Shown here: positions 1-64,000 of the stretch, piece after piece
Layout of the letters: each line of letters starts with the position of its first letter
Numbering within the stretch: position 1 is the stretch's first letter
Virus record (IMG/VR): IMGVR_UViG_3300025133_006890
Coordinates: 20,035-84,034 of that record
Source: a virus
Strand: one strand, 5' to 3'
Length of the DNA: 64,000 nt
The notes under the pieces: generated by a model
The model's database searches: none
Seen by the model: only the letters and a program-made list of their open reading frames with translations
Told to the model about the DNA's origin: nothing
Translations under genes and position numbers: made by a program

Positions 1-2
1 CT

Positions 3-590
3 ATCGATGTCCTTGGATATTGGATTGATTTAGACTTTTGGCAGCCAGCAGACAAAGCTAATGCCCGAAAGGAAATTGGAATCCCATCCGACAGTTACAT
101 TATTGGTTCATTCCAGCGAGACACGGAAGGTCATGATTTGAAGAGCCCAAAGCTGGAAAAGGGGCCAGATTTATTTGTAGACTACGTGAAGAGAAATAAG
201 AGGGAGAATATGTATGTTCTCCTTGGCGGCTGGCGAAGACAATATGTTAGGAGAGAACTGGAGAAAGCTAATATCAGTTACATATTGATGGAACAGGTTG
301 CCCGATCAAAACTTAGAATGATGTATGCAGCTTGTGATTTATATATTGTGTCATCTAGGCATGAGGGCGGACCACAAGCCGCACTTGAAGCTCCAGCGAT
401 GAAAGTCCCGATTGTTTCAACCAATGTCGGGATTGTATCTGAAGTTTTGCCGGATAATTGTATAGTTGATATTACTAAAAGCGAATACATTCCAACAGAA
501 GAAGATGTTTTAGAAGCATATGATAACGTACAAAAGTACAATTTAGTTGACCATGTTCAAAAATATGGTATGATGTTCTGGAGGGTTTAA
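3..590 (+). CDS. Glycosyltransferase family 4-like, 5' end outside window
   Basis: C-terminal part of a GT-B glycosyltransferase that would move a sugar from an activated donor to a glycan. The reading frame is open from base 3, so the start lies upstream; 195 codons are visible. A GSFQRDTEG segment near visible residue 35 and KGPDLF after it are typical of the start of the donor-binding domain. The E-x7-E signature is present (HEGGPQAALE), followed by a PIVSTNVG segment as in the GT4 family. It is joined directly to the GDP-mannose dehydratase gene, whose ATG follows the stop at once. Family assignment is firm; donor and acceptor cannot be read from the sequence. Confidence 0.85.
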   Translation: MDVLGYWIDLDFWQPADKANARKEIGIPSDSYIIGSFQRDTEGHDLKSPKLEKGPDLFVDYVKRNKRENMYVLLGGWRRQYVRRELEKANISYILMEQVARSKLRMMYAACDLYIVSSRHEGGPQAALEAPAMKVPIVSTNVGIVSEVLPDNCIVDITKSEYIPTEEDVLEAYDNVQKYNLVDHVQKYGMMFWRV

Positions 591-1562
591 ATGAGAGCAT
601 TAATAACAGGTATTAACGGAATGGACGGCAGCCACCTTGCCGACTTCTTACTTAAGAAGGGATACGAAGTATATGGTTTGGAGAGGCGCTCGTCGTCCAA
701 AAACCGAATCAATACCAGCCACTTAGAAGGCAAGATTGAGTTCCTGACTGGAGATTTGACAGATCAGAATTCTCTAGTACGCGCCTTAAAAACTTCAAAT
801 CCAACAGAAGTATATAACCTTGGAGCCCAATCGTTTGTTAAAGAGAGTTGGAATACACCGGAACAAACGTCGGATGTTACTGGTCTTGGAGTTCTTAGAA
901 TCCTTGAAGCCATTAGAGAATATAATAAGGATATCAAATTCTACCAAGCCAGTTCCTCTGAAATGTTTGGCAGAATGACTGAAAACCCAGCATCTGAAAC
1001 AACTCCATTTTACCCAAGAAGTCCATATGGAGTTTCGAAACTATATGGTCACTGGATTACGAAGAACTACAGAGAGTCATACGGTATGTATGCTTGTTCT
1101 GGGATTCTTTTTAACCATGAATCCGAGCGACGGGGCATTGAGTTTGTTACAAGGAAGATCACGGATGGTGTAGCAAAGATCCACTTTGGGTTAGCTGACT
1201 ACATTACGCTTGGGAATCTTGAATCGTATCGAGATTGGGGATACGCACCAGACTATGTTGAGGCAATGTGGCTAATGCTCCAACAAGATAAAGCTGATGA
1301 TTTTGTCATTGCCACAGGAGAAACACATTCAATTCGTGAATTCCTGCAAGAAGCATTTGCTTATGTAGGCATCGCCAATTGGAAGAAACATATCAAACAA
1401 GATCCTAGATTTATGCGTCCCGCTGAAGTAGATGTCTTGTGCGGTAACGCAAACAAAGCGAAGGTGTTGTTGGAGTGGGAACCAAAAGTTCCGTTTGATG
1501 GTTTGGTCAGTCGTATGATGACTAGTGATATAGGGATAGTAGGGAAACTTAATGGATTTTAA
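591..1562 (+). CDS. gmd: GDP-mannose 4,6-dehydratase
   Basis: Short-chain dehydrogenase that converts GDP-D-mannose to GDP-4-keto-6-deoxymannose, the precursor of GDP-fucose, GDP-rhamnose or GDP-perosamine. The NAD(P)-binding TGINGMDGSH motif is at residues 6-15. The active-site region SSSEMFG is near residue 121, and the catalytic Y-x3-K is in SPYGVSKLY near residues 146-150. NHESERRG near 176 and NLESYRDWGYAPDYVEAMW near 208 are characteristic of Gmd rather than of general epimerases. At 323 aa it is slightly shorter than bacterial Gmd (about 345-370). No dedicated GDP-fucose synthase or perosamine aminotransferase is visible in the window, so the final sugar is unknown. Confidence 0.93.
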   Translation: MRALITGINGMDGSHLADFLLKKGYEVYGLERRSSSKNRINTSHLEGKIEFLTGDLTDQNSLVRALKTSNPTEVYNLGAQSFVKESWNTPEQTSDVTGLGVLRILEAIREYNKDIKFYQASSSEMFGRMTENPASETTPFYPRSPYGVSKLYGHWITKNYRESYGMYACSGILFNHESERRGIEFVTRKITDGVAKIHFGLADYITLGNLESYRDWGYAPDYVEAMWLMLQQDKADDFVIATGETHSIREFLQEAFAYVGIANWKKHIKQDPRFMRPAEVDVLCGNANKAKVLLEWEPKVPFDGLVSRMMTSDIGIVGKLNGF

Positions 1563-2310
1563 TTTAAAGAGAGATAAAAGAGTAACAGCAATTAAAACTG
1601 TCGGCATCAAAGAGAAACTTGAAGATCTTGGCGTTCAACTTGATCGCGATATCGTGCTTGGAGACTTTGACACCATTGGTGAGTATACTGCAAAAAGGTC
1701 GCGCAGCCGTGGAACTGATTTATATAAGTCAGTCGGGTGTTTTTATAGGCCAAATTATGAACGTGGTATCTTAATTTATAGTTTGATTAAGAAATACAAT
1801 ATTAAATCATTTTTGGAAATTGGTTTTGGTAGAGGCTATGCTACGTTCTGTGCCGCACACGCCATGATGGAGGCTGACATCGATGGCCGCATCGTCACTG
1901 TTGACCCTGCAATCGATGAAGAACAATTGAAAATGTTAGGCAGCGTGTTCCCAAAAGAGTGGTTTGATAAGATTGAGTTTATCAAGAATCGGTCTGACGC
2001 TGTTCTTCCGAGGATAGAAGAATCGTTTGATATGGTTTATATCGACGGCGACCACTCATATGCTGGCACCAAGTCGGATTGGGAGGGCACCAAAGATAAG
2101 TTCAACAAGTGTTTACTGTTCGATGATTATCATATGCCGTCAAAAGATCACCACGACATCGATTGTGCTAAAGTAATTGATGAGATCGACGACCCTAGTA
2201 AGGAATTGATTATCATGGACCGCAGGATCTTCCTAGACGACAGGGATTATCCAGACGAGAAGGTTGATTATGGACAAGTTCTGTTAACAAAATATGAAAA
2301 TCTGCATTAA
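1552..2310 (+). CDS. Class I SAM-dependent methyltransferase
   Basis: Probable O-methyltransferase acting on a sugar or on a glycan terminus. The SAM-binding motif I is FLEIGFGRGYA near residues 88-98. It is followed by a strand ending IVTVDP and by the DMVYIDGDHSY segment near 161, the pattern of the Methyltransf_24 family common in surface-polysaccharide clusters. The start overlaps the end of gmd by 11 bases and its own 3' end overlaps the next glycosyltransferase, which implies translational coupling. At 252 aa there are about 80 residues ahead of motif I. The acceptor is not known. Confidence 0.82.
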   Translation: MDFNLKRDKRVTAIKTVGIKEKLEDLGVQLDRDIVLGDFDTIGEYTAKRSRSRGTDLYKSVGCFYRPNYERGILIYSLIKKYNIKSFLEIGFGRGYATFCAAHAMMEADIDGRIVTVDPAIDEEQLKMLGSVFPKEWFDKIEFIKNRSDAVLPRIEESFDMVYIDGDHSYAGTKSDWEGTKDKFNKCLLFDDYHMPSKDHHDIDCAKVIDEIDDPSKELIIMDRRIFLDDRDYPDEKVDYGQVLLTKYENLH

Positions 2311-3178
2311 TAGAAAACCAGTAGAAGGCCCCTGGGGCGGCGGCAATAAGTTTATTAAAGCTTATTGCAATGCCCTACGCAAAGCAGGCCATGAGGTATA
2401 TCATAGTTTGGTTCCAAACCTAGATGTAATCCACCTTCAGGATCCACGACTAGACCAACTTGGCATTTCAATGAATGATGTCTTTCATTATAAAAAATAT
2501 TATCCAAATGTGAGAATAGTTCACAGAGTGAATGAGTGTGACGCCAGAAAAGGTACACAGGGCATGGACAAACAACTTCAACTGTGTAGCGCATTCACCG
2601 ATATAACTGTGTTTGTTTCAGACTGGATTGCTGATTATTTTCAGAAAAGCTGGTCGTGCGACAAGCGGACGGTTATAAAGAACGGCGTTGATTTAGATGT
2701 ATTCCGTCCAAATGAAAAATATCATAATGGCAAAGTTAACATTGTTGCCCATCATTGGTCAAACAATTTTTTGAAAGGCTTTGATATTTATAATAAGCTT
2801 GATGATTGGATTTGGGAGAATAGAGGTGAGTACACATTTACATACATTGGTCGCGACCAAGGCACATTCTGCAACACTAGAGTTATTAAACCAATTCACG
2901 GTACGGTACTTGGAGATGAATTGGGAAAATATGATGTATATGTGTCTGCAAGTAGATTCGATCCTGGCCCAAATCATATTTTAGAAGCTCTGGCTTGTAA
3001 ATTACCAACATATTCATTTATCGACGGTGGTGGCGCTTGTGAGTTTACTGGAAAAGACCACATTTATGATAGTTTTGACCAGTTGGCTGAGATTCTAAAA
3101 AAGAAGAAGTTTAACAAGAATAAATCCTCTTTAATATCTTGGGACGAGTGTGTTAAACAATATATGGACTTGATATGA
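2294..3178 (+). CDS. Glycosyltransferase, GT4-like
   Basis: GT-B-fold glycosyltransferase. The N-terminal segment GPWGGGNKF (residues 13-21) matches the glycine-rich first loop of this group. HRVNECDARKG and VIKNGVDLDVFRP follow the usual pattern at the junction between the two Rossmann domains, and YVSASRFDPGPNHILEALAC holds the late nucleotide-sugar loop. In that loop the first acid of the family's E-x7-E is replaced (D-P-G-P-N-H-I-L-E). It overlaps the methyltransferase upstream by 17 bases and the HAD fusion downstream by 4. Class is clear; substrate is unknown. Confidence 0.83.
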   Translation: MKICINRKPVEGPWGGGNKFIKAYCNALRKAGHEVYHSLVPNLDVIHLQDPRLDQLGISMNDVFHYKKYYPNVRIVHRVNECDARKGTQGMDKQLQLCSAFTDITVFVSDWIADYFQKSWSCDKRTVIKNGVDLDVFRPNEKYHNGKVNIVAHHWSNNFLKGFDIYNKLDDWIWENRGEYTFTYIGRDQGTFCNTRVIKPIHGTVLGDELGKYDVYVSASRFDPGPNHILEALACKLPTYSFIDGGGACEFTGKDHIYDSFDQLAEILKKKKFNKNKSSLISWDECVKQYMDLI

Positions 3179-4551
3179 TTGGATTGTTATGCTTTGATTT
3201 GGATGGGGTTCTGGTTGATGCTAGAGATATGCACTATGAGGCTTTGAATAGAGCCCTTGAATCGATAGATAAGTCGTATGTTATTAGTATGGAAGAGCAC
3301 CTGTCGACATACGATGGCCTACCAACAAGCAAGAAGTGCCAACTGTTAACACAATACAAGGGCTTACCCGAAGATGAGTACGAGTATGTTTGGCGCCGCA
3401 AACAACATGAGACTAGAAACCTTATATTAGAGATGGGATACGATAACCGTATGCGCCTTGTTTTGGAAAGGCTCAAAGACTTGGGATATAAAATTTGTGT
3501 TGCATCTAACTCTATTAGGGAGTCGCTTAAAATGATGCTCCTAAAAAAGGGTTTGTTAGAATATGTTGATTTTTATGTTTCTAACCAAGATGTTAAGAAT
3601 CCAAAGCCCAATCCTGAAATGTATTTTCAATGTATGATCAAGGCCGAAGTGAGCGCCAAAGAGACTTTGATTATTGAAGACTCTCATATCGGCCGCGCCG
3701 CAGCAATAAGCTCTGGTGCCCATTTGTGTGCGGTTGAAGACCCAGAAGCTGTGACATTTGATAGGATTAAGTCAGCAATAGAAGAGGTGAACAAGGTGGC
3801 AAAAATTAAGCCAAAGTGGCAAGGAAAAGATATGAATGTTCTCATTCCAATGGCCGGCGCCGGAACTAGGTTTGTTCAAGCTGGATACACATTTCCAAAG
3901 CCACTAATTGAAGTCGCCGGAAAGCCCATGATTCAATTGGTTGTTGAAAATCTCAATTTGGATGCTAAGCATATTTTCATCGTGCAGAAAAGTCATTATG
4001 AAAAGTATAATCTCAAATATCTTCTTAATTTGATTGCCCCAAACTGTGAGATTGTGCAAGTAGATGGAGTTACAGAAGGCGCCGCCTGTACGACATTGTT
4101 GGCAAAAGAATATATCGATAACGACAAGCAATTGGTCATTGCAAACTCTGACCAATTTGTAGAGTGGGACAGCAATGAGTTTATGTACTCAATGGTCGGC
4201 GACAACATTGACGGCGGCATCCTAACATTCAAGGCGACCCACCCAAAGTGGAGCTTTGCAAGACTTAATGAAGACGGCTATGTTGCCGAGGTCGCAGAGA
4301 AGAAACCCATCTCAGACACCGCTACGGTGGGCATTTATTTTTATGATAAGGGCTCTGATTATGTGAAGTATGCCGAGCAAATGATTGAAAAAAACGTTCG
4401 GACAAACAACGAGTTTTATGTTTGTCCTGTATTTAACGAAGCCATTGGCGACGGAAAGAAGATTAAAATCTTCAACATAGAGAAGATGTGGGGCATTGGT
4501 GATCCGGAAGGTTTGCGAAGGTTCGTAGAAAATTATAATGGAGATATATAA
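3175..4551 (+). CDS. HAD phosphatase / sugar nucleotidyltransferase fusion
   Basis: Two-domain enzyme of 458 aa. Residues 1-205 form a beta-phosphoglucomutase-like HAD domain: motif I FDLDGVLVDA, a motif II serine in VASNSIRES, and the acidic motif IIEDSHIGRAAA. Residues 222-458 begin with MNVLIPMAGAGTRF and FPKPLIEVAGKPMI, the nucleotide-binding loop of sugar-1-phosphate nucleotidyltransferases, followed by the NSDQF metal-site region. The fusion suggests that one protein handles both a phosphosugar (mutase or phosphatase step) and its activation to an NDP-sugar. ATG 3838 inside the gene would allow separate expression of the second domain. It sits beside a cupin, a kinase and a second NTase/HAD protein. 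The sugar is unknown. Confidence 0.85.
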   Translation: MIGLLCFDLDGVLVDARDMHYEALNRALESIDKSYVISMEEHLSTYDGLPTSKKCQLLTQYKGLPEDEYEYVWRRKQHETRNLILEMGYDNRMRLVLERLKDLGYKICVASNSIRESLKMMLLKKGLLEYVDFYVSNQDVKNPKPNPEMYFQCMIKAEVSAKETLIIEDSHIGRAAAISSGAHLCAVEDPEAVTFDRIKSAIEEVNKVAKIKPKWQGKDMNVLIPMAGAGTRFVQAGYTFPKPLIEVAGKPMIQLVVENLNLDAKHIFIVQKSHYEKYNLKYLLNLIAPNCEIVQVDGVTEGAACTTLLAKEYIDNDKQLVIANSDQFVEWDSNEFMYSMVGDNIDGGILTFKATHPKWSFARLNEDGYVAEVAEKKPISDTATVGIYFYDKGSDYVKYAEQMIEKNVRTNNEFYVCPVFNEAIGDGKKIKIFNIEKMWGIGDPEGLRRFVENYNGDI

Positions 4552-4919
4552 TGAAAGTAGTTAATAAGCCGTGGGGCAGAGAAATTTGGATTGAGCTGAA
4601 CGATAAGTATTGTCTTAAGAAGCTTTATATCAACGCCGGTTATAGGACATCATATCAATTTCACAAAGAGAAACGTGAGACCGTTTATGTCCTAGATGGA
4701 GAAGCTGTTGTTTTTCTAGAAAACAACGCAGGCGAAATCAAACGCCATGAGTTGGCTACTGGAGATTACTTTAGCGTCCCGCCGAAGATAAAGCATCGCA
4801 TTGTCGCAACGACAAATCTAACTTTGATGGAAGCTTCAACGCCCGAAGTCGACGATGTGGTCCGAATCGAGGATGATTCAAACAGGACTAATGGAAGAAT
4901 CGCCAGCGAACATGAGTAA
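4551..4919 (+). CDS. Cupin, phosphomannose-isomerase type II-like
   Basis: Single-domain cupin of 122 aa resembling the C-terminal isomerase domain of bifunctional mannose-1-phosphate guanylyltransferase/mannose-6-phosphate isomerases. PWGREIWIE (residues 7-15), YQFHKEKRETVYVLDGEA (about 36-53) and GDYFSVPPKIKHRI (about 78-91) give the expected metal-binding His/Glu set on a beta-barrel. With gmd nearby, a role in supplying mannose phosphate for GDP-mannose is plausible; other sugar isomerases share the fold. The start overlaps the upstream stop by one base. Confidence 0.8.
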   Translation: MKVVNKPWGREIWIELNDKYCLKKLYINAGYRTSYQFHKEKRETVYVLDGEAVVFLENNAGEIKRHELATGDYFSVPPKIKHRIVATTNLTLMEASTPEVDDVVRIEDDSNRTNGRIASEHE

Positions 4920-4925
4920 CGAGTT

Positions 4926-5756
4926 TTGGAATCTTTTTGTTTCAAAGGGAATTCAGGATGTAAGATTGAAGTCTTACAAGGGAAGGCTTCTGTTGTAGTT
5001 CGGAAGCATTCTTCCGGAGCAGATTATAATTCAAGGCTAGCCGTACAAGCAACCAAACAGGCGCGACTTTTATCCGCACTATCATCATCAGATTTTATAG
5101 CTCCAAAAGTATTGTCGATTGGAGAAGACTATTTTGACATGGATTTTTTCCATGGTAAGGATATGATTTCTCACTTTAGTTCTTGTGGTAAAGATTCTAT
5201 TGTTAATTTTTGTAAGATTATACTTGACTTTATTAATGTTGAAATTCAAAACTCTAGTTTAGAGTTATTTCATAAGTGCGCGTTTTTAGACAAGTTTTAT
5301 AAGCTCAAGCCCGCTCTAGAGTCTGTCGATGCAGCGCGTATCGAGAGCTATTTCAATAACTTACCAACGATCATGATCCCACACGGCATGTGTCATGGAG
5401 ATTTAACCTTATCAAACATGCTTGTCAACAAATTAGAAGATCAAATTTGTTTAATTGATTTTCTTGACACTTTCTATGAAACTCCACTGCAAGATGTTGT
5501 AAAGTTAAGGCAGGATACAAAATACATGTGGTCTATGTTATTCTATAATCACGAGCACGACTCCACCAGATACAAAATTGTCATGGCATATATCGATGAA
5601 CAACTAGAGAAACATATCTCAGACCAAAAATGGTATCAAACATATTATCGACCCTTCCAAATGATGAACTTTTTAAGAATAGTGCCATATTCATCTGGAA
5701 AGAAGAGGGATTTTGTTATTAGACAAATAGGAACCATGGTGAACGAATGGACTTAA
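4926..5756 (+). CDS. Aminoglycoside/choline-kinase-like phosphotransferase, TTG start
   Basis: Small-molecule kinase of the APH/choline kinase superfamily. The catalytic loop is HGDLTLSNML near residue 158 and the metal-binding aspartate is in CLIDFLDTFYE near 180. In capsule clusters such kinases phosphorylate sugars, polyols or amino alcohols before activation. The family-like N-terminal segment NSGCKIEVL begins only eight codons after the TTG at 4926, and no ATG or GTG is available upstream in this frame after the preceding stop, so the TTG is the best start. Its ribosome site is poor. An ATG at 4912 opens another frame for only about 28 codons. The substrate is unknown. Confidence 0.75.
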   Translation: MESFCFKGNSGCKIEVLQGKASVVVRKHSSGADYNSRLAVQATKQARLLSALSSSDFIAPKVLSIGEDYFDMDFFHGKDMISHFSSCGKDSIVNFCKIILDFINVEIQNSSLELFHKCAFLDKFYKLKPALESVDAARIESYFNNLPTIMIPHGMCHGDLTLSNMLVNKLEDQICLIDFLDTFYETPLQDVVKLRQDTKYMWSMLFYNHEHDSTRYKIVMAYIDEQLEKHISDQKWYQTYYRPFQMMNFLRIVPYSSGKKRDFVIRQIGTMVNEWT

Positions 5757-6802
5757 TAATTGCTGCTGCTGGCAAATCGTCAAGATTTCCCAATACTCGA
5801 CCGAAATGGCTGTTGACACACCCTCGCGGAGATTTAATGGTCACTGCGTCTATCAGGGGCCTTCCTGTGAATGAGTTCGAAATGATTCATTTGGTTGTCT
5901 TAAAAGAGCACTTGGAAAAGTATCAATGTGAGGGCGGGATAAAAGATGCCTTTGATATGATGGGTATCCGCGACAAACTAAACTTGGTCGTGTTGGATGA
6001 GCCAACTAGAAATCAGCCGGAAACGGTTAGCGCCTGCCTTCAAAAGACTCAACGTCAAACCTCTTTCTTTATCAAAGATGCGGATAACTATTTTGAATCT
6101 AATTTTATTGAACCAAATTCAATTTCGACATATAATCTCATGAACATGAATAGCGTTAATGCGAGTAACAAGAGTTACGTTGAAAAGAACGAGAAAGGGC
6201 TAGTCACTAATATCATTGAAAAGCAGGTTATTTCGTCAGAATTCTGTTGCGGAGGTTATTCATTCGCTTCCCCAGAGCAGTTTCTAAAAAACTTTAATGA
6301 GATTAAGCATCACGACAATCTTTATTTATCTCATGTCATATTTCAAATGATTTTGAATGGAGTTTCGTTTACCACAATGCCGGTTCGTGAATACTCTGAC
6401 TGGGGAACGCAGACAGATTGGAATGAATACAAGTCTAAGTTTGGAACTTATTTTATAGATATTGATGGGTTGCTGGTAGAGAACTCTGGACGATTCTTTG
6501 AACCATTTTGGGGAACGACCGAAGCTATTCAAGAGAATGTTGATCTCATTAATAAACTTTATTATTCTGGTAAATCTCAAATTATATTAACCACATCGAG
6601 AAGTCATAACCATTCTATTCCCACTGTTAATCAGTTGAAGAGAATTGGCATGCAATACCATCAGATTGTATATGATTTGATGCACTGCAAGAGAACCATC
6701 ATAAACGACTATGCTGCGACCAACGCTTATCCCTCATGCGCCGCAATCAACATTAATAGAGATAGTCGCACAGAATTGACAACTAAACTAGCTGGAGTTT
6801 GA
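5747..6802 (+). CDS. Nucleotidyltransferase / HAD-like fusion
   Basis: 351-aa protein whose domains run in the opposite order to the fusion at 3175. Residues 1-230 start with LIIAAAGKSSRFP and KPxWLL-like TRPKWLL, the loop of sugar nucleotidyltransferases, with FIKDADNYF as the metal-site strand. Residues 233-351 hold a HAD-like domain: motif I FIDIDGLLVEN near 236, a motif II threonine in ILTTSRSH, and IINDYAATNAYPSCAAIN, a segment I associate with capsule-locus HAD proteins. It overlaps the kinase gene by 10 bases. Together with that kinase it could build a phosphorylated, nucleotide-activated substituent. This is inference. Confidence 0.75.
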   Translation: MDLIIAAAGKSSRFPNTRPKWLLTHPRGDLMVTASIRGLPVNEFEMIHLVVLKEHLEKYQCEGGIKDAFDMMGIRDKLNLVVLDEPTRNQPETVSACLQKTQRQTSFFIKDADNYFESNFIEPNSISTYNLMNMNSVNASNKSYVEKNEKGLVTNIIEKQVISSEFCCGGYSFASPEQFLKNFNEIKHHDNLYLSHVIFQMILNGVSFTTMPVREYSDWGTQTDWNEYKSKFGTYFIDIDGLLVENSGRFFEPFWGTTEAIQENVDLINKLYYSGKSQIILTTSRSHNHSIPTVNQLKRIGMQYHQIVYDLMHCKRTIINDYAATNAYPSCAAININRDSRTELTTKLAGV

Positions 6803-6803
6803 A

Positions 6804-7589
6804 ATGAAAATTGGAGTAGCAATATCTGTATACAATAAAGGACACTTTGTGGCCACCAACATGCACATATTTGATGAGCTGTGGGTAGATAAACCCTATG
6901 TTTCGGTTTGTTGTAACGATTTTGGAACGTTTAAAAAGCTCAAGGGATTGAACCTTGACTCTCTTGTCTTGGGAAGAGATTTACCATATGCTACCAAGCC
7001 ACAATTAAGGTTGAGACAACATGATTGTATAAGAACATCTATTCTAGCAGCCGCCCCACATTGTGACTACATCATTCATTGGCACGCCGATGCATTTGCC
7101 CTAGATCAAAATGAAGTAGAGAAACTCATCGGACACATGGAGAAAAATCACTGTCACTTTGCCGCAAGGGGTTTGTGGAAGTCTTATCGAGATGTCAAAA
7201 TTCCAGATGGGGATTTAGATGATCACTTTTTCATTATTAAATCAGATCAGGCGCTATTAGTATTCGGAGAAGGCAGAGAGGCTCCATATAACAACTATGT
7301 TGAGTCGCTATCTGCTGCCGGATTGTGTTCGGAAGGTATATTATCAAACGTGGTTCAACGTGTTATACCACAAGATAGAATCCATATCTATTCGGATATG
7401 GGAGAGTGCGAAGTTCTACCAAGCAACCGAGTAGATAGAAGATATTCTGATGGAATTGCTCACAGGACTTTGCCACCTGTAAACTTTGACAAAGAAAGAA
7501 AGTTTTTACATTGTGATGATTTGCAGGAACTTGTTAAAATATTTAAAGAACAGAACATCAACACTGATTATATCGTAGGAGAATTATAA
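6804..7589 (+). CDS. GT-A-like glycosyltransferase, unassigned family
   Basis: Protein of 261 aa that begins MKIGVAISVYNK, like the first strand of GT-A glycosyltransferases. An IIHWHADAFALD segment near residue 92 may be the metal-binding DxD region (here A-D-A). A later DLDDHFFIIKSD segment is acidic and could also serve. I cannot place it in a known family by sight. It lies two bases after the NTase/HAD fusion and shares its stop/start base with the next methyltransferase. A transferase role in the glycan pathway is the most likely reading. Confidence 0.55.
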   Translation: MKIGVAISVYNKGHFVATNMHIFDELWVDKPYVSVCCNDFGTFKKLKGLNLDSLVLGRDLPYATKPQLRLRQHDCIRTSILAAAPHCDYIIHWHADAFALDQNEVEKLIGHMEKNHCHFAARGLWKSYRDVKIPDGDLDDHFFIIKSDQALLVFGEGREAPYNNYVESLSAAGLCSEGILSNVVQRVIPQDRIHIYSDMGECEVLPSNRVDRRYSDGIAHRTLPPVNFDKERKFLHCDDLQELVKIFKEQNINTDYIVGEL

Positions 7590-8278
7590 TGTCATTTAAT
7601 AGAGGATTAGCGCAGAGCATGTTTGGCGTCGGTACAGAAAAGGAATTGCGCGATAAGTTGTATGGGCGATGGAGTGATTTAACACCAGCTGAAAATGGTT
7701 GTATTTTAAGAAGATTAAGCGAATTTGATGAACCAAAATATTGCGAGATTGGTGTTTATTTCGGGGGCAATTTCTTTAATGTCAGCGAGTTCCTGAAATC
7801 ATCAAAAGAGAATTATTATATGTATGGGATTGATCTCTTTGAGAATCTTATTACAGAAACACAAGAGTCTCAAACTCACGACTTGTTCAACAAATGGAAC
7901 ATGTTAAATACTTCCGTTCACGGGGAACTAACAGAGGCTTTACGCAACTTTGGTTCTGAGAAGTTCTCCCTGCTGAAGGGTTATTCCCACAGAATAGCGG
8001 CACACCTTCCAGAAAAGTGTGACGTATTCTTCATTGACGGAAACCACACATACGAGCAGACAATGTTGGACGCACTGGCGTGTTCCAAGCGGGCCTCCGG
8101 TGGAAGTTACTTGATTTTCCACAATGCTTCTGATAACATTAAACCTGATCCGGAATATGTTGAAGAGGATGGAGGGCCACATCGTGTCGTCGAAGATCTC
8201 TGCAAGGATGATAAATTTGAATTCGTTGAGCGCATCGAGCGTTGCGCGGTTGTGAGGGTGAGGGATGAACAACATTGA
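7589..8278 (+). CDS. Class I SAM-dependent methyltransferase
   Basis: 229-aa methyltransferase of the Methyltransf_24 type. Motif I is CEIGVYFGGNF near residues 52-62, followed by YGIDLFENL. The segment CDVFFIDGNHTYEQT near residue 143 matches the IDG(D/N)H(S/T)Y pattern also seen in the gene at 1552, so the two are paralogues in family though not close copies. The SGGSYLIFHNAS stretch is the usual strand where an acidic residue is often found; here it is HN. It overlaps the following GT2 gene by 14 bases. Likely methylates a sugar; acceptor unknown. Confidence 0.8.
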   Translation: MSFNRGLAQSMFGVGTEKELRDKLYGRWSDLTPAENGCILRRLSEFDEPKYCEIGVYFGGNFFNVSEFLKSSKENYYMYGIDLFENLITETQESQTHDLFNKWNMLNTSVHGELTEALRNFGSEKFSLLKGYSHRIAAHLPEKCDVFFIDGNHTYEQTMLDALACSKRASGGSYLIFHNASDNIKPDPEYVEEDGGPHRVVEDLCKDDKFEFVERIERCAVVRVRDEQH

Positions 8279-9062
8279 GGTTACGATGCACATTACGTCG
8301 TTTAACAGACCAAAACGACTCAAAGCTTGTGTAGAATCATTCTTTTCCACATGCCTATACGACATGTCAAAGTTGGAACTGATTATAGTGGACAACGGTT
8401 CAACAGATACACAAGTCACAGATTACATTAAAGCCCTCAGTCCGCCCTGCGCTAAGTATTCATTCATATTGAATGAAAGGAATGACTATCCAAGCTGTCT
8501 GCGGTTTGCAAAGATTCAGGCTCGTAAGGAGGCAGCTGGCAAGTTTTTTATTGACTGCCCCGATGACCATATTTTTGTGGTTCAATCAGATTGGATTGGG
8601 GATAGCATTGCGAATCTTCACCAAGACAATACAATCGGGTGCGTTATCCACTTTGCCCAGCCACAATATCGATATGCCAAGTTGAACAACAAGATGATGC
8701 TACAGCCCACTGGACTATTTCGATCAATTTACAAGGGATACGCTGACTATCACGTAATGAAGCGGGCCGTTTATGAGCGTCTTGGAGAATATGAATACAA
8801 ACTTGGGCGTAAAGCCGAGGGCGAGTATATGGATCGGGCTTTGAGTTGCGGGTATTATAGAAATATAATGAGATTGCCCGTCGCCTTGATAAACGACGAC
8901 GGATATTCTTTTTCAAAATCAATAAGTATGGAAGATTTGGCTAGAGTTTTTGAAAAGCAAGAACATCCCGTAACAAATGAGCAGTTGATTTCATTAGCAG
9001 TTCAGATGAATCTAATTTCTATGGAGAATGATGACAAACCCTCTGATCACTTATCACGTTAA
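8265..9062 (+). CDS. Glycosyltransferase family 2
   Basis: GT-A enzyme of 265 aa. The N-terminal MHITSFNRPKRLKACVESF and LELIIVDNGSTDTQV are the hallmark first and second strands of GT2. FFIDCPDDHIFVVQ near residue 97 holds the probable metal-binding acidic cluster (DCPDDH). It overlaps the preceding methyltransferase and the next GT by 14 and 35 bases, so the three are probably co-translated. Donor and acceptor are unknown. Confidence 0.85.
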   Translation: MNNIEVTMHITSFNRPKRLKACVESFFSTCLYDMSKLELIIVDNGSTDTQVTDYIKALSPPCAKYSFILNERNDYPSCLRFAKIQARKEAAGKFFIDCPDDHIFVVQSDWIGDSIANLHQDNTIGCVIHFAQPQYRYAKLNNKMMLQPTGLFRSIYKGYADYHVMKRAVYERLGEYEYKLGRKAEGEYMDRALSCGYYRNIMRLPVALINDDGYSFSKSISMEDLARVFEKQEHPVTNEQLISLAVQMNLISMENDDKPSDHLSR

Positions 9063-9678
9063 TACGTTTAATAATCTTTTCTTTATTAAAAACTTGGTCA
9101 TGAGCTTCAAAGAGTGTAATGTCTACGACAATTACGAGTGGATTATTACAGATCACGGCTCTGAAGACTACACAAAAGATTTTTTAGATGAACTGTCTTT
9201 AAGCGATTCGGTAACTTTAATGACTAAACCAGAGTCTGCTAAACGAGAAAGGCTGACAGACTTTAAAGGAGACTATCTCATTGAACTTACAGAGTTTTGT
9301 CAATTTATAAGAAAAGGTGATTGGGTATCTGAATACATTAGGCTGCAACAATCTGCCAAAGAGAGCATTATTCCTGTTTATTATGGTGAGCCACTGCTAG
9401 TTGTTGGCAATTCAAACGATTGGGGAAATTATAGCACAGACTATTATGTTCACAAAAACAACGAAGTGTTTGGTTCCACAATGATATTTTTCAAATATCC
9501 GTTTGTTGTTTGTTTCCCCTCTACGTGGTCGATGCGATTAGGGATGATGATGCGACATTATTCATGTGATCAAACCGCTGTGCCGATTTTTGAAGAAGGC
9601 GAGTTACAGAGCAAATTTGCTGATTTGGAAAGGCCGGTCAGTTCTGACGAGATGATATTGATAAAGGGTATTAGATGA
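9028..9678 (+). CDS. Glycosyltransferase family 2-like
   Basis: 216-aa protein starting ITYHVNTFNNLFFIKNLV, with YEWIITDHGSEDYTKDFL near residue 37, which is the GT2 pattern with DHGSED in place of the usual DDGSTD. A clear later DxD was not seen, so donor binding may differ or the enzyme may be divergent. The start could be ATG 9028 or ATG 9031; both lie inside the upstream gene. Function in the glycan pathway is inferred from fold and position. Confidence 0.68.
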   Translation: MMTNPLITYHVNTFNNLFFIKNLVMSFKECNVYDNYEWIITDHGSEDYTKDFLDELSLSDSVTLMTKPESAKRERLTDFKGDYLIELTEFCQFIRKGDWVSEYIRLQQSAKESIIPVYYGEPLLVVGNSNDWGNYSTDYYVHKNNEVFGSTMIFFKYPFVVCFPSTWSMRLGMMMRHYSCDQTAVPIFEEGELQSKFADLERPVSSDEMILIKGIR

Positions 9679-10715
9679 AAGTTGCATTTTTAATAGATAA
9701 TCCACAGACTTTGCAAAGCATAGTTGGTCTGGTAGGCGAGTTTAGTCGTAATGGCCATGAGTGTGTAATCCACTGTACTTTTGATATGAATCACAATGAC
9801 CAGAATCTTGTTTCGTGGAAAGTATTTAGTCACAGAGGAACCTTGTTAAGTAAGTTCTTGAAGGAAAAAGACCAATATGACAAAACAATTGGGATTAACA
9901 TGTTCAATAACATTTGGTCAGACATGTATGAGAAAAACTCCAAAGATACATTTGCTGTAGAGTATTGTTGGAATGAGTTATATAACCACAAGAAAGACTT
10001 CAAAAGCAATACTACTTTGTTTACGAATACAGAGTGGTCTAGAGATTCCATAGTAAATTTGACGGAGTACGATAAAGTCAAGTTTCTTGGTAGCCCTTGG
10101 TTCGAGTTTATCTCCCAACATAAGTCAGAGAAAAGACAAGACTATATTGTGTTTATGGCGCCGCATAATAGCTATTTTCAAAAGTTTCCCCAAGTCGGCT
10201 CTTCGTTATTAGCATTCTTGAACAACCTAAAGGAACAAACAAACAAGATGGGCTTGAAGTTGGTTCTTAAGACTCGTAAGAAGTATGGTTCAAGGCTAAT
10301 AAGTCTTGGAACATTTGATGAGGTTGTCACAGATGAGAACCCATTCGACCACTTGAAGTTATACTCTCAGTCCCGTGGCGTGTTTCATTTCTGTTCGTCT
10401 GCTTTGATGGAGCTGGCTTTTCTTGAAGTTCCCAGCGTGTCAATGTACCCCGGACTACACAAAGCACTGCACGACACTGACAAGTTTGATGAACCTGTGA
10501 AACTAATTGCAGATCGTTATTATAGTGGAGATATTCATGACTCTAGACATTCTCACAGGATAGGGTATAATGAATATGCTGACTATGAACTACTCAAAAA
10601 CATTCTTGACAACTTGGGAAACGATAAAAATTGGAGTGCATATAAGTCAGCCCACTTCTCTGGAGATCATACCGGAGCCTCCAAGAGAATCATGGACCTT
10701 GTTACTAAATGCTAA
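9675..10715 (+). CDS. GT-B-like glycan protein, function unknown
   Basis: 346 aa. The N-terminus MKVAFLIDNPQTLQSIVGLV followed by EFSRNGHECVIHC looks like a GT-B Rossmann start with an N-GHE motif. The C-terminal half has FVFMAP-like IVFMAPHNSYF, LKLVLKTRKKYGSR and HFCSSALMELAFLEVPSVSM, resembling the end of UDP-GlcNAc 2-epimerase, CDP-glycerol transferase or GT-B proteins, where an S-x-x-x-x-E-x-x-x-x-x-x-P-S arrangement binds the nucleotide. I cannot decide between transferase and epimerase. Overlaps neighbours by 4 and 7 bases. Confidence 0.5.
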   Translation: MKVAFLIDNPQTLQSIVGLVGEFSRNGHECVIHCTFDMNHNDQNLVSWKVFSHRGTLLSKFLKEKDQYDKTIGINMFNNIWSDMYEKNSKDTFAVEYCWNELYNHKKDFKSNTTLFTNTEWSRDSIVNLTEYDKVKFLGSPWFEFISQHKSEKRQDYIVFMAPHNSYFQKFPQVGSSLLAFLNNLKEQTNKMGLKLVLKTRKKYGSRLISLGTFDEVVTDENPFDHLKLYSQSRGVFHFCSSALMELAFLEVPSVSMYPGLHKALHDTDKFDEPVKLIADRYYSGDIHDSRHSHRIGYNEYADYELLKNILDNLGNDKNWSAYKSAHFSGDHTGASKRIMDLVTKC

Positions 10716-11701
10716 TTGAAAAAATGCACATCAAAACAAACGCTTTATTAAACAAGTGTTTGAGGCCGAAGTCTGTTTACAACCAAGAGGGCCCTATTGA
10801 TAATTTTGCCGTCATCGAGCATATTAGGAATTTGTACGAATGTATGAATGATGTTCCTTGTGGTCCACCCTTTACTGTCGTTGTCCCTGAAATAAATGAA
10901 AATGATTATCAAAACAAGTTTCTCCAAGAAGTCCTTAATATTAAAAAGCTAATTAAGATGGACCCGCTGTATATTAAGGATATTTTGGTTCATGGAAGTA
11001 TTGCTACGCTAGACTATGTTGAGGGCTGGAGTGATTTAGATTTAATAATTGTTCTAGATGCAGATGCTCTAAAGAATGAGCACAGCTTTACTAGCGTTAG
11101 CCGCAAAATTAGAGATATAGATAATTGTATTCGTAGGTTTGATCCACTACAACACCACGGCGCCCATATTTTAATTCCTGATGATTTCGAGATGTATCCA
11201 AGCGTGTTTTTACCACCAGAGTTGTATAGTGAAGCGAAAAGTCTGATGGGAGAGTCTGAGTATGTTTTTTGGAAAGTGCCAAGTCACCAACAAGAACAAA
11301 ATAGGCTGACTGCAATATGCGATACATTTATTCGGGCTGAACATGATGGGCTCATGCGCCACCATTCACACTGGGGCGAATATCTCAAAGATAATTTCCA
11401 AAATGCTGATAATGGAATGTATCAGATGAAGTATTTCCTATCAGTCATAATGTTGTTACCATCTTTGTTCATGAACAGGCAGGGCGTGTATTGTACAAAG
11501 AAAGATTCGTTCAACCTATGCAGGCAACAAGTCAGCGCTGAGAATTATGATATTATTGATAGAGCTTCTGGCATAAGAAATATGTTTGCCCAACGCGCCA
11601 CCGCGAAAAACAATGAGATACCAAAGTGGCTCCAGAACGCGTTGGGAGAAAACTATTTCAGGCGTGCTTCCAGCCTAACGAAGGAGTTGATATTAAAATG
11701 A
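10709..11701 (+). CDS. Pol-beta-fold nucleotidyltransferase-like protein
   Basis: 330 aa. Residues about 92-112 read HGSIATLDYVEG then WSDLDLIIVLD, which fits the hG[GS]x(9-13)DhDh signature of the DNA polymerase beta nucleotidyltransferase superfamily (minimal NTases, kanamycin nucleotidyltransferase type). The remainder, with several aromatic and His-rich segments, is not recognised. Its place in a glycan cluster directly before a second protein with an SDLD motif suggests paired enzymes that adenylylate or otherwise nucleotidylylate a small molecule. The substrate and reaction are inference only. Confidence 0.6.
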   Translation: MLIEKMHIKTNALLNKCLRPKSVYNQEGPIDNFAVIEHIRNLYECMNDVPCGPPFTVVVPEINENDYQNKFLQEVLNIKKLIKMDPLYIKDILVHGSIATLDYVEGWSDLDLIIVLDADALKNEHSFTSVSRKIRDIDNCIRRFDPLQHHGAHILIPDDFEMYPSVFLPPELYSEAKSLMGESEYVFWKVPSHQQEQNRLTAICDTFIRAEHDGLMRHHSHWGEYLKDNFQNADNGMYQMKYFLSVIMLLPSLFMNRQGVYCTKKDSFNLCRQQVSAENYDIIDRASGIRNMFAQRATAKNNEIPKWLQNALGENYFRRASSLTKELILK

Positions 11702-12612
11702 ATCATTACGAAGACGTAATAGAAGAATTTTGCAAGGACAACCGAGATTTAGATATCTACCTCGCGGGCGAAGTATCTCACCCTGGTATCTCCGACTTAG
11801 ATTTTCTCGTGTTGGACGAGAAGCCAAAGATCTCCGAGCGGGTCAAGGAACATCTCAAAGGCGGCAACGTCATCATATTCCCCAGCCACTTGTTTCACAA
11901 GATTGACTACATTGAACAGTTCAATTTGAAGCTGCTGCAAGGACAGATTAGGGAACGAGAGAAGCCACCAGAGAAAGAGTTTAAGACAGTTGAAATCATA
12001 GAGTGGAGCCCTGAGCGCTTTCTTTACTCTAATAGCAAAAGGATAAATGATGACAATATTCACTTAGCAATCAAATCAGTTCGCAGGAGCGTTGATAACA
12101 CTCTGGAATATATATTGGAGCATCATAAAGGATTCGCTACGAAGGGGCAGAATGATTCATTTCTTCTATCAATCGACGATATTCGAAAGATAAGTTTAGA
12201 AGGGGTAAGCAAGCAGTTAGGTGTTCATCATTTTCTTTTGAGCAATCTTCTATGGACGTTTGAGTGTTACTTCGAAAGGTATTTCTCTCCGGAGACATTG
12301 ACAGGTGTTGTTTCTATCACTGATTATTACGACTTTTGTGTACTTCAGCCCGGCTGCTCATCTAGCGCTTTACACGGAAACATTAGATTTCTGCTAAACT
12401 ATTGGAAGTATCTGATCGAAAATGTTCCGTGTGAGCTATCAACCGAATTAAGTACGCGGTGTGACTTTCGTGATGACATACACCCGACAATTATCGACAA
12501 AGATTTTGAAGCGTTCATCGTTGAACGATGGAAGCTGTTGAACGAAGTGTTCGTATGGTTCAAGGACAAAGGATTCAAAAAGGGGATGATTAAATATGGC
12601 TGGTTTGTTTGA
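11698..12612 (+). CDS. Divergent nucleotidyltransferase-like protein
   Basis: 304 aa from ATG 11698, which overlaps the previous stop as ATGA and has an AAGGAG ribosome site at about 11681. A GTG at 11626 would add 24 residues from inside the upstream gene and is less likely. AGEVSHPGISDLDFLVLDE near residue 23 resembles the nucleotidyltransferase signature, but the usual GS is GE and the spacing to SDLD is short. So it may be a catalytically weak partner of the gene before it. The rest is unrecognised. Ends in an overlap with the deacetylase-like gene. Confidence 0.5.
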   Translation: MNHYEDVIEEFCKDNRDLDIYLAGEVSHPGISDLDFLVLDEKPKISERVKEHLKGGNVIIFPSHLFHKIDYIEQFNLKLLQGQIREREKPPEKEFKTVEIIEWSPERFLYSNSKRINDDNIHLAIKSVRRSVDNTLEYILEHHKGFATKGQNDSFLLSIDDIRKISLEGVSKQLGVHHFLLSNLLWTFECYFERYFSPETLTGVVSITDYYDFCVLQPGCSSSALHGNIRFLLNYWKYLIENVPCELSTELSTRCDFRDDIHPTIIDKDFEAFIVERWKLLNEVFVWFKDKGFKKGMIKYGWFV

Positions 12613-13801
12613 CACCGAGGTATTGGTTGTTCATTGTGTAGACACTGAAGGTCCAATCGGCGGCGATGTCCGACGAAACCCCGACGGTTCAAAAGAATTT
12701 ATGGACAACTGGGAAGACATCTCAGAATCCTTGGATGAGATCACCAGTTATGAGTTCCGCAACGAGAATCGTGATTCGGCTGGCTATCGATACAAATATA
12801 ATTGGTTCATCATGGACTTTATGGGATTCAAAACTAACCCTAAGAACCGAGTCCAAGCTTACCACGATACATACGATCACATAAAGGCCCTTAACACAGC
12901 CGAGGACGCGTTTGAGTGGCATTATCACCACCCTAACGCTGAAGGCGTAGGCGACCAGTGGAGCGACGACTGGCGCACCTCACAGGAGTATTTACAGATT
13001 CTAGGCAGGCGCCTGTTGGAGAGAAACGATTTCCCTTCGGTTTACAGAGCGGGTGGCACTATTGAAGACAATAGGTGTTCACATTGGCTAGAAGAAAATA
13101 TGATGATTGATTACAGCAATAGGGCATCCGATCAATCATTTGAAACTGATAATATATTTGATTTCAACTGGTATGGTGCGCCAGATCACTGGGGCTATTA
13201 TCATCCATCGTGGAAGGACTTTACAAAACCTGGAAATATGGATCGATACATTGTCCGGTGCGTTGATTTAAAATCTAGGTTACACGAGTTATCACAAGAA
13301 GATGTAAATTTGGCCTTTTTTGAAGCTAAGTTCTTTAAGCGACCGGTCATTTTATCTTATTTTAGCCACGATCATAGAGATATGAGAGAAGAAACGAGAC
13401 ATGCCATCTCTATGATCAAGAAGGCAAGCGCAGAATATGGTGTTAGATTCCGGTGGTCAAGTGCGGTTGATGCACTATCCCGCGCCGCAAGCTTATATCC
13501 TATGCCCGGAATTCAGTCTGCGCTAATAGATCTGAAGAAGACAGAGAATGATTCTGTGTTGATTAATTTTTCTGATTTTGTCTATCAAGAGCGACCTTTT
13601 GTGTTTACTCTTGACAAGGATAATAATGTTGAGTATCATGGCAATGTCTGGATTAATTGGACTGGAAATGGATTTCATACAGATTCAAGTGCACAACATG
13701 TCGGTTCAGCTAGGCTTAAAACATCAAAGAGACATAGTAGAATAGGTGTTGCGGCCCATGCGTGGTCTGGACACGCCAGATGGAAGGTAATGGATTTATA
13801 A
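12596..13801 (+). CDS. Polysaccharide deacetylase-like protein (WbmS type)
   Basis: 401 aa. LVVHCVDTEGPIGGD near residue 10 matches the D-T-E-G strand of the divergent WbmS-like branch of the NodB/polysaccharide deacetylase superfamily found in O-antigen loci. Histidine-rich segments EWHYHHPNAEG near 103 and LSYFSHDHRDMRE near 251 are good candidates for the metal and catalytic site. The C-terminal 90 residues look beta-rich (FVFTLDKDN, GNVWINWTGNGF) and may be a separate carbohydrate-binding part. Likely role: N-deacetylation or hydrolysis of an acylated sugar. Family moderately sure; reaction inferred. Confidence 0.62.
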   Translation: MAGLFDTEVLVVHCVDTEGPIGGDVRRNPDGSKEFMDNWEDISESLDEITSYEFRNENRDSAGYRYKYNWFIMDFMGFKTNPKNRVQAYHDTYDHIKALNTAEDAFEWHYHHPNAEGVGDQWSDDWRTSQEYLQILGRRLLERNDFPSVYRAGGTIEDNRCSHWLEENMMIDYSNRASDQSFETDNIFDFNWYGAPDHWGYYHPSWKDFTKPGNMDRYIVRCVDLKSRLHELSQEDVNLAFFEAKFFKRPVILSYFSHDHRDMREETRHAISMIKKASAEYGVRFRWSSAVDALSRAASLYPMPGIQSALIDLKKTENDSVLINFSDFVYQERPFVFTLDKDNNVEYHGNVWINWTGNGFHTDSSAQHVGSARLKTSKRHSRIGVAAHAWSGHARWKVMDL

Positions 13802-14394
13802 TGTATATTGTGTGTATCATACCAGCGAGAGGCGGAAGCAAGAGACTCCCGAGAAAGAACATTCTTCCAGTTCTTGGAAAGCCCATGATCGGCTGGACGA
13901 TTGAAGCGGCCATGGGAAGTAGATACCTGAACAGGGACAACATATTTGTTTCATCAGAGGACACCGGAATACTTTTCGTTGCACAAAAATATGACACACG
14001 ATACTTTCTGCGCTCTGCCGAGTTGGCTGGAGACAACATTTGGACGCAAGATGTTCTCAAGGATTTTGTACAAAATCTTGTTAACGTCAACATAACGACA
14101 GAATCAAAGCCATATATGCCAGACATTGTTGTCCGCTTACAGGCCAACTCTCCACAGATTGAGCCCGAGAAAGTCGATGAATGTATTGACAAATTGTTAC
14201 AAAATGATTTATGGGAAGTATTTACCGTAGATCAAAACGGGATTGAAGATGGCGCAATCCATGTTATGCGCGGTAAGTGTGTGTTCCAAGAAGCGCTGAG
14301 CGTCTATAAGGCCGTGGTAACTACAGATTATATTGATGTGCACACAAAAGAGGATTTAAAAAATGCCGAAGAAAAAATTAAAAAAAGAGACTGA
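13801..14394 (+). CDS. neuA: Acylneuraminate cytidylyltransferase-like enzyme
   Basis: CMP-sugar synthetase of 197 aa from ATG 13801, which shares one base with the previous stop; a longer in-frame extension upstream lies within the deacetylase gene. IIPARGGSKRLPRKNILPV at residues 6-24 is the CTP-binding signature, with GKPMIGWTIEAA after it and VSSEDTGI further on. It would load CTP onto a nonulosonic acid made by the NeuB-like enzyme encoded at 15628. It is shorter than bacterial NeuA (about 220-230 aa). Related family members activate KDO, legionaminic or pseudaminic acid, so the sugar is not fixed. Confidence 0.85.
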   Translation: MYIVCIIPARGGSKRLPRKNILPVLGKPMIGWTIEAAMGSRYLNRDNIFVSSEDTGILFVAQKYDTRYFLRSAELAGDNIWTQDVLKDFVQNLVNVNITTESKPYMPDIVVRLQANSPQIEPEKVDECIDKLLQNDLWEVFTVDQNGIEDGAIHVMRGKCVFQEALSVYKAVVTTDYIDVHTKEDLKNAEEKIKKRD

Positions 14395-15001
14395 TGTTCC
14401 AAAAGTGAAGAAGGAACGAAAGAAAAAAGAAGAAAAGAGAACCAAAGTGGATCGCAACATTCTGTACGAGTTGGAGCGCAAGATGGTGAGTTTTCTTAGA
14501 ACCAAGCATGGCGGCCAGCTTTGGCACTGGTCTATCGCGGTTCCATTGGTCGACACCAGATGGAAATCGATATTGGATGCCAGTCCTGAACTTTTAGAAA
14601 AGCTGGAAACGAATAATGGTAAGCTTAGTGTGTTGTCGTTGGGATGTGGGTTTTGTATGCATTGGCCTCTGTTTCAAGAATATGGTGTCAAGAAGTTTGT
14701 TGGTGTTGATTTGTTTGAATTGAGAAATGTAGATACTGGCCATGACTTACAGAAGACTACTCAAAATTTAGTTGATACTTTCTGCCAAAAGTCTAATACT
14801 AAATTATTTGAGGGAGATGTGAGAAATATTGATGAGCTTATGTCAAAGAATGGAAAGAAATCAAAGAAAAAGTTTGATATAGTTGTTGCTGCCACAGTCG
14901 ATTATAAAAAACTTGGTTCTACTGGAATCTCAAAAGAATTGTTTGATTCTATTAGTGACAAATATTTGAAGAAAAATGGGCTAGCGATTTATGTGCCTTA
15001 A
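14363..15001 (+). CDS. Class I SAM methyltransferase with basic N-terminus
   Basis: 212 aa. The first 35 residues are almost entirely Lys, Glu and Arg, an odd charged leader that overlaps the 3' end of neuA. SAM motif I is SVLSLGCGFC near residues 89-98, then FVGVDLFELRN, and a FDIVVAATVDYKKLG strand near 173. The protein ends soon after the NGLAIYVP strand, so it lacks the last strands of a full fold and may be a short member. Likely acts on a sugar; acceptor unknown. Overlaps the next GT2 gene by 11 bases. Confidence 0.68.
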   Translation: MPKKKLKKETDVPKVKKERKKKEEKRTKVDRNILYELERKMVSFLRTKHGGQLWHWSIAVPLVDTRWKSILDASPELLEKLETNNGKLSVLSLGCGFCMHWPLFQEYGVKKFVGVDLFELRNVDTGHDLQKTTQNLVDTFCQKSNTKLFEGDVRNIDELMSKNGKKSKKKFDIVVAATVDYKKLGSTGISKELFDSISDKYLKKNGLAIYVP

Positions 15002-15644
15002 AATAAGCGTCATTATAACTTGCTATAACCTTGAAAAATATATAGCAAGAGCAATAGGCAGTTGTCTAAATCAATCTTTGGATTCATCGGCCTATGAAAT
15101 CATTGTTGTTGATGATGCCTCAACAGATTCTAGTTGGGAAATAATTCAATCGTATGGTGGTTTGTTGACTCCTGTGCGGCACATTAAGAATTCGGGAGTC
15201 GCCGCCGCGTCTAATACTGGAATTGCAGAAGCAAAAGGGAGATATATCGTTAGAGTAGATGGCGATGATTTTATTAATCGCAACTTTTTGTACACCATGA
15301 GCGAGATATTGGAGTGGAATGCGGATATTGGATTTGTTTATTGCGATCATATCGTTGTTAAAGAAGACATGACAAGGAAGTTTTCAATCAATACTCTGGA
15401 CAAACTTCTTAATCACGGAGCAGGAGTCATGTTTCGAAAGGAATATCTTGAAGCCATCGGCCTCTACAAAGAAGAGTTAAAGAATTGTGAGGACTATGAT
15501 TTAATACTAAGATACATCAAGAACTTTGATGGCTACAGGTTAAGGCTCCCATATTATCGGTATTTTAAGAGAGAGGGTAGCCTGTCTACACAACTAGAAG
15601 AAAGATTAAGAATTATAAAAGGTATCAATGATGGGGAAATTTAA
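14991..15644 (+). CDS. Glycosyltransferase family 2
   Basis: 217-aa GT-A enzyme with textbook motifs: ISVIITCYNLEKYIARAI at residues 5-22, YEIIVVDDASTDSSWEII near 36-53, and YIVRVDGDDFINRNFL near 83, where DGDD is the metal-binding DxD. GVMFRKEYLEAIG and NCEDYDLILRY further on are the usual acceptor-side segment with the catalytic ED. It is compact and has no membrane segment. It lies immediately before neuB, so it may transfer the nonulosonic acid precursor sugar or another unit. Confidence 0.9.
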   Translation: MCLKISVIITCYNLEKYIARAIGSCLNQSLDSSAYEIIVVDDASTDSSWEIIQSYGGLLTPVRHIKNSGVAAASNTGIAEAKGRYIVRVDGDDFINRNFLYTMSEILEWNADIGFVYCDHIVVKEDMTRKFSINTLDKLLNHGAGVMFRKEYLEAIGLYKEELKNCEDYDLILRYIKNFDGYRLRLPYYRYFKREGSLSTQLEERLRIIKGINDGEI

Positions 15645-16713
15645 GAACGTTGATGGGTTGTGGAGTTATTTGAAGTCTGGCAGGCCATATGTTATTGCTG
15701 AAGCTGGTGTAAATCATTTAGGATCAATTGAGCTTGGCGAGCGGTTAATCTCCAAGGCTAAGTATGCAGGCGCAGATGCAATCAAATTTCAGTCGTACAA
15801 GGCAAAGACCTTGTGTACGAAGAACGCTCCAAGATTTTGGGATTGGGAGGGAGAAGAGAAGCAAGATGGTTCTCAATTTGATTCATATTCTAGCTTGGAT
15901 TCGTTTGGACACGACGAACATAAAGAACTAAGGGACATTTGTGACGCTTATGATATTGATTTCATGTCAACGCCGTTCGATTTTGAGGCTGTCGAGTATC
16001 TTCATGAGTTGGGCATGTTGGCGTACAAGGTTGCGTCGTGTGATATTAACAACTTTCCGCTATTAGAACGAATCGCCCAAAAGAACAAAATTGTGATGTT
16101 ATCCACAGGCGCGTCTATTATGGAGGAGATCCAGAGAGCTGTCGCCGTTTTAGAACAATATACAAGTAAAATTGTTATCATGCATTGCAATTTGGTATAT
16201 CCTACGAAGGATCAAGACGCCAACCTTAGAATGATCAACCATATCAAGGAAGAATTTGGCAAGCGATACGTTATTGGCCTGTCGGATCACACAATGACTT
16301 TGAACTCGCCATCCATTGCGTATGCTTTGGGAGCCAATGTGGTTGAAAGGCACTTTACAGTTGATAAAACTCTTGAGAAGAGTGCAGACCACTGGCTGTC
16401 CGCCGACCCGGAGGAGCTAAAAGAGATAATAAGGCAGATTAACAACGTTGATATTCTTATGGGTAAATACGACAAGAAAATCTGTACAGATCCTGAACTA
16501 CGAGCACGCGCCAACGCCCGAAGATCAATAGTGGCTTTCAGAGATATACAGGCGGGCGAGGTTTTAACCCTTGAAAATATTTCATGTAAACGCCCCGGCT
16601 ATGGATTGAGTCCAACATTGTTTGGTTTAACACTTGGACACAAGACAACCAGAGATATTAAAGAAGATGAACTCCTTAAAATTTCTGACATTCAGGGAGG
16701 ATTGCTATTATGA
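15628..16713 (+). CDS. neuB: N-acetylneuraminate synthase family enzyme
   Basis: 361-aa sialic-acid-type synthase that condenses phosphoenolpyruvate with an N-acylated hexosamine to make a nonulosonic acid. The TIM barrel shows VIAEAGVNHLGS (residues about 22-33), AIKFQSYKAKTL, FMSTPFDFEAVEYL, KVASCDINNFPLLE, LSTGASIMEEI, IMHCNLVYPT and GLSDHTM, all NeuB hallmarks. Residues about 295-361 form the antifreeze-like SAF domain (ARRSIVAFRDIQAGEVLTLE). Length matches the family. ATG 15628 and 15631 are both possible. No UDP-GlcNAc 2-epimerase (NeuC) is obvious here, so the substrate may come from the host or from another gene. Confidence 0.95.
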   Translation: MMGKFKNVDGLWSYLKSGRPYVIAEAGVNHLGSIELGERLISKAKYAGADAIKFQSYKAKTLCTKNAPRFWDWEGEEKQDGSQFDSYSSLDSFGHDEHKELRDICDAYDIDFMSTPFDFEAVEYLHELGMLAYKVASCDINNFPLLERIAQKNKIVMLSTGASIMEEIQRAVAVLEQYTSKIVIMHCNLVYPTKDQDANLRMINHIKEEFGKRYVIGLSDHTMTLNSPSIAYALGANVVERHFTVDKTLEKSADHWLSADPEELKEIIRQINNVDILMGKYDKKICTDPELRARANARRSIVAFRDIQAGEVLTLENISCKRPGYGLSPTLFGLTLGHKTTRDIKEDELLKISDIQGGLLL

Positions 16714-17579
16714 GTAGGTGTTTGGTAACTGGGCATTTAGGCTTTATTGGAAGTCACTTATTTGAAAAGCTTAAAGAAGATGGTCATGATGTTGTTGGTA
16801 TTGACTTTAAGCATAATAAAGAATATGACATATTGGAAGTCTTTTCTGATGTTGATCGAGGACTGAAATATTGTGGAGGAATAAGAGGCAAGCCGGATTA
16901 TATTTTTCACATGGCGTGCATCCCACGTATTGGATATTCAATTGAAAATCCCGTTGAGACTATGAGAAATAATATTCTAAGCACATCATACATGTTGGAC
17001 TTTGCTACGACAACGGGAGTTAAGAGGTTTATTTATTCTAGTTCATCTTCTGTTATAGGTAATGGCGATGGCCCAACCAGCCCATACGCACTACAGAAAG
17101 CTACTTCCGAGAAAGAGGTTGAGTTGTGGTGCAGTTTATATGGTTTGGACGCCATATCGCTAAGATACTTCAACGTATATCACAAGGAACAGCCAGCAGA
17201 TGGATCATATGCTACTGCGGTTGCAGCATGGATGAGTTGTATCAAAGAGGGCCGTGATCCATTTATCACCGGAACAGGCAACCAACGACGAGATATGTTA
17301 CACGTTAGTGATGCAGTACGAGCCAATATTATGGCCATGGAACACGATGGCCCATTCAAAGGGGAACACTTCGACATTGGGACAGGCAAAAACATTTCAC
17401 TAAACGAGCTAAGAATGCTCCTTCTCAGACAACATACAGGTGTTGAATTTGATTATAAACCTTCACGACCAAACGAAGTACAAGAAACTAAAGCAGATAT
17501 TAAATCAGCCAAAAAGGGTTTGGGCTTCGAAACTTTAGTTTCAATCAAAAAGGGTGTTGAGGAGTGTTTTAAGAAATGA
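16710..17579 (+). CDS. NAD-dependent sugar epimerase/dehydratase
   Basis: Extended short-chain dehydrogenase of 289 aa. The nucleotide-binding TGHLGFIGSHLFE is at residues 8-20. The catalytic region has YSSSSSVIG followed by SPYALQKATSE, giving Y-x3-K near 127-131, and LRYFNVYHKEQ is the GalE/WbpP-type substrate loop. RRDMLHVSDAVRA and GTGKNISLNEL match UDP-glucose 4-epimerase relatives. It acts on an NDP-sugar, probably as a 4-epimerase or 4,6-dehydratase; the sugar cannot be read off. Overlaps neuB by 4 bases and the next gene by 4. Confidence 0.85.
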   Translation: MSRCLVTGHLGFIGSHLFEKLKEDGHDVVGIDFKHNKEYDILEVFSDVDRGLKYCGGIRGKPDYIFHMACIPRIGYSIENPVETMRNNILSTSYMLDFATTTGVKRFIYSSSSSVIGNGDGPTSPYALQKATSEKEVELWCSLYGLDAISLRYFNVYHKEQPADGSYATAVAAWMSCIKEGRDPFITGTGNQRRDMLHVSDAVRANIMAMEHDGPFKGEHFDIGTGKNISLNELRMLLLRQHTGVEFDYKPSRPNEVQETKADIKSAKKGLGFETLVSIKKGVEECFKK

Positions 17580-18016
17580 AGTTAATTGCCCACCGTGGGA
17601 ACATGAATGGTCCTAATCCCGAACGGGAAAATACTGTAAGTTATATTGTTGAGGCTATTACGCTAGGATATGATGTTGAGGTTGACGTTTGGTATGACCC
17701 AGAGAGGGACATTTTTCAACTAGGACACGACAAGCCAGACGAAATAGTCACAGCTGCATTTCTCAAAAGTCCACAGATTTGGTGTCACGCCAAAGATATT
17801 GTCACCCTTAGAATGTTACATACACGAGGCACTCACTGCTTTATTCATGACATTGACCCAGCCACCCTGACTTCGGATAACCATATATGGATATATCCTG
17901 GTATGGAGTTGGTCCCAGATTCAATTTGTGTATTACCAGAACTGGGATATAACGGCGAAATAAAACGATGTTACGGCATCTGTAGCGATTATGTTACTAA
18001 TTATACACACTTATGA
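17576..18016 (+). CDS. GDPD-like phosphodiesterase domain, short
   Basis: 146 aa resembling the front half of glycerophosphodiester phosphodiesterases: LIAHRGN (His6, Arg7), the ERENTVSYI segment with its metal-binding Glu, and YDVEVDVWYD with the E-x-D pair. GHDKP comes next, where the second catalytic His is expected. Ordinary GDPDs are about 240-300 aa, so this is a compact form without the later barrel strands. In surface-glycan loci such proteins probably process a phosphodiester-linked substituent. It closes the glycan module. Fold is likely; reaction is uncertain. Confidence 0.62.
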   Translation: MKLIAHRGNMNGPNPERENTVSYIVEAITLGYDVEVDVWYDPERDIFQLGHDKPDEIVTAAFLKSPQIWCHAKDIVTLRMLHTRGTHCFIHDIDPATLTSDNHIWIYPGMELVPDSICVLPELGYNGEIKRCYGICSDYVTNYTHL

Positions 18017-18032
18017 TGATAAAGGAGAAAAA

Positions 18033-18227
18033 ATGAAATTATCAATTCAAGCGCTTAACGTTCTAATGATGGCGTTACAGAAGTCTTTGCTAGAGCAGAG
18101 CGACATTGTTCCGGTCTTGCAGGGATTTGAGTTTGTGGAAACAGAGGAAGGGCTCTGGATTAAGAATCCTCCTATCGTTAGGACCACGAAAGCGATTCCA
18201 GTTGAAGAGCTACAGGCAGCAGATTAG
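18033..18227 (+). CDS. Small protein of unknown function
   Basis: 64-aa protein from ATG 18033, preceded by a strong AAAGGAG ribosome site at 18021-18027; an in-frame extension upstream lies inside the GDPD-like gene and is rejected. An amphipathic helix-rich N-terminus (LSIQALNVLMMALQKSLL) is followed by an acidic, beta-prone tail. No known family recognised. It marks the change from the glycan module to phage accessory genes. Confidence 0.7.
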   Translation: MKLSIQALNVLMMALQKSLLEQSDIVPVLQGFEFVETEEGLWIKNPPIVRTTKAIPVEELQAAD

Positions 18228-18514
18228 TGAACTATAATCCAGAAATCGGACAGAAATTTAGAATTATTTATGGTTATAAAGAGTGGGAAGATGAGGTCGT
18301 CGTTTATGAAACAAAATCTTACCATGCGCCTAATTCCCACGGTCGGGGATTCTATTTTAAATCTCTGAAGACTGGCCAAAAAGGCGGAGCATTTATGGAT
18401 AACGGATCCAGTTGTAAGTATGCTAATTGGCATAACGCTAGTTGGGGCTGTTGGTCACACGATCATCCAGTAACTGGAAGCTGGCCAGTCTCAAAGTTGG
18501 AGTTAATTGAATAA
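18227..18514 (+). CDS. Hypothetical protein, Trp/Gly/His rich C-terminus
   Basis: 95 aa from a GTG at 18227 that overlaps the upstream stop by one base. Residues 10-30 look like a small beta barrel (KFRIIYGYKEWEDEVVVYE). The second half is rich in Gly, Ser, His and Trp (YANWHNASWGCWSHDHP), an unusual composition that could bind a ligand or metal. No family recognised. Shares its last base with the following zinc-ribbon gene. Confidence 0.65.
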   Translation: MNYNPEIGQKFRIIYGYKEWEDEVVVYETKSYHAPNSHGRGFYFKSLKTGQKGGAFMDNGSSCKYANWHNASWGCWSHDHPVTGSWPVSKLELIE

Positions 18515-18753
18515 TGCCAAAATACACATATAAATGCACCAAGTGTAACATAGAGTTCGAAGCTATTCATTCGATGAGCGAGGAGTTGGAAGATTGCTCG
18601 ACTTGTCTGGCAGAGAATTCTCTTCAAAAAGTTCCTCAATTTGGATTTATCTTCAAAAAGAAGAACAAAGCTGGTAAGATTGTAACAGAGAATATTTCAG
18701 AGGCCAAGCGAGAACTAGAGGCCATGAAACAAGAAATGAGGAAAAAAATATAA
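18514..18753 (+). CDS. FmdB-like zinc ribbon protein
   Basis: 79 aa. PKYTYKCTKCNIEFEAIHSM with a second CSTC pair near residue 29 is the FmdB-type zinc ribbon (C-x2-C ... C-x2-C), which is seen in many small phage and bacterial proteins. The C-terminal 30 residues form a charged helix (EAKRELEAMKQEMRKK). FmdB is called regulatory, but the role of phage copies is not established. It lies three genes ahead of the late sigma factor in a tight operon, so involvement in transcription control is possible but unproven. Confidence 0.75.
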   Translation: MPKYTYKCTKCNIEFEAIHSMSEELEDCSTCLAENSLQKVPQFGFIFKKKNKAGKIVTENISEAKRELEAMKQEMRKKI

Positions 18754-19076
18754 TGTTGTGGATATTGGGAATAGCACTTGGTGGATCAATCATCATGAAT
18801 GTTGTGGTATTGGCTGGTCTGTATGGAGTACACCAGAAAACAAAATCATTCATTGATTATGTGAATATTATAAATATTGATTTGGAGGATTTTGTAGATC
18901 ATCTGGAATATGTCCATGGACTTGAGAGATATTACGGCGACGAGACTTTGATAGAGTTGATTCAACACGTTGAGGTGTTAGCAAAAGATGTCAGAATGCT
19001 GCTAGAAACGGGCATAAACGCTGACGAGGAGATGGCAGTACGTGACAAAGAAGAACAGAAGACGGAAGAGGACTAA
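18753..19076 (+). CDS. Membrane-anchored acidic protein
   Basis: 107 aa with one N-terminal membrane segment (residues about 3-25, LWILGIALGGSIIMNVVVLAG) and an acidic, largely helical cytoplasmic-type tail ending DKEEQKTEED. No family recognised. Its 3' end overlaps the sigma factor gene by 35 bases, which couples the two. Confidence 0.65.
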   Translation: MLWILGIALGGSIIMNVVVLAGLYGVHQKTKSFIDYVNIINIDLEDFVDHLEYVHGLERYYGDETLIELIQHVEVLAKDVRMLLETGINADEEMAVRDKEEQKTEED

Positions 19077-19755
19077 TAACTATTTCACTAAGGTACATCA
19101 AGACGCCATAGTTGAATATGCACTTGCCTCTACAAAGAAAGAGAAGGAAGAGCTATATGTTATCATTCAACCAGCATTCAATGAGCTGGTAGACAAGATT
19201 GTTTTTACATATAAGTTTACAAACCTCCCGAACATTGACGTTCTGAGAGAAGAGTGCAAGATTGCTTTGACGCTAATCTTGGACAAATTTAATCCAGACA
19301 AGGGCTCCAAGGCATTTTCATATTTTAGTGTAATCACAAAGAACTGGTTTATTCAACAAACAAAAAACACTGCAAAACAATCTAGAAGAGAATTGCAATT
19401 CGAAGATGCAGCTTCAGAGATTGAAGATAGTGCGACAATCGAACCACACACCTACATTAATACGCGCGAGAAGAAAGAGTTTTGGAACTTTTTGTTACAA
19501 GAGATAAATGATTGGGAGTGGGAGGAAGTGGAAAACCAAAAGAAGAAGCTATACTCAAACGATCTAAAGGTGGTAAAGGCCATTAAAATGTTGTTTGAGT
19601 CTCCCGATGACATAGATATTCTTAATAAAAAGGCCATCTATCTGTATCTGCGAGAGCTTACCGGACTTAATACAAAACAAATTGCCTGTAGTTTAAAGAA
19701 GTTCAAGATAAAATACGCAGAGTTCAGAAAAGAGTGGGAATCCGGACAAATATAA
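19042..19755 (+). CDS. Late-transcription sigma factor, T4 gp55-like
   Basis: 237-aa divergent sigma factor expected to bind host RNA polymerase core and direct it to phage late promoters. NYFTKVHQDAIVEYAL near residue 13 is the N-terminal pattern of T4-type gp55 in marine relatives. The region-2 core follows: LVDKIVFTYKF, LREECKIALTLILDKFNPDKGSKAFSYFSVI and KNWFIQQT, where F-D/N-P-D-K-G-S-x-A-F-S-Y-F is typical of sigma region 2. T4 gp55 is 185 aa, so this one carries an added C-terminal part. GTG start at 19042 inside the upstream gene. Confidence 0.85.
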   Translation: MTKKNRRRKRTNNYFTKVHQDAIVEYALASTKKEKEELYVIIQPAFNELVDKIVFTYKFTNLPNIDVLREECKIALTLILDKFNPDKGSKAFSYFSVITKNWFIQQTKNTAKQSRRELQFEDAASEIEDSATIEPHTYINTREKKEFWNFLLQEINDWEWEEVENQKKKLYSNDLKVVKAIKMLFESPDDIDILNKKAIYLYLRELTGLNTKQIACSLKKFKIKYAEFRKEWESGQI

Positions 19756-19775
19756 TTCTTGCTCATAATTATAAT

Positions 19776-20081
19776 ATGAGTAAAAAAGAGCTTATTGGAA
19801 AAGCGATAACAAACATAGATTCCGATCGAAAACGAACTCTTGATCTTTTGGCCGAGCTGCAAGCGGAGTTCGCAAACGATCCAGAAGTCAAGCACAGTCG
19901 CTCTGGAGCAATAGCAGCAAAGTATGTGGAAACTCTTCAGCGATCAAATGAGCAGCTGGTGAAGATTATTTCAATTATGAGCAAATCCTCTTCAACTGAC
20001 GAGGAAGAAGAAAGCTTGTCAGAAGAGGATACTGTTGCCTTGTTCGACTTGATTCAAAACGGTGATAGTGAGGTTGGATAA
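19776..20081 (+). CDS. Small helical protein of unknown function
   Basis: 101 aa from ATG 19776. Mostly helical and charged (SDRKRTLDLLAELQAEF, KYVETLQRSNEQLVKII), ending in an acidic tail with a run of Glu (DEEEESLSEED). It follows the late sigma factor, so a gp33-like co-activator role could be imagined, but I see no motif that proves it. A longer reading from 19734 runs back into the sigma factor gene and has no better start signal. Confidence 0.6.
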   Translation: MSKKELIGKAITNIDSDRKRTLDLLAELQAEFANDPEVKHSRSGAIAAKYVETLQRSNEQLVKIISIMSKSSSTDEEEESLSEEDTVALFDLIQNGDSEVG

Positions 20082-20677
20082 TGTCAAACGAACAGAGCGT
20101 AGATCCAAAATCTGTTAGAAACAAGTGCGGCAACGAAGATCTTGTAAATGTAAAAAGGTCTGATGTGCTGGACAAGATGATTAACAGTTATCTTGGCGGC
20201 GACCCAAATAGCAAATCAGAATATCTAGCATATGTAAGAAAAATTGTTCCATTTTTGACCGACAACGTATCGGGCTCGAATGAGCCTATTTTTCCACTTT
20301 CAAATGAAATTAGTGTCGTCGACCCGTTTTATAACATAGAGGAAGACAGAGAGAGGATATTAAATGCTGGAAGAATTAATATTAAGGGCGGCGACCTCAA
20401 AGTTATATTGTTTGTGGAAATTCCATTATTGTTTGAAAAACTAATTAAAATAGACGGCTCCAATTCAAATATTTATTCATTACACACACTTTTAAGAGTT
20501 GAGATAACAGAGAAGGAAGAAAGAAAAACGCTTGTAAACGAAGCAATAATTATTTCTTTCAAAGATAAGTCCAACTTGAGATATCCTTATTTTCTAAGAT
20601 ATCCAAAAAATAAACCAGTGATGGTAGAAGAGGACGTTTGTAATAAGGCTAAAGTCGGAGACATTCTAACGAGTTAA
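20081..20677 (+). CDS. Probable baseplate/tail-associated protein
   Basis: 198 aa, not recognised. The first 60 residues are polar and the middle is beta-rich (GGDLKVILFVEIPLLFEKL, SLHTLLRVEITEK). It starts one base before the end of the upstream gene and is followed after three bases by a run of large structural genes, which is the reason for the structural suggestion. Confidence 0.55.
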   Translation: MSNEQSVDPKSVRNKCGNEDLVNVKRSDVLDKMINSYLGGDPNSKSEYLAYVRKIVPFLTDNVSGSNEPIFPLSNEISVVDPFYNIEEDRERILNAGRINIKGGDLKVILFVEIPLLFEKLIKIDGSNSNIYSLHTLLRVEITEKEERKTLVNEAIIISFKDKSNLRYPYFLRYPKNKPVMVEEDVCNKAKVGDILTS

Positions 20678-20680
20678 ATT

Positions 20681-21652
20681 ATGGGAAGTGGAACTGTAAA
20701 ACTTGTAGATCAAAAAAAGCTGGATGAAAGAAAGCAAATTTTGATTGATTGCTCGAAAAAGTCTGGTCAACGCTTGCAAGTTGGGTCTGGACTGCATGGC
20801 CAATCCGGCATCCAAAGGGTTCAGCCGACTTTTCACAGAAGATCAGATAGGACAATCATTGTCACACCCGATAGCGCTGGCGCAACGATTTTTGATAACA
20901 ACCCAGAATATGCTAAAGAGGGTGCTGATTTTTGTTCTAGAGTTTCAATGATCGCCGGAATAAACGGACACAAACTAAAAGAAGATGATGTTATTGGAGA
21001 TCCCGACTTGCTAAAGAGCGCCGCCTCTGTTGTCGTGCGGCAGAGAGCAAAGTCACAAGACGCATTAAGCTTGGTGATCCCGAACCTTGATGATGGCGGC
21101 GGCGCAACAGCATCTGATCGTGAGGGCAAGTCATATGAGGCTTTCTCTGATGTTACTGCTTATGCCGATGTAATACAACTTGTTGCTAGAAACGGTGGCG
21201 TTAATTTGTATGCAGGCGGCGTGGATTCAGAGTTGTCCAACGGAGTTCCAAATCGAGAGCCAATTGGTGTTAATTTAATTTATGGCAATAAAATTGAAAA
21301 AGATGAAAAAAGTCCCTATAGTTTACAACCATTAGTGAAGGGTGATGCTTTGGTCAAAGCCTTGTCGGATCAATCTGATCGGATTAAGAAGTTAGGTTCC
21401 GTCGTGTTTCAAATCCAAGCAGATATGAGCTTCTTGAAGATATTTTTAGCCATGCATACTCATCCAATGACGCCACTCGGCATCACAACCCCATCCCTTG
21501 AGCTAGCCGTCGCCACAGGCGCCTCAGCCATTAAGGACGTATTCAATATGCTAAATCTAGTGACAGAACAGTGGAACACTATTGCGTCTGAGTGGAATGC
21601 CTCGATTGCCACCCCGGGTAATATCTTAAGTAGATGGAATAAAACTAACTAA
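20681..21652 (+). CDS. Probable baseplate structural protein
   Basis: 323 aa. The central part has spike-like beta segments (DVIQLVARNGGVNLYAGG) and the C-terminal third has QPLVKGDALVKAL, then FLAMHTHPMTPLGITTPSLE, where the HTH-P motif and the preceding KGD...L element are typical of phage baseplate or spike-associated proteins. The last 50 residues are helical with Trp (NLVTEQWNTIASEWNAS). Probably part of the tail tip. Not assigned to a T4 gene. Confidence 0.6.
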   Translation: MGSGTVKLVDQKKLDERKQILIDCSKKSGQRLQVGSGLHGQSGIQRVQPTFHRRSDRTIIVTPDSAGATIFDNNPEYAKEGADFCSRVSMIAGINGHKLKEDDVIGDPDLLKSAASVVVRQRAKSQDALSLVIPNLDDGGGATASDREGKSYEAFSDVTAYADVIQLVARNGGVNLYAGGVDSELSNGVPNREPIGVNLIYGNKIEKDEKSPYSLQPLVKGDALVKALSDQSDRIKKLGSVVFQIQADMSFLKIFLAMHTHPMTPLGITTPSLELAVATGASAIKDVFNMLNLVTEQWNTIASEWNASIATPGNILSRWNKTN

Positions 21653-23547
21653 TGACAGAGAAAAAAGACATTTCTGCTTTAGAGAGCGTTGTAAAGAAGT
21701 CACTAAGCGTTAAAACTGCTGGTCTTGCGGCCATTAACACTGCCATATCTGCTGTTAATTCGGGGGTTGCTGTCGGCGAGAGTCTCGTCGGCGCAATAAA
21801 TGACTTAAATAAGTTCACAAACGATCAACTTGACAAGCCATGTGCCCGAGTCCCGCCAAATTTTGATGATTTGACGAAAGATATACAAGATATAACATAC
21901 TGCAAAGAAAAGACCGACAGGTTGAAGAAGATTGGTGACGCATTTGACTTCAAGGACGATGTTGACGTTCTCGGAGCGGGCGGCGCTTTGCTTGATCTCC
22001 TCTCAGATGTTTTGTTAACAAACAAAAAATGGACAGACTGCATTGATCCCTATTATTTAAAGTTTTTTAATTTAGTTCCGGTTCACTTTTATTTAGCTTT
22101 AATCTTGAAGAAGTTGTTAGACGAAGCTGGGTGGAGCTGCAAGAACGAAGAAGATATGGCAAAGATTGCTGAGAATTGCACCGAGGCTACCTTAGGTAGA
22201 CTTTGTGGTCAATTGGATTTGCCGACTGTTGACCCAATCACTTTGCCATCTTTGCCAATTATTCCAATTTTAGATCCTCTTGTTATTTTGCAGAATGTCG
22301 TTATTGAGACAGTGTGTTCGTTGGCTTGTTTTTATCTAGATGAAATAGTTAATTTAGTTGTCGATGTGATGTCGTGGACTGACAACGAGTTTGTTGAAGG
22401 CTTAACTGAAGACGGCGAAATACCAGCATTAGTTAAGATTAATTTGAATACTGTTGTGTTCAAAGAGTTGTTGGACGAGGCCAGGGTTGTTTTCCCATAT
22501 ATGGCCTCGGCCACTTCGGAAGTGTTTGAGAGTTATTTCAATATAGTTCATACGACTGAATCAATATCACAACAAGAGATTATATTTTTATTGCTTGGTG
22601 AGGAGGCTTGTGATGCGGTCAAAAAGCTGATAATCGTTGGAGAAGCCCCGCAGTTAGCAAGTCTAGGTTTGGACACATCGGTACATGTAGTTGAGTTCTT
22701 TGAATTTTTGTCATCGAAGGTCAGCGTATACGATATCATAGATGAGTCGAAGAAGGCATCTTGTATCCCAAATCCATGTTTGGAATTGGACAAGGCGGCT
22801 GAGCAAAAGTTTTTCGACCAAATTGAAGTCTTGTGCGATTTAGTCAGCGGACCAACCACGATGCCAGAAGTTCCCATCGCCGGAATCCTAAAACAGGTTG
22901 GCGTTGAGTCTGCATCACAAATAAGCGTAAAGTCAATGATGTTCCCGACTCACACTTCATCCAAGCAATACTTAGAGAAGATCTTGAAAGTGTCTGGAGA
23001 TTCAATCCTCGCTGTTAATCTGTCGCCCGCGACCCATATAAGCTCAAAGAAATATAAAGAGCAGAAGAAGAAGTATCAGGATTCCAAGAAGACTGATGAC
23101 GATAAATCTTTATGGGCTCAATTCAGATATGGAATAGAAAGATATTCAGTGGAGGATGTCCATGATGGGGAGGTGTTGACTCTAAAACAAATAATGTCCC
23201 TATCCAACGCCACACTAAACGACGGTGGCCTTAAATCGTTTAAAAAACTAAAATCGAAACTTGGAATAACAGCAAGCAGCTTCCAACTGATTGATTCGGC
23301 AGACGTAGGGCTTGTTGGTCTCGGATTGAACTGGCCCGGACAGTCCACACCTTCAGAATCTAAAAAGTGTCCAGAAATCCTTGACTCTGATTTCCCACTC
23401 GCCATGGCAGCTTGGAACTTGGCTAAGTCTAAGGGGGATCCTCTTGTCCATATTAAGAAGGATCCGAAGTATAGTTATCTAACGGCTAAGCCTAAAAGTA
23501 GAGACCACATTGAAAAAATGCAAAAGAGTTCTTTGGGGTGTGAATAA
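21652..23547 (+). CDS. Large helical structural protein, probable baseplate
   Basis: 631 aa. The N-terminal 60 residues are Ala/Val/Ser rich with helical heptads. The body is helical with regularly spaced cysteines (about 12, for example NCTEATLGRLCGQLD and IETVCSLACFYLDEIV), which is unusual for a cytoplasmic virion protein. A run of hydrophobic prolines PITLPSLPIIPILDPLVIL sits near residue 202. No family recognised. Gene order between a spike-like gene and gp25/gp6 points to the baseplate. Confidence 0.58.
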   Translation: MTEKKDISALESVVKKSLSVKTAGLAAINTAISAVNSGVAVGESLVGAINDLNKFTNDQLDKPCARVPPNFDDLTKDIQDITYCKEKTDRLKKIGDAFDFKDDVDVLGAGGALLDLLSDVLLTNKKWTDCIDPYYLKFFNLVPVHFYLALILKKLLDEAGWSCKNEEDMAKIAENCTEATLGRLCGQLDLPTVDPITLPSLPIIPILDPLVILQNVVIETVCSLACFYLDEIVNLVVDVMSWTDNEFVEGLTEDGEIPALVKINLNTVVFKELLDEARVVFPYMASATSEVFESYFNIVHTTESISQQEIIFLLLGEEACDAVKKLIIVGEAPQLASLGLDTSVHVVEFFEFLSSKVSVYDIIDESKKASCIPNPCLELDKAAEQKFFDQIEVLCDLVSGPTTMPEVPIAGILKQVGVESASQISVKSMMFPTHTSSKQYLEKILKVSGDSILAVNLSPATHISSKKYKEQKKKYQDSKKTDDDKSLWAQFRYGIERYSVEDVHDGEVLTLKQIMSLSNATLNDGGLKSFKKLKSKLGITASSFQLIDSADVGLVGLGLNWPGQSTPSESKKCPEILDSDFPLAMAAWNLAKSKGDPLVHIKKDPKYSYLTAKPKSRDHIEKMQKSSLGCE

Positions 23548-24390
23548 ATGATTGGTTTCGTGACATATACTAGTACGATTTTACAAGTCTTAATCGAGGA
23601 TCGGATCAGAAGTTTTTTGTTTGATAAGATGATGCTGTTGGAACTTTATCAGACAAAGCGTTCAGAAATAAAGAAGTTTGTAGAATCTGGGGAGAATCTT
23701 TCGGAAAACTCCATATGGTATACTGAGTTCGTGAAGGGGTTGGAAAGTGAGTCGCCCTCTGGTTCGGATGGAATTTTGAAGATGTATCTCCTTGCGGCCG
23801 CGTTCGATAAAGATTTTGATCCCGCAACAATTGATGATCTAACTAATGATGGCTGGGTCTTGAAGTCTAAGAAAAAACTATTTGACAGATTTAATTTCAT
23901 TTTTCGAGAAACTGCTGGAGTTCTATCTAGGTATGACCCAAAAACCCAGACCATCGCGAAGGAAGATAAGACAAAAATAATGCAGTCAGAAGAAACAAAT
24001 GATAAGTTTTGGGCTGAGCAATTTGAAACCATAAAGAAAACCTCTTCGCTGAAGGACTACAAGTTTTGGTTGGCCTTGCACGAAGCCACTCTCAAAGCGA
24101 TCCAGAAAAAGCTAGACGCCTTATCTGGGACAAAAGATGAAATCGTCAATGCCAATCCGCAAATAAAGGAACTTAAGAATAATTATTTAAACAATAAAAA
24201 GTTTGCTGAACTTGTCGAAGAGCATAAAAAGGCATTAATGAAGGATATAGAGGAGAACACAGAGGCCACCAACAAGATTCAAAAATCAATAGATTCTGTG
24301 AAAGCGATTCTCGACACGGCCAAAGATCGGATTGATCAACAGCGAAAGATTACTGAAATCATGAAAGAAATAATGGAAACAATAAACTAA
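23548..24390 (+). CDS. Coiled-coil protein, probable baseplate
   Basis: 280 aa starting immediately after the upstream stop. It is strongly helical, and residues about 185-275 are coiled-coil (KALMKDIEENTEATNKIQKS, KDRIDQQRKITEIMKEIME). No family recognised; the C-terminal helices would suit a connector or chaperone role during baseplate assembly. Its stop overlaps the start of the gp25-like gene. Confidence 0.55.
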   Translation: MIGFVTYTSTILQVLIEDRIRSFLFDKMMLLELYQTKRSEIKKFVESGENLSENSIWYTEFVKGLESESPSGSDGILKMYLLAAAFDKDFDPATIDDLTNDGWVLKSKKKLFDRFNFIFRETAGVLSRYDPKTQTIAKEDKTKIMQSEETNDKFWAEQFETIKKTSSLKDYKFWLALHEATLKAIQKKLDALSGTKDEIVNANPQIKELKNNYLNNKKFAELVEEHKKALMKDIEENTEATNKIQKSIDSVKAILDTAKDRIDQQRKITEIMKEIMETIN

Positions 24391-24770
24391 TGACAACGGG
24401 GATATCCATCAAACTGCCAGCAAGTTATGATCCAGAAGACGGACCATTCGCACTAACGAAGACGATCCCACAGGCGATCAAACAGAATTTCAGGAATCTC
24501 GTTATGACCAATCCCGGCGAGCGCGTGATGAATAGCGATTTTGGAGTTGGCATCAGAGTGCTCTTGTTTGAAAACATAGACACAGACATCTCAGAGAGGA
24601 TACGAGAGAGATTGTTCGATCAGGTGAACAGGTATATGCCGTTCATAAAGATAATAAAATTCGAAACAAATTATGATGAAAGTAATTACTTATGGAACAT
24701 CACGATAAAGTACGCAATCGAAACAATTGGTATTCCAGACGAGTTGTCGGTCAGCGTTGCAGACCTTTAA
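24390..24770 (+). CDS. Baseplate wedge subunit, gp25/W-like
   Basis: 126 aa. The segment NPGERVMNSDFGVGI near residues 40-55 is the diagnostic gp25-like/W motif (G-E-R-x-x-x-x-x-F-G), followed by FENIDTDISERIRERLFDQV. gp25 initiates sheath polymerisation from the baseplate in contractile tails. Length matches T4 gp25 (132 aa). It sits directly ahead of the gp6-like gene, the conserved order of contractile-tail baseplate modules. Confidence 0.92.
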   Translation: MTTGISIKLPASYDPEDGPFALTKTIPQAIKQNFRNLVMTNPGERVMNSDFGVGIRVLLFENIDTDISERIRERLFDQVNRYMPFIKIIKFETNYDESNYLWNITIKYAIETIGIPDELSVSVADL

Positions 24771-24785
24771 GATTGGAATAAGAAA

Positions 24786-26579
24786 ATGACTACAAAAAAG
24801 CCACCTGTCAAATACATTAACAGAGACTTTGAATCTATCAAGCAAGACTTGGTTAATTATGCCAAAGTTTATTATCCGGAGACTTTTAGAGACTTCAATG
24901 AAGCCAGCTTTGGAGCTTTGATGTTGGATATGGTTGCCTATGTAGGAGACATGTTATCGTTTTATGTAGACTATCAAACCAACGAGTCATATTTAGATTC
25001 CGCAATTGAAACAAAGAACGTTGTCAAGCAGGCAAAGCAAATGGGTTTTAAATACCCAGGAACCCCAGCCTCAACTGGAGTTGTGACTTTATATGCAACA
25101 ATTCAGGCTACTTCGGCAGGGTCAGGCCCAGACACGACCGCAATTCCAATTCTCATGAGGGGTACGACATTTACTTCCAATTCTGGAGCTACATTCACTT
25201 TGCTTGAAGATGTTGACTTCTCGAATACAAAAGTGGAGCAGGTTGTTGCAACAGTCAATTCAGATGGTCAGCCAACCTCATACGCCCTCAGAGCCTCTGG
25301 TCAGGTTGTTTCCGGCCGAGTTGCGAGCGAGATTGTTGATGTCGGTCCATATGAGAAATTTAAGAAGATTGCTCTAGCTGGTGAAAATATAACAGAAATT
25401 CTATCTGTTCATGATTTTGAGGGCCACGAATACTTTGAAGTTGATTATCTGTCACAAAATTTGATTTTTCAATCAATTAGAAATCGCGTGTCGGCCGACA
25501 AGGAGCTGGTTCCTTATCTGGTTCGAGAGATATTAACCCCTCGCAGGTTTGTTGTCGAATTTAATGAGGACTTTGAAACTTTTTTGCAGTTTGGATATGG
25601 CTCGGAAGAGACACTGAAGGATAATAGTTTCCCAGATCCTGCGACATCTGTACTCCAAATACATGGAAAGAAATATTATAAAGACGATTCATTTGATCCA
25701 AATCTTATGATGAAGACTGATAAGTTTGGTATTGTCCCTCCACAAGGAAGGCTAACTGTTCAATATAGAGCCAATACTGCCGCAGACGTAAATATTTCTG
25801 CTGGTGCTCTCAGTAGAATTACAAGTCCGATTGTGTCTTTTGGAACAAACACTCCACCAGCAGCCACAAGTAACGCGGTGATCGCTTCTTTAGAAGTGGA
25901 AAATGAAAAGCCCATTCTCGGACAAACAAGCATCATAACAAACGAAGAAATCAGAACAAGAGCTATTGATAATTTTGCTTCACAGAATAGAGCAGTAACA
26001 AAACAGGACTATATCAACATTATCTATAGAATGCCTTCTCGTTTTGGAGTCATTAAGAGGGCGAACATCGTACAAGACAAGGATTCTTTTAAGAGGAATC
26101 TAAACTTATATGTTGTATCTGAGAATGTTGATGGAAATCTGACCGAGGCACCGTCGTCTTTGAAGAATAATTTAAAGAAATGGGTTAGCCAATATAAGAT
26201 GATCAACGATACTATTGATATATTAGATGGCAGAATCGCAAACATTGGGGTTGAGTTTGAGGTGGTAGGGGTTTTAGAGAAGGGAACAACAGAAGTTCTT
26301 AGCAAATCTATCGAAGCTGTCAAAAACAAACTTTCAGACGTTCTCTTTTTTGGCCAGCCGTTTTACATTCAGGACATTTTCAAAATATTGAATGATTTGC
26401 CAGAAGTCATTGACACGAAGTATGTAAAAATTGTTAACAAGCGGGGAACTAGATATAGTACCACAAATTATAACGTGGAAGCCAGCATCACAAAAGATAG
26501 TAAGTTTATTGTAGTGCCAGAAGATGTGATTTTGGAATTGAGATTTCCCGATGAAGACATCGTTGGAGTTGTTAGTTAA
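24786..26579 (+). CDS. Baseplate wedge protein, gp6/J-like
   Basis: 597 aa. The N-terminus has YINRDFESIKQDLVNYA, FNEASFGALMLDMVAYVGDM and SFYVDYQTNESYLDSA, which are the signature of T4 gp6-like proteins. The middle has the beta-rich baseplate J core (FGYGSEETLKDNSF, PPQGRLTVQYR) and the C-terminal region has RAVTKQDYINIIYRMPSRFG. gp6 forms the ring that holds the wedges together. A short 15-base gap separates it from gp25. Confidence 0.93.
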   Translation: MTTKKPPVKYINRDFESIKQDLVNYAKVYYPETFRDFNEASFGALMLDMVAYVGDMLSFYVDYQTNESYLDSAIETKNVVKQAKQMGFKYPGTPASTGVVTLYATIQATSAGSGPDTTAIPILMRGTTFTSNSGATFTLLEDVDFSNTKVEQVVATVNSDGQPTSYALRASGQVVSGRVASEIVDVGPYEKFKKIALAGENITEILSVHDFEGHEYFEVDYLSQNLIFQSIRNRVSADKELVPYLVREILTPRRFVVEFNEDFETFLQFGYGSEETLKDNSFPDPATSVLQIHGKKYYKDDSFDPNLMMKTDKFGIVPPQGRLTVQYRANTAADVNISAGALSRITSPIVSFGTNTPPAATSNAVIASLEVENEKPILGQTSIITNEEIRTRAIDNFASQNRAVTKQDYINIIYRMPSRFGVIKRANIVQDKDSFKRNLNLYVVSENVDGNLTEAPSSLKNNLKKWVSQYKMINDTIDILDGRIANIGVEFEVVGVLEKGTTEVLSKSIEAVKNKLSDVLFFGQPFYIQDIFKILNDLPEVIDTKYVKIVNKRGTRYSTTNYNVEASITKDSKFIVVPEDVILELRFPDEDIVGVVS

Positions 26580-28052
26580 ATGGGCATAAAAAGATATTAC
26601 GCAAACAAAGATGCAACAATAACAGACGCTTTTAAGTCGAACCTGATTACCAGGGCGACGGCAAGCAACATGGGAGCTTCTGATGTGTTGGAAGTATTCT
26701 CAATCTATGGACAAGCAACGACCTCATCTGCTGAGCTTTCGAGAGTTTTGGTTGAATTCCCGGTGATGACAGATTTGTCAGCAAGCAGAGATGATTCTGT
26801 AATTCCAGCCTCCGGAAGTGTTAAATTCTTTCTGAAACTATACAATGCCGAACACACCGAAACTCTTCCTTCTGATTTCTCACTAACTGTTGCGGCAGTT
26901 AGCAGGTCTTGGGACGAGGGCGTCGGCCTGGACATGGAAACATATTTAGATGAGGACGCGGCTAACTGGACATTTGCATCTTCTGGAGTGTTGTGGACAG
27001 CACCTGGCGGAGATTTTTTAAATGCAGCATCAAACATAACAAAGGATCCTAACTTTATTGTAGGAACTGAAGACTTAGAGTTGGACGTAACCGATGTTGT
27101 TGAGCAGTGGCTCGATGGCACCGTGAGCCATAATGGATTTGGCATCTATATGTCTTCCAGCTTCGAAGCATCATCAAGCTTGAATTTGACAGGTTCTACT
27201 CGTTCTTATTACACAAAGAAGTTCTTTGCAAGAAAGAGTGAATTTTTCTTTAAGCGCCCAGCAATAGAGGCCAGATGGGACTCTTCAATCACAGACGATG
27301 CAGGCAATTTCTATCTCAGTTCATCTCTGATGCCGTCAGAGAGTAATTTGAATTCAGTGTATTTGTATAATGTTGTCGGCGGTCAGCTAAGAGATATCCC
27401 GTCTATTGGTACTGGAGTAATAACCGCTAGCGTATATGGAGCATTGGCGAACAATCAAGATAAGATTACTCTTCCTATCGGCGGAGATGTCGTCGGTGAT
27501 GGCGACACTAACGTGACTGGCGGCTGGCAAGCGACAGGAATATATTCAGCATCCTTTGCTTATAGTAGCTCTGTCACCCCGGTATATGTTGTTTGGTCAG
27601 ATAGTTCAAATCAATTCCAAAGCAGCTCTGCGATCACTGTAAAGACATATTCTGCCGGCAATTCAAACTTTACCACATCCTATGTTACTACAATTATTGG
27701 TCTTAAGCCTACATATAGCATACAAGAAACGGCCAGATTCCGAGTGTTTGTCCGACCAAGGGATTGGAGTCCAACGGTTTATACTGTTTCATCGACTGCT
27801 ATTGCTGTGACTCCAATAGAAAAATCATATTATAAGATTTATAGAGTTTCTGATGGGCTAGAAGTTGTACCATACGGCACAGGTTCTACTACAGAACACA
27901 CAAGAATGTCATATGATTCTCAAGGAAACTATTTTGACTTTGACATTTCTATGTTAGAACCAGACTTTCAATATGGATTAAAGTTTATGCACCGAGTTAA
28001 TGGCTTGTTGGCAGAACAAAAAGAAGCATTTAAGTTTAGAGTCGAATCATAA
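26580..28052 (+). CDS. Virion structural protein, DNRLRE-like beta domain
   Basis: 490 aa. The first 250 residues look like a beta-sandwich: SSAELSRVLVEFPVMTDL, SWDEGVGLDMETYLDEDAAN, DVTDVVEQWLDGTVSHNGFG, resembling the DNRLRE-type domain in which subtilase- or tail-associated proteins carry a W-x-x-G repeat. The rest is Ser/Thr-rich repeated beta structure typical of fibre or baseplate decoration. Starts directly at the upstream stop. Family assignment is from pattern only. Confidence 0.65.
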   Translation: MGIKRYYANKDATITDAFKSNLITRATASNMGASDVLEVFSIYGQATTSSAELSRVLVEFPVMTDLSASRDDSVIPASGSVKFFLKLYNAEHTETLPSDFSLTVAAVSRSWDEGVGLDMETYLDEDAANWTFASSGVLWTAPGGDFLNAASNITKDPNFIVGTEDLELDVTDVVEQWLDGTVSHNGFGIYMSSSFEASSSLNLTGSTRSYYTKKFFARKSEFFFKRPAIEARWDSSITDDAGNFYLSSSLMPSESNLNSVYLYNVVGGQLRDIPSIGTGVITASVYGALANNQDKITLPIGGDVVGDGDTNVTGGWQATGIYSASFAYSSSVTPVYVVWSDSSNQFQSSSAITVKTYSAGNSNFTTSYVTTIIGLKPTYSIQETARFRVFVRPRDWSPTVYTVSSTAIAVTPIEKSYYKIYRVSDGLEVVPYGTGSTTEHTRMSYDSQGNYFDFDISMLEPDFQYGLKFMHRVNGLLAEQKEAFKFRVES

Positions 28053-28055
28053 AAA

Positions 28056-31000
28056 ATGAGCACCAAATCATTATTTGAAAAAGCGCGCTTGGTTTCCCAA
28101 AGGGGTCTCGAAAAGAAATCGACTCTCGATTTGCAATCAGAGGTTGAATCCCGCGATCACATTAAATCAATTTCAGACACCAAAGATCAATTCATTCCAG
28201 AGATTGACTTTAGCAATCCTAAGAATTTTGTCAAATATGGCCAAGCCGGTGAGTATTATACCAACGCGCTTAATAGAATTTGTAAACAATATCCATATGA
28301 TGGCACACTGGAGGAGAAAAGAACATTTTATAACAACTTGACCCCGCTGGAGAAATGGTTTTATGATAATGAATATCCTAAAACAAATGGTCATGGAATA
28401 ATTGGAAATACATGGGACCGGGGCGGAAGCGAGAGTGGACAACAGTTTGGCAAAACCAACACTTTAGAATATATTTCAATTGTAGGCGGCCCCGGCATAA
28501 ACAATATTTACGACTTGCCGACAGATCGCGGAAACAATTTGAGATTTGATCTAAAAAAGGGGAATACTGTTGAATTTTGGATGAAGAAAGAGGGTTTTGT
28601 TGGCTTGGCTGGCGGATCCACAAGAGAAGTAATTTTTGATTTATGGAATAGTCAATCGTTGAGCGACAGTCGTTATGGGCGATTAACTTTATATCTTGAC
28701 AGTAACTCCACAGAAGTTCACAAGATGTTTTGTCATATCAGCTCTGGATCTACGACAAGCTCGGCCCAACTAGGCACGGGCTTAACTACAATCGCGGATA
28801 ATAAGTGGCATCATTATGCAGTTGTCTTGCTGTCTGGCAGCCAGTCCACCAAGGAGTCAGCCCAGTCTGGCATACGCACAGAACTCTATGTAGACGGCCA
28901 GCAGACGGACGTAGACATCAGCACGAGTGGTAACATGTCTTACGTGTCGGGAGCGATTCAGGCGAATCTGGGGGCTCTACGGAGCCTATGGACGGGTGAC
29001 AACATTTCGGAGATCGGCTGGGGCAAGCTGTCCGCATCAATTGATGAATTTAGATATTGGAAAATTAATAGAACTCCAAAACAGATTGGCAGCAATTATT
29101 TTGTGCCAGTCGGAGGGGGCGTAAATGCTAGCATAGTCAACAAGGATTTAGGCGTTTATTATAAATTTAATGAAGGTATCACTGGAACGTCCAGTAAAGA
29201 TTCAACTGTTCTTGATTATTCGGGCAGATTGGCAAACGGATCGTGGGTTGGATACTCTTCGACAGAATCGAGAAGCACCGGTTCCGCAATTGTGGCAGCC
29301 GGCTTCACAAAAGAAGAAAAAGACCCAATTATTTATAGCACCCATCTGGATGTTCAGAGGATTACAACAAAATATAACACAATAGGGTCTGAACACGACT
29401 TGTCAAACACAACCAGCCTCTACAATATGATTCCATCATTCGCGAGAGAAGAAGACCAGAACACATCCTCAGAGTTGAAGAGAATTTTACAGATTATGGG
29501 AAGTTATTTTGATACAATCCATAGTCAAATCACAAACATTAAAGACCTTAAAGAGCCTTCTTATGCCTCAAGCAGCATGACGCCGAACGTACACAACAAT
29601 AAGTTGCTGACATCTGTTGGTTTTGATGTTTCTGAAATCTTTGTTCAAGCCGGCGTTATGGAACATTTGCTGGCCAAAGATCATAATGGTGTTTACGAAA
29701 AGGATATTGGTGAAGTAAAGAATCTAATTTATAAGAATATCTATAACAATTTAGTCTATATCAACAAAACTAAGGGAACAGAAAAGTCTTTTCGTAACCT
29801 GTTTAGATGTTTCGGCGTAGACCACGACTTAGTTAAACTAAACATATACAGCGATAATGCAGAGTTTGTGATCGAAGATACTTATGAGAATGTTTCAATA
29901 CCAACAACGACCATTGATTTCACAGGCATCAACGTTCCGAGCAATCAGAAGGCGACGATTTATCAGTACGCCAGCAGCTCTCATGATGCTGCATTTATTT
30001 CATCTTCTGAAGATTTAAGCTATGCAATGACTGCTGAAGCGGAAGTATTCTTCCCGCTGACAACAGATATCCCAGGAATCTCTGGTTCTGGCTTGTTAAC
30101 ATCTTCTTTGTTTGGGTGCCATTCGGCAACCGGAGCGTTGGATGGGACTTATATTCAATATGGTGCCGACCCTGATAGGGGATTCCAAGTCCACGCCATT
30201 CGGCCAGCAGCTTCGGGAGATAATGCATACTTTATGTTGACTTCTTCTGCGGGGTATTTCCCGACCCTGACTTCTTCCGTGTATGAAGACGTTTATGACA
30301 ACTCAAAGTGGAATTTTGCCGTTAGGTTGAAGATGGATGATTTTGCCTATTCGGTTGGAGCTACCGCTTCCAACTCTGCGTCATATGAATTCTATGGAGT
30401 AAACATGAATGCTGGCGAGCAAATAAATATGTTCTCCCTTAAGTCATCTTTAACGTCCTCAATCGCAGAAACATTTTTATCTGGAACGAACAAGAGATTT
30501 TATGTTGGCGCGCAGCGCAGAGATTTTACCGGAAGTTTGATTCACAAGTCCGACGTTAGGTTTTCGTCTTTGAGATATTGGCAAGATTATGTGACAGATA
30601 CTGAAATCGAACAACATGCAAAAAATCCAAACAATTATGGTAGAGAGCGCCCGCTTGAGAACTCAACGTTGTTTAGTTTGAGCGCGAGCAACACAGAACA
30701 TTTGCCAAGGATTGATACACTAGCCCTTAATTGGGATTTCTCAACTCTTTCTGGCAGTGATGCAAATGGAAATCTGGCAGTTATCGATGTATCTTCCGGG
30801 TCATCAGCGCTAAAAGACCGCTATACGAGATTCAACGTCGGTCAGGTTATAAAGAACAACCACACGGGCCTTGGAGAATTCTTTAAAGCCAGTACCGAAG
30901 TGGTTTCTATAGAGCATGTTAGCGCCCAGAGGTTGTTGCAGCCCGAGAATATTCACTCAGCAGAGCTTATTAAAATTCTTAGTAAAGATGACAACACCTT

Positions 31001-31523
31001 CACAAGAGAATCACAACCCGTTCGATACACATTCTCAGTTGAGATGAGCATGTATGAGATTATATCCCGTGAAATGTTGAACTTTTTCTCTTCGATAGTC
31101 GAGTTTAATAACTTGATTGGCGAGCCAAAATATATGTACAGGAGTAATTATAAGGATTTAGAGAAGCTTAGACACCTATTCTTTGAAAAAGTTTCCAAGA
31201 AGCCAGATTTGCAAAAATTTATTAATCTATATAAGTGGTTTGATTCTGCTTTAGATACTGTTATTGGGAATTTGATTCCATTATCTGCCAATGTGTTTGA
31301 TGGAGTTAGAACTATCGTCGAGAGCCATGTCCTTGAGAGAAACAAATACAGACACAAATATCCAGCCATTAAATCTTTTGCCGCCGGAGAAGCAAAGAAG
31401 ATTCTTTTGGACACATCTGGAGTGCAAATTTCTTATAATGGCGACGTAACTTCGACACCCAAAGATCCTGTTGGTAAAAATGTAGATCTGGATGGCATTC
31501 CTTCTACCGGGGAAAACCTATAA
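28056..31523 (+). CDS. Large virion protein with LamG-like domains
   Basis: 1155 aa. A concanavalin A/LamG-like domain spans residues about 150-350: GNTVEFWMKKEGF, IADNKWHHYAVVLLSG, RTELYVDGQQTDV, SIDEFRYWKINRTPKQIG. A second, shorter one is near 740-870 (FAVRLKMDDFAYS, SSLRYWQDYVTDTEIEQHA). LamG domains bind glycans or proteins, so this could be the part of the baseplate or fibre that contacts the host. The N-terminal 100 and C-terminal 180 residues are different, helical and probably the docking parts. No stop or frameshift interrupts it. Confidence 0.72.
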   Translation: MSTKSLFEKARLVSQRGLEKKSTLDLQSEVESRDHIKSISDTKDQFIPEIDFSNPKNFVKYGQAGEYYTNALNRICKQYPYDGTLEEKRTFYNNLTPLEKWFYDNEYPKTNGHGIIGNTWDRGGSESGQQFGKTNTLEYISIVGGPGINNIYDLPTDRGNNLRFDLKKGNTVEFWMKKEGFVGLAGGSTREVIFDLWNSQSLSDSRYGRLTLYLDSNSTEVHKMFCHISSGSTTSSAQLGTGLTTIADNKWHHYAVVLLSGSQSTKESAQSGIRTELYVDGQQTDVDISTSGNMSYVSGAIQANLGALRSLWTGDNISEIGWGKLSASIDEFRYWKINRTPKQIGSNYFVPVGGGVNASIVNKDLGVYYKFNEGITGTSSKDSTVLDYSGRLANGSWVGYSSTESRSTGSAIVAAGFTKEEKDPIIYSTHLDVQRITTKYNTIGSEHDLSNTTSLYNMIPSFAREEDQNTSSELKRILQIMGSYFDTIHSQITNIKDLKEPSYASSSMTPNVHNNKLLTSVGFDVSEIFVQAGVMEHLLAKDHNGVYEKDIGEVKNLIYKNIYNNLVYINKTKGTEKSFRNLFRCFGVDHDLVKLNIYSDNAEFVIEDTYENVSIPTTTIDFTGINVPSNQKATIYQYASSSHDAAFISSSEDLSYAMTAEAEVFFPLTTDIPGISGSGLLTSSLFGCHSATGALDGTYIQYGADPDRGFQVHAIRPAASGDNAYFMLTSSAGYFPTLTSSVYEDVYDNSKWNFAVRLKMDDFAYSVGATASNSASYEFYGVNMNAGEQINMFSLKSSLTSSIAETFLSGTNKRFYVGAQRRDFTGSLIHKSDVRFSSLRYWQDYVTDTEIEQHAKNPNNYGRERPLENSTLFSLSASNTEHLPRIDTLALNWDFSTLSGSDANGNLAVIDVSSGSSALKDRYTRFNVGQVIKNNHTGLGEFFKASTEVVSIEHVSAQRLLQPENIHSAELIKILSKDDNTFTRESQPVRYTFSVEMSMYEIISREMLNFFSSIVEFNNLIGEPKYMYRSNYKDLEKLRHLFFEKVSKKPDLQKFINLYKWFDSALDTVIGNLIPLSANVFDGVRTIVESHVLERNKYRHKYPAIKSFAAGEAKKILLDTSGVQISYNGDVTSTPKDPVGKNVDLDGIPSTGENL

Positions 31524-34500
31524 ATGTCTAGAAGAAAGCACACATATGTAGCAAACTCACCACCTTTGACAGAAAAAGGAGAGTTCAAAGCTACATCTCA
31601 AGATCAATCGGTCAATCCAGATTGGTGGGACAATAAGGTCGAAAGAGATAGCTCTGTTTTGACTTCCAGCGATACTGGAGTTAATACCACGAGGGTGCAG
31701 CTACTACACAACAAAAAGAAAGCATACGCAACAACACAAACTTTAGAATACGATATAGTTCAGACTATCGGCGCCAAAGAAAATGTGACTGACGGATCAA
31801 ATCCTCAATATTACAAAGAGACTTTTAGAGATTCTGAGCTTACAGTAGATGATGATCCAAAGGATGGTATTTATGCTAATTTTGACACAGGGACTCTGAA
31901 CAGGGCTGGAGAGCCACTAAAGGATGTTGAGAAATCAGCTGCCCTTGCTAAGTTTAAAATACCGGCAAAAGTTAAAGTTCCGATCAAAGCTTACGACGGT
32001 AGAACAAAAGCTGACAGTGCTGGCACAAAATATTATGGACAAGAAAGGTTGCCTTTTTCAATCTATAGTTCCTCAATAGATGCTGGCTATCAAAGTAAGT
32101 TGTCAGCTATGCCACTGGGAGTGTCGGTTGAATCTCTGCATATAGATGTCAACCCCGCGACCAATGAGTCATCAATGCAGGGTCCGTTCGCAGAAAGAAA
32201 CGTCGGCGGCAATATGTATCGCCATAACGATGTCCTTGAATCAGATCCTACAGCCCGCGCCGAAGGTTTCAGAATCAATATCGACACAGGCAATGCTCAA
32301 ATTAGCGTACACAATCCTAAATTCGTTGATGGTGTTTATGATTCCGCTATGCCAAACGGCGCGCTGACGAGAGAAGAAACTGCGAAACGACCCATCAACG
32401 TAAAGAACGTTCGCACATCGGCTTCGATTGCAGGCAATTATCAAAAAGATTATCAGATTGTTTTGACGAATGATCGCTCCATTAACAATAGAAACTTTGT
32501 TAGCGGAGGTCTTCCCACAACGACGAGCGTTGAAGCGCTTACCATCGGTTGGGATTCTAATAATCAAATCAACGAGTTAGCGTTGTTAGATAGGGATAAG
32601 ACGGGCAGCAGCAATCACATTATCGTTTCAAGATTTGTTGGCGGTGGCGGCCCGGAAGAAGAGTCGGAAGGATTTTTAGATTTCAATTCCGCACAGTATT
32701 CTCCATATAGCGTCTTAACATATAGAAATCTAGTACAGAGAAACGCACTAAACGAATTATACTCAAGGCACAGCGCTCAGTTTGGATATGATGGTATCTA
32801 TGGCTCGCCATGGCCCGCATTCCACAAGACGCAAAGAAATACAGTGGTTAGGCCACATCGCCATTTCCATAGCAGCTCCAACAAAGCAGAGTACGTTTAT
32901 GATAATGCATGGGTAACTCACGGGATTCCGAGATCGGACGTTCAATATAAGTGGATTAACGACTCTTGGATTGCTAAACACGATCCATCATCTTTACAAT
33001 ATTTGATAAGCAATTTTGGAGATGTATCAACGATAACATCTAGCGAGTTCTTGCCACTATTCGGACACCAATACAGTGCCTCCATAGATTCAATTGCCTT
33101 TGTCTCAGCCTCTGAGTTTGTTAGTTATAACGGGACTCTCGGAAGTGATAGATTCGATGACAATGCTGACATTGTGAATCTCATACCAACAGATTTTGTT
33201 AATTTAAATTATCATGTTTATGAACCAGTTACCGGCTCGACCCTTGGACATGAACCGGGCACCAGCATTGTTACATACATCAATGAAGATTTGATCACCG
33301 AATTAACTTCTCAAGCAACTGCGTCTCTTTTGAACACTTTGCTAAATAATAGAAATGGCCCATACGGCTGGCCAACTTGGAAACAAATTAGAGTTGCCGA
33401 CCACGCCGCAGCAAGATTTAGCAGAAAAAACAACTTCTTCCAAACACAGAATGAAGCTCTTGATCCGGCGACAGACAAAGTAAGCCGCAAGATAGTATCA
33501 TTCCAACAAGCTCCGGTATCATCTAAGCATCACGCCGTTCAACACGAGCTTGCGGATTCAATTTTAAAATATGAATTTGGTAACAATTACAACTTCTTTG
33601 GAGAGGTTTATGACCTTGAGACTAAAAAATTAATTAACTATAACCAAAAGTTTGGAGTAGCTCAGACTATTCCAATCCAATTGATAGATTATCTAACGGA
33701 AGAGGTTGGCAGAGTCGCTTATGCAGAAACAGTATATCCGAGAGATGAGAACGCATATAGGGATAAAACGAGATTACGCTCTAGTTTGACTTCATTCTGG
33801 AGAGACAAAATTGAAAATCGTTTTGCAGTCACAGTTGTCGGTTCACAAAATCAAGAGTTTTCTGGCAGTATTTGGCCCCTTGATGTCCTATCCTCTTCTA
33901 CTGGAGAAGAAAGAAGCGGCGAATTAATGAGGCCCGACAATTGTGATTTGTATGACGATGAAGGATATGGCCCTTGCGAAGTGCCTCCAACTGGTGAGGA
34001 AGTTAATGCTAGATTTGGACGCTTTTACGGAACTTGCAGACCACAAAATCAAGTTCATGAATCCGCCAACAGAGGCCCATTCCACGACAAGTATGATGAT
34101 TTTGCCGAAGATGTTCGATTAATTGCACAGGGTTATGGACTGGTGCCGGAATTTACAATTTCTGATTATGTTTACATAATTGGCGACGAATATGGATTTG
34201 ATTTTTATCAAGGAATCTATGATATACAACTGCCGGGTGCCCAATTAACACCGCCTGCCCTCACATCAAGCGCTACTTTGGCAGAAAGAGATGCCCGAGC
34301 TTCTGGCAAAAATAGGGCGCCGAATCAAAACGAGTTTTATGAAACATTTGTTCACAGCGACATTATGCAGAACATTGACAGAGTGCGAGGGAACTATGGC
34401 GAACCCATAAGTCTTTCAGTTACGTTCAATGGAGCTTTGAAACTTCTTCCCCGCGACGGATTCTATCCAGTTCAGAGAACACTAGATCTGGCAACCCAAT

Positions 34501-36311
34501 TCTCTCAGTCTTATCAAGAAGCTGAAGCAGATGGAACTGAGGCATCTTGGAGAACGTTGTTAACTCCCTTTTATGCTCCCGGTATTATGTACAATTCTAT
34601 CAGAGCGGGCATTGCCGTTGATTATCCTATTGTAGATCAGGAGAGCGTTGAATTGGATATTACTTCCGCCCTTGAAGATTGCACTGGCGGATATCTTAAG
34701 AGGCTGCCGTTCGAATCAATTGTTGAGCCAGACTTTTATGCAAAACAACTTAAGGGTTCTGGCAGTGGCGACTTTTTGAAGATTTATGATTTCGACCTGG
34801 AGATGCCGTTAGATAGCACGGGCACCTTTGCAGCAACAAATGGAATTTATGAAAGAATGGCTCACAACTTCTTTGCGGAAGTACCTGAATTCTTTTTGAA
34901 AAAGCTAACGCACTTTAAATCTAAACCAACTGCCGAGTGGTCGTTCAAAGGTCCGTTAAGAAAAACAACTGAAGTTAAGAAGTTTGTTATGGATGTGGTC
35001 ATCGAAAAGACTGCCAACTTTGCCCACCATGAGGCGCCAAAATGGTTTGGCCCATTCCCGCATATTGCCCATGTCCCGCCATATTACACAATTGGAGCCT
35101 CCAACACTTGGTGCGGCACAGTATCTGATTTTGATTGTGACACGTTTACTCACATAGGAACAAACGAGGCCAACAAAGCAACTGCAAGAATTATCTTTGA
35201 TCCCACGCCGATCTATGACAACTCGCCAGAGAGATTCATTAATGGTAAATTCACTCTTGAGGATATTGTGAACAATAGTACGGTAGAATTTACCAACCAA
35301 AACATGGGTGCTTCTGTATCTCCATTCGCTATGAGCACCAGCGCTAGTTTTGATTTGTTTGGTTTCACAAATAATTCCGAGTGGATAATCAATTCAAAGT
35401 GGGAAGCTCCCGTTCTTAATTTCGTCTCAGTCACCACAACTGGTTCAAATTTAAACTCTCCTCGTGGTATTTGGAACCAACACAGTAGCGATGCTCCGTT
35501 CGCTGACGAAGGGTTATTCTTCAATCTAGTTGAGCCTGACATCTCTATTGATGATAAAGAGTCCTCACTTACAGGATCTCTAATTGAGGCTTGCGGGTTC
35601 AGTATTGAAAAGCAACGCCTTGGCGAGATTGCGACAAAGAAGAAAATCCACGAGGCAATAGTTGCAGTACCATTCTTCTCAGATAATAGCACTGGAGAGG
35701 AAAAGCTGTTACACATTCCGCTTGAATTGTTTGAAGAAGCATATCAATCTAATGCAGATGGCAAACCTATTACAAATTCTATAAGCGATATGATCTTAAA
35801 GATGGGTAAATACAACCTATTGCCTGCTCATGATTTTGTGAGAGTTAGAGACAAATCTAGCGAACCTATCTTACAAGAAGACGAGTATAAGCCAGCCATT
35901 AATCCATTTGCTATGTTGATTTTTGAATTTTCACACACGCTGACACAGAGGGACTTGGTTAATATTTGGCAAGGAGTCATGCCTAAAATCTCTACAGATG
36001 TCGAGATGCAGGATATAACGATGAATATCCCAATTGGAGATAAGGAGTTGTTTGGAGCGCCAGTCTTTGAGCGTGCTGGATTAAAATCTATGCCGTCTAA
36101 TCTGAGATGGAAGATTTATAAAGCCAAATTCAGGGCAGCTAATAATTATTATGAGATGAAAGAGAAGAAATTTGATATAGTTTCCGAGAAGAGAGATATT
36201 GATTTCTCATACAATTGGCCATATGACTTCTTCTCGTTGGTCGAAATGGGCAAGATGAAGACACAATTGAACTTTGAACACAGCCCATCTGGTTCTAGGA
36301 ATAGAAGATAA
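31524..36311 (+). CDS. Very large virion protein, 1595 aa
   Basis: 1595 aa starting on the base after the preceding stop. No domain recognised by sight. It is polar, Tyr/Asn/Ser rich and shows no long coiled coil or membrane segment, as expected for a tail or baseplate protein built of many beta modules. The first residues (RRKHTYVANSPPLTEKGEF) look disordered. It lies between the LamG protein and a head/tail-completion-like gene, so it may be a peripheral baseplate or fibre subunit. Confidence 0.65.
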   Translation: MSRRKHTYVANSPPLTEKGEFKATSQDQSVNPDWWDNKVERDSSVLTSSDTGVNTTRVQLLHNKKKAYATTQTLEYDIVQTIGAKENVTDGSNPQYYKETFRDSELTVDDDPKDGIYANFDTGTLNRAGEPLKDVEKSAALAKFKIPAKVKVPIKAYDGRTKADSAGTKYYGQERLPFSIYSSSIDAGYQSKLSAMPLGVSVESLHIDVNPATNESSMQGPFAERNVGGNMYRHNDVLESDPTARAEGFRINIDTGNAQISVHNPKFVDGVYDSAMPNGALTREETAKRPINVKNVRTSASIAGNYQKDYQIVLTNDRSINNRNFVSGGLPTTTSVEALTIGWDSNNQINELALLDRDKTGSSNHIIVSRFVGGGGPEEESEGFLDFNSAQYSPYSVLTYRNLVQRNALNELYSRHSAQFGYDGIYGSPWPAFHKTQRNTVVRPHRHFHSSSNKAEYVYDNAWVTHGIPRSDVQYKWINDSWIAKHDPSSLQYLISNFGDVSTITSSEFLPLFGHQYSASIDSIAFVSASEFVSYNGTLGSDRFDDNADIVNLIPTDFVNLNYHVYEPVTGSTLGHEPGTSIVTYINEDLITELTSQATASLLNTLLNNRNGPYGWPTWKQIRVADHAAARFSRKNNFFQTQNEALDPATDKVSRKIVSFQQAPVSSKHHAVQHELADSILKYEFGNNYNFFGEVYDLETKKLINYNQKFGVAQTIPIQLIDYLTEEVGRVAYAETVYPRDENAYRDKTRLRSSLTSFWRDKIENRFAVTVVGSQNQEFSGSIWPLDVLSSSTGEERSGELMRPDNCDLYDDEGYGPCEVPPTGEEVNARFGRFYGTCRPQNQVHESANRGPFHDKYDDFAEDVRLIAQGYGLVPEFTISDYVYIIGDEYGFDFYQGIYDIQLPGAQLTPPALTSSATLAERDARASGKNRAPNQNEFYETFVHSDIMQNIDRVRGNYGEPISLSVTFNGALKLLPRDGFYPVQRTLDLATQFSQSYQEAEADGTEASWRTLLTPFYAPGIMYNSIRAGIAVDYPIVDQESVELDITSALEDCTGGYLKRLPFESIVEPDFYAKQLKGSGSGDFLKIYDFDLEMPLDSTGTFAATNGIYERMAHNFFAEVPEFFLKKLTHFKSKPTAEWSFKGPLRKTTEVKKFVMDVVIEKTANFAHHEAPKWFGPFPHIAHVPPYYTIGASNTWCGTVSDFDCDTFTHIGTNEANKATARIIFDPTPIYDNSPERFINGKFTLEDIVNNSTVEFTNQNMGASVSPFAMSTSASFDLFGFTNNSEWIINSKWEAPVLNFVSVTTTGSNLNSPRGIWNQHSSDAPFADEGLFFNLVEPDISIDDKESSLTGSLIEACGFSIEKQRLGEIATKKKIHEAIVAVPFFSDNSTGEEKLLHIPLELFEEAYQSNADGKPITNSISDMILKMGKYNLLPAHDFVRVRDKSSEPILQEDEYKPAINPFAMLIFEFSHTLTQRDLVNIWQGVMPKISTDVEMQDITMNIPIGDKELFGAPVFERAGLKSMPSNLRWKIYKAKFRAANNYYEMKEKKFDIVSEKRDIDFSYNWPYDFFSLVEMGKMKTQLNFEHSPSGSRNRR

Positions 36312-37138
36312 TGGCTTTCTTAAAAAAGAAAGAAGAAGTAATTGATTTGGTTTTGACCCGCAAAGGTCGAGAGATGTTTGCGAAGGGAGAGCTGAACCCA
36401 ACATACTATTCTTTTTATGATGATGAAATTATCTATGATTTGGCTCATGCAGACTCTTCTAGTTCTGAACCGCAGAGCGATTCCAAGACGAGAATCGACA
36501 CTGGCTTGTTCTTGAAAAATCAAACAGACTGGCAAACAGTCAAGACAACAGGGCAGCCACAAAGAGATATCAACCCATTCTTCAAAGAGTTGGGAACAAG
36601 CTCCCCGATAAGACAGTTTAGGCCGTCGTGGGACGTAAGAGTCCAAGAGGGTTATATTTCGGGCAGCTTCTCAGGATCCGCTCCAGAACGAGCTGTTGAC
36701 TTTACACCCCCGGAATATAAGGGTTTAGTGAAGATTTATGATGGAATCGCCATTCCACAGATTGACTTGTTCTGTGATTATGATGTTACGATTTCTAAAG
36801 AGAAAAACTCATATGAATATAAGGGTGAAAACTTTGACCAGAAGAGAGTCATGTTGCTAGCAACATCTTCGAAAGACATTGCCTTGACCATTGAGGAACA
36901 CAATGTAGAAGAAGAGGATTTTGAATTGGAAGTATTCCAATATGATTACGATACCAACGAAACTCCGACCTTGAAGAGGTTGTACTTCACAGAAGATCGT
37001 CTCGCCCCCGATGTGGTCAGTTATTTTTTCAATATTAAAACCGATACAGACTCTAAGGACTTGCCATCTATTAAGTTTATCACCGATGGTTCTGATCCGT
37101 CCAAAACTGGATTTAAAGAAGAAGAGGATGATTGCTAA
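36311..37138 (+). CDS. Virion protein with LTxxGRxx/DDEI N-terminal domain
   Basis: 275 aa. Residues 8-45 read IDLVLTRKGREMFAKGELN then YYSFYDDEIIYDLA. The gene at 44402 has the matching LTESGRRRLARG ... FSLGDDEINYSL, so the two share an N-terminal domain. I associate this LTxxGRxxLAxG...F(A/S)LGDDEI motif with a conserved but uncharacterised structural family in marine contractile-tail phages. The C-terminal half is acidic and different from the paralogue. Role unknown. Confidence 0.68.
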   Translation: MAFLKKKEEVIDLVLTRKGREMFAKGELNPTYYSFYDDEIIYDLAHADSSSSEPQSDSKTRIDTGLFLKNQTDWQTVKTTGQPQRDINPFFKELGTSSPIRQFRPSWDVRVQEGYISGSFSGSAPERAVDFTPPEYKGLVKIYDGIAIPQIDLFCDYDVTISKEKNSYEYKGENFDQKRVMLLATSSKDIALTIEEHNVEEEDFELEVFQYDYDTNETPTLKRLYFTEDRLAPDVVSYFFNIKTDTDSKDLPSIKFITDGSDPSKTGFKEEEDDC

Positions 37139-37141
37139 GAT

Positions 37142-39091
37142 ATGACAATGGATTTTCAATTTCTAGATAAAGAAGACAACAACGATAATATACAAGACGT
37201 TGTAGACTTCGTGGAAGATCACGAAGAGCTATCCTCTCCTGTTCCATCTTCAGCGCTTCCCGAGCAAGAATTTTCTGATGATATCCGAAGCCCAAGCACC
37301 ACAAAGTTGGTCTTCTCAAATAAGAGCGCAATTGTGTCAGACTTTATTGACTTGTCTGTCGAAAGAATCAAAATTGAGAATAATCTAGTTGATGTTATCT
37401 ATTCTTTGAGAGGCAATGTTTTTTCTGGTGATGGTGAAATAAACTTTAGAGTGATTGCATTTGATGACTCCAACATTGATTTAATAAAAGATATTGATTT
37501 CGACGATCTAGAAAGAGATTACGAACAGCTGTTTCTTCCAAAAACAAATATACTCAGAGAGAAGTTTTTCCTAAAAGGTAAGGAGATTATAGTTGAGGAC
37601 TTTTCCGTTTCCCGACCAGACGACAAAACTCAAACAAAAATAAGAATCAAAGAGGGCATAAAAAATGTGACTTTGTATTTGGTGACTTATGATACGTCTG
37701 AAGATAATTCAATTTTGATATTCAAGCTTGGGATCATAAAAAACAAATCTATTTCTAAAACTGAGTCTGTCTATGACTTAAGACATCAAAACGACAAAAC
37801 AAAGGATCTAGAGCCAGTTAACGAGCTGGACGCCAAAGAATTAATAAAAGAAAAAGATTTATATATGTTTTCACCACTTCACGGCTCGGTGGACCCGGAC
37901 AACAACTTTAGGTTTCTTTTTGGCGTTAACGTTATGAAATATATGAAGTCTAGAGTTGCTTTTCCTGAACTATTAGAAGAGGATATTTTCAAAGATAGCG
38001 TGATAAACGCTCATATTATCAGATCAAGAGTCGAGAGATATAGTTTTGAAGATCGCTCTGAGCACAAAAGAGTTGAAGTTCATTCTGCTCCTGATAACAT
38101 TTCCCTAACGAACTCGACTGGATTTATGTATTTCACCGGAGTGGACCCTGGAATCAATATTCAGTCCACATACAAATACACAGCAAACATTACAACGTTT
38201 GACCCAACAATCAAAAAAGCTAAAAAGATTCTTCAAGACATGAGGGATGTACACAATAATCTTTCGACATTTACTGGTGTTGAATTAAACAACGAAATGT
38301 CGAAATTGTTCATTATAGTAATGGACATATTTGATTCCAAGCTACCAAGCGAGTTTGAGTTTTTGAGAGCAGTTGTTGACGAGTCATCCGAAGTTGGGGT
38401 TCTGAAAGAAAACGTCGTAATGTTACAACACGACCTACAAGCCCTAGCAGATCAATACGACAGAAGACTAGACTCTTATCTATCTTCAGCAAGGAAATAC
38501 AGAGAAGAGACAGCGACAGCTAGCATGACCAAACTAAAATTAAACTCGAAAGAGGTCGCCGACCATGTTGGGATTTTAAAGAAAGAATATTTAGTTTCTC
38601 GAAGGATCTATGATACTGAATTTGACATGAGCGAGCTAAAGGAGATGGGTTCTGGTTTGAAGAGGATCAATTCAAACGATATTAAATTGATGTACCAGCA
38701 GTCTCCGAAAATTGAAAGTATTCTAAAGTTTCGAAAGGGCCAGCTTTCCATGTTCAGAACCTTTTCTCAAAGCGTTGTTAACAGTAAATTGTTACCTCAA
38801 GGTGGCGCCGATGTTAAAACAAAAACTGAAGGCTCAGCCGTTTCAGATAATCCGTCCAAGGATGAGTCTGATTTCGTTTTAGAGGGAGCCTTTTTCGTAG
38901 AGGATGTATTTATTGAGTACCTGAAGGGTTATAATTCCGATCTATTAGAAGAGTTTGAATCAATAACGTCGGAGAACTGGAGAAGACTAAATCTTTCTTC
39001 TATAGAATCTCTGCCTGCGGGTAGCATGTATTTGGCTAGAGTATCCTTGGCAGAAGATTACAGAGACAAGTATTTTTATATAGAGAAGTAA
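37142..39091 (+). CDS. Large virion-associated protein, unknown
   Basis: 649 aa. N-terminal 60 residues are acidic and probably disordered. The next 300 look beta-rich and the region around 370-540 is helical and coiled-coil-like (LQHDLQALADQYDRRLDS, LKKEYLVSRRIYDTEFDMSE). No family recognised. Enclosed by structural genes on both sides with gaps of three bases, so a tail role is likely. Confidence 0.6.
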   Translation: MTMDFQFLDKEDNNDNIQDVVDFVEDHEELSSPVPSSALPEQEFSDDIRSPSTTKLVFSNKSAIVSDFIDLSVERIKIENNLVDVIYSLRGNVFSGDGEINFRVIAFDDSNIDLIKDIDFDDLERDYEQLFLPKTNILREKFFLKGKEIIVEDFSVSRPDDKTQTKIRIKEGIKNVTLYLVTYDTSEDNSILIFKLGIIKNKSISKTESVYDLRHQNDKTKDLEPVNELDAKELIKEKDLYMFSPLHGSVDPDNNFRFLFGVNVMKYMKSRVAFPELLEEDIFKDSVINAHIIRSRVERYSFEDRSEHKRVEVHSAPDNISLTNSTGFMYFTGVDPGINIQSTYKYTANITTFDPTIKKAKKILQDMRDVHNNLSTFTGVELNNEMSKLFIIVMDIFDSKLPSEFEFLRAVVDESSEVGVLKENVVMLQHDLQALADQYDRRLDSYLSSARKYREETATASMTKLKLNSKEVADHVGILKKEYLVSRRIYDTEFDMSELKEMGSGLKRINSNDIKLMYQQSPKIESILKFRKGQLSMFRTFSQSVVNSKLLPQGGADVKTKTEGSAVSDNPSKDESDFVLEGAFFVEDVFIEYLKGYNSDLLEEFESITSENWRRLNLSSIESLPAGSMYLARVSLAEDYRDKYFYIEK

Positions 39092-39094
39092 ATT

Positions 39095-42000
39095 ATGCCA
39101 GTTTTGAAAAATGTAAAGGCTACCTGGAATGACCCATGGCAAGTTATTGATATCTTTGCCGAAGGTATAATGTCAGTCCAACGCGTTGAGTTTGGAGATC
39201 TTGAACCCGGATCTGACGTTGGAGAATTTAAATCATCTTGGATTTCGGTCAGAGAGGCTCCACCCGCAAGAATTCTAAGCGGTGTTGGCAACTCTGCTCC
39301 TGTCGGCGCTTTTAGAATCAATGTAATTTTTTCAAACGGAGATGCTCCTTTTTCTCTTGATTTTGAATTGGTGATCAAAAATGACAACACAAAGGTTGTT
39401 CAGCCAATACAAACACAGCAGGCGACAGAACCAGAATCTCTCCCAATTCAAGAGACTGTGCTACCAGTCAAAAAATCAGAAGTTAATAAAGAAGAAGTCG
39501 CCGAACAAGTCCTTGAATCTGTTGTCTCATCTTCTACGGAATTGCTGAAAAAAGAGTCTACTAAGATCATCAACACATCAATTACTAAGAACGTTCCTGA
39601 GATAACTAAGAAAACTTTAAAAGGCGCAGCACAAGAACAGAGCGTAATATTAGATGAAACCACTGTTATTTCGAAACTGAAAACAATAGAACCCACAATT
39701 AAATCAACAGTCAGCGCTGAAATGTCTGGCAAGAAAGAAGACATTATATCGGACAGCCTTACTGCGATCTCTCAAGATATACAAACATCAGTAGAAAACT
39801 TTATCGACAAAGCGCTAGAGAAGAATCCAAACGAGACACAAGACAACCTTGTGAAAGAGGCAGTTTCTTTCTTAGCAGAAGACACATTAGAGAAGGCAAA
39901 AGTTAAATTCTCAGGTCTTGTTGAAGCAGAAGTCACCACATCAGCAGAAGATAAATCCAACACATCTGTTGATGAATTAGAAATTAAAACAAAAGAAGAG
40001 AACGTCATCGAGAACGCAGAGAAAGAAATTGCGATTGATGCTGACCTCAAGAAGTTTACGCAGGCAGCTCTGTCAACCGCACAATACAGATGGAATATTT
40101 GCAATAGAGATGTAGATAGCGTTGGCGCATCTGGAGTACAAGAGTGTATTGACACCCAAACTGAGGTATATGTTTCTGGAGTTGGCTATCAAGACCTTTC
40201 TTTCATGGTTGAGTTTCCGAAAGATCTTCCTCACCTAACACAAATGAGGAGGGACAACCTACTTGGAACCGCCCCTTCTATTTCCGAGCTTGCGGAAAAG
40301 GCAGCGAAAGAAGCCGAAGAAGCCGCCAAGGCAGCGAAAGAAGCCGAAGAAGCCGCCAAGGCAGCGAAAGACGCCGCCCAAAAGAAGGCCGCCGAAGAAG
40401 CCGCCGCTAAAGCTAAAGCTGAAGCAGAGAAGAAAGCCCTGATTGCCAAGCAAGCTAAAGAAGCTAAAGAAAAAGAACGTCTAGCAAAGGAAGCCGCAGC
40501 AGCCGCAGCCAAAGCCGCTGCTATAGAAAAAGCTGCCAAGGAAGAATCTGAGCGACTTGCCAAGGAAGCTGCCGACAAAGCCGCCAAAGCAGCCGCAGCC
40601 AAAGCAGCCGCCGACAAACTAGCAGCACAGAAAGCTGCCGCAGCAGCCGCCGCCGCAGCAGCAGCAGCCAAAGCGGCAGCGGAACAAGCTCTAAAGGAAA
40701 AGAAAAGAAAGGAAGAAGAAGAGGCAGCAGCCAAAGCAGCCGCCGAAGCCGCAGCAAAAATAGCTAAAGATAACGCATCAGTAGCAGCTGCCTTCGCTGA
40801 AGAACTGGGAACTATTTCGGATCTTACTCAAGTTGTAAATCTTAAAGATCCGGTTGAGTTCACAGAGGTTAAGAGCGATCTGAAAGAAGTCAAATCTCTT
40901 ATTGGACAAGCCAAAGCAGACATAGAAAAATATGAAGAATCTCTTCCGATTTATGAAGAACAAAAGACTGATTTTATTGCAAGGTTTACTTCCGTAAAAG
41001 CTAGAGCTTCTGCTAACGAGTTGTTGACCATATCTGATGAGCGAAATGAGCTTGTTGGAAACCTATTGAACCATACTATTTCAATTCTCACTGCTCGTGA
41101 AGCATCGCTTGAGGCTTTGAAGAATGTTTATGAACTCAAAGCAAAGATGGGAGAGTCGTGCAAGGTCGAGGGCTGCAAAAAGATAACACTAGCAATAGAC
41201 AACACGATAAGAATCATTTCCTCAGATTATAGAATCATAGAGGCTCAAGAAATTGAGGTTAGCAAGTTAAGTGCTCCAATAGATAAAGACCCAGACATCA
41301 TTGTTAAGGTTCTTTCTAATCCAAAAATACAATACAATAGTACCATTTTGCCGATCGTAAAGACGACTGCACAAAAAATAACAGACTTGGCACGAAAATC
41401 TGTTTCTAAGGTTGAACTGTTTGTTTCATCAATATCGTCCAGAAGAGACTCTATAAACGTCAGGCGCAAGAAACTAACAACAGCAGTTGTCAGGGAGCAG
41501 GTAAAGCTTCTCAAACCACCGCCCCCTCCGCCACCGCCAATTGATAGTGCTGCGAGCAAGGCTTCTAAGAAGCCGGTTGATATCTTGAAGATACCCCCTA
41601 AGAAGTTAAAAACAAACGAACACTTATTGTTTGACCCTGATGTAGTTTTTGCTAATAATATTGACGAAGTAAAAGATGTCTTTAGACTAGCTCTCGGCAA
41701 GGTGTGGAAGAAAAGCTCTGGCTATTCTTTTGGAGGAATTCTAAAGGGCAAATACAAGATGTATAATAGTTGGAAGATTTGGAAAGATAGTAAGTCCAAC
41801 GATAAGAAGCTACCATTTATTTCATATTACGCAAAAGTAATGAGCGCCCATAAAGATTTTCAACACATCCTTCATGCCGCAGATTTCAGAACGATTGGTA
41901 TTTTTGATTTAATTCAGTCGAATTCAACCCTTACAGAAGATATAACAGATCCTTCTGGAGAGACGTTTGTGTGGCAAATTGAGATAAGCAAAGAGATAGA

Positions 42001-44290
42001 AGAATTTATGTCTGAGTCAGATTTGTTGTGGTCTTCGTGGCTTAACCAGCCAATTTTTGAAGTGATGATTGCAATTTTGAGCAACTCGATGAAGGAAGAA
42101 CATGATGATTTTACATTTAGATTAAACTCGTTTGATTCTGGCAAGATTGAAGAGGAAGATTCCAAAAATGTTTTGGAACTGAATCCAGAATACGATAGAT
42201 ATGAGCCAAAGTGTGAAAACATACCAGAAGACAAAAACGAATCATCGTTGAACTTTGTTTACTCCGGTGATGTAACAACAAAAGAGCTTAGTTCTGGCGA
42301 TCAGTCGCCCCCCGAGGGCCTTGGTTGCGACACTGGTACGAAAAACCATCCAGCTCTGAAGCGCTTGTATTTTAGAAGAAAGAATCTAAATGAATTTTCA
42401 AGTAAGGCCGTTGTCGGACTTCGTAAGGAGAAGAAAGAAGTTACTAATCTTTTCGGAAGAAAGATTGAACAAGAATCAATAGTTAGCAGAAAGCCACCGC
42501 TCTCTGTTACACTTAAGACCAACAATGTTGTGGAGATTGCTCCGGATAAGATTGAGAGTCTGACAATCCCCGGCCCATCCGGTAAGGCAGACGAGTTTAC
42601 CAAACTGTATACAAAAGCTTATATGTTGTTTGATTATTATCTGAATACGAATAATAAACCGACGGTGCCTTGGCCTCTGTCCGAACCTATTGATAAGTTG
42701 GGCAAAACTAAGTTTATTAGGTGGGACGGAGAAAAAGAAAGCGAAGAGTTCTTGGACACCTTGAATGCCGACCAATTAATCATAGGTCCGTCAACAACAG
42801 CAACGGGCGAAAACCTGTCAGGCCCCGGCACGGCAATCTTTTCTTTCAAGCACATGAATGGAGAACATCTTTCAGATGAAATATTCGGCCCAGACAGTAC
42901 ATCAACAGGCCAGCACTCCACAAGGATAAACAGTGCGAACGAATATAATACTTTAGGGAAGGTAACAGAGTTTATTCAATATAGAACATTCAACGATCTG
43001 CTGGCCGGCAACCTATCTCAAGTTGAGGTTGTTGGATTTAGAATTGATAAGAGCTTGACCAATAAGTTTGACAAAGAGAAGGGCGATATCATCCAGTCGA
43101 TATTTATTCCACATGACAAAGAGAAGTTTAATGTTGAATACATTGATGGACAAATAAAATATGACAAGAAATATTATTATAACGTTAGCGTGGTCTTGAT
43201 TGTGCATGGAACAAAATATTCATATTTCGGCCCGACAAAGGGTGGCTTTGATTTGTCAGCAACTCCAAAATTGAAAGCACAACAGAAAAAAGGAAAGCTG
43301 GAAGGCTGGTTTAATCAGGTTACTTTTGGTGTGAAAACCAGACCAGTCACCAAACTGTTTAGTGTCCCCTTAATTCGACCAGACAGAGCACCAGAGGTCT
43401 TTGTCCGTGCCCCGGTTACTGTATCTCCTGTTGTTTCCTTGTGGCCATACAGAGCAGTCAGTGATAAGTTCTTGTTTGTGTTCCAACCGGGAACGGGAAG
43501 ATTCGTTAGAGATGTTGTTGTCGAACCTCACACCAAGTATGAAAAGCAGAGAGAGTTTTTGAGGCTAACAAACGAATTCTGGACGACACCAAGAGACAAG
43601 ATGGCATTCGATGATGCAGAGCCGGTTAAAGAGGTTTATTTGTATCGGACTACCAAAAGACCAGAAAGTTATTTAGATATGTTCGCAGCAGAATTTTTAC
43701 AGAAAGTGGACACAACCAACAAAGCCTTCTTTGTTGACAACCCGCTGCCGAATACTAAGTATTATTATATGGCAGTAGCCAGAGGTGTTCACGGGCAAGA
43801 CTCTTTGCCTTCCGCAATCTTTGAGCTTGAGTTGGTTGACCAAGACGGATCTGTTTTTCCTGTTATCAGAGATATCGACATAGCCAAAAAGCAAAAAGAG
43901 AAAACCAGCATTACATTTAATAAGGCATTGGCAATCTCGCCAGCTTTCTTACAGTCCGCTCCAAACAGAATCACTAACGATTTAGGTTATTTGGAGGAGA
44001 GCGTGTTCAGGGAATTTGAGAGAGACATCAATGCCGAGACTGGAGCTAATCCAATAATTTTAGGAAGGTCTTCAACAAGACCAACATACAAATTCAGGGT
44101 TAGATCTAGAAAGACAAATAAAGTTATAGACTTGAATATATCATTCCGAAAGAATTACAAAGTCGACACACTGCCACCAGTTGGAAGTGAAGTATTACTT
44201 GCTTGGAATCCAGCCGCAGGCCCAGGTTCCTCTAGTGATGCTTTGCCTCCCGGTGAAGATGAGCCCCCCTTTGATATAGGCCCTGCATGA
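39095..44290 (+). CDS. Giant virion protein with TolA-like coiled coil, 1731 aa
   Basis: 1731 aa, the longest gene here. Residues 1-105 form a small beta domain (ATWNDPWQVIDIF, FRINVIFSNGDAPFSLDFELV) like an Ig/TIG fold. Residues about 110-330 are charged and helical. Residues about 398-565 are an Ala/Lys/Glu coiled coil built of repeats such as AAKEAEEAAK, similar in composition to TolA. A polyproline run of eight is near residue 808. The C-terminal 350 residues contain two fibronectin-III-like segments (DKKYYYNVSVVLIVHGTKYSY; NTKYYYMAVARGVHGQDSLPS). A long rod or tape-like role is possible but unproved. Confidence 0.7.
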   Translation: MPVLKNVKATWNDPWQVIDIFAEGIMSVQRVEFGDLEPGSDVGEFKSSWISVREAPPARILSGVGNSAPVGAFRINVIFSNGDAPFSLDFELVIKNDNTKVVQPIQTQQATEPESLPIQETVLPVKKSEVNKEEVAEQVLESVVSSSTELLKKESTKIINTSITKNVPEITKKTLKGAAQEQSVILDETTVISKLKTIEPTIKSTVSAEMSGKKEDIISDSLTAISQDIQTSVENFIDKALEKNPNETQDNLVKEAVSFLAEDTLEKAKVKFSGLVEAEVTTSAEDKSNTSVDELEIKTKEENVIENAEKEIAIDADLKKFTQAALSTAQYRWNICNRDVDSVGASGVQECIDTQTEVYVSGVGYQDLSFMVEFPKDLPHLTQMRRDNLLGTAPSISELAEKAAKEAEEAAKAAKEAEEAAKAAKDAAQKKAAEEAAAKAKAEAEKKALIAKQAKEAKEKERLAKEAAAAAAKAAAIEKAAKEESERLAKEAADKAAKAAAAKAAADKLAAQKAAAAAAAAAAAAKAAAEQALKEKKRKEEEEAAAKAAAEAAAKIAKDNASVAAAFAEELGTISDLTQVVNLKDPVEFTEVKSDLKEVKSLIGQAKADIEKYEESLPIYEEQKTDFIARFTSVKARASANELLTISDERNELVGNLLNHTISILTAREASLEALKNVYELKAKMGESCKVEGCKKITLAIDNTIRIISSDYRIIEAQEIEVSKLSAPIDKDPDIIVKVLSNPKIQYNSTILPIVKTTAQKITDLARKSVSKVELFVSSISSRRDSINVRRKKLTTAVVREQVKLLKPPPPPPPPIDSAASKASKKPVDILKIPPKKLKTNEHLLFDPDVVFANNIDEVKDVFRLALGKVWKKSSGYSFGGILKGKYKMYNSWKIWKDSKSNDKKLPFISYYAKVMSAHKDFQHILHAADFRTIGIFDLIQSNSTLTEDITDPSGETFVWQIEISKEIEEFMSESDLLWSSWLNQPIFEVMIAILSNSMKEEHDDFTFRLNSFDSGKIEEEDSKNVLELNPEYDRYEPKCENIPEDKNESSLNFVYSGDVTTKELSSGDQSPPEGLGCDTGTKNHPALKRLYFRRKNLNEFSSKAVVGLRKEKKEVTNLFGRKIEQESIVSRKPPLSVTLKTNNVVEIAPDKIESLTIPGPSGKADEFTKLYTKAYMLFDYYLNTNNKPTVPWPLSEPIDKLGKTKFIRWDGEKESEEFLDTLNADQLIIGPSTTATGENLSGPGTAIFSFKHMNGEHLSDEIFGPDSTSTGQHSTRINSANEYNTLGKVTEFIQYRTFNDLLAGNLSQVEVVGFRIDKSLTNKFDKEKGDIIQSIFIPHDKEKFNVEYIDGQIKYDKKYYYNVSVVLIVHGTKYSYFGPTKGGFDLSATPKLKAQQKKGKLEGWFNQVTFGVKTRPVTKLFSVPLIRPDRAPEVFVRAPVTVSPVVSLWPYRAVSDKFLFVFQPGTGRFVRDVVVEPHTKYEKQREFLRLTNEFWTTPRDKMAFDDAEPVKEVYLYRTTKRPESYLDMFAAEFLQKVDTTNKAFFVDNPLPNTKYYYMAVARGVHGQDSLPSAIFELELVDQDGSVFPVIRDIDIAKKQKEKTSITFNKALAISPAFLQSAPNRITNDLGYLEESVFREFERDINAETGANPIILGRSSTRPTYKFRVRSRKTNKVIDLNISFRKNYKVDTLPPVGSEVLLAWNPAAGPGSSSDALPPGEDEPPFDIGPA
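40301..40378 (+). repeat. 30-bp tandem repeat in coiled-coil region
   Basis: Two exact 30-base units (40301-40330 and 40331-40360), starting GCAGCGAAAG, are followed by a partial third copy that diverges after 11 bases. They encode AAKEAEEAAK decapeptides of the giant structural protein. The surrounding 500 bases are low-complexity Ala/Lys/Glu codons. Such exact repeats are prone to slippage, so coil length may vary between isolates. Confidence 0.9.
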
Positions 44291-44308
44291 CCTTACAAAT
44301 TAGCAACC

Positions 44309-44353
44309 AACAATTTTTAACTCAACATAGGGTTGAACTTAAGAATTGTTTTT
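44309..44353 (+). terminator. Intrinsic terminator-like hairpin
   Basis: Outer stem AACAATT (44309-44315) pairs with AATTGTT (44344-44350). A T-G wobble, a TTAA/TTAA pair and TCAAC/GTTGA (44322-44326 with 44332-44336) extend it to about 17 base pairs with one small internal bulge and a 5-base loop, and a T run follows. It is AT-rich, so strength is uncertain. It lies just after the giant structural gene, in the only gap over 100 bases in the structural block. Confidence 0.6.
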
Positions 44354-44362
44354 ACTTATGGT

Positions 44363-44373
44363 ACTAATTATTA
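44363..44373 (+). promoter_or_regulatory. ACTAATTATTA box, possible late promoter
   Basis: The 11-mer ACTAATTATTA lies downstream of the hairpin and 28 bases ahead of the next start codon. The same 11-mer recurs at 48500-48510 and 49150-49160, also at gene junctions. It could be the single AT-rich element recognised by a gp55-like sigma factor, in place of the T4 TATAAATA. Evidence is recurrence and position only. The rest of the gap (44291-44401) holds a GAGAGG ribosome site near 44387 and nothing else I can identify. Confidence 0.35.
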
Positions 44374-44401
44374 ATGACAAGCTGTAGAGAGGAAAAATAT
44401 T

Positions 44402-45358
44402 ATGGGGTTTCTTAAGAATAGTGGTGATATCATTTTGGATGCTGTGTTGACAGAATCAGGACGCCGCCGACTAGCTAGGGGAGATGGTAGCTTTAAAATT
44501 ACTGGATTCTCTCTAGGTGACGATGAGATTAATTATTCGTTATTTAACAACAACGCTTCAACTCCATACGCAGATTTGGACATTATGAGAAGTCCGATTC
44601 TTGAGGCAATCTCACATAGTCCGACAGCGATCAAGCACAAACTAATGACAATCGCAAGAAATGATCTGCTTTACCTACCAATACTGAAGATTAACACATT
44701 TTCAGCGCAGAAAGGCCCGGATGCAGGCAACCCCCTCGCAACAGGTGACAATCCCGAGATGTATGTAATTGTTTGCACAGACAGTGTATATAACGCGTAC
44801 TCAACGCTGCCCCAAGGGTTTATCGACGGCAGAGATTCAGATAAAGCTTCAGCCCCATCACAACTAGTTGTGTTAGATCAGGGCATTGATTCAAACGAGC
44901 CTCCGTTCTTGTTCACAGTTGTTGTCCCGGCAGATTTGCACGAAACCCAATTCGTTGTTCAGATTGATGATAGGTTTGGAAAGATTGTTTCACCCGACGG
45001 CGAAGATGCCCAAGAGTCGTTTATCGACAATGATAACATTGCAACATATTTTCTTGTTGACGATGGTGTCTATTTCACTGGGTTCCCAAGCGCTACTTCT
45101 GGCGGCTCTCTCGTCGCAGGTTCGAGAGGCAAGAGATTCAAATTCGGCATTCGAGCTTCAGACCATTTGTCTAACAGCGACTTTCTACATAAGAAGTTTG
45201 GCACAACTGACTCGGACTTCTTCACTCAGACATCAGCAACAACGAATCCCAACGGTGATGCCCAAGCCCGTCTGTTAGATTCAATCGTTAGAGTTCGGGG
45301 AAACAAAACGGGAATGTCACTTGATATTCCAATCAGATTTATTAGAGAGAATAGCTAA
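44402..45358 (+). CDS. Virion protein with LTxxGRxx/GDDEI N-terminal domain
   Basis: 318 aa. The N-terminus DIILDAVLTESGRRRLARG followed by FKITGFSLGDDEINYSLF shares the domain seen at 36311. After it come PILEAISHSPTAIKHKLMTI, then a long beta-rich region. I recall this as a conserved structural family of uncharacterised role in marine T4-like phages. It is preceded by a GAGAGGAAAA ribosome site and is the first gene after the terminator-like hairpin, so it probably has its own promoter. Confidence 0.75.
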   Translation: MGFLKNSGDIILDAVLTESGRRRLARGDGSFKITGFSLGDDEINYSLFNNNASTPYADLDIMRSPILEAISHSPTAIKHKLMTIARNDLLYLPILKINTFSAQKGPDAGNPLATGDNPEMYVIVCTDSVYNAYSTLPQGFIDGRDSDKASAPSQLVVLDQGIDSNEPPFLFTVVVPADLHETQFVVQIDDRFGKIVSPDGEDAQESFIDNDNIATYFLVDDGVYFTGFPSATSGGSLVAGSRGKRFKFGIRASDHLSNSDFLHKKFGTTDSDFFTQTSATTNPNGDAQARLLDSIVRVRGNKTGMSLDIPIRFIRENS

Positions 45359-45369
45359 AGGATAATATT

Positions 45370-46503
45370 ATGGCAACAACACTAAAAACACTAACTCCGA
45401 ACGACATTAAAGCCGTACAGACAAGGCTTCATGAGGTTATTCCTATTACAGGAAGTGTGGTATCAGGGACATACACATCGGACGCGAACATCCAGAAATA
45501 CACACACGGAATGTTTCAGTCTGTTTATGATTATCCATATCTAAGCTCTTCTGCGAATCACATCTTTGATTTAACAGTCGGCGTGTGGCCTTCTGGAGAT
45601 TTCGGAGTAAGCGGTTCTCGACCAGTTACCTCTAGTGCTGACGACGACGAGAAGCGCAACATATACTCTCAGATGGCTCAGGTTTTGATGGGACACGATA
45701 AGACTGGTTCTATCCTACCGTTCAACCATGACGGGTTGAATGAGAGCACAAAGCAAATGCATAGCTGTATTATCATGCCTCTGACGCGACTACTCGTTAA
45801 AGATGAGATTGAAAAAGAGACTTTCAAATTAATTCTAGCTACAGCATCAACGTGGGAGTTGTCTTCTTCTCACCCAGCTTCGTCTTCTTTGGTTGGTATT
45901 TTTGAAGAGAAGTTGACGATCAAAGATCTCAATGCAAAGACGAACTATTTTACCAACTCACCGGCTGGCGACTATGCCATTCTATACAAAGAGGGAGACA
46001 CCTCGTTCCTTGGTAAGGTTGGTTTGATTTTCTATCAGGCCGGCGTTGTTGTCCTAGATCCATCAGGTTCTGGACTCATTGCGGACACCGACAATGAAGC
46101 TCCCGTTATTTGGGACAACAGCACGACAGTGTTTTCAGCTTCTCAGCATGAGACTTTTGATTGGGAAGAGGCTGTTCAGTCTTCTTCGATTGATCAGATT
46201 TGTGATGGTGTTAGGCGCCGAATCTACGATATGGAATTTAGGAACACAACTGAGCTTAACTCAACAGTGTATTTCGTTAGAGCAAATCACAATGAGTTCA
46301 ATTATAGTTCTAACCCGACTTACATTACTGGCTCAAAGATTCGCGTTAAAAACGATAACAAGCTTAACGCTCCGACAACTTATATCACAACCATTGGATT
46401 GCATGCACCGGATGGTGAAACGCTAGCGGTTGCCAAATTGTCAGAGCCTTTGAAGAAGAACCCCGATACTGAGTTGACAATTCGTGTAAGACTTGATTAT
46501 TAA
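45370..46503 (+). CDS. Virion structural protein with NPTY/AKLSEPL C-terminus
   Basis: 377 aa. The C-terminal 80 residues contain ANHNEFNYSSNPTYI, TYITTIGLHAPDGETLAVAK and LSEPLKKN, ending in IRVRLDY. A matching set ends the next gene (NELNWSNNPTYVEY, FISKVAIYDDNKNMIAIAK, ANPILKKN, IKLKLDL), so they share a C-terminal domain. An AAAGGATAATATT ribosome site precedes the ATG. Probably a tail or baseplate part; role unknown. Confidence 0.7.
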   Translation: MATTLKTLTPNDIKAVQTRLHEVIPITGSVVSGTYTSDANIQKYTHGMFQSVYDYPYLSSSANHIFDLTVGVWPSGDFGVSGSRPVTSSADDDEKRNIYSQMAQVLMGHDKTGSILPFNHDGLNESTKQMHSCIIMPLTRLLVKDEIEKETFKLILATASTWELSSSHPASSSLVGIFEEKLTIKDLNAKTNYFTNSPAGDYAILYKEGDTSFLGKVGLIFYQAGVVVLDPSGSGLIADTDNEAPVIWDNSTTVFSASQHETFDWEEAVQSSSIDQICDGVRRRIYDMEFRNTTELNSTVYFVRANHNEFNYSSNPTYITGSKIRVKNDNKLNAPTTYITTIGLHAPDGETLAVAKLSEPLKKNPDTELTIRVRLDY

Positions 46504-46525
46504 TATATCTTGGGGCAGAGGGTAG

Positions 46526-47974
46526 ATGTATAAATTTGGTCCCAATGACGTATTTCATAATGTAATCAAATCACATCCGAAATATGTAATAAAGCAATAC
46601 TGGAATACGTCCTATATTAACAACAGAGTGTATGACGGACAAAATGTTCCCACCGGATCCATTTCACTATATGAGCTTAATGTTGATCGCAACCCTTTAA
46701 CTGGTAGTGGCCAGCTTATCAAGGGCGCAATTTATAAGGGCGACAACACAGAAGACTTGGCCTTTAAGAGGGTTGCAAAATCTTCAGCTGCTAATGCTGC
46801 GTTCAATCAGGGCGATGAAACTTATCTTAAGTATCCGATAACTGCTTCGATTCAAAGATCTTTGATTAAGGCACAGTTGGATGCTGACCTTGGCAGCGGC
46901 GGCAATTACATCAATGTCTATTCAAGTTCAATCACTGCTGGTATTGATGAGTTTAAACCATTTCTGTCTGGAACAATACAAAAGTTTATTTCTTTGAGAA
47001 ATTCATATGATAGCTACAGACCATTAAGCCCATATTATAATTTTGATAGATACATTATGGCAAGCGGTGGCATTCCACATGCTAGATTTTATGCTCAATC
47101 CCCGGGCCGATCCGCCGCGCCAGTTCCAAATGCACCCGACATTCGTGATTCTAGATATGTAAACAATACTGCCAGCATCATGATGAACGAGTACACAAGT
47201 TTGATTGAGATTCCATCAATCTTCTATGGGTCTGGGATAAAGAAGGGCAGCGTCGACCTGAAGTTTTATTACACAGGCTCTTTGTTGGCTCGCGCCCAAG
47301 ACATCAACAGGAATGGACAACTGATCGAAACTACTGGATCCTCTGCTGGACACACAATCGGCATGGTAATGTATAATGAAGGTGCCATCATTATTACAGC
47401 GAGTTATAACTTAGACAACTCTTATAAGCTAGTGGATGGGTATTTTGCTCCAACCGGCGCCGCCCAAGTAGCAAATGCAAACTGGATTGATAAGCCCAGG
47501 TGGATACACTTCGGGGCATATAAATCAAAGGTTACGGGAACGTCATATTATAAACCAGAGTCAACATCTTCAATTTATGCACCTGCGTCGTCGTCATACC
47601 ATCTGGAATTTAAAGGAACGACTTATACTCCAGTGTTGACAATGTTGACGCATGCTCCTAAAAATGAGCTGAATTGGTCTAACAATCCAACATACGTTGA
47701 GTATAAGGAGGCATTTGTAAGTAAATCATTCTCTGAAATATTTGTGAAAAAGAGTGGTTCCCAACTGTATGTCGAGGATGAAGAGGTTGTGATTAAGAAC
47801 ATCGTCTCTTCATCGTATACTGGATACAAGGAATCATTTGAACCACAAACGTTTATTTCAAAGGTTGCAATTTATGATGATAACAAAAACATGATTGCAA
47901 TAGCGAAGCTTGCAAATCCGATTCTTAAAAAGAATTCGCAAGATTATACGATAAAACTCAAATTAGATTTATAA
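46526..47974 (+). CDS. Virion structural protein, paralogous C-terminus
   Basis: 482 aa with the C-terminal domain described for the upstream gene. The N-terminal part is different (FGPNDVFHNVIKSHPKYVIK) and beta-rich, with Tyr- and Ser-rich stretches such as STSSIYAPASSSYHLEFK. It closes the long structural block. No family name can be given from sequence alone. Confidence 0.7.
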   Translation: MYKFGPNDVFHNVIKSHPKYVIKQYWNTSYINNRVYDGQNVPTGSISLYELNVDRNPLTGSGQLIKGAIYKGDNTEDLAFKRVAKSSAANAAFNQGDETYLKYPITASIQRSLIKAQLDADLGSGGNYINVYSSSITAGIDEFKPFLSGTIQKFISLRNSYDSYRPLSPYYNFDRYIMASGGIPHARFYAQSPGRSAAPVPNAPDIRDSRYVNNTASIMMNEYTSLIEIPSIFYGSGIKKGSVDLKFYYTGSLLARAQDINRNGQLIETTGSSAGHTIGMVMYNEGAIIITASYNLDNSYKLVDGYFAPTGAAQVANANWIDKPRWIHFGAYKSKVTGTSYYKPESTSSIYAPASSSYHLEFKGTTYTPVLTMLTHAPKNELNWSNNPTYVEYKEAFVSKSFSEIFVKKSGSQLYVEDEEVVIKNIVSSSYTGYKESFEPQTFISKVAIYDDNKNMIAIAKLANPILKKNSQDYTIKLKLDL

Positions 47975-47988
47975 AAACAGAGAGTTAA

Positions 47989-48504
47989 ATGATTTTAGGA
48001 TTAGACGTAAGCACCAATTGCACGGGAATTACCGTGCTCGACGACAAGGGAAAAGTAATTTATTGTGAAGCAATCCGGACGCACAAAGAAAAGAGTTATA
48101 TGAAAAAGATGGACATGCTTGACGATGTATTTGTTAAGTTGTTCCCAAAGGTTCATATCGACCACATTTTTATTGAAGAGCCGGTTCAGCGTTTTGCTGG
48201 CGGTAAATCATCAGCGAACACTATTGCAAAGCTTAATCAGTTTGCCGGAGCAGTTAGGTGGCTAACCTACGACATATATGGAATCGAGCCCGAATTCATT
48301 CCAGTTCGCTCAGCACGAAAGCTTTGCGGCATTAAACCAAAGAGAGGCGAGGACGCGAAGAAGAAGGTGCTTGAGTGGGTTGAGAAGACCGAGAAGACAT
48401 TCAATTATGAGTTGACGCCCAAAGGCAACCCGAAACCCGGGACGTTTGATAGAGCGGATAGTTTAATTGTTGCAAGGGCTGGTTTTTTGAAACTTAAAGA
48501 CTAA
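47989..48504 (+). CDS. RuvC-like Holliday junction resolvase
   Basis: 171 aa, RNase H fold. LGLDVSTNCTGI near residue 3 carries the first catalytic Asp (as in RuvC GxDxS). HIFIEEPVQRF near residue 57 carries the second acid. The C-terminal FDRADSLIVARAG supplies the last D-x-x-D pair. It would cut branched DNA before packaging and during recombination, working with the Mre11-Rad50 homologue at 50960. Length matches RuvC (about 170). A diverged copy of its last 30 codons lies at 49062-49154. Confidence 0.88.
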   Translation: MILGLDVSTNCTGITVLDDKGKVIYCEAIRTHKEKSYMKKMDMLDDVFVKLFPKVHIDHIFIEEPVQRFAGGKSSANTIAKLNQFAGAVRWLTYDIYGIEPEFIPVRSARKLCGIKPKRGEDAKKKVLEWVEKTEKTFNYELTPKGNPKPGTFDRADSLIVARAGFLKLKD

Positions 48505-48510
48505 TTATTA
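48500..48510 (+). promoter_or_regulatory. ACTAATTATTA box, second copy
   Basis: Recurs at the end of the ruvC-like gene, covering its stop codon, 21 bases before the next start. The third copy at 49150-49160 also overlaps the end of the ruvC remnant. So the copies at 48500 and 49150 may simply be shared ruvC 3' ends, which weakens the promoter reading; the copy at 44363 is independent. Confidence 0.3.
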
Positions 48511-48531
48511 TAGCTTTAGGAGAACATTGTT

Positions 48532-49044
48532 GTGAAAATTAATAGAAGACATTTAATTAAGATTATCAAAGAAGAAATTATCAAAGAAGAAGTTCATAGA
48601 GTAATGGGCTCTAAAAAGTTAAAGATTGTAGAAGGCGCTGATGCTAGAGGAAATATGATGAAAACTGGCATTTCAAGAGAGGAGGCTGATAAAATTCATA
48701 GTAAATATGCCAATAGCCCAGCGTATGGAAACGGCAAATATTGGAAACAAATTTCAGCCATCACAAGAATGCTTGGATATAGCGCCGTAGAGGCTGAGTA
48801 TTTTTTGGATTTGGAGCTTGTTAGTTCTCTCGCGGTTGCTCCAGTGAGCGCGTTCACTGTTGCCAAGTGGTTTAAAGAGGCTGAACAAGATCCCAGCGTT
48901 AACACAGAAGAAATGCAGAATAGAATTGAGACTGAATTGCTACCGGCAATCGCCAGAGTTCAGCCGCCGGATCGCCGCGAATTTCGCAGAGCCGATCTTC
49001 AAGCCGCCTTTGCACTTATTGCTCGCACTCAACAAGTAACATGA
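48532..49044 (+). CDS. Protein with MKI..L..IIKEE N-terminal tag
   Basis: 170 aa from a GTG at 48532, with AGGAG at 48518-48522 nine bases upstream. The first residues MKINRRHLIKIIKEEIIKEE share the tag seen in five other genes here, and they contain two I-K-E sites of the T4 gp21 cleavage type (I/L-x-E). The body (residues 25-170) is helical and not recognised, with a charged end QPPDRREFRRADLQ. It may be a protein packaged into the head; the target is inferred from the tag. Confidence 0.75.
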   Translation: MKINRRHLIKIIKEEIIKEEVHRVMGSKKLKIVEGADARGNMMKTGISREEADKIHSKYANSPAYGNGKYWKQISAITRMLGYSAVEAEYFLDLELVSSLAVAPVSAFTVAKWFKEAEQDPSVNTEEMQNRIETELLPAIARVQPPDRREFRRADLQAAFALIARTQQVT

Positions 49045-49061
49045 AAATCAAATAATCACAA

Positions 49062-49154
49062 TTGACACACAAGGGAAATCCCAAACCGGGAACATACGAT
49101 AGAGCAGATAGCCTTGTTGTTGCAAAGGCCGCCTTTACCAGACTTAACGACTAA
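49062..49154 (+). pseudogene. Broken 3' end of a diverged ruvC-like gene
   Basis: A 31-codon stretch (30 residues plus TAA) that reads LTHKGNPKPGTYDRADSL then VVAKAAF... It matches the last 31 codons of the RuvC-like gene at 48412-48504 with 22 of 30 identical residues, while most of the shared codons differ at third positions. No start, ribosome site or upstream similarity is visible, so the rest of the gene is gone. It is followed by the same ACTAATTATTA element and by another tagged gene. This is an old recombination scar rather than a recent tandem copy. Confidence 0.85.
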
Positions 49155-49161
49155 TTATTAT

Positions 49162-49782
49162 ATGAAGATTCAAAAATCAAAACTTAAAAAAATTGTGAAT
49201 GAGGAATACGTTTCTCTCCTAAACGAAGAAAAGGCCCGCCTAACCTTGCTGCGAGAGTATGACAAGCTATTAGAGTCTGGTCTAAGTCGGGATCAAGCCG
49301 ACGCAAGGATTATCAATCGACTTGATGAAGGTCTTTTCGACGCCTTGCTAGAAAATATCAAAGAATGGTTGTTTGCCAAACTTCTGGAAGCTCTTGGGGT
49401 TGAACCCAACTCCATCTTGTTCAGAGCTTTGAAGAATGCTATTGGTAACATGTCGCTGGAAGATTGGAAGGGTGTTTTCTCCGGAGATTGTGAAACCACA
49501 ACTGAAGTTATTCTTGGAGCAATTACCGAAACCATAACTGAAGTTTTTGCCATTGATAATCTGGCAGATATGGTTGGGTATGAACCAAATGGAATCCTTT
49601 ATGATTTGGTCGGCGGCACAGCCCGAGAGTATGTCGGTGGCATGGTCAACAATGCAACCAAATCATTGAGAGACCCACTAACTAAGTGGATTTGCAGCTT
49701 TAAGTTTGGCGATGTGGTTGATAATCTTCGATCCGGTGCCAGTTCGGTCGTAGATTCCGCAAAAGAAGCTATAGCACAATAA
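49162..49782 (+). CDS. Protein with MKI..L..IVNEE N-terminal tag
   Basis: 206 aa from ATG 49162. The start MKIQKSKLKKIVNEEYV fits the shared tag, and V-N-E would be a loose cleavage-type site with LLNEE just after. A reading from further upstream would run into the ruvC remnant. The rest has a hydrophobic, possibly helical middle (LFDALLENIKEWLFAKLLEAL) and a glycine-rich stretch with GILYDLVGGTAREYVGG. No family recognised. It is not certain how it is translated because no good ribosome site lies ahead of it. Confidence 0.72.
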   Translation: MKIQKSKLKKIVNEEYVSLLNEEKARLTLLREYDKLLESGLSRDQADARIINRLDEGLFDALLENIKEWLFAKLLEALGVEPNSILFRALKNAIGNMSLEDWKGVFSGDCETTTEVILGAITETITEVFAIDNLADMVGYEPNGILYDLVGGTAREYVGGMVNNATKSLRDPLTKWICSFKFGDVVDNLRSGASSVVDSAKEAIAQ

Positions 49783-49850
49783 ACTATTAATCAAGATTCC
49801 GCAAGGCCCATTAGCAAAGTTGGCTGATTCTGAACTTAATAACATATCGA

Positions 49851-49879
49851 TTGACGCGATTCATGGATTCTGGTACACT
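49851..49879 (+). promoter_or_regulatory. Sigma70-type promoter upstream of primase
   Basis: TTGACG (49851-49856) and TACACT (49874-49879) are separated by exactly 17 bases, and a TGG just before the -10 adds an extended -10 element. That is close to the host consensus and would drive early or middle expression. Transcription would start at about 49886-49887, on the primase ATG, so the message would have no or almost no leader. The gap 49783-49850 holds nothing else I can identify. Confidence 0.72.
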
Positions 49880-49891
49880 TGATCCATGAAT
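49859..49891. repeat. 10-bp perfect inverted repeat over promoter/start
   Basis: ATTCATGGAT (49859-49868) and ATCCATGAAT (49882-49891) are exact reverse complements with a 13-base spacer. The repeat is centred in the -10 element, the left arm lies in the promoter spacer, and the right arm covers the ATG of the primase. It fits an operator for a DNA-binding regulator. About one such repeat is expected by chance in 64 kb, so it is the location that makes it notable. Confidence 0.6.
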
Positions 49892-50827
49892 AAGCTCACT
49901 TTTATACAAAGCTTGCTCGGGCAGTGTCTCGTCGTAGGTGACGAACATATCTACACTTGTCCGTTTTGCAAACACAATAAAAAGAAATTATCAATTAACT
50001 TTTCCAAAGGCAAATGGAAATGCTGGATTTGCGACAAGGCTGGCAGAAGCATCAAGACGCTGGTTCGTCAGGTTGGTAGCGCTCATCATATTAGAGAATG
50101 GGCGCGCATAACAGATTCGGTTGATTTGTCTGAAATCGGAGATATTAATTTAGAAAATCTCTTCAAAAAAGAGGAAAAAGTAAAACAGATCGTTACATTA
50201 CCAGACGGATTCGTTTCGCTTGCAACGAGGAAGAAAGTTCGTGGCTCTAGAAAAGCCATGGCATATCTCAAGAAGCGCCGAATTTCATTTTCAGACTTGT
50301 TAACGTGGAAGGTCGGAATTTGCACAAAAGGCACGCACGCTGGCAGAATCATTGTTCCATCGTTTGATCTCAATGGAGATTTAAATTATTTTATTGGGCG
50401 AGCTTATGATGGCGCGTGGCCAAGGTATATGAATGCCGGCCAACCAAAAAAAGAAATTGTGTTTAATGAATTGAGCTTGGATTTCTCCAAAGAAATCACA
50501 ATAGTTGAGGGAGTGTTTGATGCTATCGTCGCAGGCGAGAACAGTGTTCCCCTTCTGGGATCAACTCTGAGAGAGATGGATTTATTGTTCAAGAGATTGG
50601 TTGAAAATAATACGACAGTCTATATGGCTTTGGACCACGACGCAAGAAAGAAGCAGGACAAAATCGTTGAGCTTTTGTTGCACTATGGCTTGACAGTGTA
50701 TGTTATCAATACGTTTGGCTTTCCAGATGTGGGTGAGATGACAAAGGAACAATTTGTGAAAAGAAAACAAGAGGCTACGCTGTCAGATTCGTGGAGCCTT
50801 TTCGCATCTGCAATGGCAAATGGGTGA
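49886..50827 (+). CDS. DNA primase, T4 gp61/DnaG-like
   Basis: 313 aa. The N-terminal zinc site is CPFC (residues about 24-27) with CWIC near 49-52, followed by the Toprim core: EITIVEGVFDAIVAG near 207, then ALDHDARKKQ near 249, which provide the metal-binding Glu and D-x-D. It makes RNA primers for the lagging strand. The start at 49886 gives a zinc site at the normal distance from the N-terminus. No Shine-Dalgarno sequence lies ahead, in line with the leaderless message suggested by the promoter. Confidence 0.88.
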   Translation: MNKLTFIQSLLGQCLVVGDEHIYTCPFCKHNKKKLSINFSKGKWKCWICDKAGRSIKTLVRQVGSAHHIREWARITDSVDLSEIGDINLENLFKKEEKVKQIVTLPDGFVSLATRKKVRGSRKAMAYLKKRRISFSDLLTWKVGICTKGTHAGRIIVPSFDLNGDLNYFIGRAYDGAWPRYMNAGQPKKEIVFNELSLDFSKEITIVEGVFDAIVAGENSVPLLGSTLREMDLLFKRLVENNTTVYMALDHDARKKQDKIVELLLHYGLTVYVINTFGFPDVGEMTKEQFVKRKQEATLSDSWSLFASAMANG

Positions 50828-50833
50828 TTGGAA

Positions 50834-50959
50834 ATGAATATTGAAGAGGGAGACGTATTCATAAATCGCGGACCAATGGGCAGAGAAGTGTATGTTATTT
50901 CTTATGGGCCGACCCTGGTTGATACAGAGTTTTTTAGCAATTGTGAGAAGGTTAATTAA
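50834..50959 (+). CDS. Small 41-aa protein
   Basis: Short ORF running from ATG 50834, six bases after the primase stop, to a TAA that abuts the ATG at 50960. The residues (MNIEEGDVFINRGPMGREVY and the following VISYGPTLVD) look like a small beta-barrel. The tight fit between neighbours and the sensible amino acids argue for a real gene. No family recognised. Confidence 0.6.
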   Translation: MNIEEGDVFINRGPMGREVYVISYGPTLVDTEFFSNCEKVN

Positions 50960-53900
50960 ATGAAAATACTACAGATAAGCGATATTCATGTGAGAAATTA
51001 TAAGTATCATCATGAATACAAGACAGTTTTTACAGAACTCTACGAGAAAGCGAAGCAATTAAAGCCAGACATCATTGTGAATACTGGTGACACGTTCCAC
51101 ACGAAGTCAAAGATTTCTCCAGAAGCGTATAAGATGGTTTCAGATCTGTTCAGGAATCTGGCAGACATTGCGCCATTGCATGTTATTTTGGGCAATCACG
51201 ACACAAATGTGAAGAATACCAACAGGCTCGACTCTGTTAGCCCAATCATCGAGGCTTTGAATCATGATAATATTCATTATCATAAGAATTCTGATGAGAC
51301 ATTCCTTAATGGGTTTGCTTTCAATACTCTGTCCATATTGGACCCCGAGAGCTGGACGGCTCCAACCAATCCAGAAATGGTTAATATTGCTCTGTATCAT
51401 GGCGCAGTCCAAGGAGCAAAGACAGACGCCGGCTGGACAATGGAACACGGAGAGATCAGCCTCGACTTCCTTCAAAAGTTCGATTATGCATTGCTTGGGG
51501 ATATTCACAAAACCAATCAAGCTTTAGATGAGAAGGGCAAGGCGAGATATCCCGGCTCCTTGATTTGCCAGAACTTTGGAGAAACAAACGATAAAGGTTT
51601 TCTGTTTTGGGACATTAAAGACAAGGACGCCTTTACATGCAAACACATTAAACTACACAACCCAAAACCATTTGTTTCCATTACGCTAACAAAAGACGGC
51701 AGGCTGCCATACAAGCGAACACTTCCAAAGGGCGCTCGTCTAAGACTTATCTCAGAAACTAAGTTGTCGTTACACGTTATACGTCGGGCCATGGAGGCAG
51801 CAAAATATAAATATAAGCCAGAGATCGTATCATATTTGAATCGCTCCAATTCGGAGAGGATTAATGTAGAAAGCGAAGTAAGTTCAATTCTTAATAAGAA
51901 TTTGCGGGAAGTAAGCACTCAAGAACAGCTCATTGAAAAGTATCTTCAAGATTATAGTGTGACCTCCGAATCTTTGAAGGAAGTATTTACTCTAAATAAA
52001 AAGTACAATTTGTTGGCCAAGCAGGGCGAAGAAACCCAAAGAAATATTTCGTGGAAGATCAAGAGTTTTAAATGGGATAACCTATTCAATTATGGTAGTG
52101 GCAATTATATTAATTTTGAAGGTCTGTCGGGAGTTGTTGGCATCTTTGGCAAGAACTATAGTGGCAAAAGTTCTGTTATTAATGCTCTTTTGTATACTAT
52201 GTTTAACTCAACTGCTAAAAACATTAGAAAGAACTTCAATGTCATCAACGAACATCGCCAAATTGGCTCTGGAGAAATTGAAATCGAGGTTGGTGCTAAA
52301 GTATATAAGATTGTTCGTAAATCTGAGAAGTATGTCAAAAAGCTCAGAGGGAAAGTGACAGACGAGGCAAAAACAGAAGTAGATTTTACGTCTTATGACA
52401 CAATTTCAGGGCAAACAAATGTTTTAAACTCCACAGACCGAGCAGCCACTGATAGAGAGATCCGTAAAGTATTTGGAACAATTGAGGATTTCCTCTTGAC
52501 TTCCGTAATGCCACAACTTGGGGCTCTTAAGTTCATCAACGAGGGCTCAACAAAGAGAAAGGAGATCCTCGCTAAGTTCTTGGACTTAGAGTTGTTCGAA
52601 CAGAAGTTTAAGTTGGCGCACGAGAACGCTGCCGAAACAAAAGCTCTGCTTAGGAAGATGGGCGATCATGATTATGATTCAAACATTAAAGCTTCCATGT
52701 TAGAACTAGCAAAGAATGAAATTAAAACGGCTGGCAAGAAGTCGGCGTGCGAGGCTCTCCAAGAATTGATAACAACTCTGAGAGGAGAAATAGAAGAGAA
52801 CCAGAGAAAGATTGATTCAATCCCAACAGATCCAATTAACATTCACAGCATTGTGTCATCAAGAGATTCCTTTCTCCGAGACGTTATAACAAAGAAAGAG
52901 ATGAACGATTTGCTGCTAACACAGATAGACAACAGCAAAACCTTTGTAGCTAACGCAGACACTTTTCTTCAGAAGTTCAACATTGATGAATACCGCTCTG
53001 TTGTCGAGGAAGAGGCTTCTAAGACTCTTGAGTGGGCAGCCCTAGACAATCACATCACAGACAAAAAGAAGACCTTTAAAATCTATCAGAACAAGAAGAA
53101 GATGATTGAGGGAATTCCCTGTGGAGATTCTTATTTGGCAACTTGTAAGTTTATCAAAGACGCCTATGAGTCTTCGAAAAAGATTGATGGTTTGGAAAAG
53201 AACATACGAGAACTTGAGCTTGAATTCAAAGCTCTGGACAAATACATTGATGACTTGAATATCACCGCAGCTAAGGATTATATTAAAAAGTATGATGATC
53301 TGGTTGATAAGAAGAGAGAACACGAATCTGACATTGTGAAGAAGAAACTACTGATCCAAAAGAGCATTAATGAAATCAACTTGCACGAATCAGAGATAGT
53401 GGATTTGCAGGAAAAAATTGAATATTATAATGAGAATAAAGATGCTATCGAAAACCACCACAAACTTGAAAGGCAAAAGAAAAAACTAGCCAAAGAAGTA
53501 GAGAACCAAGAAGATGAAATGAAAAAATGCTCTGAAGAAATTTTAGAGCTGTATAAGACTCACGGTTCTTTAGAGGAAAGAGTTAAGAATTCCAACGAAC
53601 AAAAGGAAGAAGTTGAGAGGTTGCGCCTGGAGCATTCTGCTGCGGATCTATTCATGCGATGTATGCACAGCAACGGTATCGCGTTTGATATCATTAAGAA
53701 GGCGCTGCCACACGTTAATGACGAGATTGCTAAAGTCTTGGCCAATATCGTTGACTTTAAGGTGTTTTTCGAAACGGACGGCAACAAGCTTGATATCTAC
53801 ATTCAACACCCGAAACATCAACCAAAGCCACTAGAAAATGGTTCGGGAGCAGAGAAAACCCTTGCAGCTATGGCAATTAGGATTGCAATTCTAAGTATTA

Positions 53901-54112
53901 GCAACATGCCAAAGTGCAATGTGTTGATTTTGGATGAGCCAGGGTCGGCTCTGGACGAGGATCATTTAGAGAGCTTTTCAAGAATTATTGAAATGTTGAA
54001 AGGATATTTTGACACTTGCATGATAATTACTCATGTAGGCGCTTTGAAAGATATTGTGGATCGAGAGATTTCAATTGAGAAGAAAAAAGGATTTGCATAC
54101 ATAAACGAGTGA
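50960..54112 (+). CDS. Mre11-Rad50 (SbcD-SbcC, gp47-gp46) fusion nuclease
   Basis: 1050 aa with both subunits of the recombination nuclease in one chain. Residues 1-345 are the Mre11/gp47 phosphoesterase: QISDIHVRN near 6, NTGDTFHTKS near 41, LGNHDTN near 77, ALYHGAVQ and LLGDIHKTNQ. Residues about 360-1050 are Rad50/gp46: Walker A FGKNYSGKSS near 396, a long coiled coil, a hook with CGDSYLATC near 720, coil again, the signature NGSGAEKTL near 958, Walker B NVLILDEPGSALDED near 990 and TCMIITHVG after it. It prepares DNA ends for strand exchange and may degrade host DNA. The hook spacing (C-x7-C) is wider than the usual C-x2-C. Confidence 0.92.
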   Translation: MKILQISDIHVRNYKYHHEYKTVFTELYEKAKQLKPDIIVNTGDTFHTKSKISPEAYKMVSDLFRNLADIAPLHVILGNHDTNVKNTNRLDSVSPIIEALNHDNIHYHKNSDETFLNGFAFNTLSILDPESWTAPTNPEMVNIALYHGAVQGAKTDAGWTMEHGEISLDFLQKFDYALLGDIHKTNQALDEKGKARYPGSLICQNFGETNDKGFLFWDIKDKDAFTCKHIKLHNPKPFVSITLTKDGRLPYKRTLPKGARLRLISETKLSLHVIRRAMEAAKYKYKPEIVSYLNRSNSERINVESEVSSILNKNLREVSTQEQLIEKYLQDYSVTSESLKEVFTLNKKYNLLAKQGEETQRNISWKIKSFKWDNLFNYGSGNYINFEGLSGVVGIFGKNYSGKSSVINALLYTMFNSTAKNIRKNFNVINEHRQIGSGEIEIEVGAKVYKIVRKSEKYVKKLRGKVTDEAKTEVDFTSYDTISGQTNVLNSTDRAATDREIRKVFGTIEDFLLTSVMPQLGALKFINEGSTKRKEILAKFLDLELFEQKFKLAHENAAETKALLRKMGDHDYDSNIKASMLELAKNEIKTAGKKSACEALQELITTLRGEIEENQRKIDSIPTDPINIHSIVSSRDSFLRDVITKKEMNDLLLTQIDNSKTFVANADTFLQKFNIDEYRSVVEEEASKTLEWAALDNHITDKKKTFKIYQNKKKMIEGIPCGDSYLATCKFIKDAYESSKKIDGLEKNIRELELEFKALDKYIDDLNITAAKDYIKKYDDLVDKKREHESDIVKKKLLIQKSINEINLHESEIVDLQEKIEYYNENKDAIENHHKLERQKKKLAKEVENQEDEMKKCSEEILELYKTHGSLEERVKNSNEQKEEVERLRLEHSAADLFMRCMHSNGIAFDIIKKALPHVNDEIAKVLANIVDFKVFFETDGNKLDIYIQHPKHQPKPLENGSGAEKTLAAMAIRIAILSISNMPKCNVLILDEPGSALDEDHLESFSRIIEMLKGYFDTCMIITHVGALKDIVDREISIEKKKGFAYINE

Positions 54113-54124
54113 GACAATCATAAT

Positions 54125-54286
54125 ATGAACATCAGCAGAACAGAATTACTTCAAATTATCCGAGAAGAAGTCGAGAATGAGTTGGACAATATAATTGATC
54201 CAATCCGAGAAGAAGATGAAGATTGGTATGGTGATTGTGGGTGTCCAGAGCGGGAACCAGCAGTTAATCCAGTTCCAACACCTTAA
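54125..54286 (+). CDS. Small 53-aa protein with MNI..L..IIREE tag
   Basis: ATG 54125, 12 bases after the fusion nuclease, to TAA 54284-54286. It begins MNISRTELLQIIREEVENEL, matching the tag (I-R-E site) and is too short to hold much else: the remainder is acidic with a WYGDCGCPE and a Pro-rich end. Cleavage at the tag would leave a 38-residue acidic peptide. Such a small size with the tag is the strongest sign that the tag itself matters. Function unknown. Confidence 0.6.
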   Translation: MNISRTELLQIIREEVENELDNIIDPIREEDEDWYGDCGCPEREPAVNPVPTP

Positions 54287-54309
54287 CAAACCAAAAGGAA
54301 TATAGTAAA

Positions 54310-54528
54310 ATGGGAATCAAGAAGGCACTACTAAAATGGCACTCACGAAAATGGCAAGTATTTTTAATCGCTACAATCCTTTTCATTTTGGGACCGATCG
54401 TAGATTTGATGTGGGTTCCGGTTTGGGCTTGGGTAACAATATCAACAGCATATGTTGGCTCAGAAGCTTATGTTGATCGCTCTCATAAAATGGCAAGTGT
54501 GTTAAAACCAAATGTGGATAACGGCTAA
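54310..54528 (+). CDS. Small two-helix membrane protein, possible holin
   Basis: 72 aa. A basic N-terminus (GIKKALLKWHSRKWQ) is followed by two hydrophobic segments (VFLIATILFILGPIVDLMW and WVTISTAYVGSEA). Small size and position ahead of two other membrane-anchored proteins suggest lysis, but no holin family motif is visible. Preceded by an AAGGAAT ribosome site near 54295. Confidence 0.5.
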   Translation: MGIKKALLKWHSRKWQVFLIATILFILGPIVDLMWVPVWAWVTISTAYVGSEAYVDRSHKMASVLKPNVDNG

Positions 54529-54910
54529 AAAAGTTTGGGCATGGATTAAGGCATATTGGTATGTTCCAGTTTCGATTATTGCGTCTGTAATCTTGTGGCG
54601 AATCTTTAGAGAGGACATCGGAGAACCAACTAGGCTTTTGGCCGACGCTAAGGATTCTCACAAAAAAGAGGTTGAAGCCCTAGAGAAGATTCGAGAAGAA
54701 GAGAATCAGAAAAAAGATAAAATACTCATAGACTATTACAATATAGTGACAAGACTGGACAAAGAGTATAAAGAACAAAATCTTACTTTGCGCGAATGGG
54801 AAAGAAAGAAAGTAGAGAAGATTATAAAAAGAACAGTCGATGATCCCGAAGCCAGGGCAGCAGAAATTGCAGAACAGTTTGGCTTTCAGGTGGTACACAT
54901 AGATGATTAA
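54512..54910 (+). CDS. Rz-like membrane-anchored coiled coil
   Basis: 132 aa with one N-terminal membrane segment (residues about 16-32, WYVPVSIIASVILWRIF) followed by a long charged coiled coil (SHKKEVEALEKIREEENQKK) and a LREWERKKVEKIIKR helix. This is the layout of an inner-membrane spanin, though other membrane-tethered helical proteins look the same. It overlaps the gene before by 17 bases and the gene after by 8. Confidence 0.5.
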   Translation: MWITAKKVWAWIKAYWYVPVSIIASVILWRIFREDIGEPTRLLADAKDSHKKEVEALEKIREEENQKKDKILIDYYNIVTRLDKEYKEQNLTLREWERKKVEKIIKRTVDDPEARAAEIAEQFGFQVVHIDD

Positions 54911-55364
54911 GCGTGTTATCTCAGTAATAACCGCAATCACTATCCTGCTGTTTCCAACGGCAGCTTTCACACAACAAGGAAGAATAGCACCAATCAAGAA
55001 GGGGCAAGCCGCTCCTTTTAATGGATTGGTTTATGATTATAAAGCTGATGCGGTTATGTCTGCCCGCCGAGAAGCTTCCGAAGCTAGACACAAAATTGAT
55101 AAAGAGCACGCTTTGGCCTTGAAAGACGCCAAGCACAAAGCTCAACTGCAATCTGTTATTGCCTCTAAAGAGGCAGCCCAAAAGAGGTATAATGAGATAG
55201 GGAAGATTAAAGACAACAGGATGACATCTCTTGAGAAGCAGGTTTTAGACCACAAGGATTACTCAATGTGGTGGTTTTCTGGAGGGGTCATCGGTGGAAT
55301 ACTAATCACTCTGGCATCAGCGTGGGCACTCGGACAGGCCACACAAGTGGATCGCAGCAATTAA
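54903..55364 (+). CDS. Secreted, C-terminally anchored protein, lysis candidate
   Basis: 153 aa. Residues 1-22 look like a signal peptide (basic start, then ISVITAITILLFPTAAFTQ). The following GRIAPIKKGQAAPFNGLVYD is a segment I associate with small phage envelope proteins of the lysis region. A charged, helical middle and one C-terminal membrane segment (WWFSGGVIGGILITLASAWAL) follow. So both ends reach the membrane with the body outside. Partner of the two genes ahead; role inferred. Confidence 0.5.
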   Translation: MIKRVISVITAITILLFPTAAFTQQGRIAPIKKGQAAPFNGLVYDYKADAVMSARREASEARHKIDKEHALALKDAKHKAQLQSVIASKEAAQKRYNEIGKIKDNRMTSLEKQVLDHKDYSMWWFSGGVIGGILITLASAWALGQATQVDRSN

Positions 55365-55762
55365 TGTCTAAAAATTATAACTACATAGCCGCTCTTGAGC
55401 GGGCAATTGGTAAGAAATATGGCGAATTGTCAACTATCAACCCTGCTAAGTTTTGGAACGAAGATAAAGAAAGAGAGTACATTGAGCAGACAAAAGAGTT
55501 ATTTAAGGAAGATTTCATAAAGACATCGAAGGAGCTTGAGCAGCAGTCCCACGGACTTTTCATAAGCTCGAAACTAATTAATAGAGAAATTGAAAGGGTT
55601 TGTGAAGTTTGTGAAGTTTACTCTTTTAATTTAATGGACGACATCTATCAGACTAAGTTTGGTTGTTGTTACGAGTGTTACATAAAATACGTTCATCGCA
55701 TGGAAGAACGTTGGAAAAGTGGCTGGAGGCCAAACAATGTCAAAAGAGAAGAAAACGAATAA
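55364..55762 (+). CDS. Small cysteine-rich (zinc ribbon) protein
   Basis: 132 aa from ATG 55364, just at the previous stop; the upstream extension lies inside the preceding gene. The start SKNYNYIAALERAIGKKYG is distinctive. The C-terminal 50 residues contain CEVCEVYSFN and CCYECYIKY, a four-cysteine zinc ribbon. It precedes the terminase region, so a role in DNA binding or packaging is possible, but no named family was recognised. Confidence 0.65.
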   Translation: MSKNYNYIAALERAIGKKYGELSTINPAKFWNEDKEREYIEQTKELFKEDFIKTSKELEQQSHGLFISSKLINREIERVCEVCEVYSFNLMDDIYQTKFGCCYECYIKYVHRMEERWKSGWRPNNVKREENE

Positions 55763-56306
55763 CGTGATGGACATCATTAACGCCATTTCGTCAGCAATGC
55801 AGAATTCTTATGATGGAGCAGTTGATGACAAGGGCGAACCTGTTAAGATCGGACTGAATAGAGAAGTTGACAACGTTGTATTAGATTCCAGAAGTGGTAT
55901 CATGGACGGTTTTTGTATTCGGTTTGGCAGTGACAAGCTTATTGTTTCTTATCATGGAGAGGTTAGCATGAAGGATCTTCATCGCGATGGGCCAAAGAAG
56001 TTTGAGCGCGACATTGAAGATAAGTTTGCCGACATTGCTAAGTTCCTTAAGAAAGAATATAAGAAGCACGCCAAAGGAGCGCTCAAGCTAGTTTCACAGG
56101 GCGATTGTGAAGCGAAGATTCAAAGGTTATCAAATATTAGAAACTGGGTGACAGCCAGTAAAGTATATAAGATTGGTAATACAAATGAGCCAGTTGGCGA
56201 TCAGAGTGGAAACACGGGCCCAAGAACGGTTGATAAGGCAGTGGCGGATTTCCTGGCTCTATCGACAGACAAGCGACCAAAGAACGCAAAAATAAAAAAT
56301 GATTAA
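55737..56306 (+). CDS. Protein of unknown function before terminase
   Basis: 189 aa from ATG 55737, preceded by TGGAGG at 55722-55727 which supports this start rather than the GTG at 55719. The middle is beta-rich (DSRSGIMDGFCIRFGSDKLI) and then helical and basic (FLKKEYKKHAKGALK), and the end is polar. Position immediately before the large terminase suggests a possible small terminase subunit, but I see no helix-turn-helix to prove it. Confidence 0.6.
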   Translation: MSKEKKTNNVMDIINAISSAMQNSYDGAVDDKGEPVKIGLNREVDNVVLDSRSGIMDGFCIRFGSDKLIVSYHGEVSMKDLHRDGPKKFERDIEDKFADIAKFLKKEYKKHAKGALKLVSQGDCEAKIQRLSNIRNWVTASKVYKIGNTNEPVGDQSGNTGPRTVDKAVADFLALSTDKRPKNAKIKND

Positions 56307-57895
56307 TGGCAAGAAAACTAACCAAATCAGAAATCAAAAAAGAGATCCTTAAATGTGGTAAGGATCCTGTCTATTTTATTAACAATTATGTAAAAATTAT
56401 CCACCCGATGCGGGGCTTGATCCCTTTTAGTCTTTACCCCTTTCAAGAGGAAGTTGTTAAGGATTTCAAGAAGAATAGGTTTAATATCATTCTCAAGGCC
56501 CGACAGCTTGGTATCTCAACGACAATTTCCGGCTATATTGCTTGGCTTATCTTGTTCCACCGTGGCAAAAATGTCCTTGTCATGGCCACCAAGCTCGACA
56601 CAGCCGGCAATCTAGTTCGTAAAGTGAAACTGGCAATGAAGAGTCTGCCAAAGTGGCTTACGATATCAAAGATCAACATCGACAACAGAAACAACTTTAA
56701 ACTAGACAACCAATCACAAGTAAAGGCAATCTCAACAAGCAGTGACGCCGGCCGTTCAGAGGCGTTGTCGCTGATGGTTATCGATGAAGCTGCCTGGATT
56801 GAGAATATGGACAAGCTGTGGGCAGGATTGAAGCCCACACTAAGCACGGGCGGCGATTGCATAATTGCCTCAACGCCATACGGAGTAGGAAACGCTTTCC
56901 ATAAAATCTTCTCAGATTCGGAGAGACAGATAAACAACTTCAATTCAATTGTTTTACCGTGGGATGTTCACCCAGATCGAGATCAGGAATGGTACGATGA
57001 AGAATGTAGAACGATGTCGGATAGAGAAATTGCTCAAGAGCTTAATTGCAATTTCAATATGTCTGGCCAATCTGTTATTAATTCAGAAGATTTGTTGTGG
57101 ATAAAGGAAGCCATTAGAGAGCCCAAATATAGAACGGGATTCGATAGGAACTTATGGATTTGGGAATCTTATAAGCTTGGTGAGAAATATTTCCTTGTTG
57201 CAGATGTGGCAAGGGGTGATGGTGCAGACAACTCCGCCTTTGTTATCATCAATTCTCGAAACTTAGAGATCGTTGCTGAATATTATGGACAAGTTCCGTC
57301 TGATATGTTTGCTCCCCTAATCAATGAATCGGCGAGAGAATATGGATCATGCCTTGTTGTCATTGAAAACAACAAGGGCGAAGCCGTCATTAATAAGTTG
57401 CGAGATTTAAATTATCCTAACTTGTATTACTCTCGCAAGACTTCACACGAGTATGTTGAGCAGTATGCCGCAGAGGGTCAGAGTCAAGTAATCCCAGGAT
57501 TTTCAATGAGTCAAAAAACTAGACCATTTGTGATTTCAAAACTAGAAGAAGTCATTAGAAACAAGATGCTTAAGACTTATTCGCTAAGGCTTTACACAGA
57601 ACTTGAAACCTTTATTTGGAATCATGGTCGACCTGAAGCTATGCGAGGATATAATGATGATTTGACGATTGCCGTGGCGATTGCTAGTTGGGTTCACGAA
57701 ACGGCTTTAATTAGCAATCAATATGATTTAGAATATAAAATGGCACTTGCTTCGAGCGTTATGACATCCAAGACATCAATGGATACTAAAATCTCTGGCA
57801 TGACGGGATACAGAAAGAAAAATCCATATGGAAATTTACCAAAGAAAAAAGATAAAGATGCGAAGATCATTGGACTTCCATTCTTCCGGGGATAA
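56306..57895 (+). CDS. Large terminase subunit, gp17-like
   Basis: 529-aa DNA packaging motor. The N-terminal ATPase has an adenine-binding FSLYPFQEEVV segment near 37, a Walker A variant LKARQLGIST near 63-72 and Walker B LMVIDEAAWIEN near 155. The C-terminal nuclease has VADVARGDGADNSAF near 299 with its first Asp, CLVVIENNKGEAVI near 350 with the Glu, and NDDLTIAVAIA near 453 with the last Asp. Headful-type packaging is typical of this group. Slightly shorter than T4 gp17 (610 aa). Confidence 0.94.
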   Translation: MARKLTKSEIKKEILKCGKDPVYFINNYVKIIHPMRGLIPFSLYPFQEEVVKDFKKNRFNIILKARQLGISTTISGYIAWLILFHRGKNVLVMATKLDTAGNLVRKVKLAMKSLPKWLTISKINIDNRNNFKLDNQSQVKAISTSSDAGRSEALSLMVIDEAAWIENMDKLWAGLKPTLSTGGDCIIASTPYGVGNAFHKIFSDSERQINNFNSIVLPWDVHPDRDQEWYDEECRTMSDREIAQELNCNFNMSGQSVINSEDLLWIKEAIREPKYRTGFDRNLWIWESYKLGEKYFLVADVARGDGADNSAFVIINSRNLEIVAEYYGQVPSDMFAPLINESAREYGSCLVVIENNKGEAVINKLRDLNYPNLYYSRKTSHEYVEQYAAEGQSQVIPGFSMSQKTRPFVISKLEEVIRNKMLKTYSLRLYTELETFIWNHGRPEAMRGYNDDLTIAVAIASWVHETALISNQYDLEYKMALASSVMTSKTSMDTKISGMTGYRKKNPYGNLPKKKDKDAKIIGLPFFRG

Positions 57896-57904
57896 TTATA
57901 ATAC

Positions 57905-59935
57905 ATGAGAAACACCACAACATTCTATAAGAATCCTAACAACCCAAGATCAACTCTGTTTAAGAGGCTGACAAAGTTATTGTCAGGCCCGCTGGTTAAC
58001 TACCGCCAACAGCAAGTACACAGAGATAGGCGACATCGATTAGACAAATACGCTAAAAAGTTTAAGTCTGCTTCGGGACAGCAGTTCCGAAAGAAATCAT
58101 ATAACCCTTATGATAACTTGACCGCCAACAGAATGGTCAACCAGAATAGAGCTGAAAGATATTTGGATTTTGACCAGATGGAGTACGATCCAGTCCTTAG
58201 TTCTGCAATGGATATTTATGCCGACGAGATTACAACACACAACGAGTTCGGCGACTTGCTAACCATTGATTGTGCCAACGAAGAAATCAAAGCAATTCTC
58301 CATTCTCTATTCTATAAAGTATTAAACGTTGAATTCAACCTATACAACTGGGCAAGAACCATGATCAAATATGGTGACTTCTTTATGTATCTAGACATCG
58401 ACGATGATATGGGAGTCAAGTCGGCTATTGGCCTGCCAGCCCCCGAGATTGAGAGAATGGAGGGCGAAGACCCTTCCAATCCAAATTACGTCCAATTCCA
58501 GTGGAATAGCGCTGGTTTAACTCTTGAGAATTGGCAAATCGCACACTTTAGAATTCTAGGTAATGATAAATATTCTCCATATGGAGTCAGCGCTTTGGAC
58601 CCCGCACGCCGCGTGTGGAGGCAGTTGAGCTTATTAGAGGATGCGATGATGGCTTATCGTATCGTAAGGGCACCCGACCGTCGTGTGTTCTATATTGATG
58701 TGGGTGGCATTGCGGCCGAAGACATTGAAGAGTTCATGCAAAAAACGATTACCTCTATGAAACGGCATCAGGTTGTAGACCCCGACAAAGGACAGGTTGA
58801 TCTTAGATACAATCCCGCTTCCATCGAGGAGGACTATTTTATTCCAGTCCATGGCGGCATCAGCAACACCAAGATTGATACGCTTCAGGGCACAAGCTGG
58901 GCAGGCGACACTGACGACGTTCAATACCTTTTGAACAAGTTGTTTGCAGCAATTAAGATTCCAATGTCATATCTGATTCGTGGCGAAGGCGGCGACGAAG
59001 ACAAAACAACATTGGCCCAAAAGGATGTTAGGTTTGCTAGAACGATTCAAAGGTTGCAGAGGTCGTTGATTTCTGAGTTGGAAAAGATTTCAATTATCCA
59101 CCTGTATACGATTGGATTTCGCGGTGATGACTTAACTTCGTTTAAGTTAAAACTATACAACCCTTCTAAGATTGCACAACTACAAGAGATGGAACATCTT
59201 AGAACAAAGCTAGAGCTTGCACAGAGCGCGAAGGATTCATTCTTCAGTGGTCGTTGGATTGCCGAGAATATTCTTGATATAACAAAAGAAGATTTCCTTA
59301 GAAATCAAAGAGAGCGTTATTATGATGCGAAAGTCCAAGCTTCCATTGAAGCAGTTGCTGCTGTTACCGGAGAAGGTGCTGGTATGGGCGAGCTTGGTGC
59401 CATGGGAGGCGGCTTCGAAGAGGGTGAACTCGGTGATATCGGTGGAGAAATGGACCTTGGCGGAGAAGAGGAAGTTGATATGGGAGGCGGCGGCGAAGCT
59501 CCTGACGCCGGAGGCGGGTTTGAAGGCTTAATGGCAACTCCCGGCGAAGCTGGTCCCGCAGCTAAGCGAGATGATGACGCTAATGGGTGGGAATGGAAGA
59601 AAACCAGAAAGGTTGGCGCAGATGGAAAAATTCACACCATAACAGACAAGTCAAAAGGAAAGTGGTACAATCCCGTGACAACGGACAAGAGAGACATGGG
59701 AGCTAGAAAAAAGAATATGCTTTCTCAAGGCGGCTCTCGCCAGGGCGGAAGAAAGAAAACCCATCCAGGCTACCACGCCTTAACTAGTTTAAGCAAGGGT
59801 ACTATTTCAGAATCTAAAGCTACTTATAATAACATGGTAACGGAAAGAAAGTTAATTAATACGAACAACGAAGTTGAAAAGCTTTTAGATAGCCTGGAGA
59901 GCATAAATGATGACAATGCAGAAGAAAAAAATTAA
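57905..59935 (+). CDS. Portal vertex protein, gp20-like
   Basis: 676 aa. The N-terminal region SYNPYDNLTANRMVNQN, RAERYLDFDQMEYDPVLSSA and MDIYADEITTHNEFGD is diagnostic of T4-type portals. The crown region YLIRGEGGDEDKTTLAQKDV further on fits too. T4 gp20 is 524 aa; the excess lies in a C-terminal extension after residue 475 that is Gly/Glu rich (GAGMGELGAMGGGFEEGELG) and then basic and polar. That tail may be a flexible interior extension. A TAATTATAATAC spacer separates it from terminase. Confidence 0.94.
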   Translation: MRNTTTFYKNPNNPRSTLFKRLTKLLSGPLVNYRQQQVHRDRRHRLDKYAKKFKSASGQQFRKKSYNPYDNLTANRMVNQNRAERYLDFDQMEYDPVLSSAMDIYADEITTHNEFGDLLTIDCANEEIKAILHSLFYKVLNVEFNLYNWARTMIKYGDFFMYLDIDDDMGVKSAIGLPAPEIERMEGEDPSNPNYVQFQWNSAGLTLENWQIAHFRILGNDKYSPYGVSALDPARRVWRQLSLLEDAMMAYRIVRAPDRRVFYIDVGGIAAEDIEEFMQKTITSMKRHQVVDPDKGQVDLRYNPASIEEDYFIPVHGGISNTKIDTLQGTSWAGDTDDVQYLLNKLFAAIKIPMSYLIRGEGGDEDKTTLAQKDVRFARTIQRLQRSLISELEKISIIHLYTIGFRGDDLTSFKLKLYNPSKIAQLQEMEHLRTKLELAQSAKDSFFSGRWIAENILDITKEDFLRNQRERYYDAKVQASIEAVAAVTGEGAGMGELGAMGGGFEEGELGDIGGEMDLGGEEEVDMGGGGEAPDAGGGFEGLMATPGEAGPAAKRDDDANGWEWKKTRKVGADGKIHTITDKSKGKWYNPVTTDKRDMGARKKNMLSQGGSRQGGRKKTHPGYHALTSLSKGTISESKATYNNMVTERKLINTNNEVEKLLDSLESINDDNAEEKN

Positions 59936-60761
59936 GAGCAGCCATAATAAAAAGAGAAATACTGCGTTTCTTTTTGAAGCTCTGGTAAAAGAACTTTCAA
60001 AAGCAGTTGTCTCAGACGATGAGCGGAAGAAAAAAGCAGTATCTAAAATAATTAAAGAGCATTTTTCTAAGGGTAGCATTTTATACAAAGAGCTGAGCTT
60101 ATATCGACAATTGTATGAGTCGAACGATTTGAATCAGGCAGACGCAGAGAGGATTCTACAAGAAGTCCGCCGCGTTTATGCTGGTTTGGCACAACCAAAC
60201 ATCTTTGCAGCCCAAAGCAAGCTAATTTCCCAAGTAAACAAGACCGTCACACCGAAGGTGTTTGGCAATTTTGTTCCAAACTACAAGGCTATTGCTACGA
60301 TAGCTCAAATATTTGACGATAAGGTGCCAATTAAGAGCCGAGTTATCCTAGAAGGTAAGATGATTCGTCAGATGTCATCCCCAAAAAATCAATCTGTGCT
60401 TAAAACCCCCGCCGTGAACACAACTACTTTGAAAATATTTGCCAAAAAGTTTAATGAGACTTACGGGCATCTGCACGAAGAGCAGAGAACCTTGTTGTTC
60501 AAGTATATTAATTCTGTTTCAGACGGCGGCCTCCAATTGAAGGTTTTTCTAAACGAGGAAATCCCCAGACTAAAGGAAGAGTTGACAAAAGCGAAGGTTG
60601 TTGAGGAAATTGAGTCTGACAAGTCGATGGTCAAAAAGACTGATAAAGTTATTGAAACGCTAGACGGGTTTAAGGGGCAGTTCATGACGGAAGATGTTCT
60701 TAAGAAGGTTCTGAAGATTCAAGATCTTGTAAGGGAGATCAGCATAGATGCAGATAGTTGA
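59907..60761 (+). CDS. Probable head-assembly protein between portal and protease
   Basis: 284 aa, helical, basic N-terminus (MQKKKIKSSHNKKRNTAFLFEA). ATG 59907 has GGAG about eight bases upstream and overlaps the portal end; 59910 and 59919 are alternatives. Long helices (AERILQEVRRVYAGLAQ, FLNEEIPRLKEELTKAK) suggest a scaffold or core protein like T4 gp67/gp68 in position, but I cannot show homology. Ends in an overlap with the next gene. Confidence 0.6.
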   Translation: MMTMQKKKIKSSHNKKRNTAFLFEALVKELSKAVVSDDERKKKAVSKIIKEHFSKGSILYKELSLYRQLYESNDLNQADAERILQEVRRVYAGLAQPNIFAAQSKLISQVNKTVTPKVFGNFVPNYKAIATIAQIFDDKVPIKSRVILEGKMIRQMSSPKNQSVLKTPAVNTTTLKIFAKKFNETYGHLHEEQRTLLFKYINSVSDGGLQLKVFLNEEIPRLKEELTKAKVVEEIESDKSMVKKTDKVIETLDGFKGQFMTEDVLKKVLKIQDLVREISIDADS

Positions 60762-61362
60762 AGAAGGTGGCGTTAAACTTATTATTGCTTCGGATCCGGT
60801 AGAAGTACCAGAAACGGATCAACAGATATCTTTTAGCGTAAATGTCAAAAACAGCAAGCCTTTGAAGATAAAGATCAAAGAGCCAATTCGTATTTATTTA
60901 AATATGAGGCGATCTCTCGACGGTCATTATATGATTTTTGATCACCCGCTATATGATATTGTGATCATGCCAAAGAAAAATAAGATTGCGACTTTCTCCA
61001 AAAAGGATGTGACCATTGATCCTTATGGATATCAAGATCGGCTGTTTGATTATTTGAGAAGAAAGGGGCTTATTAAACCAGAAACAATTCAAGGTGGTTC
61101 TGTGTTTGGCTCCTTTGAAGCTTCGTACCCGATCAACAATAAGATCGATACAATCCAAGCAATCTTCCTGTCTCTGTATTCATTTTTGAAAGATGAAACA
61201 AAAGACATGAGAAAGGTGCTTGATTATGAACATGACATTGACGATATGTATGTAAATCCGGATGATGAAGATTCGACAGAGCTTGGAGAAGTGCCACAAG
61301 CAAAGAAGAAGGGCTCAATAGATAACTCATCCCAACCATATGGTTTGATTTACAGGATCTAA
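60748..61362 (+). CDS. Hypothetical head-region protein
   Basis: 204 aa. Residues 1-100 look beta-rich (GGVKLIIASDPVEVP, QQISFSVNVKNSKPLKIKIK), residues 100-170 more helical with an FDYLRRKGLIKPE segment, and the C-terminal 30 are acidic and polar. No family recognised. It lies between the portal block and the prohead protease and is followed directly by a membrane protein gene. Confidence 0.6.
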   Translation: MQIVEEGGVKLIIASDPVEVPETDQQISFSVNVKNSKPLKIKIKEPIRIYLNMRRSLDGHYMIFDHPLYDIVIMPKKNKIATFSKKDVTIDPYGYQDRLFDYLRRKGLIKPETIQGGSVFGSFEASYPINNKIDTIQAIFLSLYSFLKDETKDMRKVLDYEHDIDDMYVNPDDEDSTELGEVPQAKKKGSIDNSSQPYGLIYRI

Positions 61363-61674
61363 ATGTTAAGCCTAATATACTTCATATTATCAACAGCTGG
61401 AATGACTTGGATTCTTGTCAACGGCCACATATTCAGCAAGATAAGGCCGAAACATGAGTTCTTTCATTGTAGTGCTTGTGTTGGCTTCCATGTGGGCTGG
61501 CTAGTTTGCTTACTTTCTCAGTTTACAGCACTAATTACAATAGAGTTGTGCGTAGTGAACTTATTGCTCTGCGCGTGCATAAGCACAATCACGAGCTATT
61601 ATATAGATAAGCTTGTTGGCGACGATGGGATTAATGTGAATTATGAAAATTCAAGAATTGAAGAATCTGATTGA
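61363..61674 (+). CDS. Small multi-pass membrane protein, HCSAC-GFH type
   Basis: 103 aa with three hydrophobic segments (about 2-20, 41-62, 66-88). HEFFHCSACVGFHVGWLV resembles the F-x-C-x-x-C-x-G-F segment of DUF1360-like phage membrane proteins. Its location within the head block is unusual for a membrane protein. Its 3' end overlaps the tagged gene that follows by 32 bases. Confidence 0.6.
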   Translation: MLSLIYFILSTAGMTWILVNGHIFSKIRPKHEFFHCSACVGFHVGWLVCLLSQFTALITIELCVVNLLLCACISTITSYYIDKLVGDDGINVNYENSRIEESD

Positions 61675-62092
61675 AGAAGAGCTTATTAGAGCTATGATCA
61701 CAGAAGAGATTGGATTCTCTAGCAACGATACTGCCGAGTGGGGCAACTTTTATACAAGCGGCAATGGACTTGAAATCACTCTACCGTTGGCCGAAATGTC
61801 CAACGGCTCATGGCCAATGTTGGAGTTAACTTCCGAAATGGTGGGACAATTAACAGACTTTTTGGAATCCCATTTCCAGTTTAGCGAGGCTGGCGATTTA
61901 GAATTGACCAAAGACCCCAACATTCTGCATCGTTCGGAAATGATTTTAGATGAAGTTGTGGTTGAAATGGAATCGGGCGGCAATCTTACTTTTGCTGCAA
62001 ATAAAGACGAAGAATTCACAGATTCAATTGTAGTGAATTTGGTATTTGATGAGGTATATAAGTTATATACATTTATAAGGGGTAAATTATGA
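61643..62092 (+). CDS. Protein with MKI..LIEEEL N-terminal tag
   Basis: 149 aa beginning MKIQELKNLIEEELIRAMIT, a shorter form of the shared tag with L-I-E and I-E-E sites and a further I-T-E shortly after. The body is acidic and beta-rich (GNGLEITLPLAEMSNGSWP; LDEVVVEMESGGNLTF) and not recognised. It lies directly ahead of the prohead protease region, which fits a protein present in the prohead. Confidence 0.72.
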   Translation: MKIQELKNLIEEELIRAMITEEIGFSSNDTAEWGNFYTSGNGLEITLPLAEMSNGSWPMLELTSEMVGQLTDFLESHFQFSEAGDLELTKDPNILHRSEMILDEVVVEMESGGNLTFAANKDEEFTDSIVVNLVFDEVYKLYTFIRGKL

Positions 62093-62172
62093 GTAATCTA
62101 AGCGGCATTAATGTTGTTATTGAAAACCGATGGTTTTTGAGACCACCGACGCTTTGTTGTAAAGGGAAGTGA
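62089..62172 (+). CDS. Possible tiny 27-aa ORF
   Basis: ATG 62089 overlaps the previous stop as ATGA, with a GGGG ribosome-like site at 62079-62082, and ends TGA at 62170-62172 just before the protease start. It reads MSNLSGINVVIENRWFL then a Cys-Pro-rich tail. It may be a real peptide or merely a coupling reading frame that keeps ribosomes moving into the protease gene. Confidence 0.35.
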   Translation: MSNLSGINVVIENRWFLRPPTLCCKGK

Positions 62173-62177
62173 CGACT

Positions 62178-62792
62178 ATGGAAGATAAGAAATATCTATT
62201 GAGGGAATATTATGCATTGTGTGAAGGCGGTGTTTGTAAGGATCTGTTGACAGAAGAGCAGAAGCTCGATGTCAAAGAGAATAATGCTATGTATTTAACA
62301 GGTGTTATTCAAAAAGCAGACGAACTCAACGGCAATGGCCGCAAGTATCCTGAGAAAGTTTTGATGAGAGAAATGAAGAACTATCAGAAATTGATCAACG
62401 AAAACAGAGCGTTAGGCGAGTGCGACCATCCAGAAACGTCCGTTGTTGAACTCAAAAATGTGAGCCATATGCTAACCAAATATTGGACAGAAGGCAAGAA
62501 CGTAATGGGAACAATCAAGCTGCTTGAAACACCAATGGGCAAGCTTCTCAGATCGCTCGTCGAATCAGGCGTTCAGCTTGGCATTTCATCAAGAGGTTTA
62601 GGATCTGTTAAAGAAGTGAATGGCGAAACCATCGTTGAAGACGACTATCAAATCGTTTGCTACGATGTGGTTTCAGATCCTTCAACAACTGGAGCTTTTA
62701 TGAGCTTGGCAGAAAATAAGATGCCACCAAACAAGGTCTTTTCAAAGGCCGACCGCATCAACCGCAAACTGAATGCGATATTGGATGATTAA
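62178..62792 (+). CDS. Prohead core protease, gp21-like
   Basis: 204-aa serine protease of the T4 gp21 type that cuts scaffold and internal proteins after I/L-x-E motifs during head maturation. GNGRKYPEKVL near 56, LGECDHPETSVVEL near 80 with the catalytic His (DHP) and LGISSRGLGSVKE near 140 with the serine give the herpesvirus-assemblin-like catalytic pattern, and DYQIVCYDVVSDPSTTGAFM near 157 is typical of the family. Start ATG 62178 is favoured by AAGGGAAG eight bases upstream over the in-frame GTG at 62169. Length matches T4 gp21 (212). Confidence 0.92.
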   Translation: MEDKKYLLREYYALCEGGVCKDLLTEEQKLDVKENNAMYLTGVIQKADELNGNGRKYPEKVLMREMKNYQKLINENRALGECDHPETSVVELKNVSHMLTKYWTEGKNVMGTIKLLETPMGKLLRSLVESGVQLGISSRGLGSVKEVNGETIVEDDYQIVCYDVVSDPSTTGAFMSLAENKMPPNKVFSKADRINRKLNAILDD

Positions 62793-63245
62793 ATGAAACT
62801 AAGCAAATCACAACTAAGAGAAATGATCAAACCAATGGTCAAAGAGGCAATCAATGAAGTATTGTTGGAACAGGGAGTTCTGTCCACAATCATTTCAGAA
62901 ATCGTGGTTGGCCTGAATAAGAACGTTATTGTCGAGCAACAGCAGGATCGGGCCATTAATCAGGCCAAAGTGGCCCAATCACCCCAGCCAGCCCAGCCCG
63001 GTCAACCAGACCCTCTAACCGAGCGAATGAACAAGATGAAGCTGGAAAGAAAGGCGATGCTAGATAGGATTGGTAATTCTTCAATCGGAGGTGTAAACAT
63101 CTTCGAAGGTACGACGCCAGCCCTGGAAGACCCGACAGCGGGTGATCCATTAGGTGGGCAAGACCCCAACGACCCGGGCGTTAATATTGATGGATTGCTT
63201 GGTTTGGTCGGAAACAAATGGAAGAATAGTCTAGTTACTAAGTAG
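62793..63245 (+). CDS. Scaffold/core-like protein with MKLSKSQL tag
   Basis: 150 aa starting immediately after the protease, where T4 has the scaffold gene 22. It begins MKLSKSQLREMIKPMVKEAI, a divergent member of the shared tag that lacks the exact I-x-E-E (here V-K-E is close). Residues 50-90 are Gln/Pro rich (AQSPQPAQPGQPDP) and the end is Gly/Asp rich. At 150 aa it is shorter than T4 gp22 (269). Scaffold role is inferred from position and composition. Confidence 0.68.
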   Translation: MKLSKSQLREMIKPMVKEAINEVLLEQGVLSTIISEIVVGLNKNVIVEQQQDRAINQAKVAQSPQPAQPGQPDPLTERMNKMKLERKAMLDRIGNSSIGGVNIFEGTTPALEDPTAGDPLGGQDPNDPGVNIDGLLGLVGNKWKNSLVTK

Positions 63246-63253
63246 GAAATAAA

Positions 63254-63454
63254 ATGGCAATCAATGTTCAAGTAAAGGCAAGATATAATGAAAGTCCGGA
63301 GAGACTAATCAGAAGGTTTAGTAAAAAGGTTAGAAAAGAGGGCGTCATAGACGACATAAAAAGCAAAATGTATTATGAAAAACCTTCCATCAAACGCAGG
63401 CGTAAAGAGGCCCGAAGTAGATTCCTTCGAACTTTAAAAACGGAGAATAAATAA
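63254..63454 (+). CDS. rpsU: Ribosomal protein bS21 homologue
   Basis: 66 aa. NESPERLIRRFSKKVRKEGV, then MYYEKPSIKRRRKEARSR, aligns along the full length with bacterial bS21, in which an RRF-K-x-x-x-x-x-G-V core and a (F/Y)YEKP-x-x-(R/K)(K/R) motif are diagnostic. bS21 sits near the anti-Shine-Dalgarno end of 16S rRNA in the small subunit and helps start translation. A phage copy could exchange into host ribosomes and favour phage messages. It lies inside the head operon, between the scaffold-like gene and another head gene. Viral bS21 genes are known elsewhere. Confidence 0.87.
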   Translation: MAINVQVKARYNESPERLIRRFSKKVRKEGVIDDIKSKMYYEKPSIKRRRKEARSRFLRTLKTENK

Positions 63455-63457
63455 GCA

Positions 63458-63922
63458 ATGGTAAATACACCAAATTTTAGACATTATGTAGCGGGATTAA
63501 ACTCCGTTGGTTCATACCAGATGAGCGGTATTCCATATGCCTCTTCGTCTATTTCTATTGGAAACTCAGGAGAATCTGCCTATAAGGTTGAATTCCCCTA
63601 TGTTTCTAGAACTGTAACTGTTCGTAACGATCTAGCAACCGCATCTGCCGATACTGCTTTGCGCGTAGGCTTTAGTGAGAACGGCGTTAAAGACGCTGAA
63701 GGCAATAAGTATTATTTCGTCTTAACCAATGGCGAATCATATACAGGTGAGTGGAGAATCGAGGATTTATATTTGCTTAGCGATAGCCCCACTGCTGGCA
63801 TTACCGCTTCTGTTATCGCATCGTTGACTGGCATCCCGACAGGTTCAGTCCCCGGCATTAGTGACGGAACAGATCCGGAAGGCACTGCCGATAACTGGTC
63901 GGGTTCAATTGGTATTGGATAA
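63458..63922 (+). CDS. Head-region structural protein candidate
   Basis: 154 aa, beta-rich: YQMSGIPYASSSISIGNS, YKVEFPYVSRTVTVRND and FVLTNGESYTGEWRIEDLY. This is like a small capsid decoration or fibre domain, with a Gly/Asp/Ser-rich end. Its place after the protease, scaffold-like and bS21 genes, near where T4 has the major capsid gene, supports a virion role. The AATAAATA at 63445-63452 is close to the T4 late consensus but it overlaps the bS21 end and is too near the start to count as evidence. Confidence 0.6.
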   Translation: MVNTPNFRHYVAGLNSVGSYQMSGIPYASSSISIGNSGESAYKVEFPYVSRTVTVRNDLATASADTALRVGFSENGVKDAEGNKYYFVLTNGESYTGEWRIEDLYLLSDSPTAGITASVIASLTGIPTGSVPGISDGTDPEGTADNWSGSIGIG

Positions 63923-63926
63923 AAAA

Positions 63927-64000
63927 ATGAAAGTAAACAAAAAACTATTAATGAGAGTTATCAAAGAAGAAGTTGAAAGTTACTTTGAAGAAGAGGGATT
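63927..64000 (+). CDS. Protein with MKV..L..VIKEE tag, 3' end outside window
   Basis: Open reading frame from ATG 63927 to the window edge, 24 codons visible. It starts MKVNKKLLMRVIKEEVESYF, the shared tag with a V-I-K-E-E site, and continues acidic. The stop and body lie beyond base 64000. Confidence 0.7.
   Translation, partial: MKVNKKLLMRVIKEEVESYFEEEG

Follow-up and report, generated by a model that had tools for sequence, protein, structure and literature searches.

Closest described systems

The closest described counterpart of the proteins reported here is the T4 capsid-targeting sequence (CTS), a short N-terminal peptide that is common to the otherwise unrelated small internal proteins IPI, IPII and IPIII and whose end forms a hydrophobic-x-Glu site cut by the S77 protease gp21. 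The genes concerned are variable and lie away from the head genes. The cleavage rule of T4 gp21 is L/I-x-E, with the cut after the Glu (PMC9026906). In phiKZ and SPN3US, many head proteins likewise lose N-terminal propeptides after Glu to a distant S77 relative and some of them enter the host, although in phiKZ cleavage follows S/A-x-E (PMC9026906).

The N-terminal segment described below (the tag) shares with the T4 CTS its place at the start of unrelated, variable proteins encoded apart from the head genes, but it comprises about 22 residues compared with 10 in T4, and the best-sampled genomes hold 20-29 tagged genes compared with three in T4. To our knowledge, no tag shared by many unrelated proteins exists in phiKZ or SPN3US. 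By sequence, the tag is also distinct from the T4 internal protein N-termini (MKTYQEFIAEA); T4 ipI, ipII and ipIII scored between -45 and -50 against the tag profile without gaps and below -9 with any gap. This failure of the T4 internal proteins to match the profile is a point against reading the tag as a propeptide. In its mode of action the tag is probably similar to the T4 CTS, but by sequence it is not a homologue. We put at roughly three in four the probability that this common start of the proteins serves as a capsid-targeting propeptide some 22 residues long, which would be cut by the S77 protease to leave mature cargo in the head; many of the proteins may then be ejected.

Head-gene module of the window

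The window, i.e. the whole stretch of 64,000 nucleotides analysed, comprises bases 20,035-84,034 of a virus record of 84,034 bp and ends with that record. Its right part holds a head module of the T4 type in the order terminase, portal gp20, small genes, S77 protease and the gene at 62793 (Table 1). The gp21-like protease gene that the initial annotation had placed at 62178 was confirmed by profile matches, with its start at either GTG 62169 or ATG 62178. The arrangement resembles the T4 gp67/gp68/gp22 region, where portal, small genes, S77 protease, core gene(s) and major capsid protein follow each other and L-x-E sites are also numerous. Gene order in Microcystis phage Mel-JY01 is similar to that of the module and continues to gp23; the record ends before gp23, so the window's own copy lies beyond the contig end.

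Tagged starts in the window

A common N-terminal pattern had been proposed for six proteins of the window, and all six starts (48532, 49162, 54125, 61643, 62793 and 63927) exist at these positions. A 22-position profile, built from relatives without the window and without its nearest relative L016, was used to score the entire contig, which offers 2,911 candidate starts. The highest scores were those of 54125, 49162 and 48532 (Table 1), followed by 62793 with 19.7 bits, while the fifth-best start of the contig scored -12.6 and the maximum of 58,220 shuffled starts was -1.8. Judged by these scores, the motif is real and lies far above chance. The start at 61643 scored about -9 when a gap of one residue was allowed and 20.5 when the gap was two residues long; because the latter score needs two gapped residues, it is read as a probable shortened variant of the tag. 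No homologue of 61643 was found among the related loci compared. On profile evidence, the contig thus carries four clear tags, one shortened tag and, at 62793, one conserved gene that the tag resembles, so that the claim of six like proteins holds for four, for a fifth only with a gap, and not for the sixth.

The gene at 48532 has a GTG start with a clear AGGAG upstream, and its protein shows a later candidate cut, IVE/G, at residue 34. The start at 49162 is internal to the longest ORF, 48 bases after the TTG at 49114 with which that ORF begins, and is backed by the homologue in L016, which has the same start. The candidate cut in this protein is L20-N-E22, with L20 and E22 invariant across three homologues; its predicted structure is all helix at moderate confidence, and a structure search of the PDB with this model gave no match. 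A shared C-terminal motif was looked for and none was found. In a comparison of the window with L016, one tagged gene had been gained and one carried a different body: the gene at 48532, which is absent from L016, is an insertion that separates two conserved genes, and the tagged protein encoded by L016 in the syntenic position of 54125 has no detected similarity in the body. Such differences are the behaviour of an accessory, fast-changing repertoire.

Table 1. Positions of the tags and head-module genes in the window, with supporting matches
Feature	Position	Strand	Remarks
Tag of 170-aa orphan protein	48532..48597	+	ORF 48532-49044; MKINRRHLIKIIKEEIIKEEVH; profile score 28.0
Tag of 206-aa helical protein	49162..49227	+	ORF 49162-49782; MKIQKSKLKKIVNEEYVSLLNE; profile score 31.3
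Tag of 53-aa protein	54125..54190	+	ORF 54125-54286; MNISRTELLQIIREEVENELDN; profile score 33.3
T4-type large terminase (context)	56306..57895	+	PF03237 E 3e-9
T4-type portal protein gp20 (context)	57905..59935	+	PF07230 233 bits
Probable shortened tag variant, 149-aa orphan protein	61643..61705	+	ORF 61643-62092; MKIQELKNLIEEELIRAMITE; directly before protease
gp21-type S77 prohead protease	62169..62792	+	PF03420 100 bits; phrog_207 head maturation protease E 1.7e-54
Conserved head gene	62793..63245	+	at least 33 homologues directly after protease; N-terminal helix resembles tag
Ribosomal protein S21 homologue	63254		downstream of 62793, in head module
Another small gene	63458		in head module
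Tag of protein cut by contig end	63927..63992	+	MKVNKKLLMRVIKEEVESYFEE; profile score 25.2

Anatomy of the tag and its predicted cleavage site

The consensus of the tag is MKITKxQLKQIIKEELxxVLxE/G, the slash marking the predicted cut. In the sequence logo, M-K-I/L-T-K-x-Q-L-K/R-Q-I-I-K-E-E-L is followed by looser preferences, for V or L at residues 19-20 and for E at 21-22. Conservation ends at residue 23, from which point only background is seen. The pattern used for collecting the proteins fixed or restricted positions 2, 3, 8, 11, 12, 14 and 15, and left free T4, K5, Q7, K9 and Q10 as well as the region 16-22.

A hydrophobic-x-E site with its Glu at residues 19-24 was present in 295 of 493 tagged proteins, compared with 73.5 in shuffled sequences (4-fold), and the same site with G, A, S or Q next in 150 compared with 21.2 (7-fold). 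With the Glu of the site replaced by other residues, the ratios were 0.72 for Asp (41 vs 57), 1.3 for Lys, 1.25 for Gln, 1.7 for Asn and 1.1 for Ser. The depletion of Asp is telling, because an Asp at position 10 of the T4 CTS blocks processing, though not targeting (PMC9026906). The residue after the site was Gly in 21%, Ala in 17% and Gln in 10%, compared with 6%, 7% and 3% for the remaining Glu residues of the proteins. In the window itself, several tag sites have Glu or Gln next instead of Gly or Ala. Over residues 17-32, 378 of the 493 proteins had a hydrophobic-x-E and about a quarter were without one. In the major capsid proteins (gp23) of the relatives, L/I/V-x-E with A, S, Q, T or V as the next residue occurs where T4 gp23 has FLTE/A (residue 65), and T4 gp23 loses its 65-residue N-terminal region (PMC9958956). 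The tag sites, with their preference for G, A, Q or S, follow the same rule as these capsid proteins. Read from sequence only, the tag boundary behaves like a predicted S77 protease site. The initial annotation had taken the I-x-E inside the motif as the gp21 site; the hydrophobic-x-E rule stands, but I12-x-E14 is nearly always followed by Glu15 and is for this reason probably not the main site, the enriched second hydrophobic-x-E at about residues 21-22 being favoured.

Hydrophobic-x-Glu could also partly mark the end of a helix, which is a point against the propeptide reading. With a mean helical moment of 0.41, compared with 0.25 in body windows, the tag is amphipathic, and it forms a helix in a model; Gly is a common cap after a helix, and hydrophobic-x-x-Glu was enriched as well (2.3-fold). 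It might on these grounds be an uncleaved docking helix for another partner (tail, membrane, host protein or replication machinery), with E-G as the helix cap. This we consider quite unlikely, since the boundary is enriched in Glu and not in Asp, Gln, Asn or Ser, since the next residue is often Ala or Gln and not only Gly, and since a docking helix predicts neither the link with S77 nor the match to the protease-adjacent head protein that are reported below.

Very improbable is an origin of the N-terminus at the level of translation or DNA (AT-rich starts that aid initiation, or copying by recombination) without a function of the protein segment. Some copying did occur, as synonymous differences between tags within genomes were 0.23-0.46, below the random expectation of 0.50-0.64. 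This divergence nevertheless amounts to 46-80% of that expected at random, at a residue identity of 67-78%, and conservation extends to residue 22 and has a Glu-specific end.

Distribution of the tag among phages

The strict DNA pattern had matches in at least 120 IMG/VR stretches, against a chance expectation below 1, which is an estimate from our own uniform-base calculation. The set is far larger than six and extends over many phages: 498 unique tagged ORFs were collected in the sampled loci, such counts being lower bounds that include neighbouring starts. Their bodies formed 397 clusters, 342 of them singletons, under single linkage and with a number that depends on the BLAST cut-off. An N-terminal segment common to unrelated bodies is thus present, and its profile starts at the initiator Met. 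A contig of 134 kb had 29 starts scoring at least 12. With the threshold at 20, the 28 kb sampled from a 289-kb contig held 23 tags, and the 24 kb sampled from a 305-kb contig held 25. Of 340 pairs of successive tagged genes, 339 were co-directional, and the median distance between neighbours was 9 bp.

The tagged proteins could be packaged as structural or scaffold parts that are consumed in assembly like T4 gp67 and gp68, instead of being ejected as effectors. T4 core proteins are largely degraded (PMC9026906), and some tagged genes adjoin the protease or gp23; in the relative G019, the run of tagged genes begins immediately after gp23. Many tagged genes lie, however, in runs far from the head genes, and 397 unrelated, fast-swapping body families, with tens of tagged genes in a genome, look like accessory cargo, so that we regard a scaffold role as unlikely. 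A tagged gene beside every S77 locus was considered and rejected, as only 10 of 29 S77 loci had one within 3.4 kb.

In bacterial and archaeal genomes (257 billion bases), the tag pattern was nearly absent, with 11 stretches, and the tag was rejected as a bacterial feature. Two MAGs with long tagged contigs also had S77, and for this reason these contigs are probably mis-binned phage. The broad tag pattern was not found in the ten named cultured phages searched, nor were literal tag strings found in the literature searched. With the bare tag as query, tblastn gave no hit in phage records, an outcome that we ascribe to low-complexity filtering.

Association with the S77 protease

S77 was encoded by 21 of the 24 tagged contigs that were 40 kb or longer, compared with five of 26 control contigs of similar size that had been chosen by an unrelated Lys-rich start pattern (Fisher p 1.2e-6). 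The window itself encodes S77 together with the tag, as does a tagged phage of 484 kb. The other markers of T4-like phages were also common in the tagged contigs (portal in 20, gp23 in 19). The strict tag was found in none of the 26 controls, including the 21 without S77, which answers the objection that the motif might be equally common in phages without a gp21-type protease. The protease does not require the tag, because five controls had S77 and no strict tag. The three tagged contigs without S77 were also without portal and gp23, and between them carried UvsX, a DnaB-like helicase, NrdA, DNA polymerase and a baseplate wedge; occurrence of the tag in phages without S77 was rejected, as these exceptions look like other parts of large genomes. 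Part of the link between tag and S77 is common descent, since the tagged contigs are related to one another.

The conserved head gene beside the protease

The gene at 62793, which had been counted among the six, is by its conservation and position a conserved head gene and not tagged cargo. The usual N-terminus of its family is MKKSELKKLIKP. In the window's protein, the N-terminus is one confidently predicted helix (residues 5-26) ending L-L-E-Q-G, and in the family LLEEG and LFEGT are conserved. Family members contain 8.4 hydrophobic-x-E sites per protein, compared with 3.2 after shuffling. A search of Pfam and PHROGs gave no confident match for the family. The protein is full of L-x-E sites and is therefore probably a degraded prohead-core protein like T4 gp22, gp67 and gp68, as judged from position and site content alone; its relation to these three T4 proteins is one of position only.

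When the tag profile was compared with the N-termini of conserved genes (15 sets), the best match (95% probability) was the G019 form of the protease-adjacent head protein, e.g. MAKLSRSQLKSIVKECLVEILEEG, followed by the window form (62793) with 74%. Terminase reached 17% and the other twelve sets stayed below 1%; hhalign E-values are uncalibrated on profiles of 30 residues, and these 13 other families (12 of 13 below 1%) served as the control. The simplest reading of the profile match is that the tag copies a segment for core assembly. The resemblance to the N-terminus of a head protein is a difference from T4, where the CTS is reported not to be conserved in other core proteins (PMC9958956).

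Proposed mechanism

The capsid-targeting propeptide removed by a gp21-type protease, as put forward in the initial annotation, is the best-supported reading given the S77 link and the Glu-specific site, with its details on the site and on 62793 amended as above. The sequences provide its first two steps, one segment (MKITKxQLKQIIKEELxxVLxE) joined to hundreds of unrelated bodies, and an end of the tag in hydrophobic-x-Glu and a small residue, which is the rule of T4 gp21 (S77), in phages that themselves encode S77. From the profile comparison, the tag is similar to the helix with which the protease-adjacent head protein begins. Tagged proteins would mimic this helix and so join the core of the growing head; at maturation, S77 would cut at about residue 22 and leave the mature proteins free inside the head. 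Less firmly, many may then leave the head together with the DNA, enter the host like T4 IPI and have an early role in infection.

More tentatively, and at somewhat less than even odds, a large group of uncultured T4-like phages may use an 'address label' copied from a prohead-core protein to load each virion with tens of fast-changing effectors, which the protease releases and which are delivered to the host. Any reading frame captured behind the label would then become virion cargo, and mimicry of a core protein would suggest an origin for such a label. Hundreds of anonymous phage proteins would fall into one class of probable virion cargo that is readable from sequence, with predictable mature N-termini. 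The internal-protein strategy of T4, with its three proteins, may run at a much larger scale in environmental phages, and the cargo would be a catalogue of candidate host-takeover and anti-defence proteins.

Tagged bodies

Compared with other long ORFs in the loci concerned, the tagged bodies were more acidic (median -5.6 vs -1.6 per 100 residues). Their acidity is a point against the propeptide reading; for T4 relatives, a basic character of the internal proteins is described (PMC9026906).

The bodies had been called unknown, and of the 148 longest tagged proteins (cluster representatives), 139 or more indeed had no Pfam match. Nine Pfam families were matched among these 148, each in a single member: four pentapeptide/decapeptide repeat models (in one protein), two GNAT models, DUF6321, DUF5824 and RMF. 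None of the nine is a replication enzyme. In PHROGs, tagged proteins matched 22 families, of which only endolysin has a function name. The matches to RMF, acetyltransferase and endolysin among the cargo are single hits. The pentapeptide protein is encoded at L054:3606-4229.

Other genes of the window

The calcineurin-like (Mre11/gp47-type) phosphoesterase and the Rad50/gp46-type ATPase of the window were found within a single ORF, and the same fusion ORF was present in the nearest relative, L016, whereas in T4 the two proteins are encoded by separate genes. A homologue of ribosomal protein S21 was located within the head gene cluster; it occupies the corresponding position in Microcystis phage Mel-JY01, and homologues were found in many relatives. 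A further protein looks RuvC-like when its sequence is judged by eye; it matched no Pfam family.

Features discussed in the text
Feature	Location	Details
Fused phosphoesterase and ATPase ORF	window 50960-54112	1,050 aa
Ribosomal protein S21 homologue	window 63254-63454	PF01165, 56 bits
RuvC-like protein (by eye)	window 47989-48504	171 aa; N-terminus MILGLDVSTNCTGITVLD
Loci L391/L397/L398	NHDW01000006.1	305 kb
Loci L393/L396	PBIO01000025.1	101 kb
Small gene, Flavobacterium phage immuto	L031:8660-8881	between portal and protease

Tagged genes in other phages and contigs

In the uncultured phage L339 (LR756508.1, 484 kb), variants of the N-terminal tag carry Glu at position 5 (MKLTERRLKRII), and a cluster of these variants surrounds the portal gene. 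The match to the gp21-type prohead protease (S77) was split in this phage into two pieces of one 576-aa ORF.

Many tagged genes were located on the long contigs NHDW01000006.1 and PBIO01000025.1, which had been assigned to MAGs of bacteria (Methylococcaceae TMED69, Halobacteriovorax). Since S77 was also present in the MAGs holding them, both contigs are probably mis-binned phage genomes.

The small gene of immuto, a cultured phage, encodes a short, tag-like N-terminus (MKKSQIVKAVQEVLEEMSTTG) and is a possible entry point for experiments.

Follow-up and report, generated by a model that had tools for sequence, protein, structure and literature searches.

A single-chain Mre11-Rad50 gene in a tailed phage and its relatives among fused genes of aquatic viral contigs

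The window analysed here is a 64,000-nucleotide stretch comprising bases 20035-84034 of an 84,034-base IMG/VR virus record. On its plus strand, positions 50960-54112 form one open reading frame that starts with ATG and encodes 1050 amino acids without an internal stop, so ordered that an Mre11/SbcD nuclease is followed in the same chain by a complete Rad50/SbcC ATPase. PHROG 100 (SbcD-like) matches residues 1-332 (4e-39) and PHROG 77 (SbcC-like) matches residues 268-1050 (5e-55), and Pfam places Metallophos at residues 1-100 and AAA_23 at residues 374-612. The first-pass annotation had described this frame as a fusion of Mre11 and Rad50, and the reading frame and the PHROG and Pfam matches bear out both its coordinates and its description of the gene. 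No further gene with a Metallophos or AAA_23 domain was found in the 84,034-bp record, which may itself be a fragment.

All parts of the fused gene lie on the plus strand. The Mre11-type metallophosphoesterase (nuclease) domain, recognised by Pfam, PHROG, its motifs and an AlphaFold2 model, covers residues 1-235 (50960-51664) and contains DxH (8/10), GD (43/44), GNHD (78-81), H147 and GDIH (180-183). It is followed by a predicted Mre11 capping domain (residues 236-296; 51665-51847; AlphaFold2 secondary structure E-E-H-E), a loop (residues 297-317; 51848-51910) whose pLDDT falls below 50 at 297-307, and a predicted Mre11 helix-loop-helix, the Rad50-binding element (residues 318-356; 51911-52027; helices 318-332 and 336-356), which is conserved in the family. 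The fusion linker, delimited by the model and the family alignment, consists of residues 357-363 (52028-52048) and includes a conserved R-N ahead of W365. The Rad50 N-terminal ATPase lobe (residues 364-543; 52049-52588), which carries the Walker A motif GKNYSGKSS (residues 397-405; 52148-52174), leads into the first coiled-coil arm (residues 544-716; 52589-53107), the apex, or hook, IPCGDSYLATCKFI (residues 719-732; 53114-53155), the second arm (residues 730-902; 53147-53665) and the C-terminal ATPase lobe (residues 903-1050; 53666-54109), the arms being assigned from the model and the lobes with the help of domain matches and motifs. The signature SGAEK (962-966), the Walker B motif LILDE (989-993), the H-loop His1025 and a D-loop are all present in the Rad50 half, in agreement with the earlier statement that both ATPase halves lie in the frame; motif conservation and the model together describe a bipartite ABC ATPase split by a coiled coil.

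The surroundings of the gene are those of a phage. A DnaG-type primase (49886-50827, plus strand; PHROG 47, 1.7e-36) lies immediately upstream, preceded by a RuvC-like Holliday junction resolvase (47989-48504, plus strand; PHROG 159, 1.7e-15), and the terminase large subunit (56306-57895) and the portal (57905-59935) follow downstream. A baseplate wedge protein (24786-26579) points to a contractile-tailed phage. Among 152 usable loci, a primase was located no more than 1.5 kb upstream of the fused gene in at least 44 and a RuvC-like gene anywhere in at least 57, counts that are lower bounds given that each was obtained with a single query, the primase of the window and the RuvC-like protein of a close relative, L002. 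At the other end of the window, positions 591-6799 contain a sugar-related run of genes (a nucleotide-sugar epimerase, a glycosyltransferase, a HAD-type hydrolase and a phosphoheptose isomerase-like gene), perhaps for modification of surface polysaccharides.

How are the two halves joined? AlphaFold2, run on a 56-row alignment, returned a model with a mean pLDDT of 84.5 in which nuclease, capping domain, helix-loop-helix and ATPase follow one another in that order; because the pTM is only 0.48, the model does not establish the packing of the domains. Its structural matches in the PDB are Mre11, Rad50, MR complexes and SMC proteins or heads. The predicted secondary structure accommodates both a capping domain and the helix-loop-helix, which is the Rad50-binding element of Mre11 (PMC3175470), and the docking of this element is likewise a prediction. 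Only about seven residues (357-363) separate its second helix from the first Rad50 strand. The first-pass annotation had placed a fixed linker at residues about 300-360; a short linker does exist, but most of that span is taken up by the predicted helix-loop-helix, so that residues 300-360 would mostly represent a conserved functional element and not a new spacer. In the Thermotoga MR complex, about 28 angstroms separate the C-terminus of Mre11 from the N-terminus of Rad50, a distance that nine to twelve extended residues would span (PMC3175470); the linker of the window protein, put at about seven residues from the secondary structure, comes close to this. Measured from the second helix of the helix-loop-helix up to the first Rad50 strand, the junction has a length of 37-38 residues in 128 of the 133 non-redundant family members. 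Across codons 340-375, the window and L002 differ at 4 first, 2 second and 14 third positions, and this preponderance of third-position changes is the mark of a translated sequence.

Two genes are the usual arrangement in phages, as the first-pass annotation had noted and as T4 gp47/gp46, Listeria phage A511 and cyanophages illustrate. The same annotation proposed a search for the fusion in related genomes, and it was found in at least 174 relatives, among them L002, which lies on a separate contig and is 72% identical over the whole protein. These relatives were drawn from two alignment-based scans of viral contigs, each supplying the best 80 loci of at least 576-577 confirmed relatives from about 600 candidate stretches, and from a third scan that used a more distant fused protein as the query and yielded 10 additional loci; reading frames were computed for all collected loci. 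Together with the window protein the set numbers 175, or 133 after removal of those at least 90% identical. Five loci fall outside the 174, namely L004, a lone Mre11-like gene (L090) and three reference loci: L007 and L008, both from phages known to have two genes, and L006 (Listeria phage LMTA-57), which gave no match to the query at the cut-off applied. Because full-length ranking in the first two scans favours fusions, a further scan was made as a correction with the nuclease half alone. Its best 80 loci comprised 61 complete fusions, 16 genes in which Mre11 runs into Rad50 until the contig ends, 3 loci that stop at a contig end too soon to be informative and no split pair. The possibility that relatives always carry two genes here is accordingly contradicted by this sample, in which all 77 informative loci are fused. 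The sample was still ranked by closeness to fused queries and shares several contigs with the earlier ones; what it shows, at the level of sequence, is that this branch is fused, and not how frequent split genes are elsewhere. These data suggest that the fused form is the rule in the sampled phage branch.

A separate branch consists of longer fusions of 1202-1257 amino acids (L172-L181 and L005), related to a protein of a 735-kb uncultured phage. A maximum-likelihood tree was built from 37 fused proteins together with 9 two-gene phage pairs, each concatenated; in it, a single branch (100/100) divides the fused from the split proteins. A single origin of the phage fusions is allowed by this tree and is not shown by it, since its branches are long and cellular and giant-virus sequences were left out; in the wider set of 2011, fused proteins were polyphyletic (PMC3175470). 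Several loci show additional reading frames. In L004 (LR756508.1, a 484-kb uncultured phage; 3944-8169), the gene is interrupted after GDIHK by a 305-aa reading frame with zinc-finger-like cysteines (4665-5582), and the remainder of the fused gene restarts at 5584, making the insert a candidate intein, intron or homing gene. At positions 4108-5078 of L049, a complete fused gene is followed by a reading frame that by eye resembles a GIY-YIG homing endonuclease; beyond this, the C-terminal end of Rad50 occurs a second time, as might be seen if a homing gene had inserted itself and caused a partial duplication. In L026, a second short frame matching the Rad50 end (9150-9359) overlaps the end of the fused frame. 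A search for Rfam introns in L004, L026, L049 and L006 gave no match at the gathering score.

The Mre11/Rad50 fusion has been known since 2011, and among uncultured aquatic phages it is widespread. In addition to the fusion of Mimivirus R555, Yoshida, Claverie and Ogata (2011) reported twelve others, among them examples from Bacillus phage 0305phi8-36, from bacterial genes carried on plasmids and from several eukaryotes (PMC3175470). From metagenomes they inferred that R555-like genes are abundant in aquatic viruses, where they stand beside phage primases (PMC3175470); an aquatic viral origin and phage primase neighbours are shared by the gene studied here. As in R555, known to us from its published description, Mre11 precedes Rad50 in a single frame, the junction is a helix-loop-helix plus a short linker, and Asp occupies the position of PfMre11 His206, a replacement reported for the Mre11 part of R555 (PMC3175470). 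Unlike R555, which has 1351 aa, the window protein is phage-encoded and has 1050 aa, with a C-x7-C apex. In BFVD, the viral structures nearest to it belong to proteins of similar length from giant viruses (Tupanvirus, Harvfovirus, Yasminevirus and Catovirus), with Tenacibaculum phage proteins next. The DNA repair proteins of Tenacibaculum phages pT24 and PTm1 (1310 and 1318 aa) match in structure over most of the length, which is consistent with a fusion, at 15% identity to the window protein. We regard the latter as a member of a large phage fusion family that resembles Mimivirus R555, the giant-virus likeness coming through structure matches to relatives of R555. An annotated phage of a named host also has the fusion: in Microcystis phage Mel-JY01, WWT39521.1 ('AAA domain containing protein') is a full-length single-frame fusion, 29% identical over the whole length, with a DNA primase-like gene upstream as in the window. 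It differs in belonging to another branch of the fused family and in its hook, DPKCKHC against PCGDSYLATC. T4 gp47/gp46 and other two-gene phage pairs share the domains, the gene order (gp47 before gp46) and the character of a recombination/replication nuclease, but consist of two genes, carry GHxH in 8 of the 9 tested and have a canonical CxxC hook in most cases. In the open-access literature, we found no published biochemistry on phage members of the fused family.

Two features set the window protein apart from the canonical pattern. Across the 133 non-redundant fusions, DxH, GD, GNHD, the motif IV histidine His147, Walker A, the signature, Walker B and the H-loop are near-invariant. The earlier claim that all phosphoesterase motifs are present holds for DxH, GD, GNHD, His147 and the last histidine of motif V; it does not hold for motif V as a whole, where GDIH stands in place of GHxH and Asp181 occupies the position of PfMre11 His206. 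Asp181 and His183 are invariant in all 133 fused members, whereas eight of nine homologues from two-gene phages carry His in place of Asp181 and the ninth, that of Vibrio phage D254, carries Asp. Given that R555 and Vibrio D254 share the Asp, GDIH is taken as a variant within the superfamily. The missing motif V histidine nonetheless weakens a claim of canonical activity, and the nuclease activity may differ, because Asp181 replaces a metal-ligand His kept in most two-gene homologues. The second feature is the apex, which is not a CxxC zinc hook but C-x7-C, with cysteines C721 and C729. Classified by pattern, the apices of the 133 members comprise 74 of the type DPxCxxC, 44 of the type PCG...C (the window protein included), 8 of the type CPxCG and 7 others. 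The zinc hook is common, and not obligatory, in the Mre11/Rad50 family.

We consider it highly probable that the product is a true single-chain Mre11-Rad50 nuclease/ATPase, made by a tailed phage of myovirus-like type and acting as a 2:2 homodimer in end resection of the gp46/47 kind. The single frame and conserved junction indicate that nuclease, capping domain, helix-loop-helix, short linker and Rad50 head would be translated as one chain. Two such chains would then pair through Mre11-Mre11 contacts and ATP-dependent engagement of the Rad50 heads, an expectation that follows from the need of the ATP site for Walker A and signature from opposite heads. The dimer would resect or cleave DNA ends, feeding recombination-dependent phage replication and repair as T4 gp46/47 does (PMC3175470); family membership and the primase and RuvC neighbours make this end-resection function in recombination, replication and repair the most likely role. 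The first-pass annotation saw a novelty in a 1:1 stoichiometry forced by the fusion. The canonical MR complex is already M2R2, that is, 1:1 (PMC10418313), and the fusion therefore imposes no new stoichiometry. Its effect is mainly to couple expression and assembly, leaving the basic machine unchanged.

Might the single frame be an artefact of assembly or sequencing, in which a lost stop codon or a frame error joined two adjacent genes? Listeria phage LMTA-57 (L006; 2995-6024) shows that such cases deserve attention, as it has an apparent 1009-aa fusion in a stretch shorter by one base than in A511 and in most of the phages closest to it. Of these closest phages, which are 91-98% identical to it, nearly all give a match broken into two or three pieces, in most cases across a stretch with one more base; for A511 the annotation lists two separate genes. 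Either an error of sequencing in the public record or a strain-specific change may account for the LMTA-57 fusion, and we set it aside as an independent fusion on account of this length difference from close two-gene phages. The case teaches that a fusion in a single genome is not to be trusted, and the fusion in the window rests on more than one: L002, relatives from other samples and the annotated isolate Mel-JY01 are all fused, and the length and sequence of the junction are conserved in the family. Independent contigs rule out an assembly artefact at this gene, leaving that explanation a negligible chance. A related idea, that the fused frame yields two products, either because translation also starts inside it, where Rad50 begins, or because a protease cuts the chain, which would give the usual four-chain complex, appears very improbable. 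Proteolytic cleavage of the fused chain is compatible with the sequence, but the linker sequence is conserved throughout the fused family, and codons 278 to 414 contain no in-frame ATG, only a few GTG/TTG codons (334, 339, 351 and 352) without an evident upstream ribosome-binding site. We rejected a separate Rad50 made from an internal start on these grounds.

Other alternatives accept a real single-chain MR machine and concern what it does. Instead of resecting ends for phage replication, it might have as its main job to break down host DNA, to cut hairpins or palindromes, or to act in counter-defence. The T4 record describes gp46/gp47 in terms of both recombination and host-DNA degradation, and E. 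coli SbcCD cleaves hairpins (PMC3175470), but the genes near the fusion, for a primase and a RuvC-like resolvase, speak for replication and recombination, and the degradative and replicative roles are not mutually exclusive; we judge such a main job unlikely, with some claim to attention. It is more doubtful still that the fused phage family forms a mechanistically distinct MR class, in which Asp181 at the second-metal site and non-CxxC apices, combined with obligate in-chain docking, would make nuclease chemistry and end tethering unlike those of gp46/47 and SbcCD.

The contigs examined here carry phage genes and support the 2011 inference that the R555-like fusions of aquatic metagenomes belong to phages. 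To that inference, our analysis adds full-length reading frames, counts, a near-constant junction, the invariance of Asp181 in the sampled phages and a varied apex. A natural single-chain MR protein, in which linkage of nuclease and ATPase is guaranteed, should be convenient for work on structure and mechanism, and two features of the family deserve experimental attention: Asp181, which does not vary, and the apex, which does.
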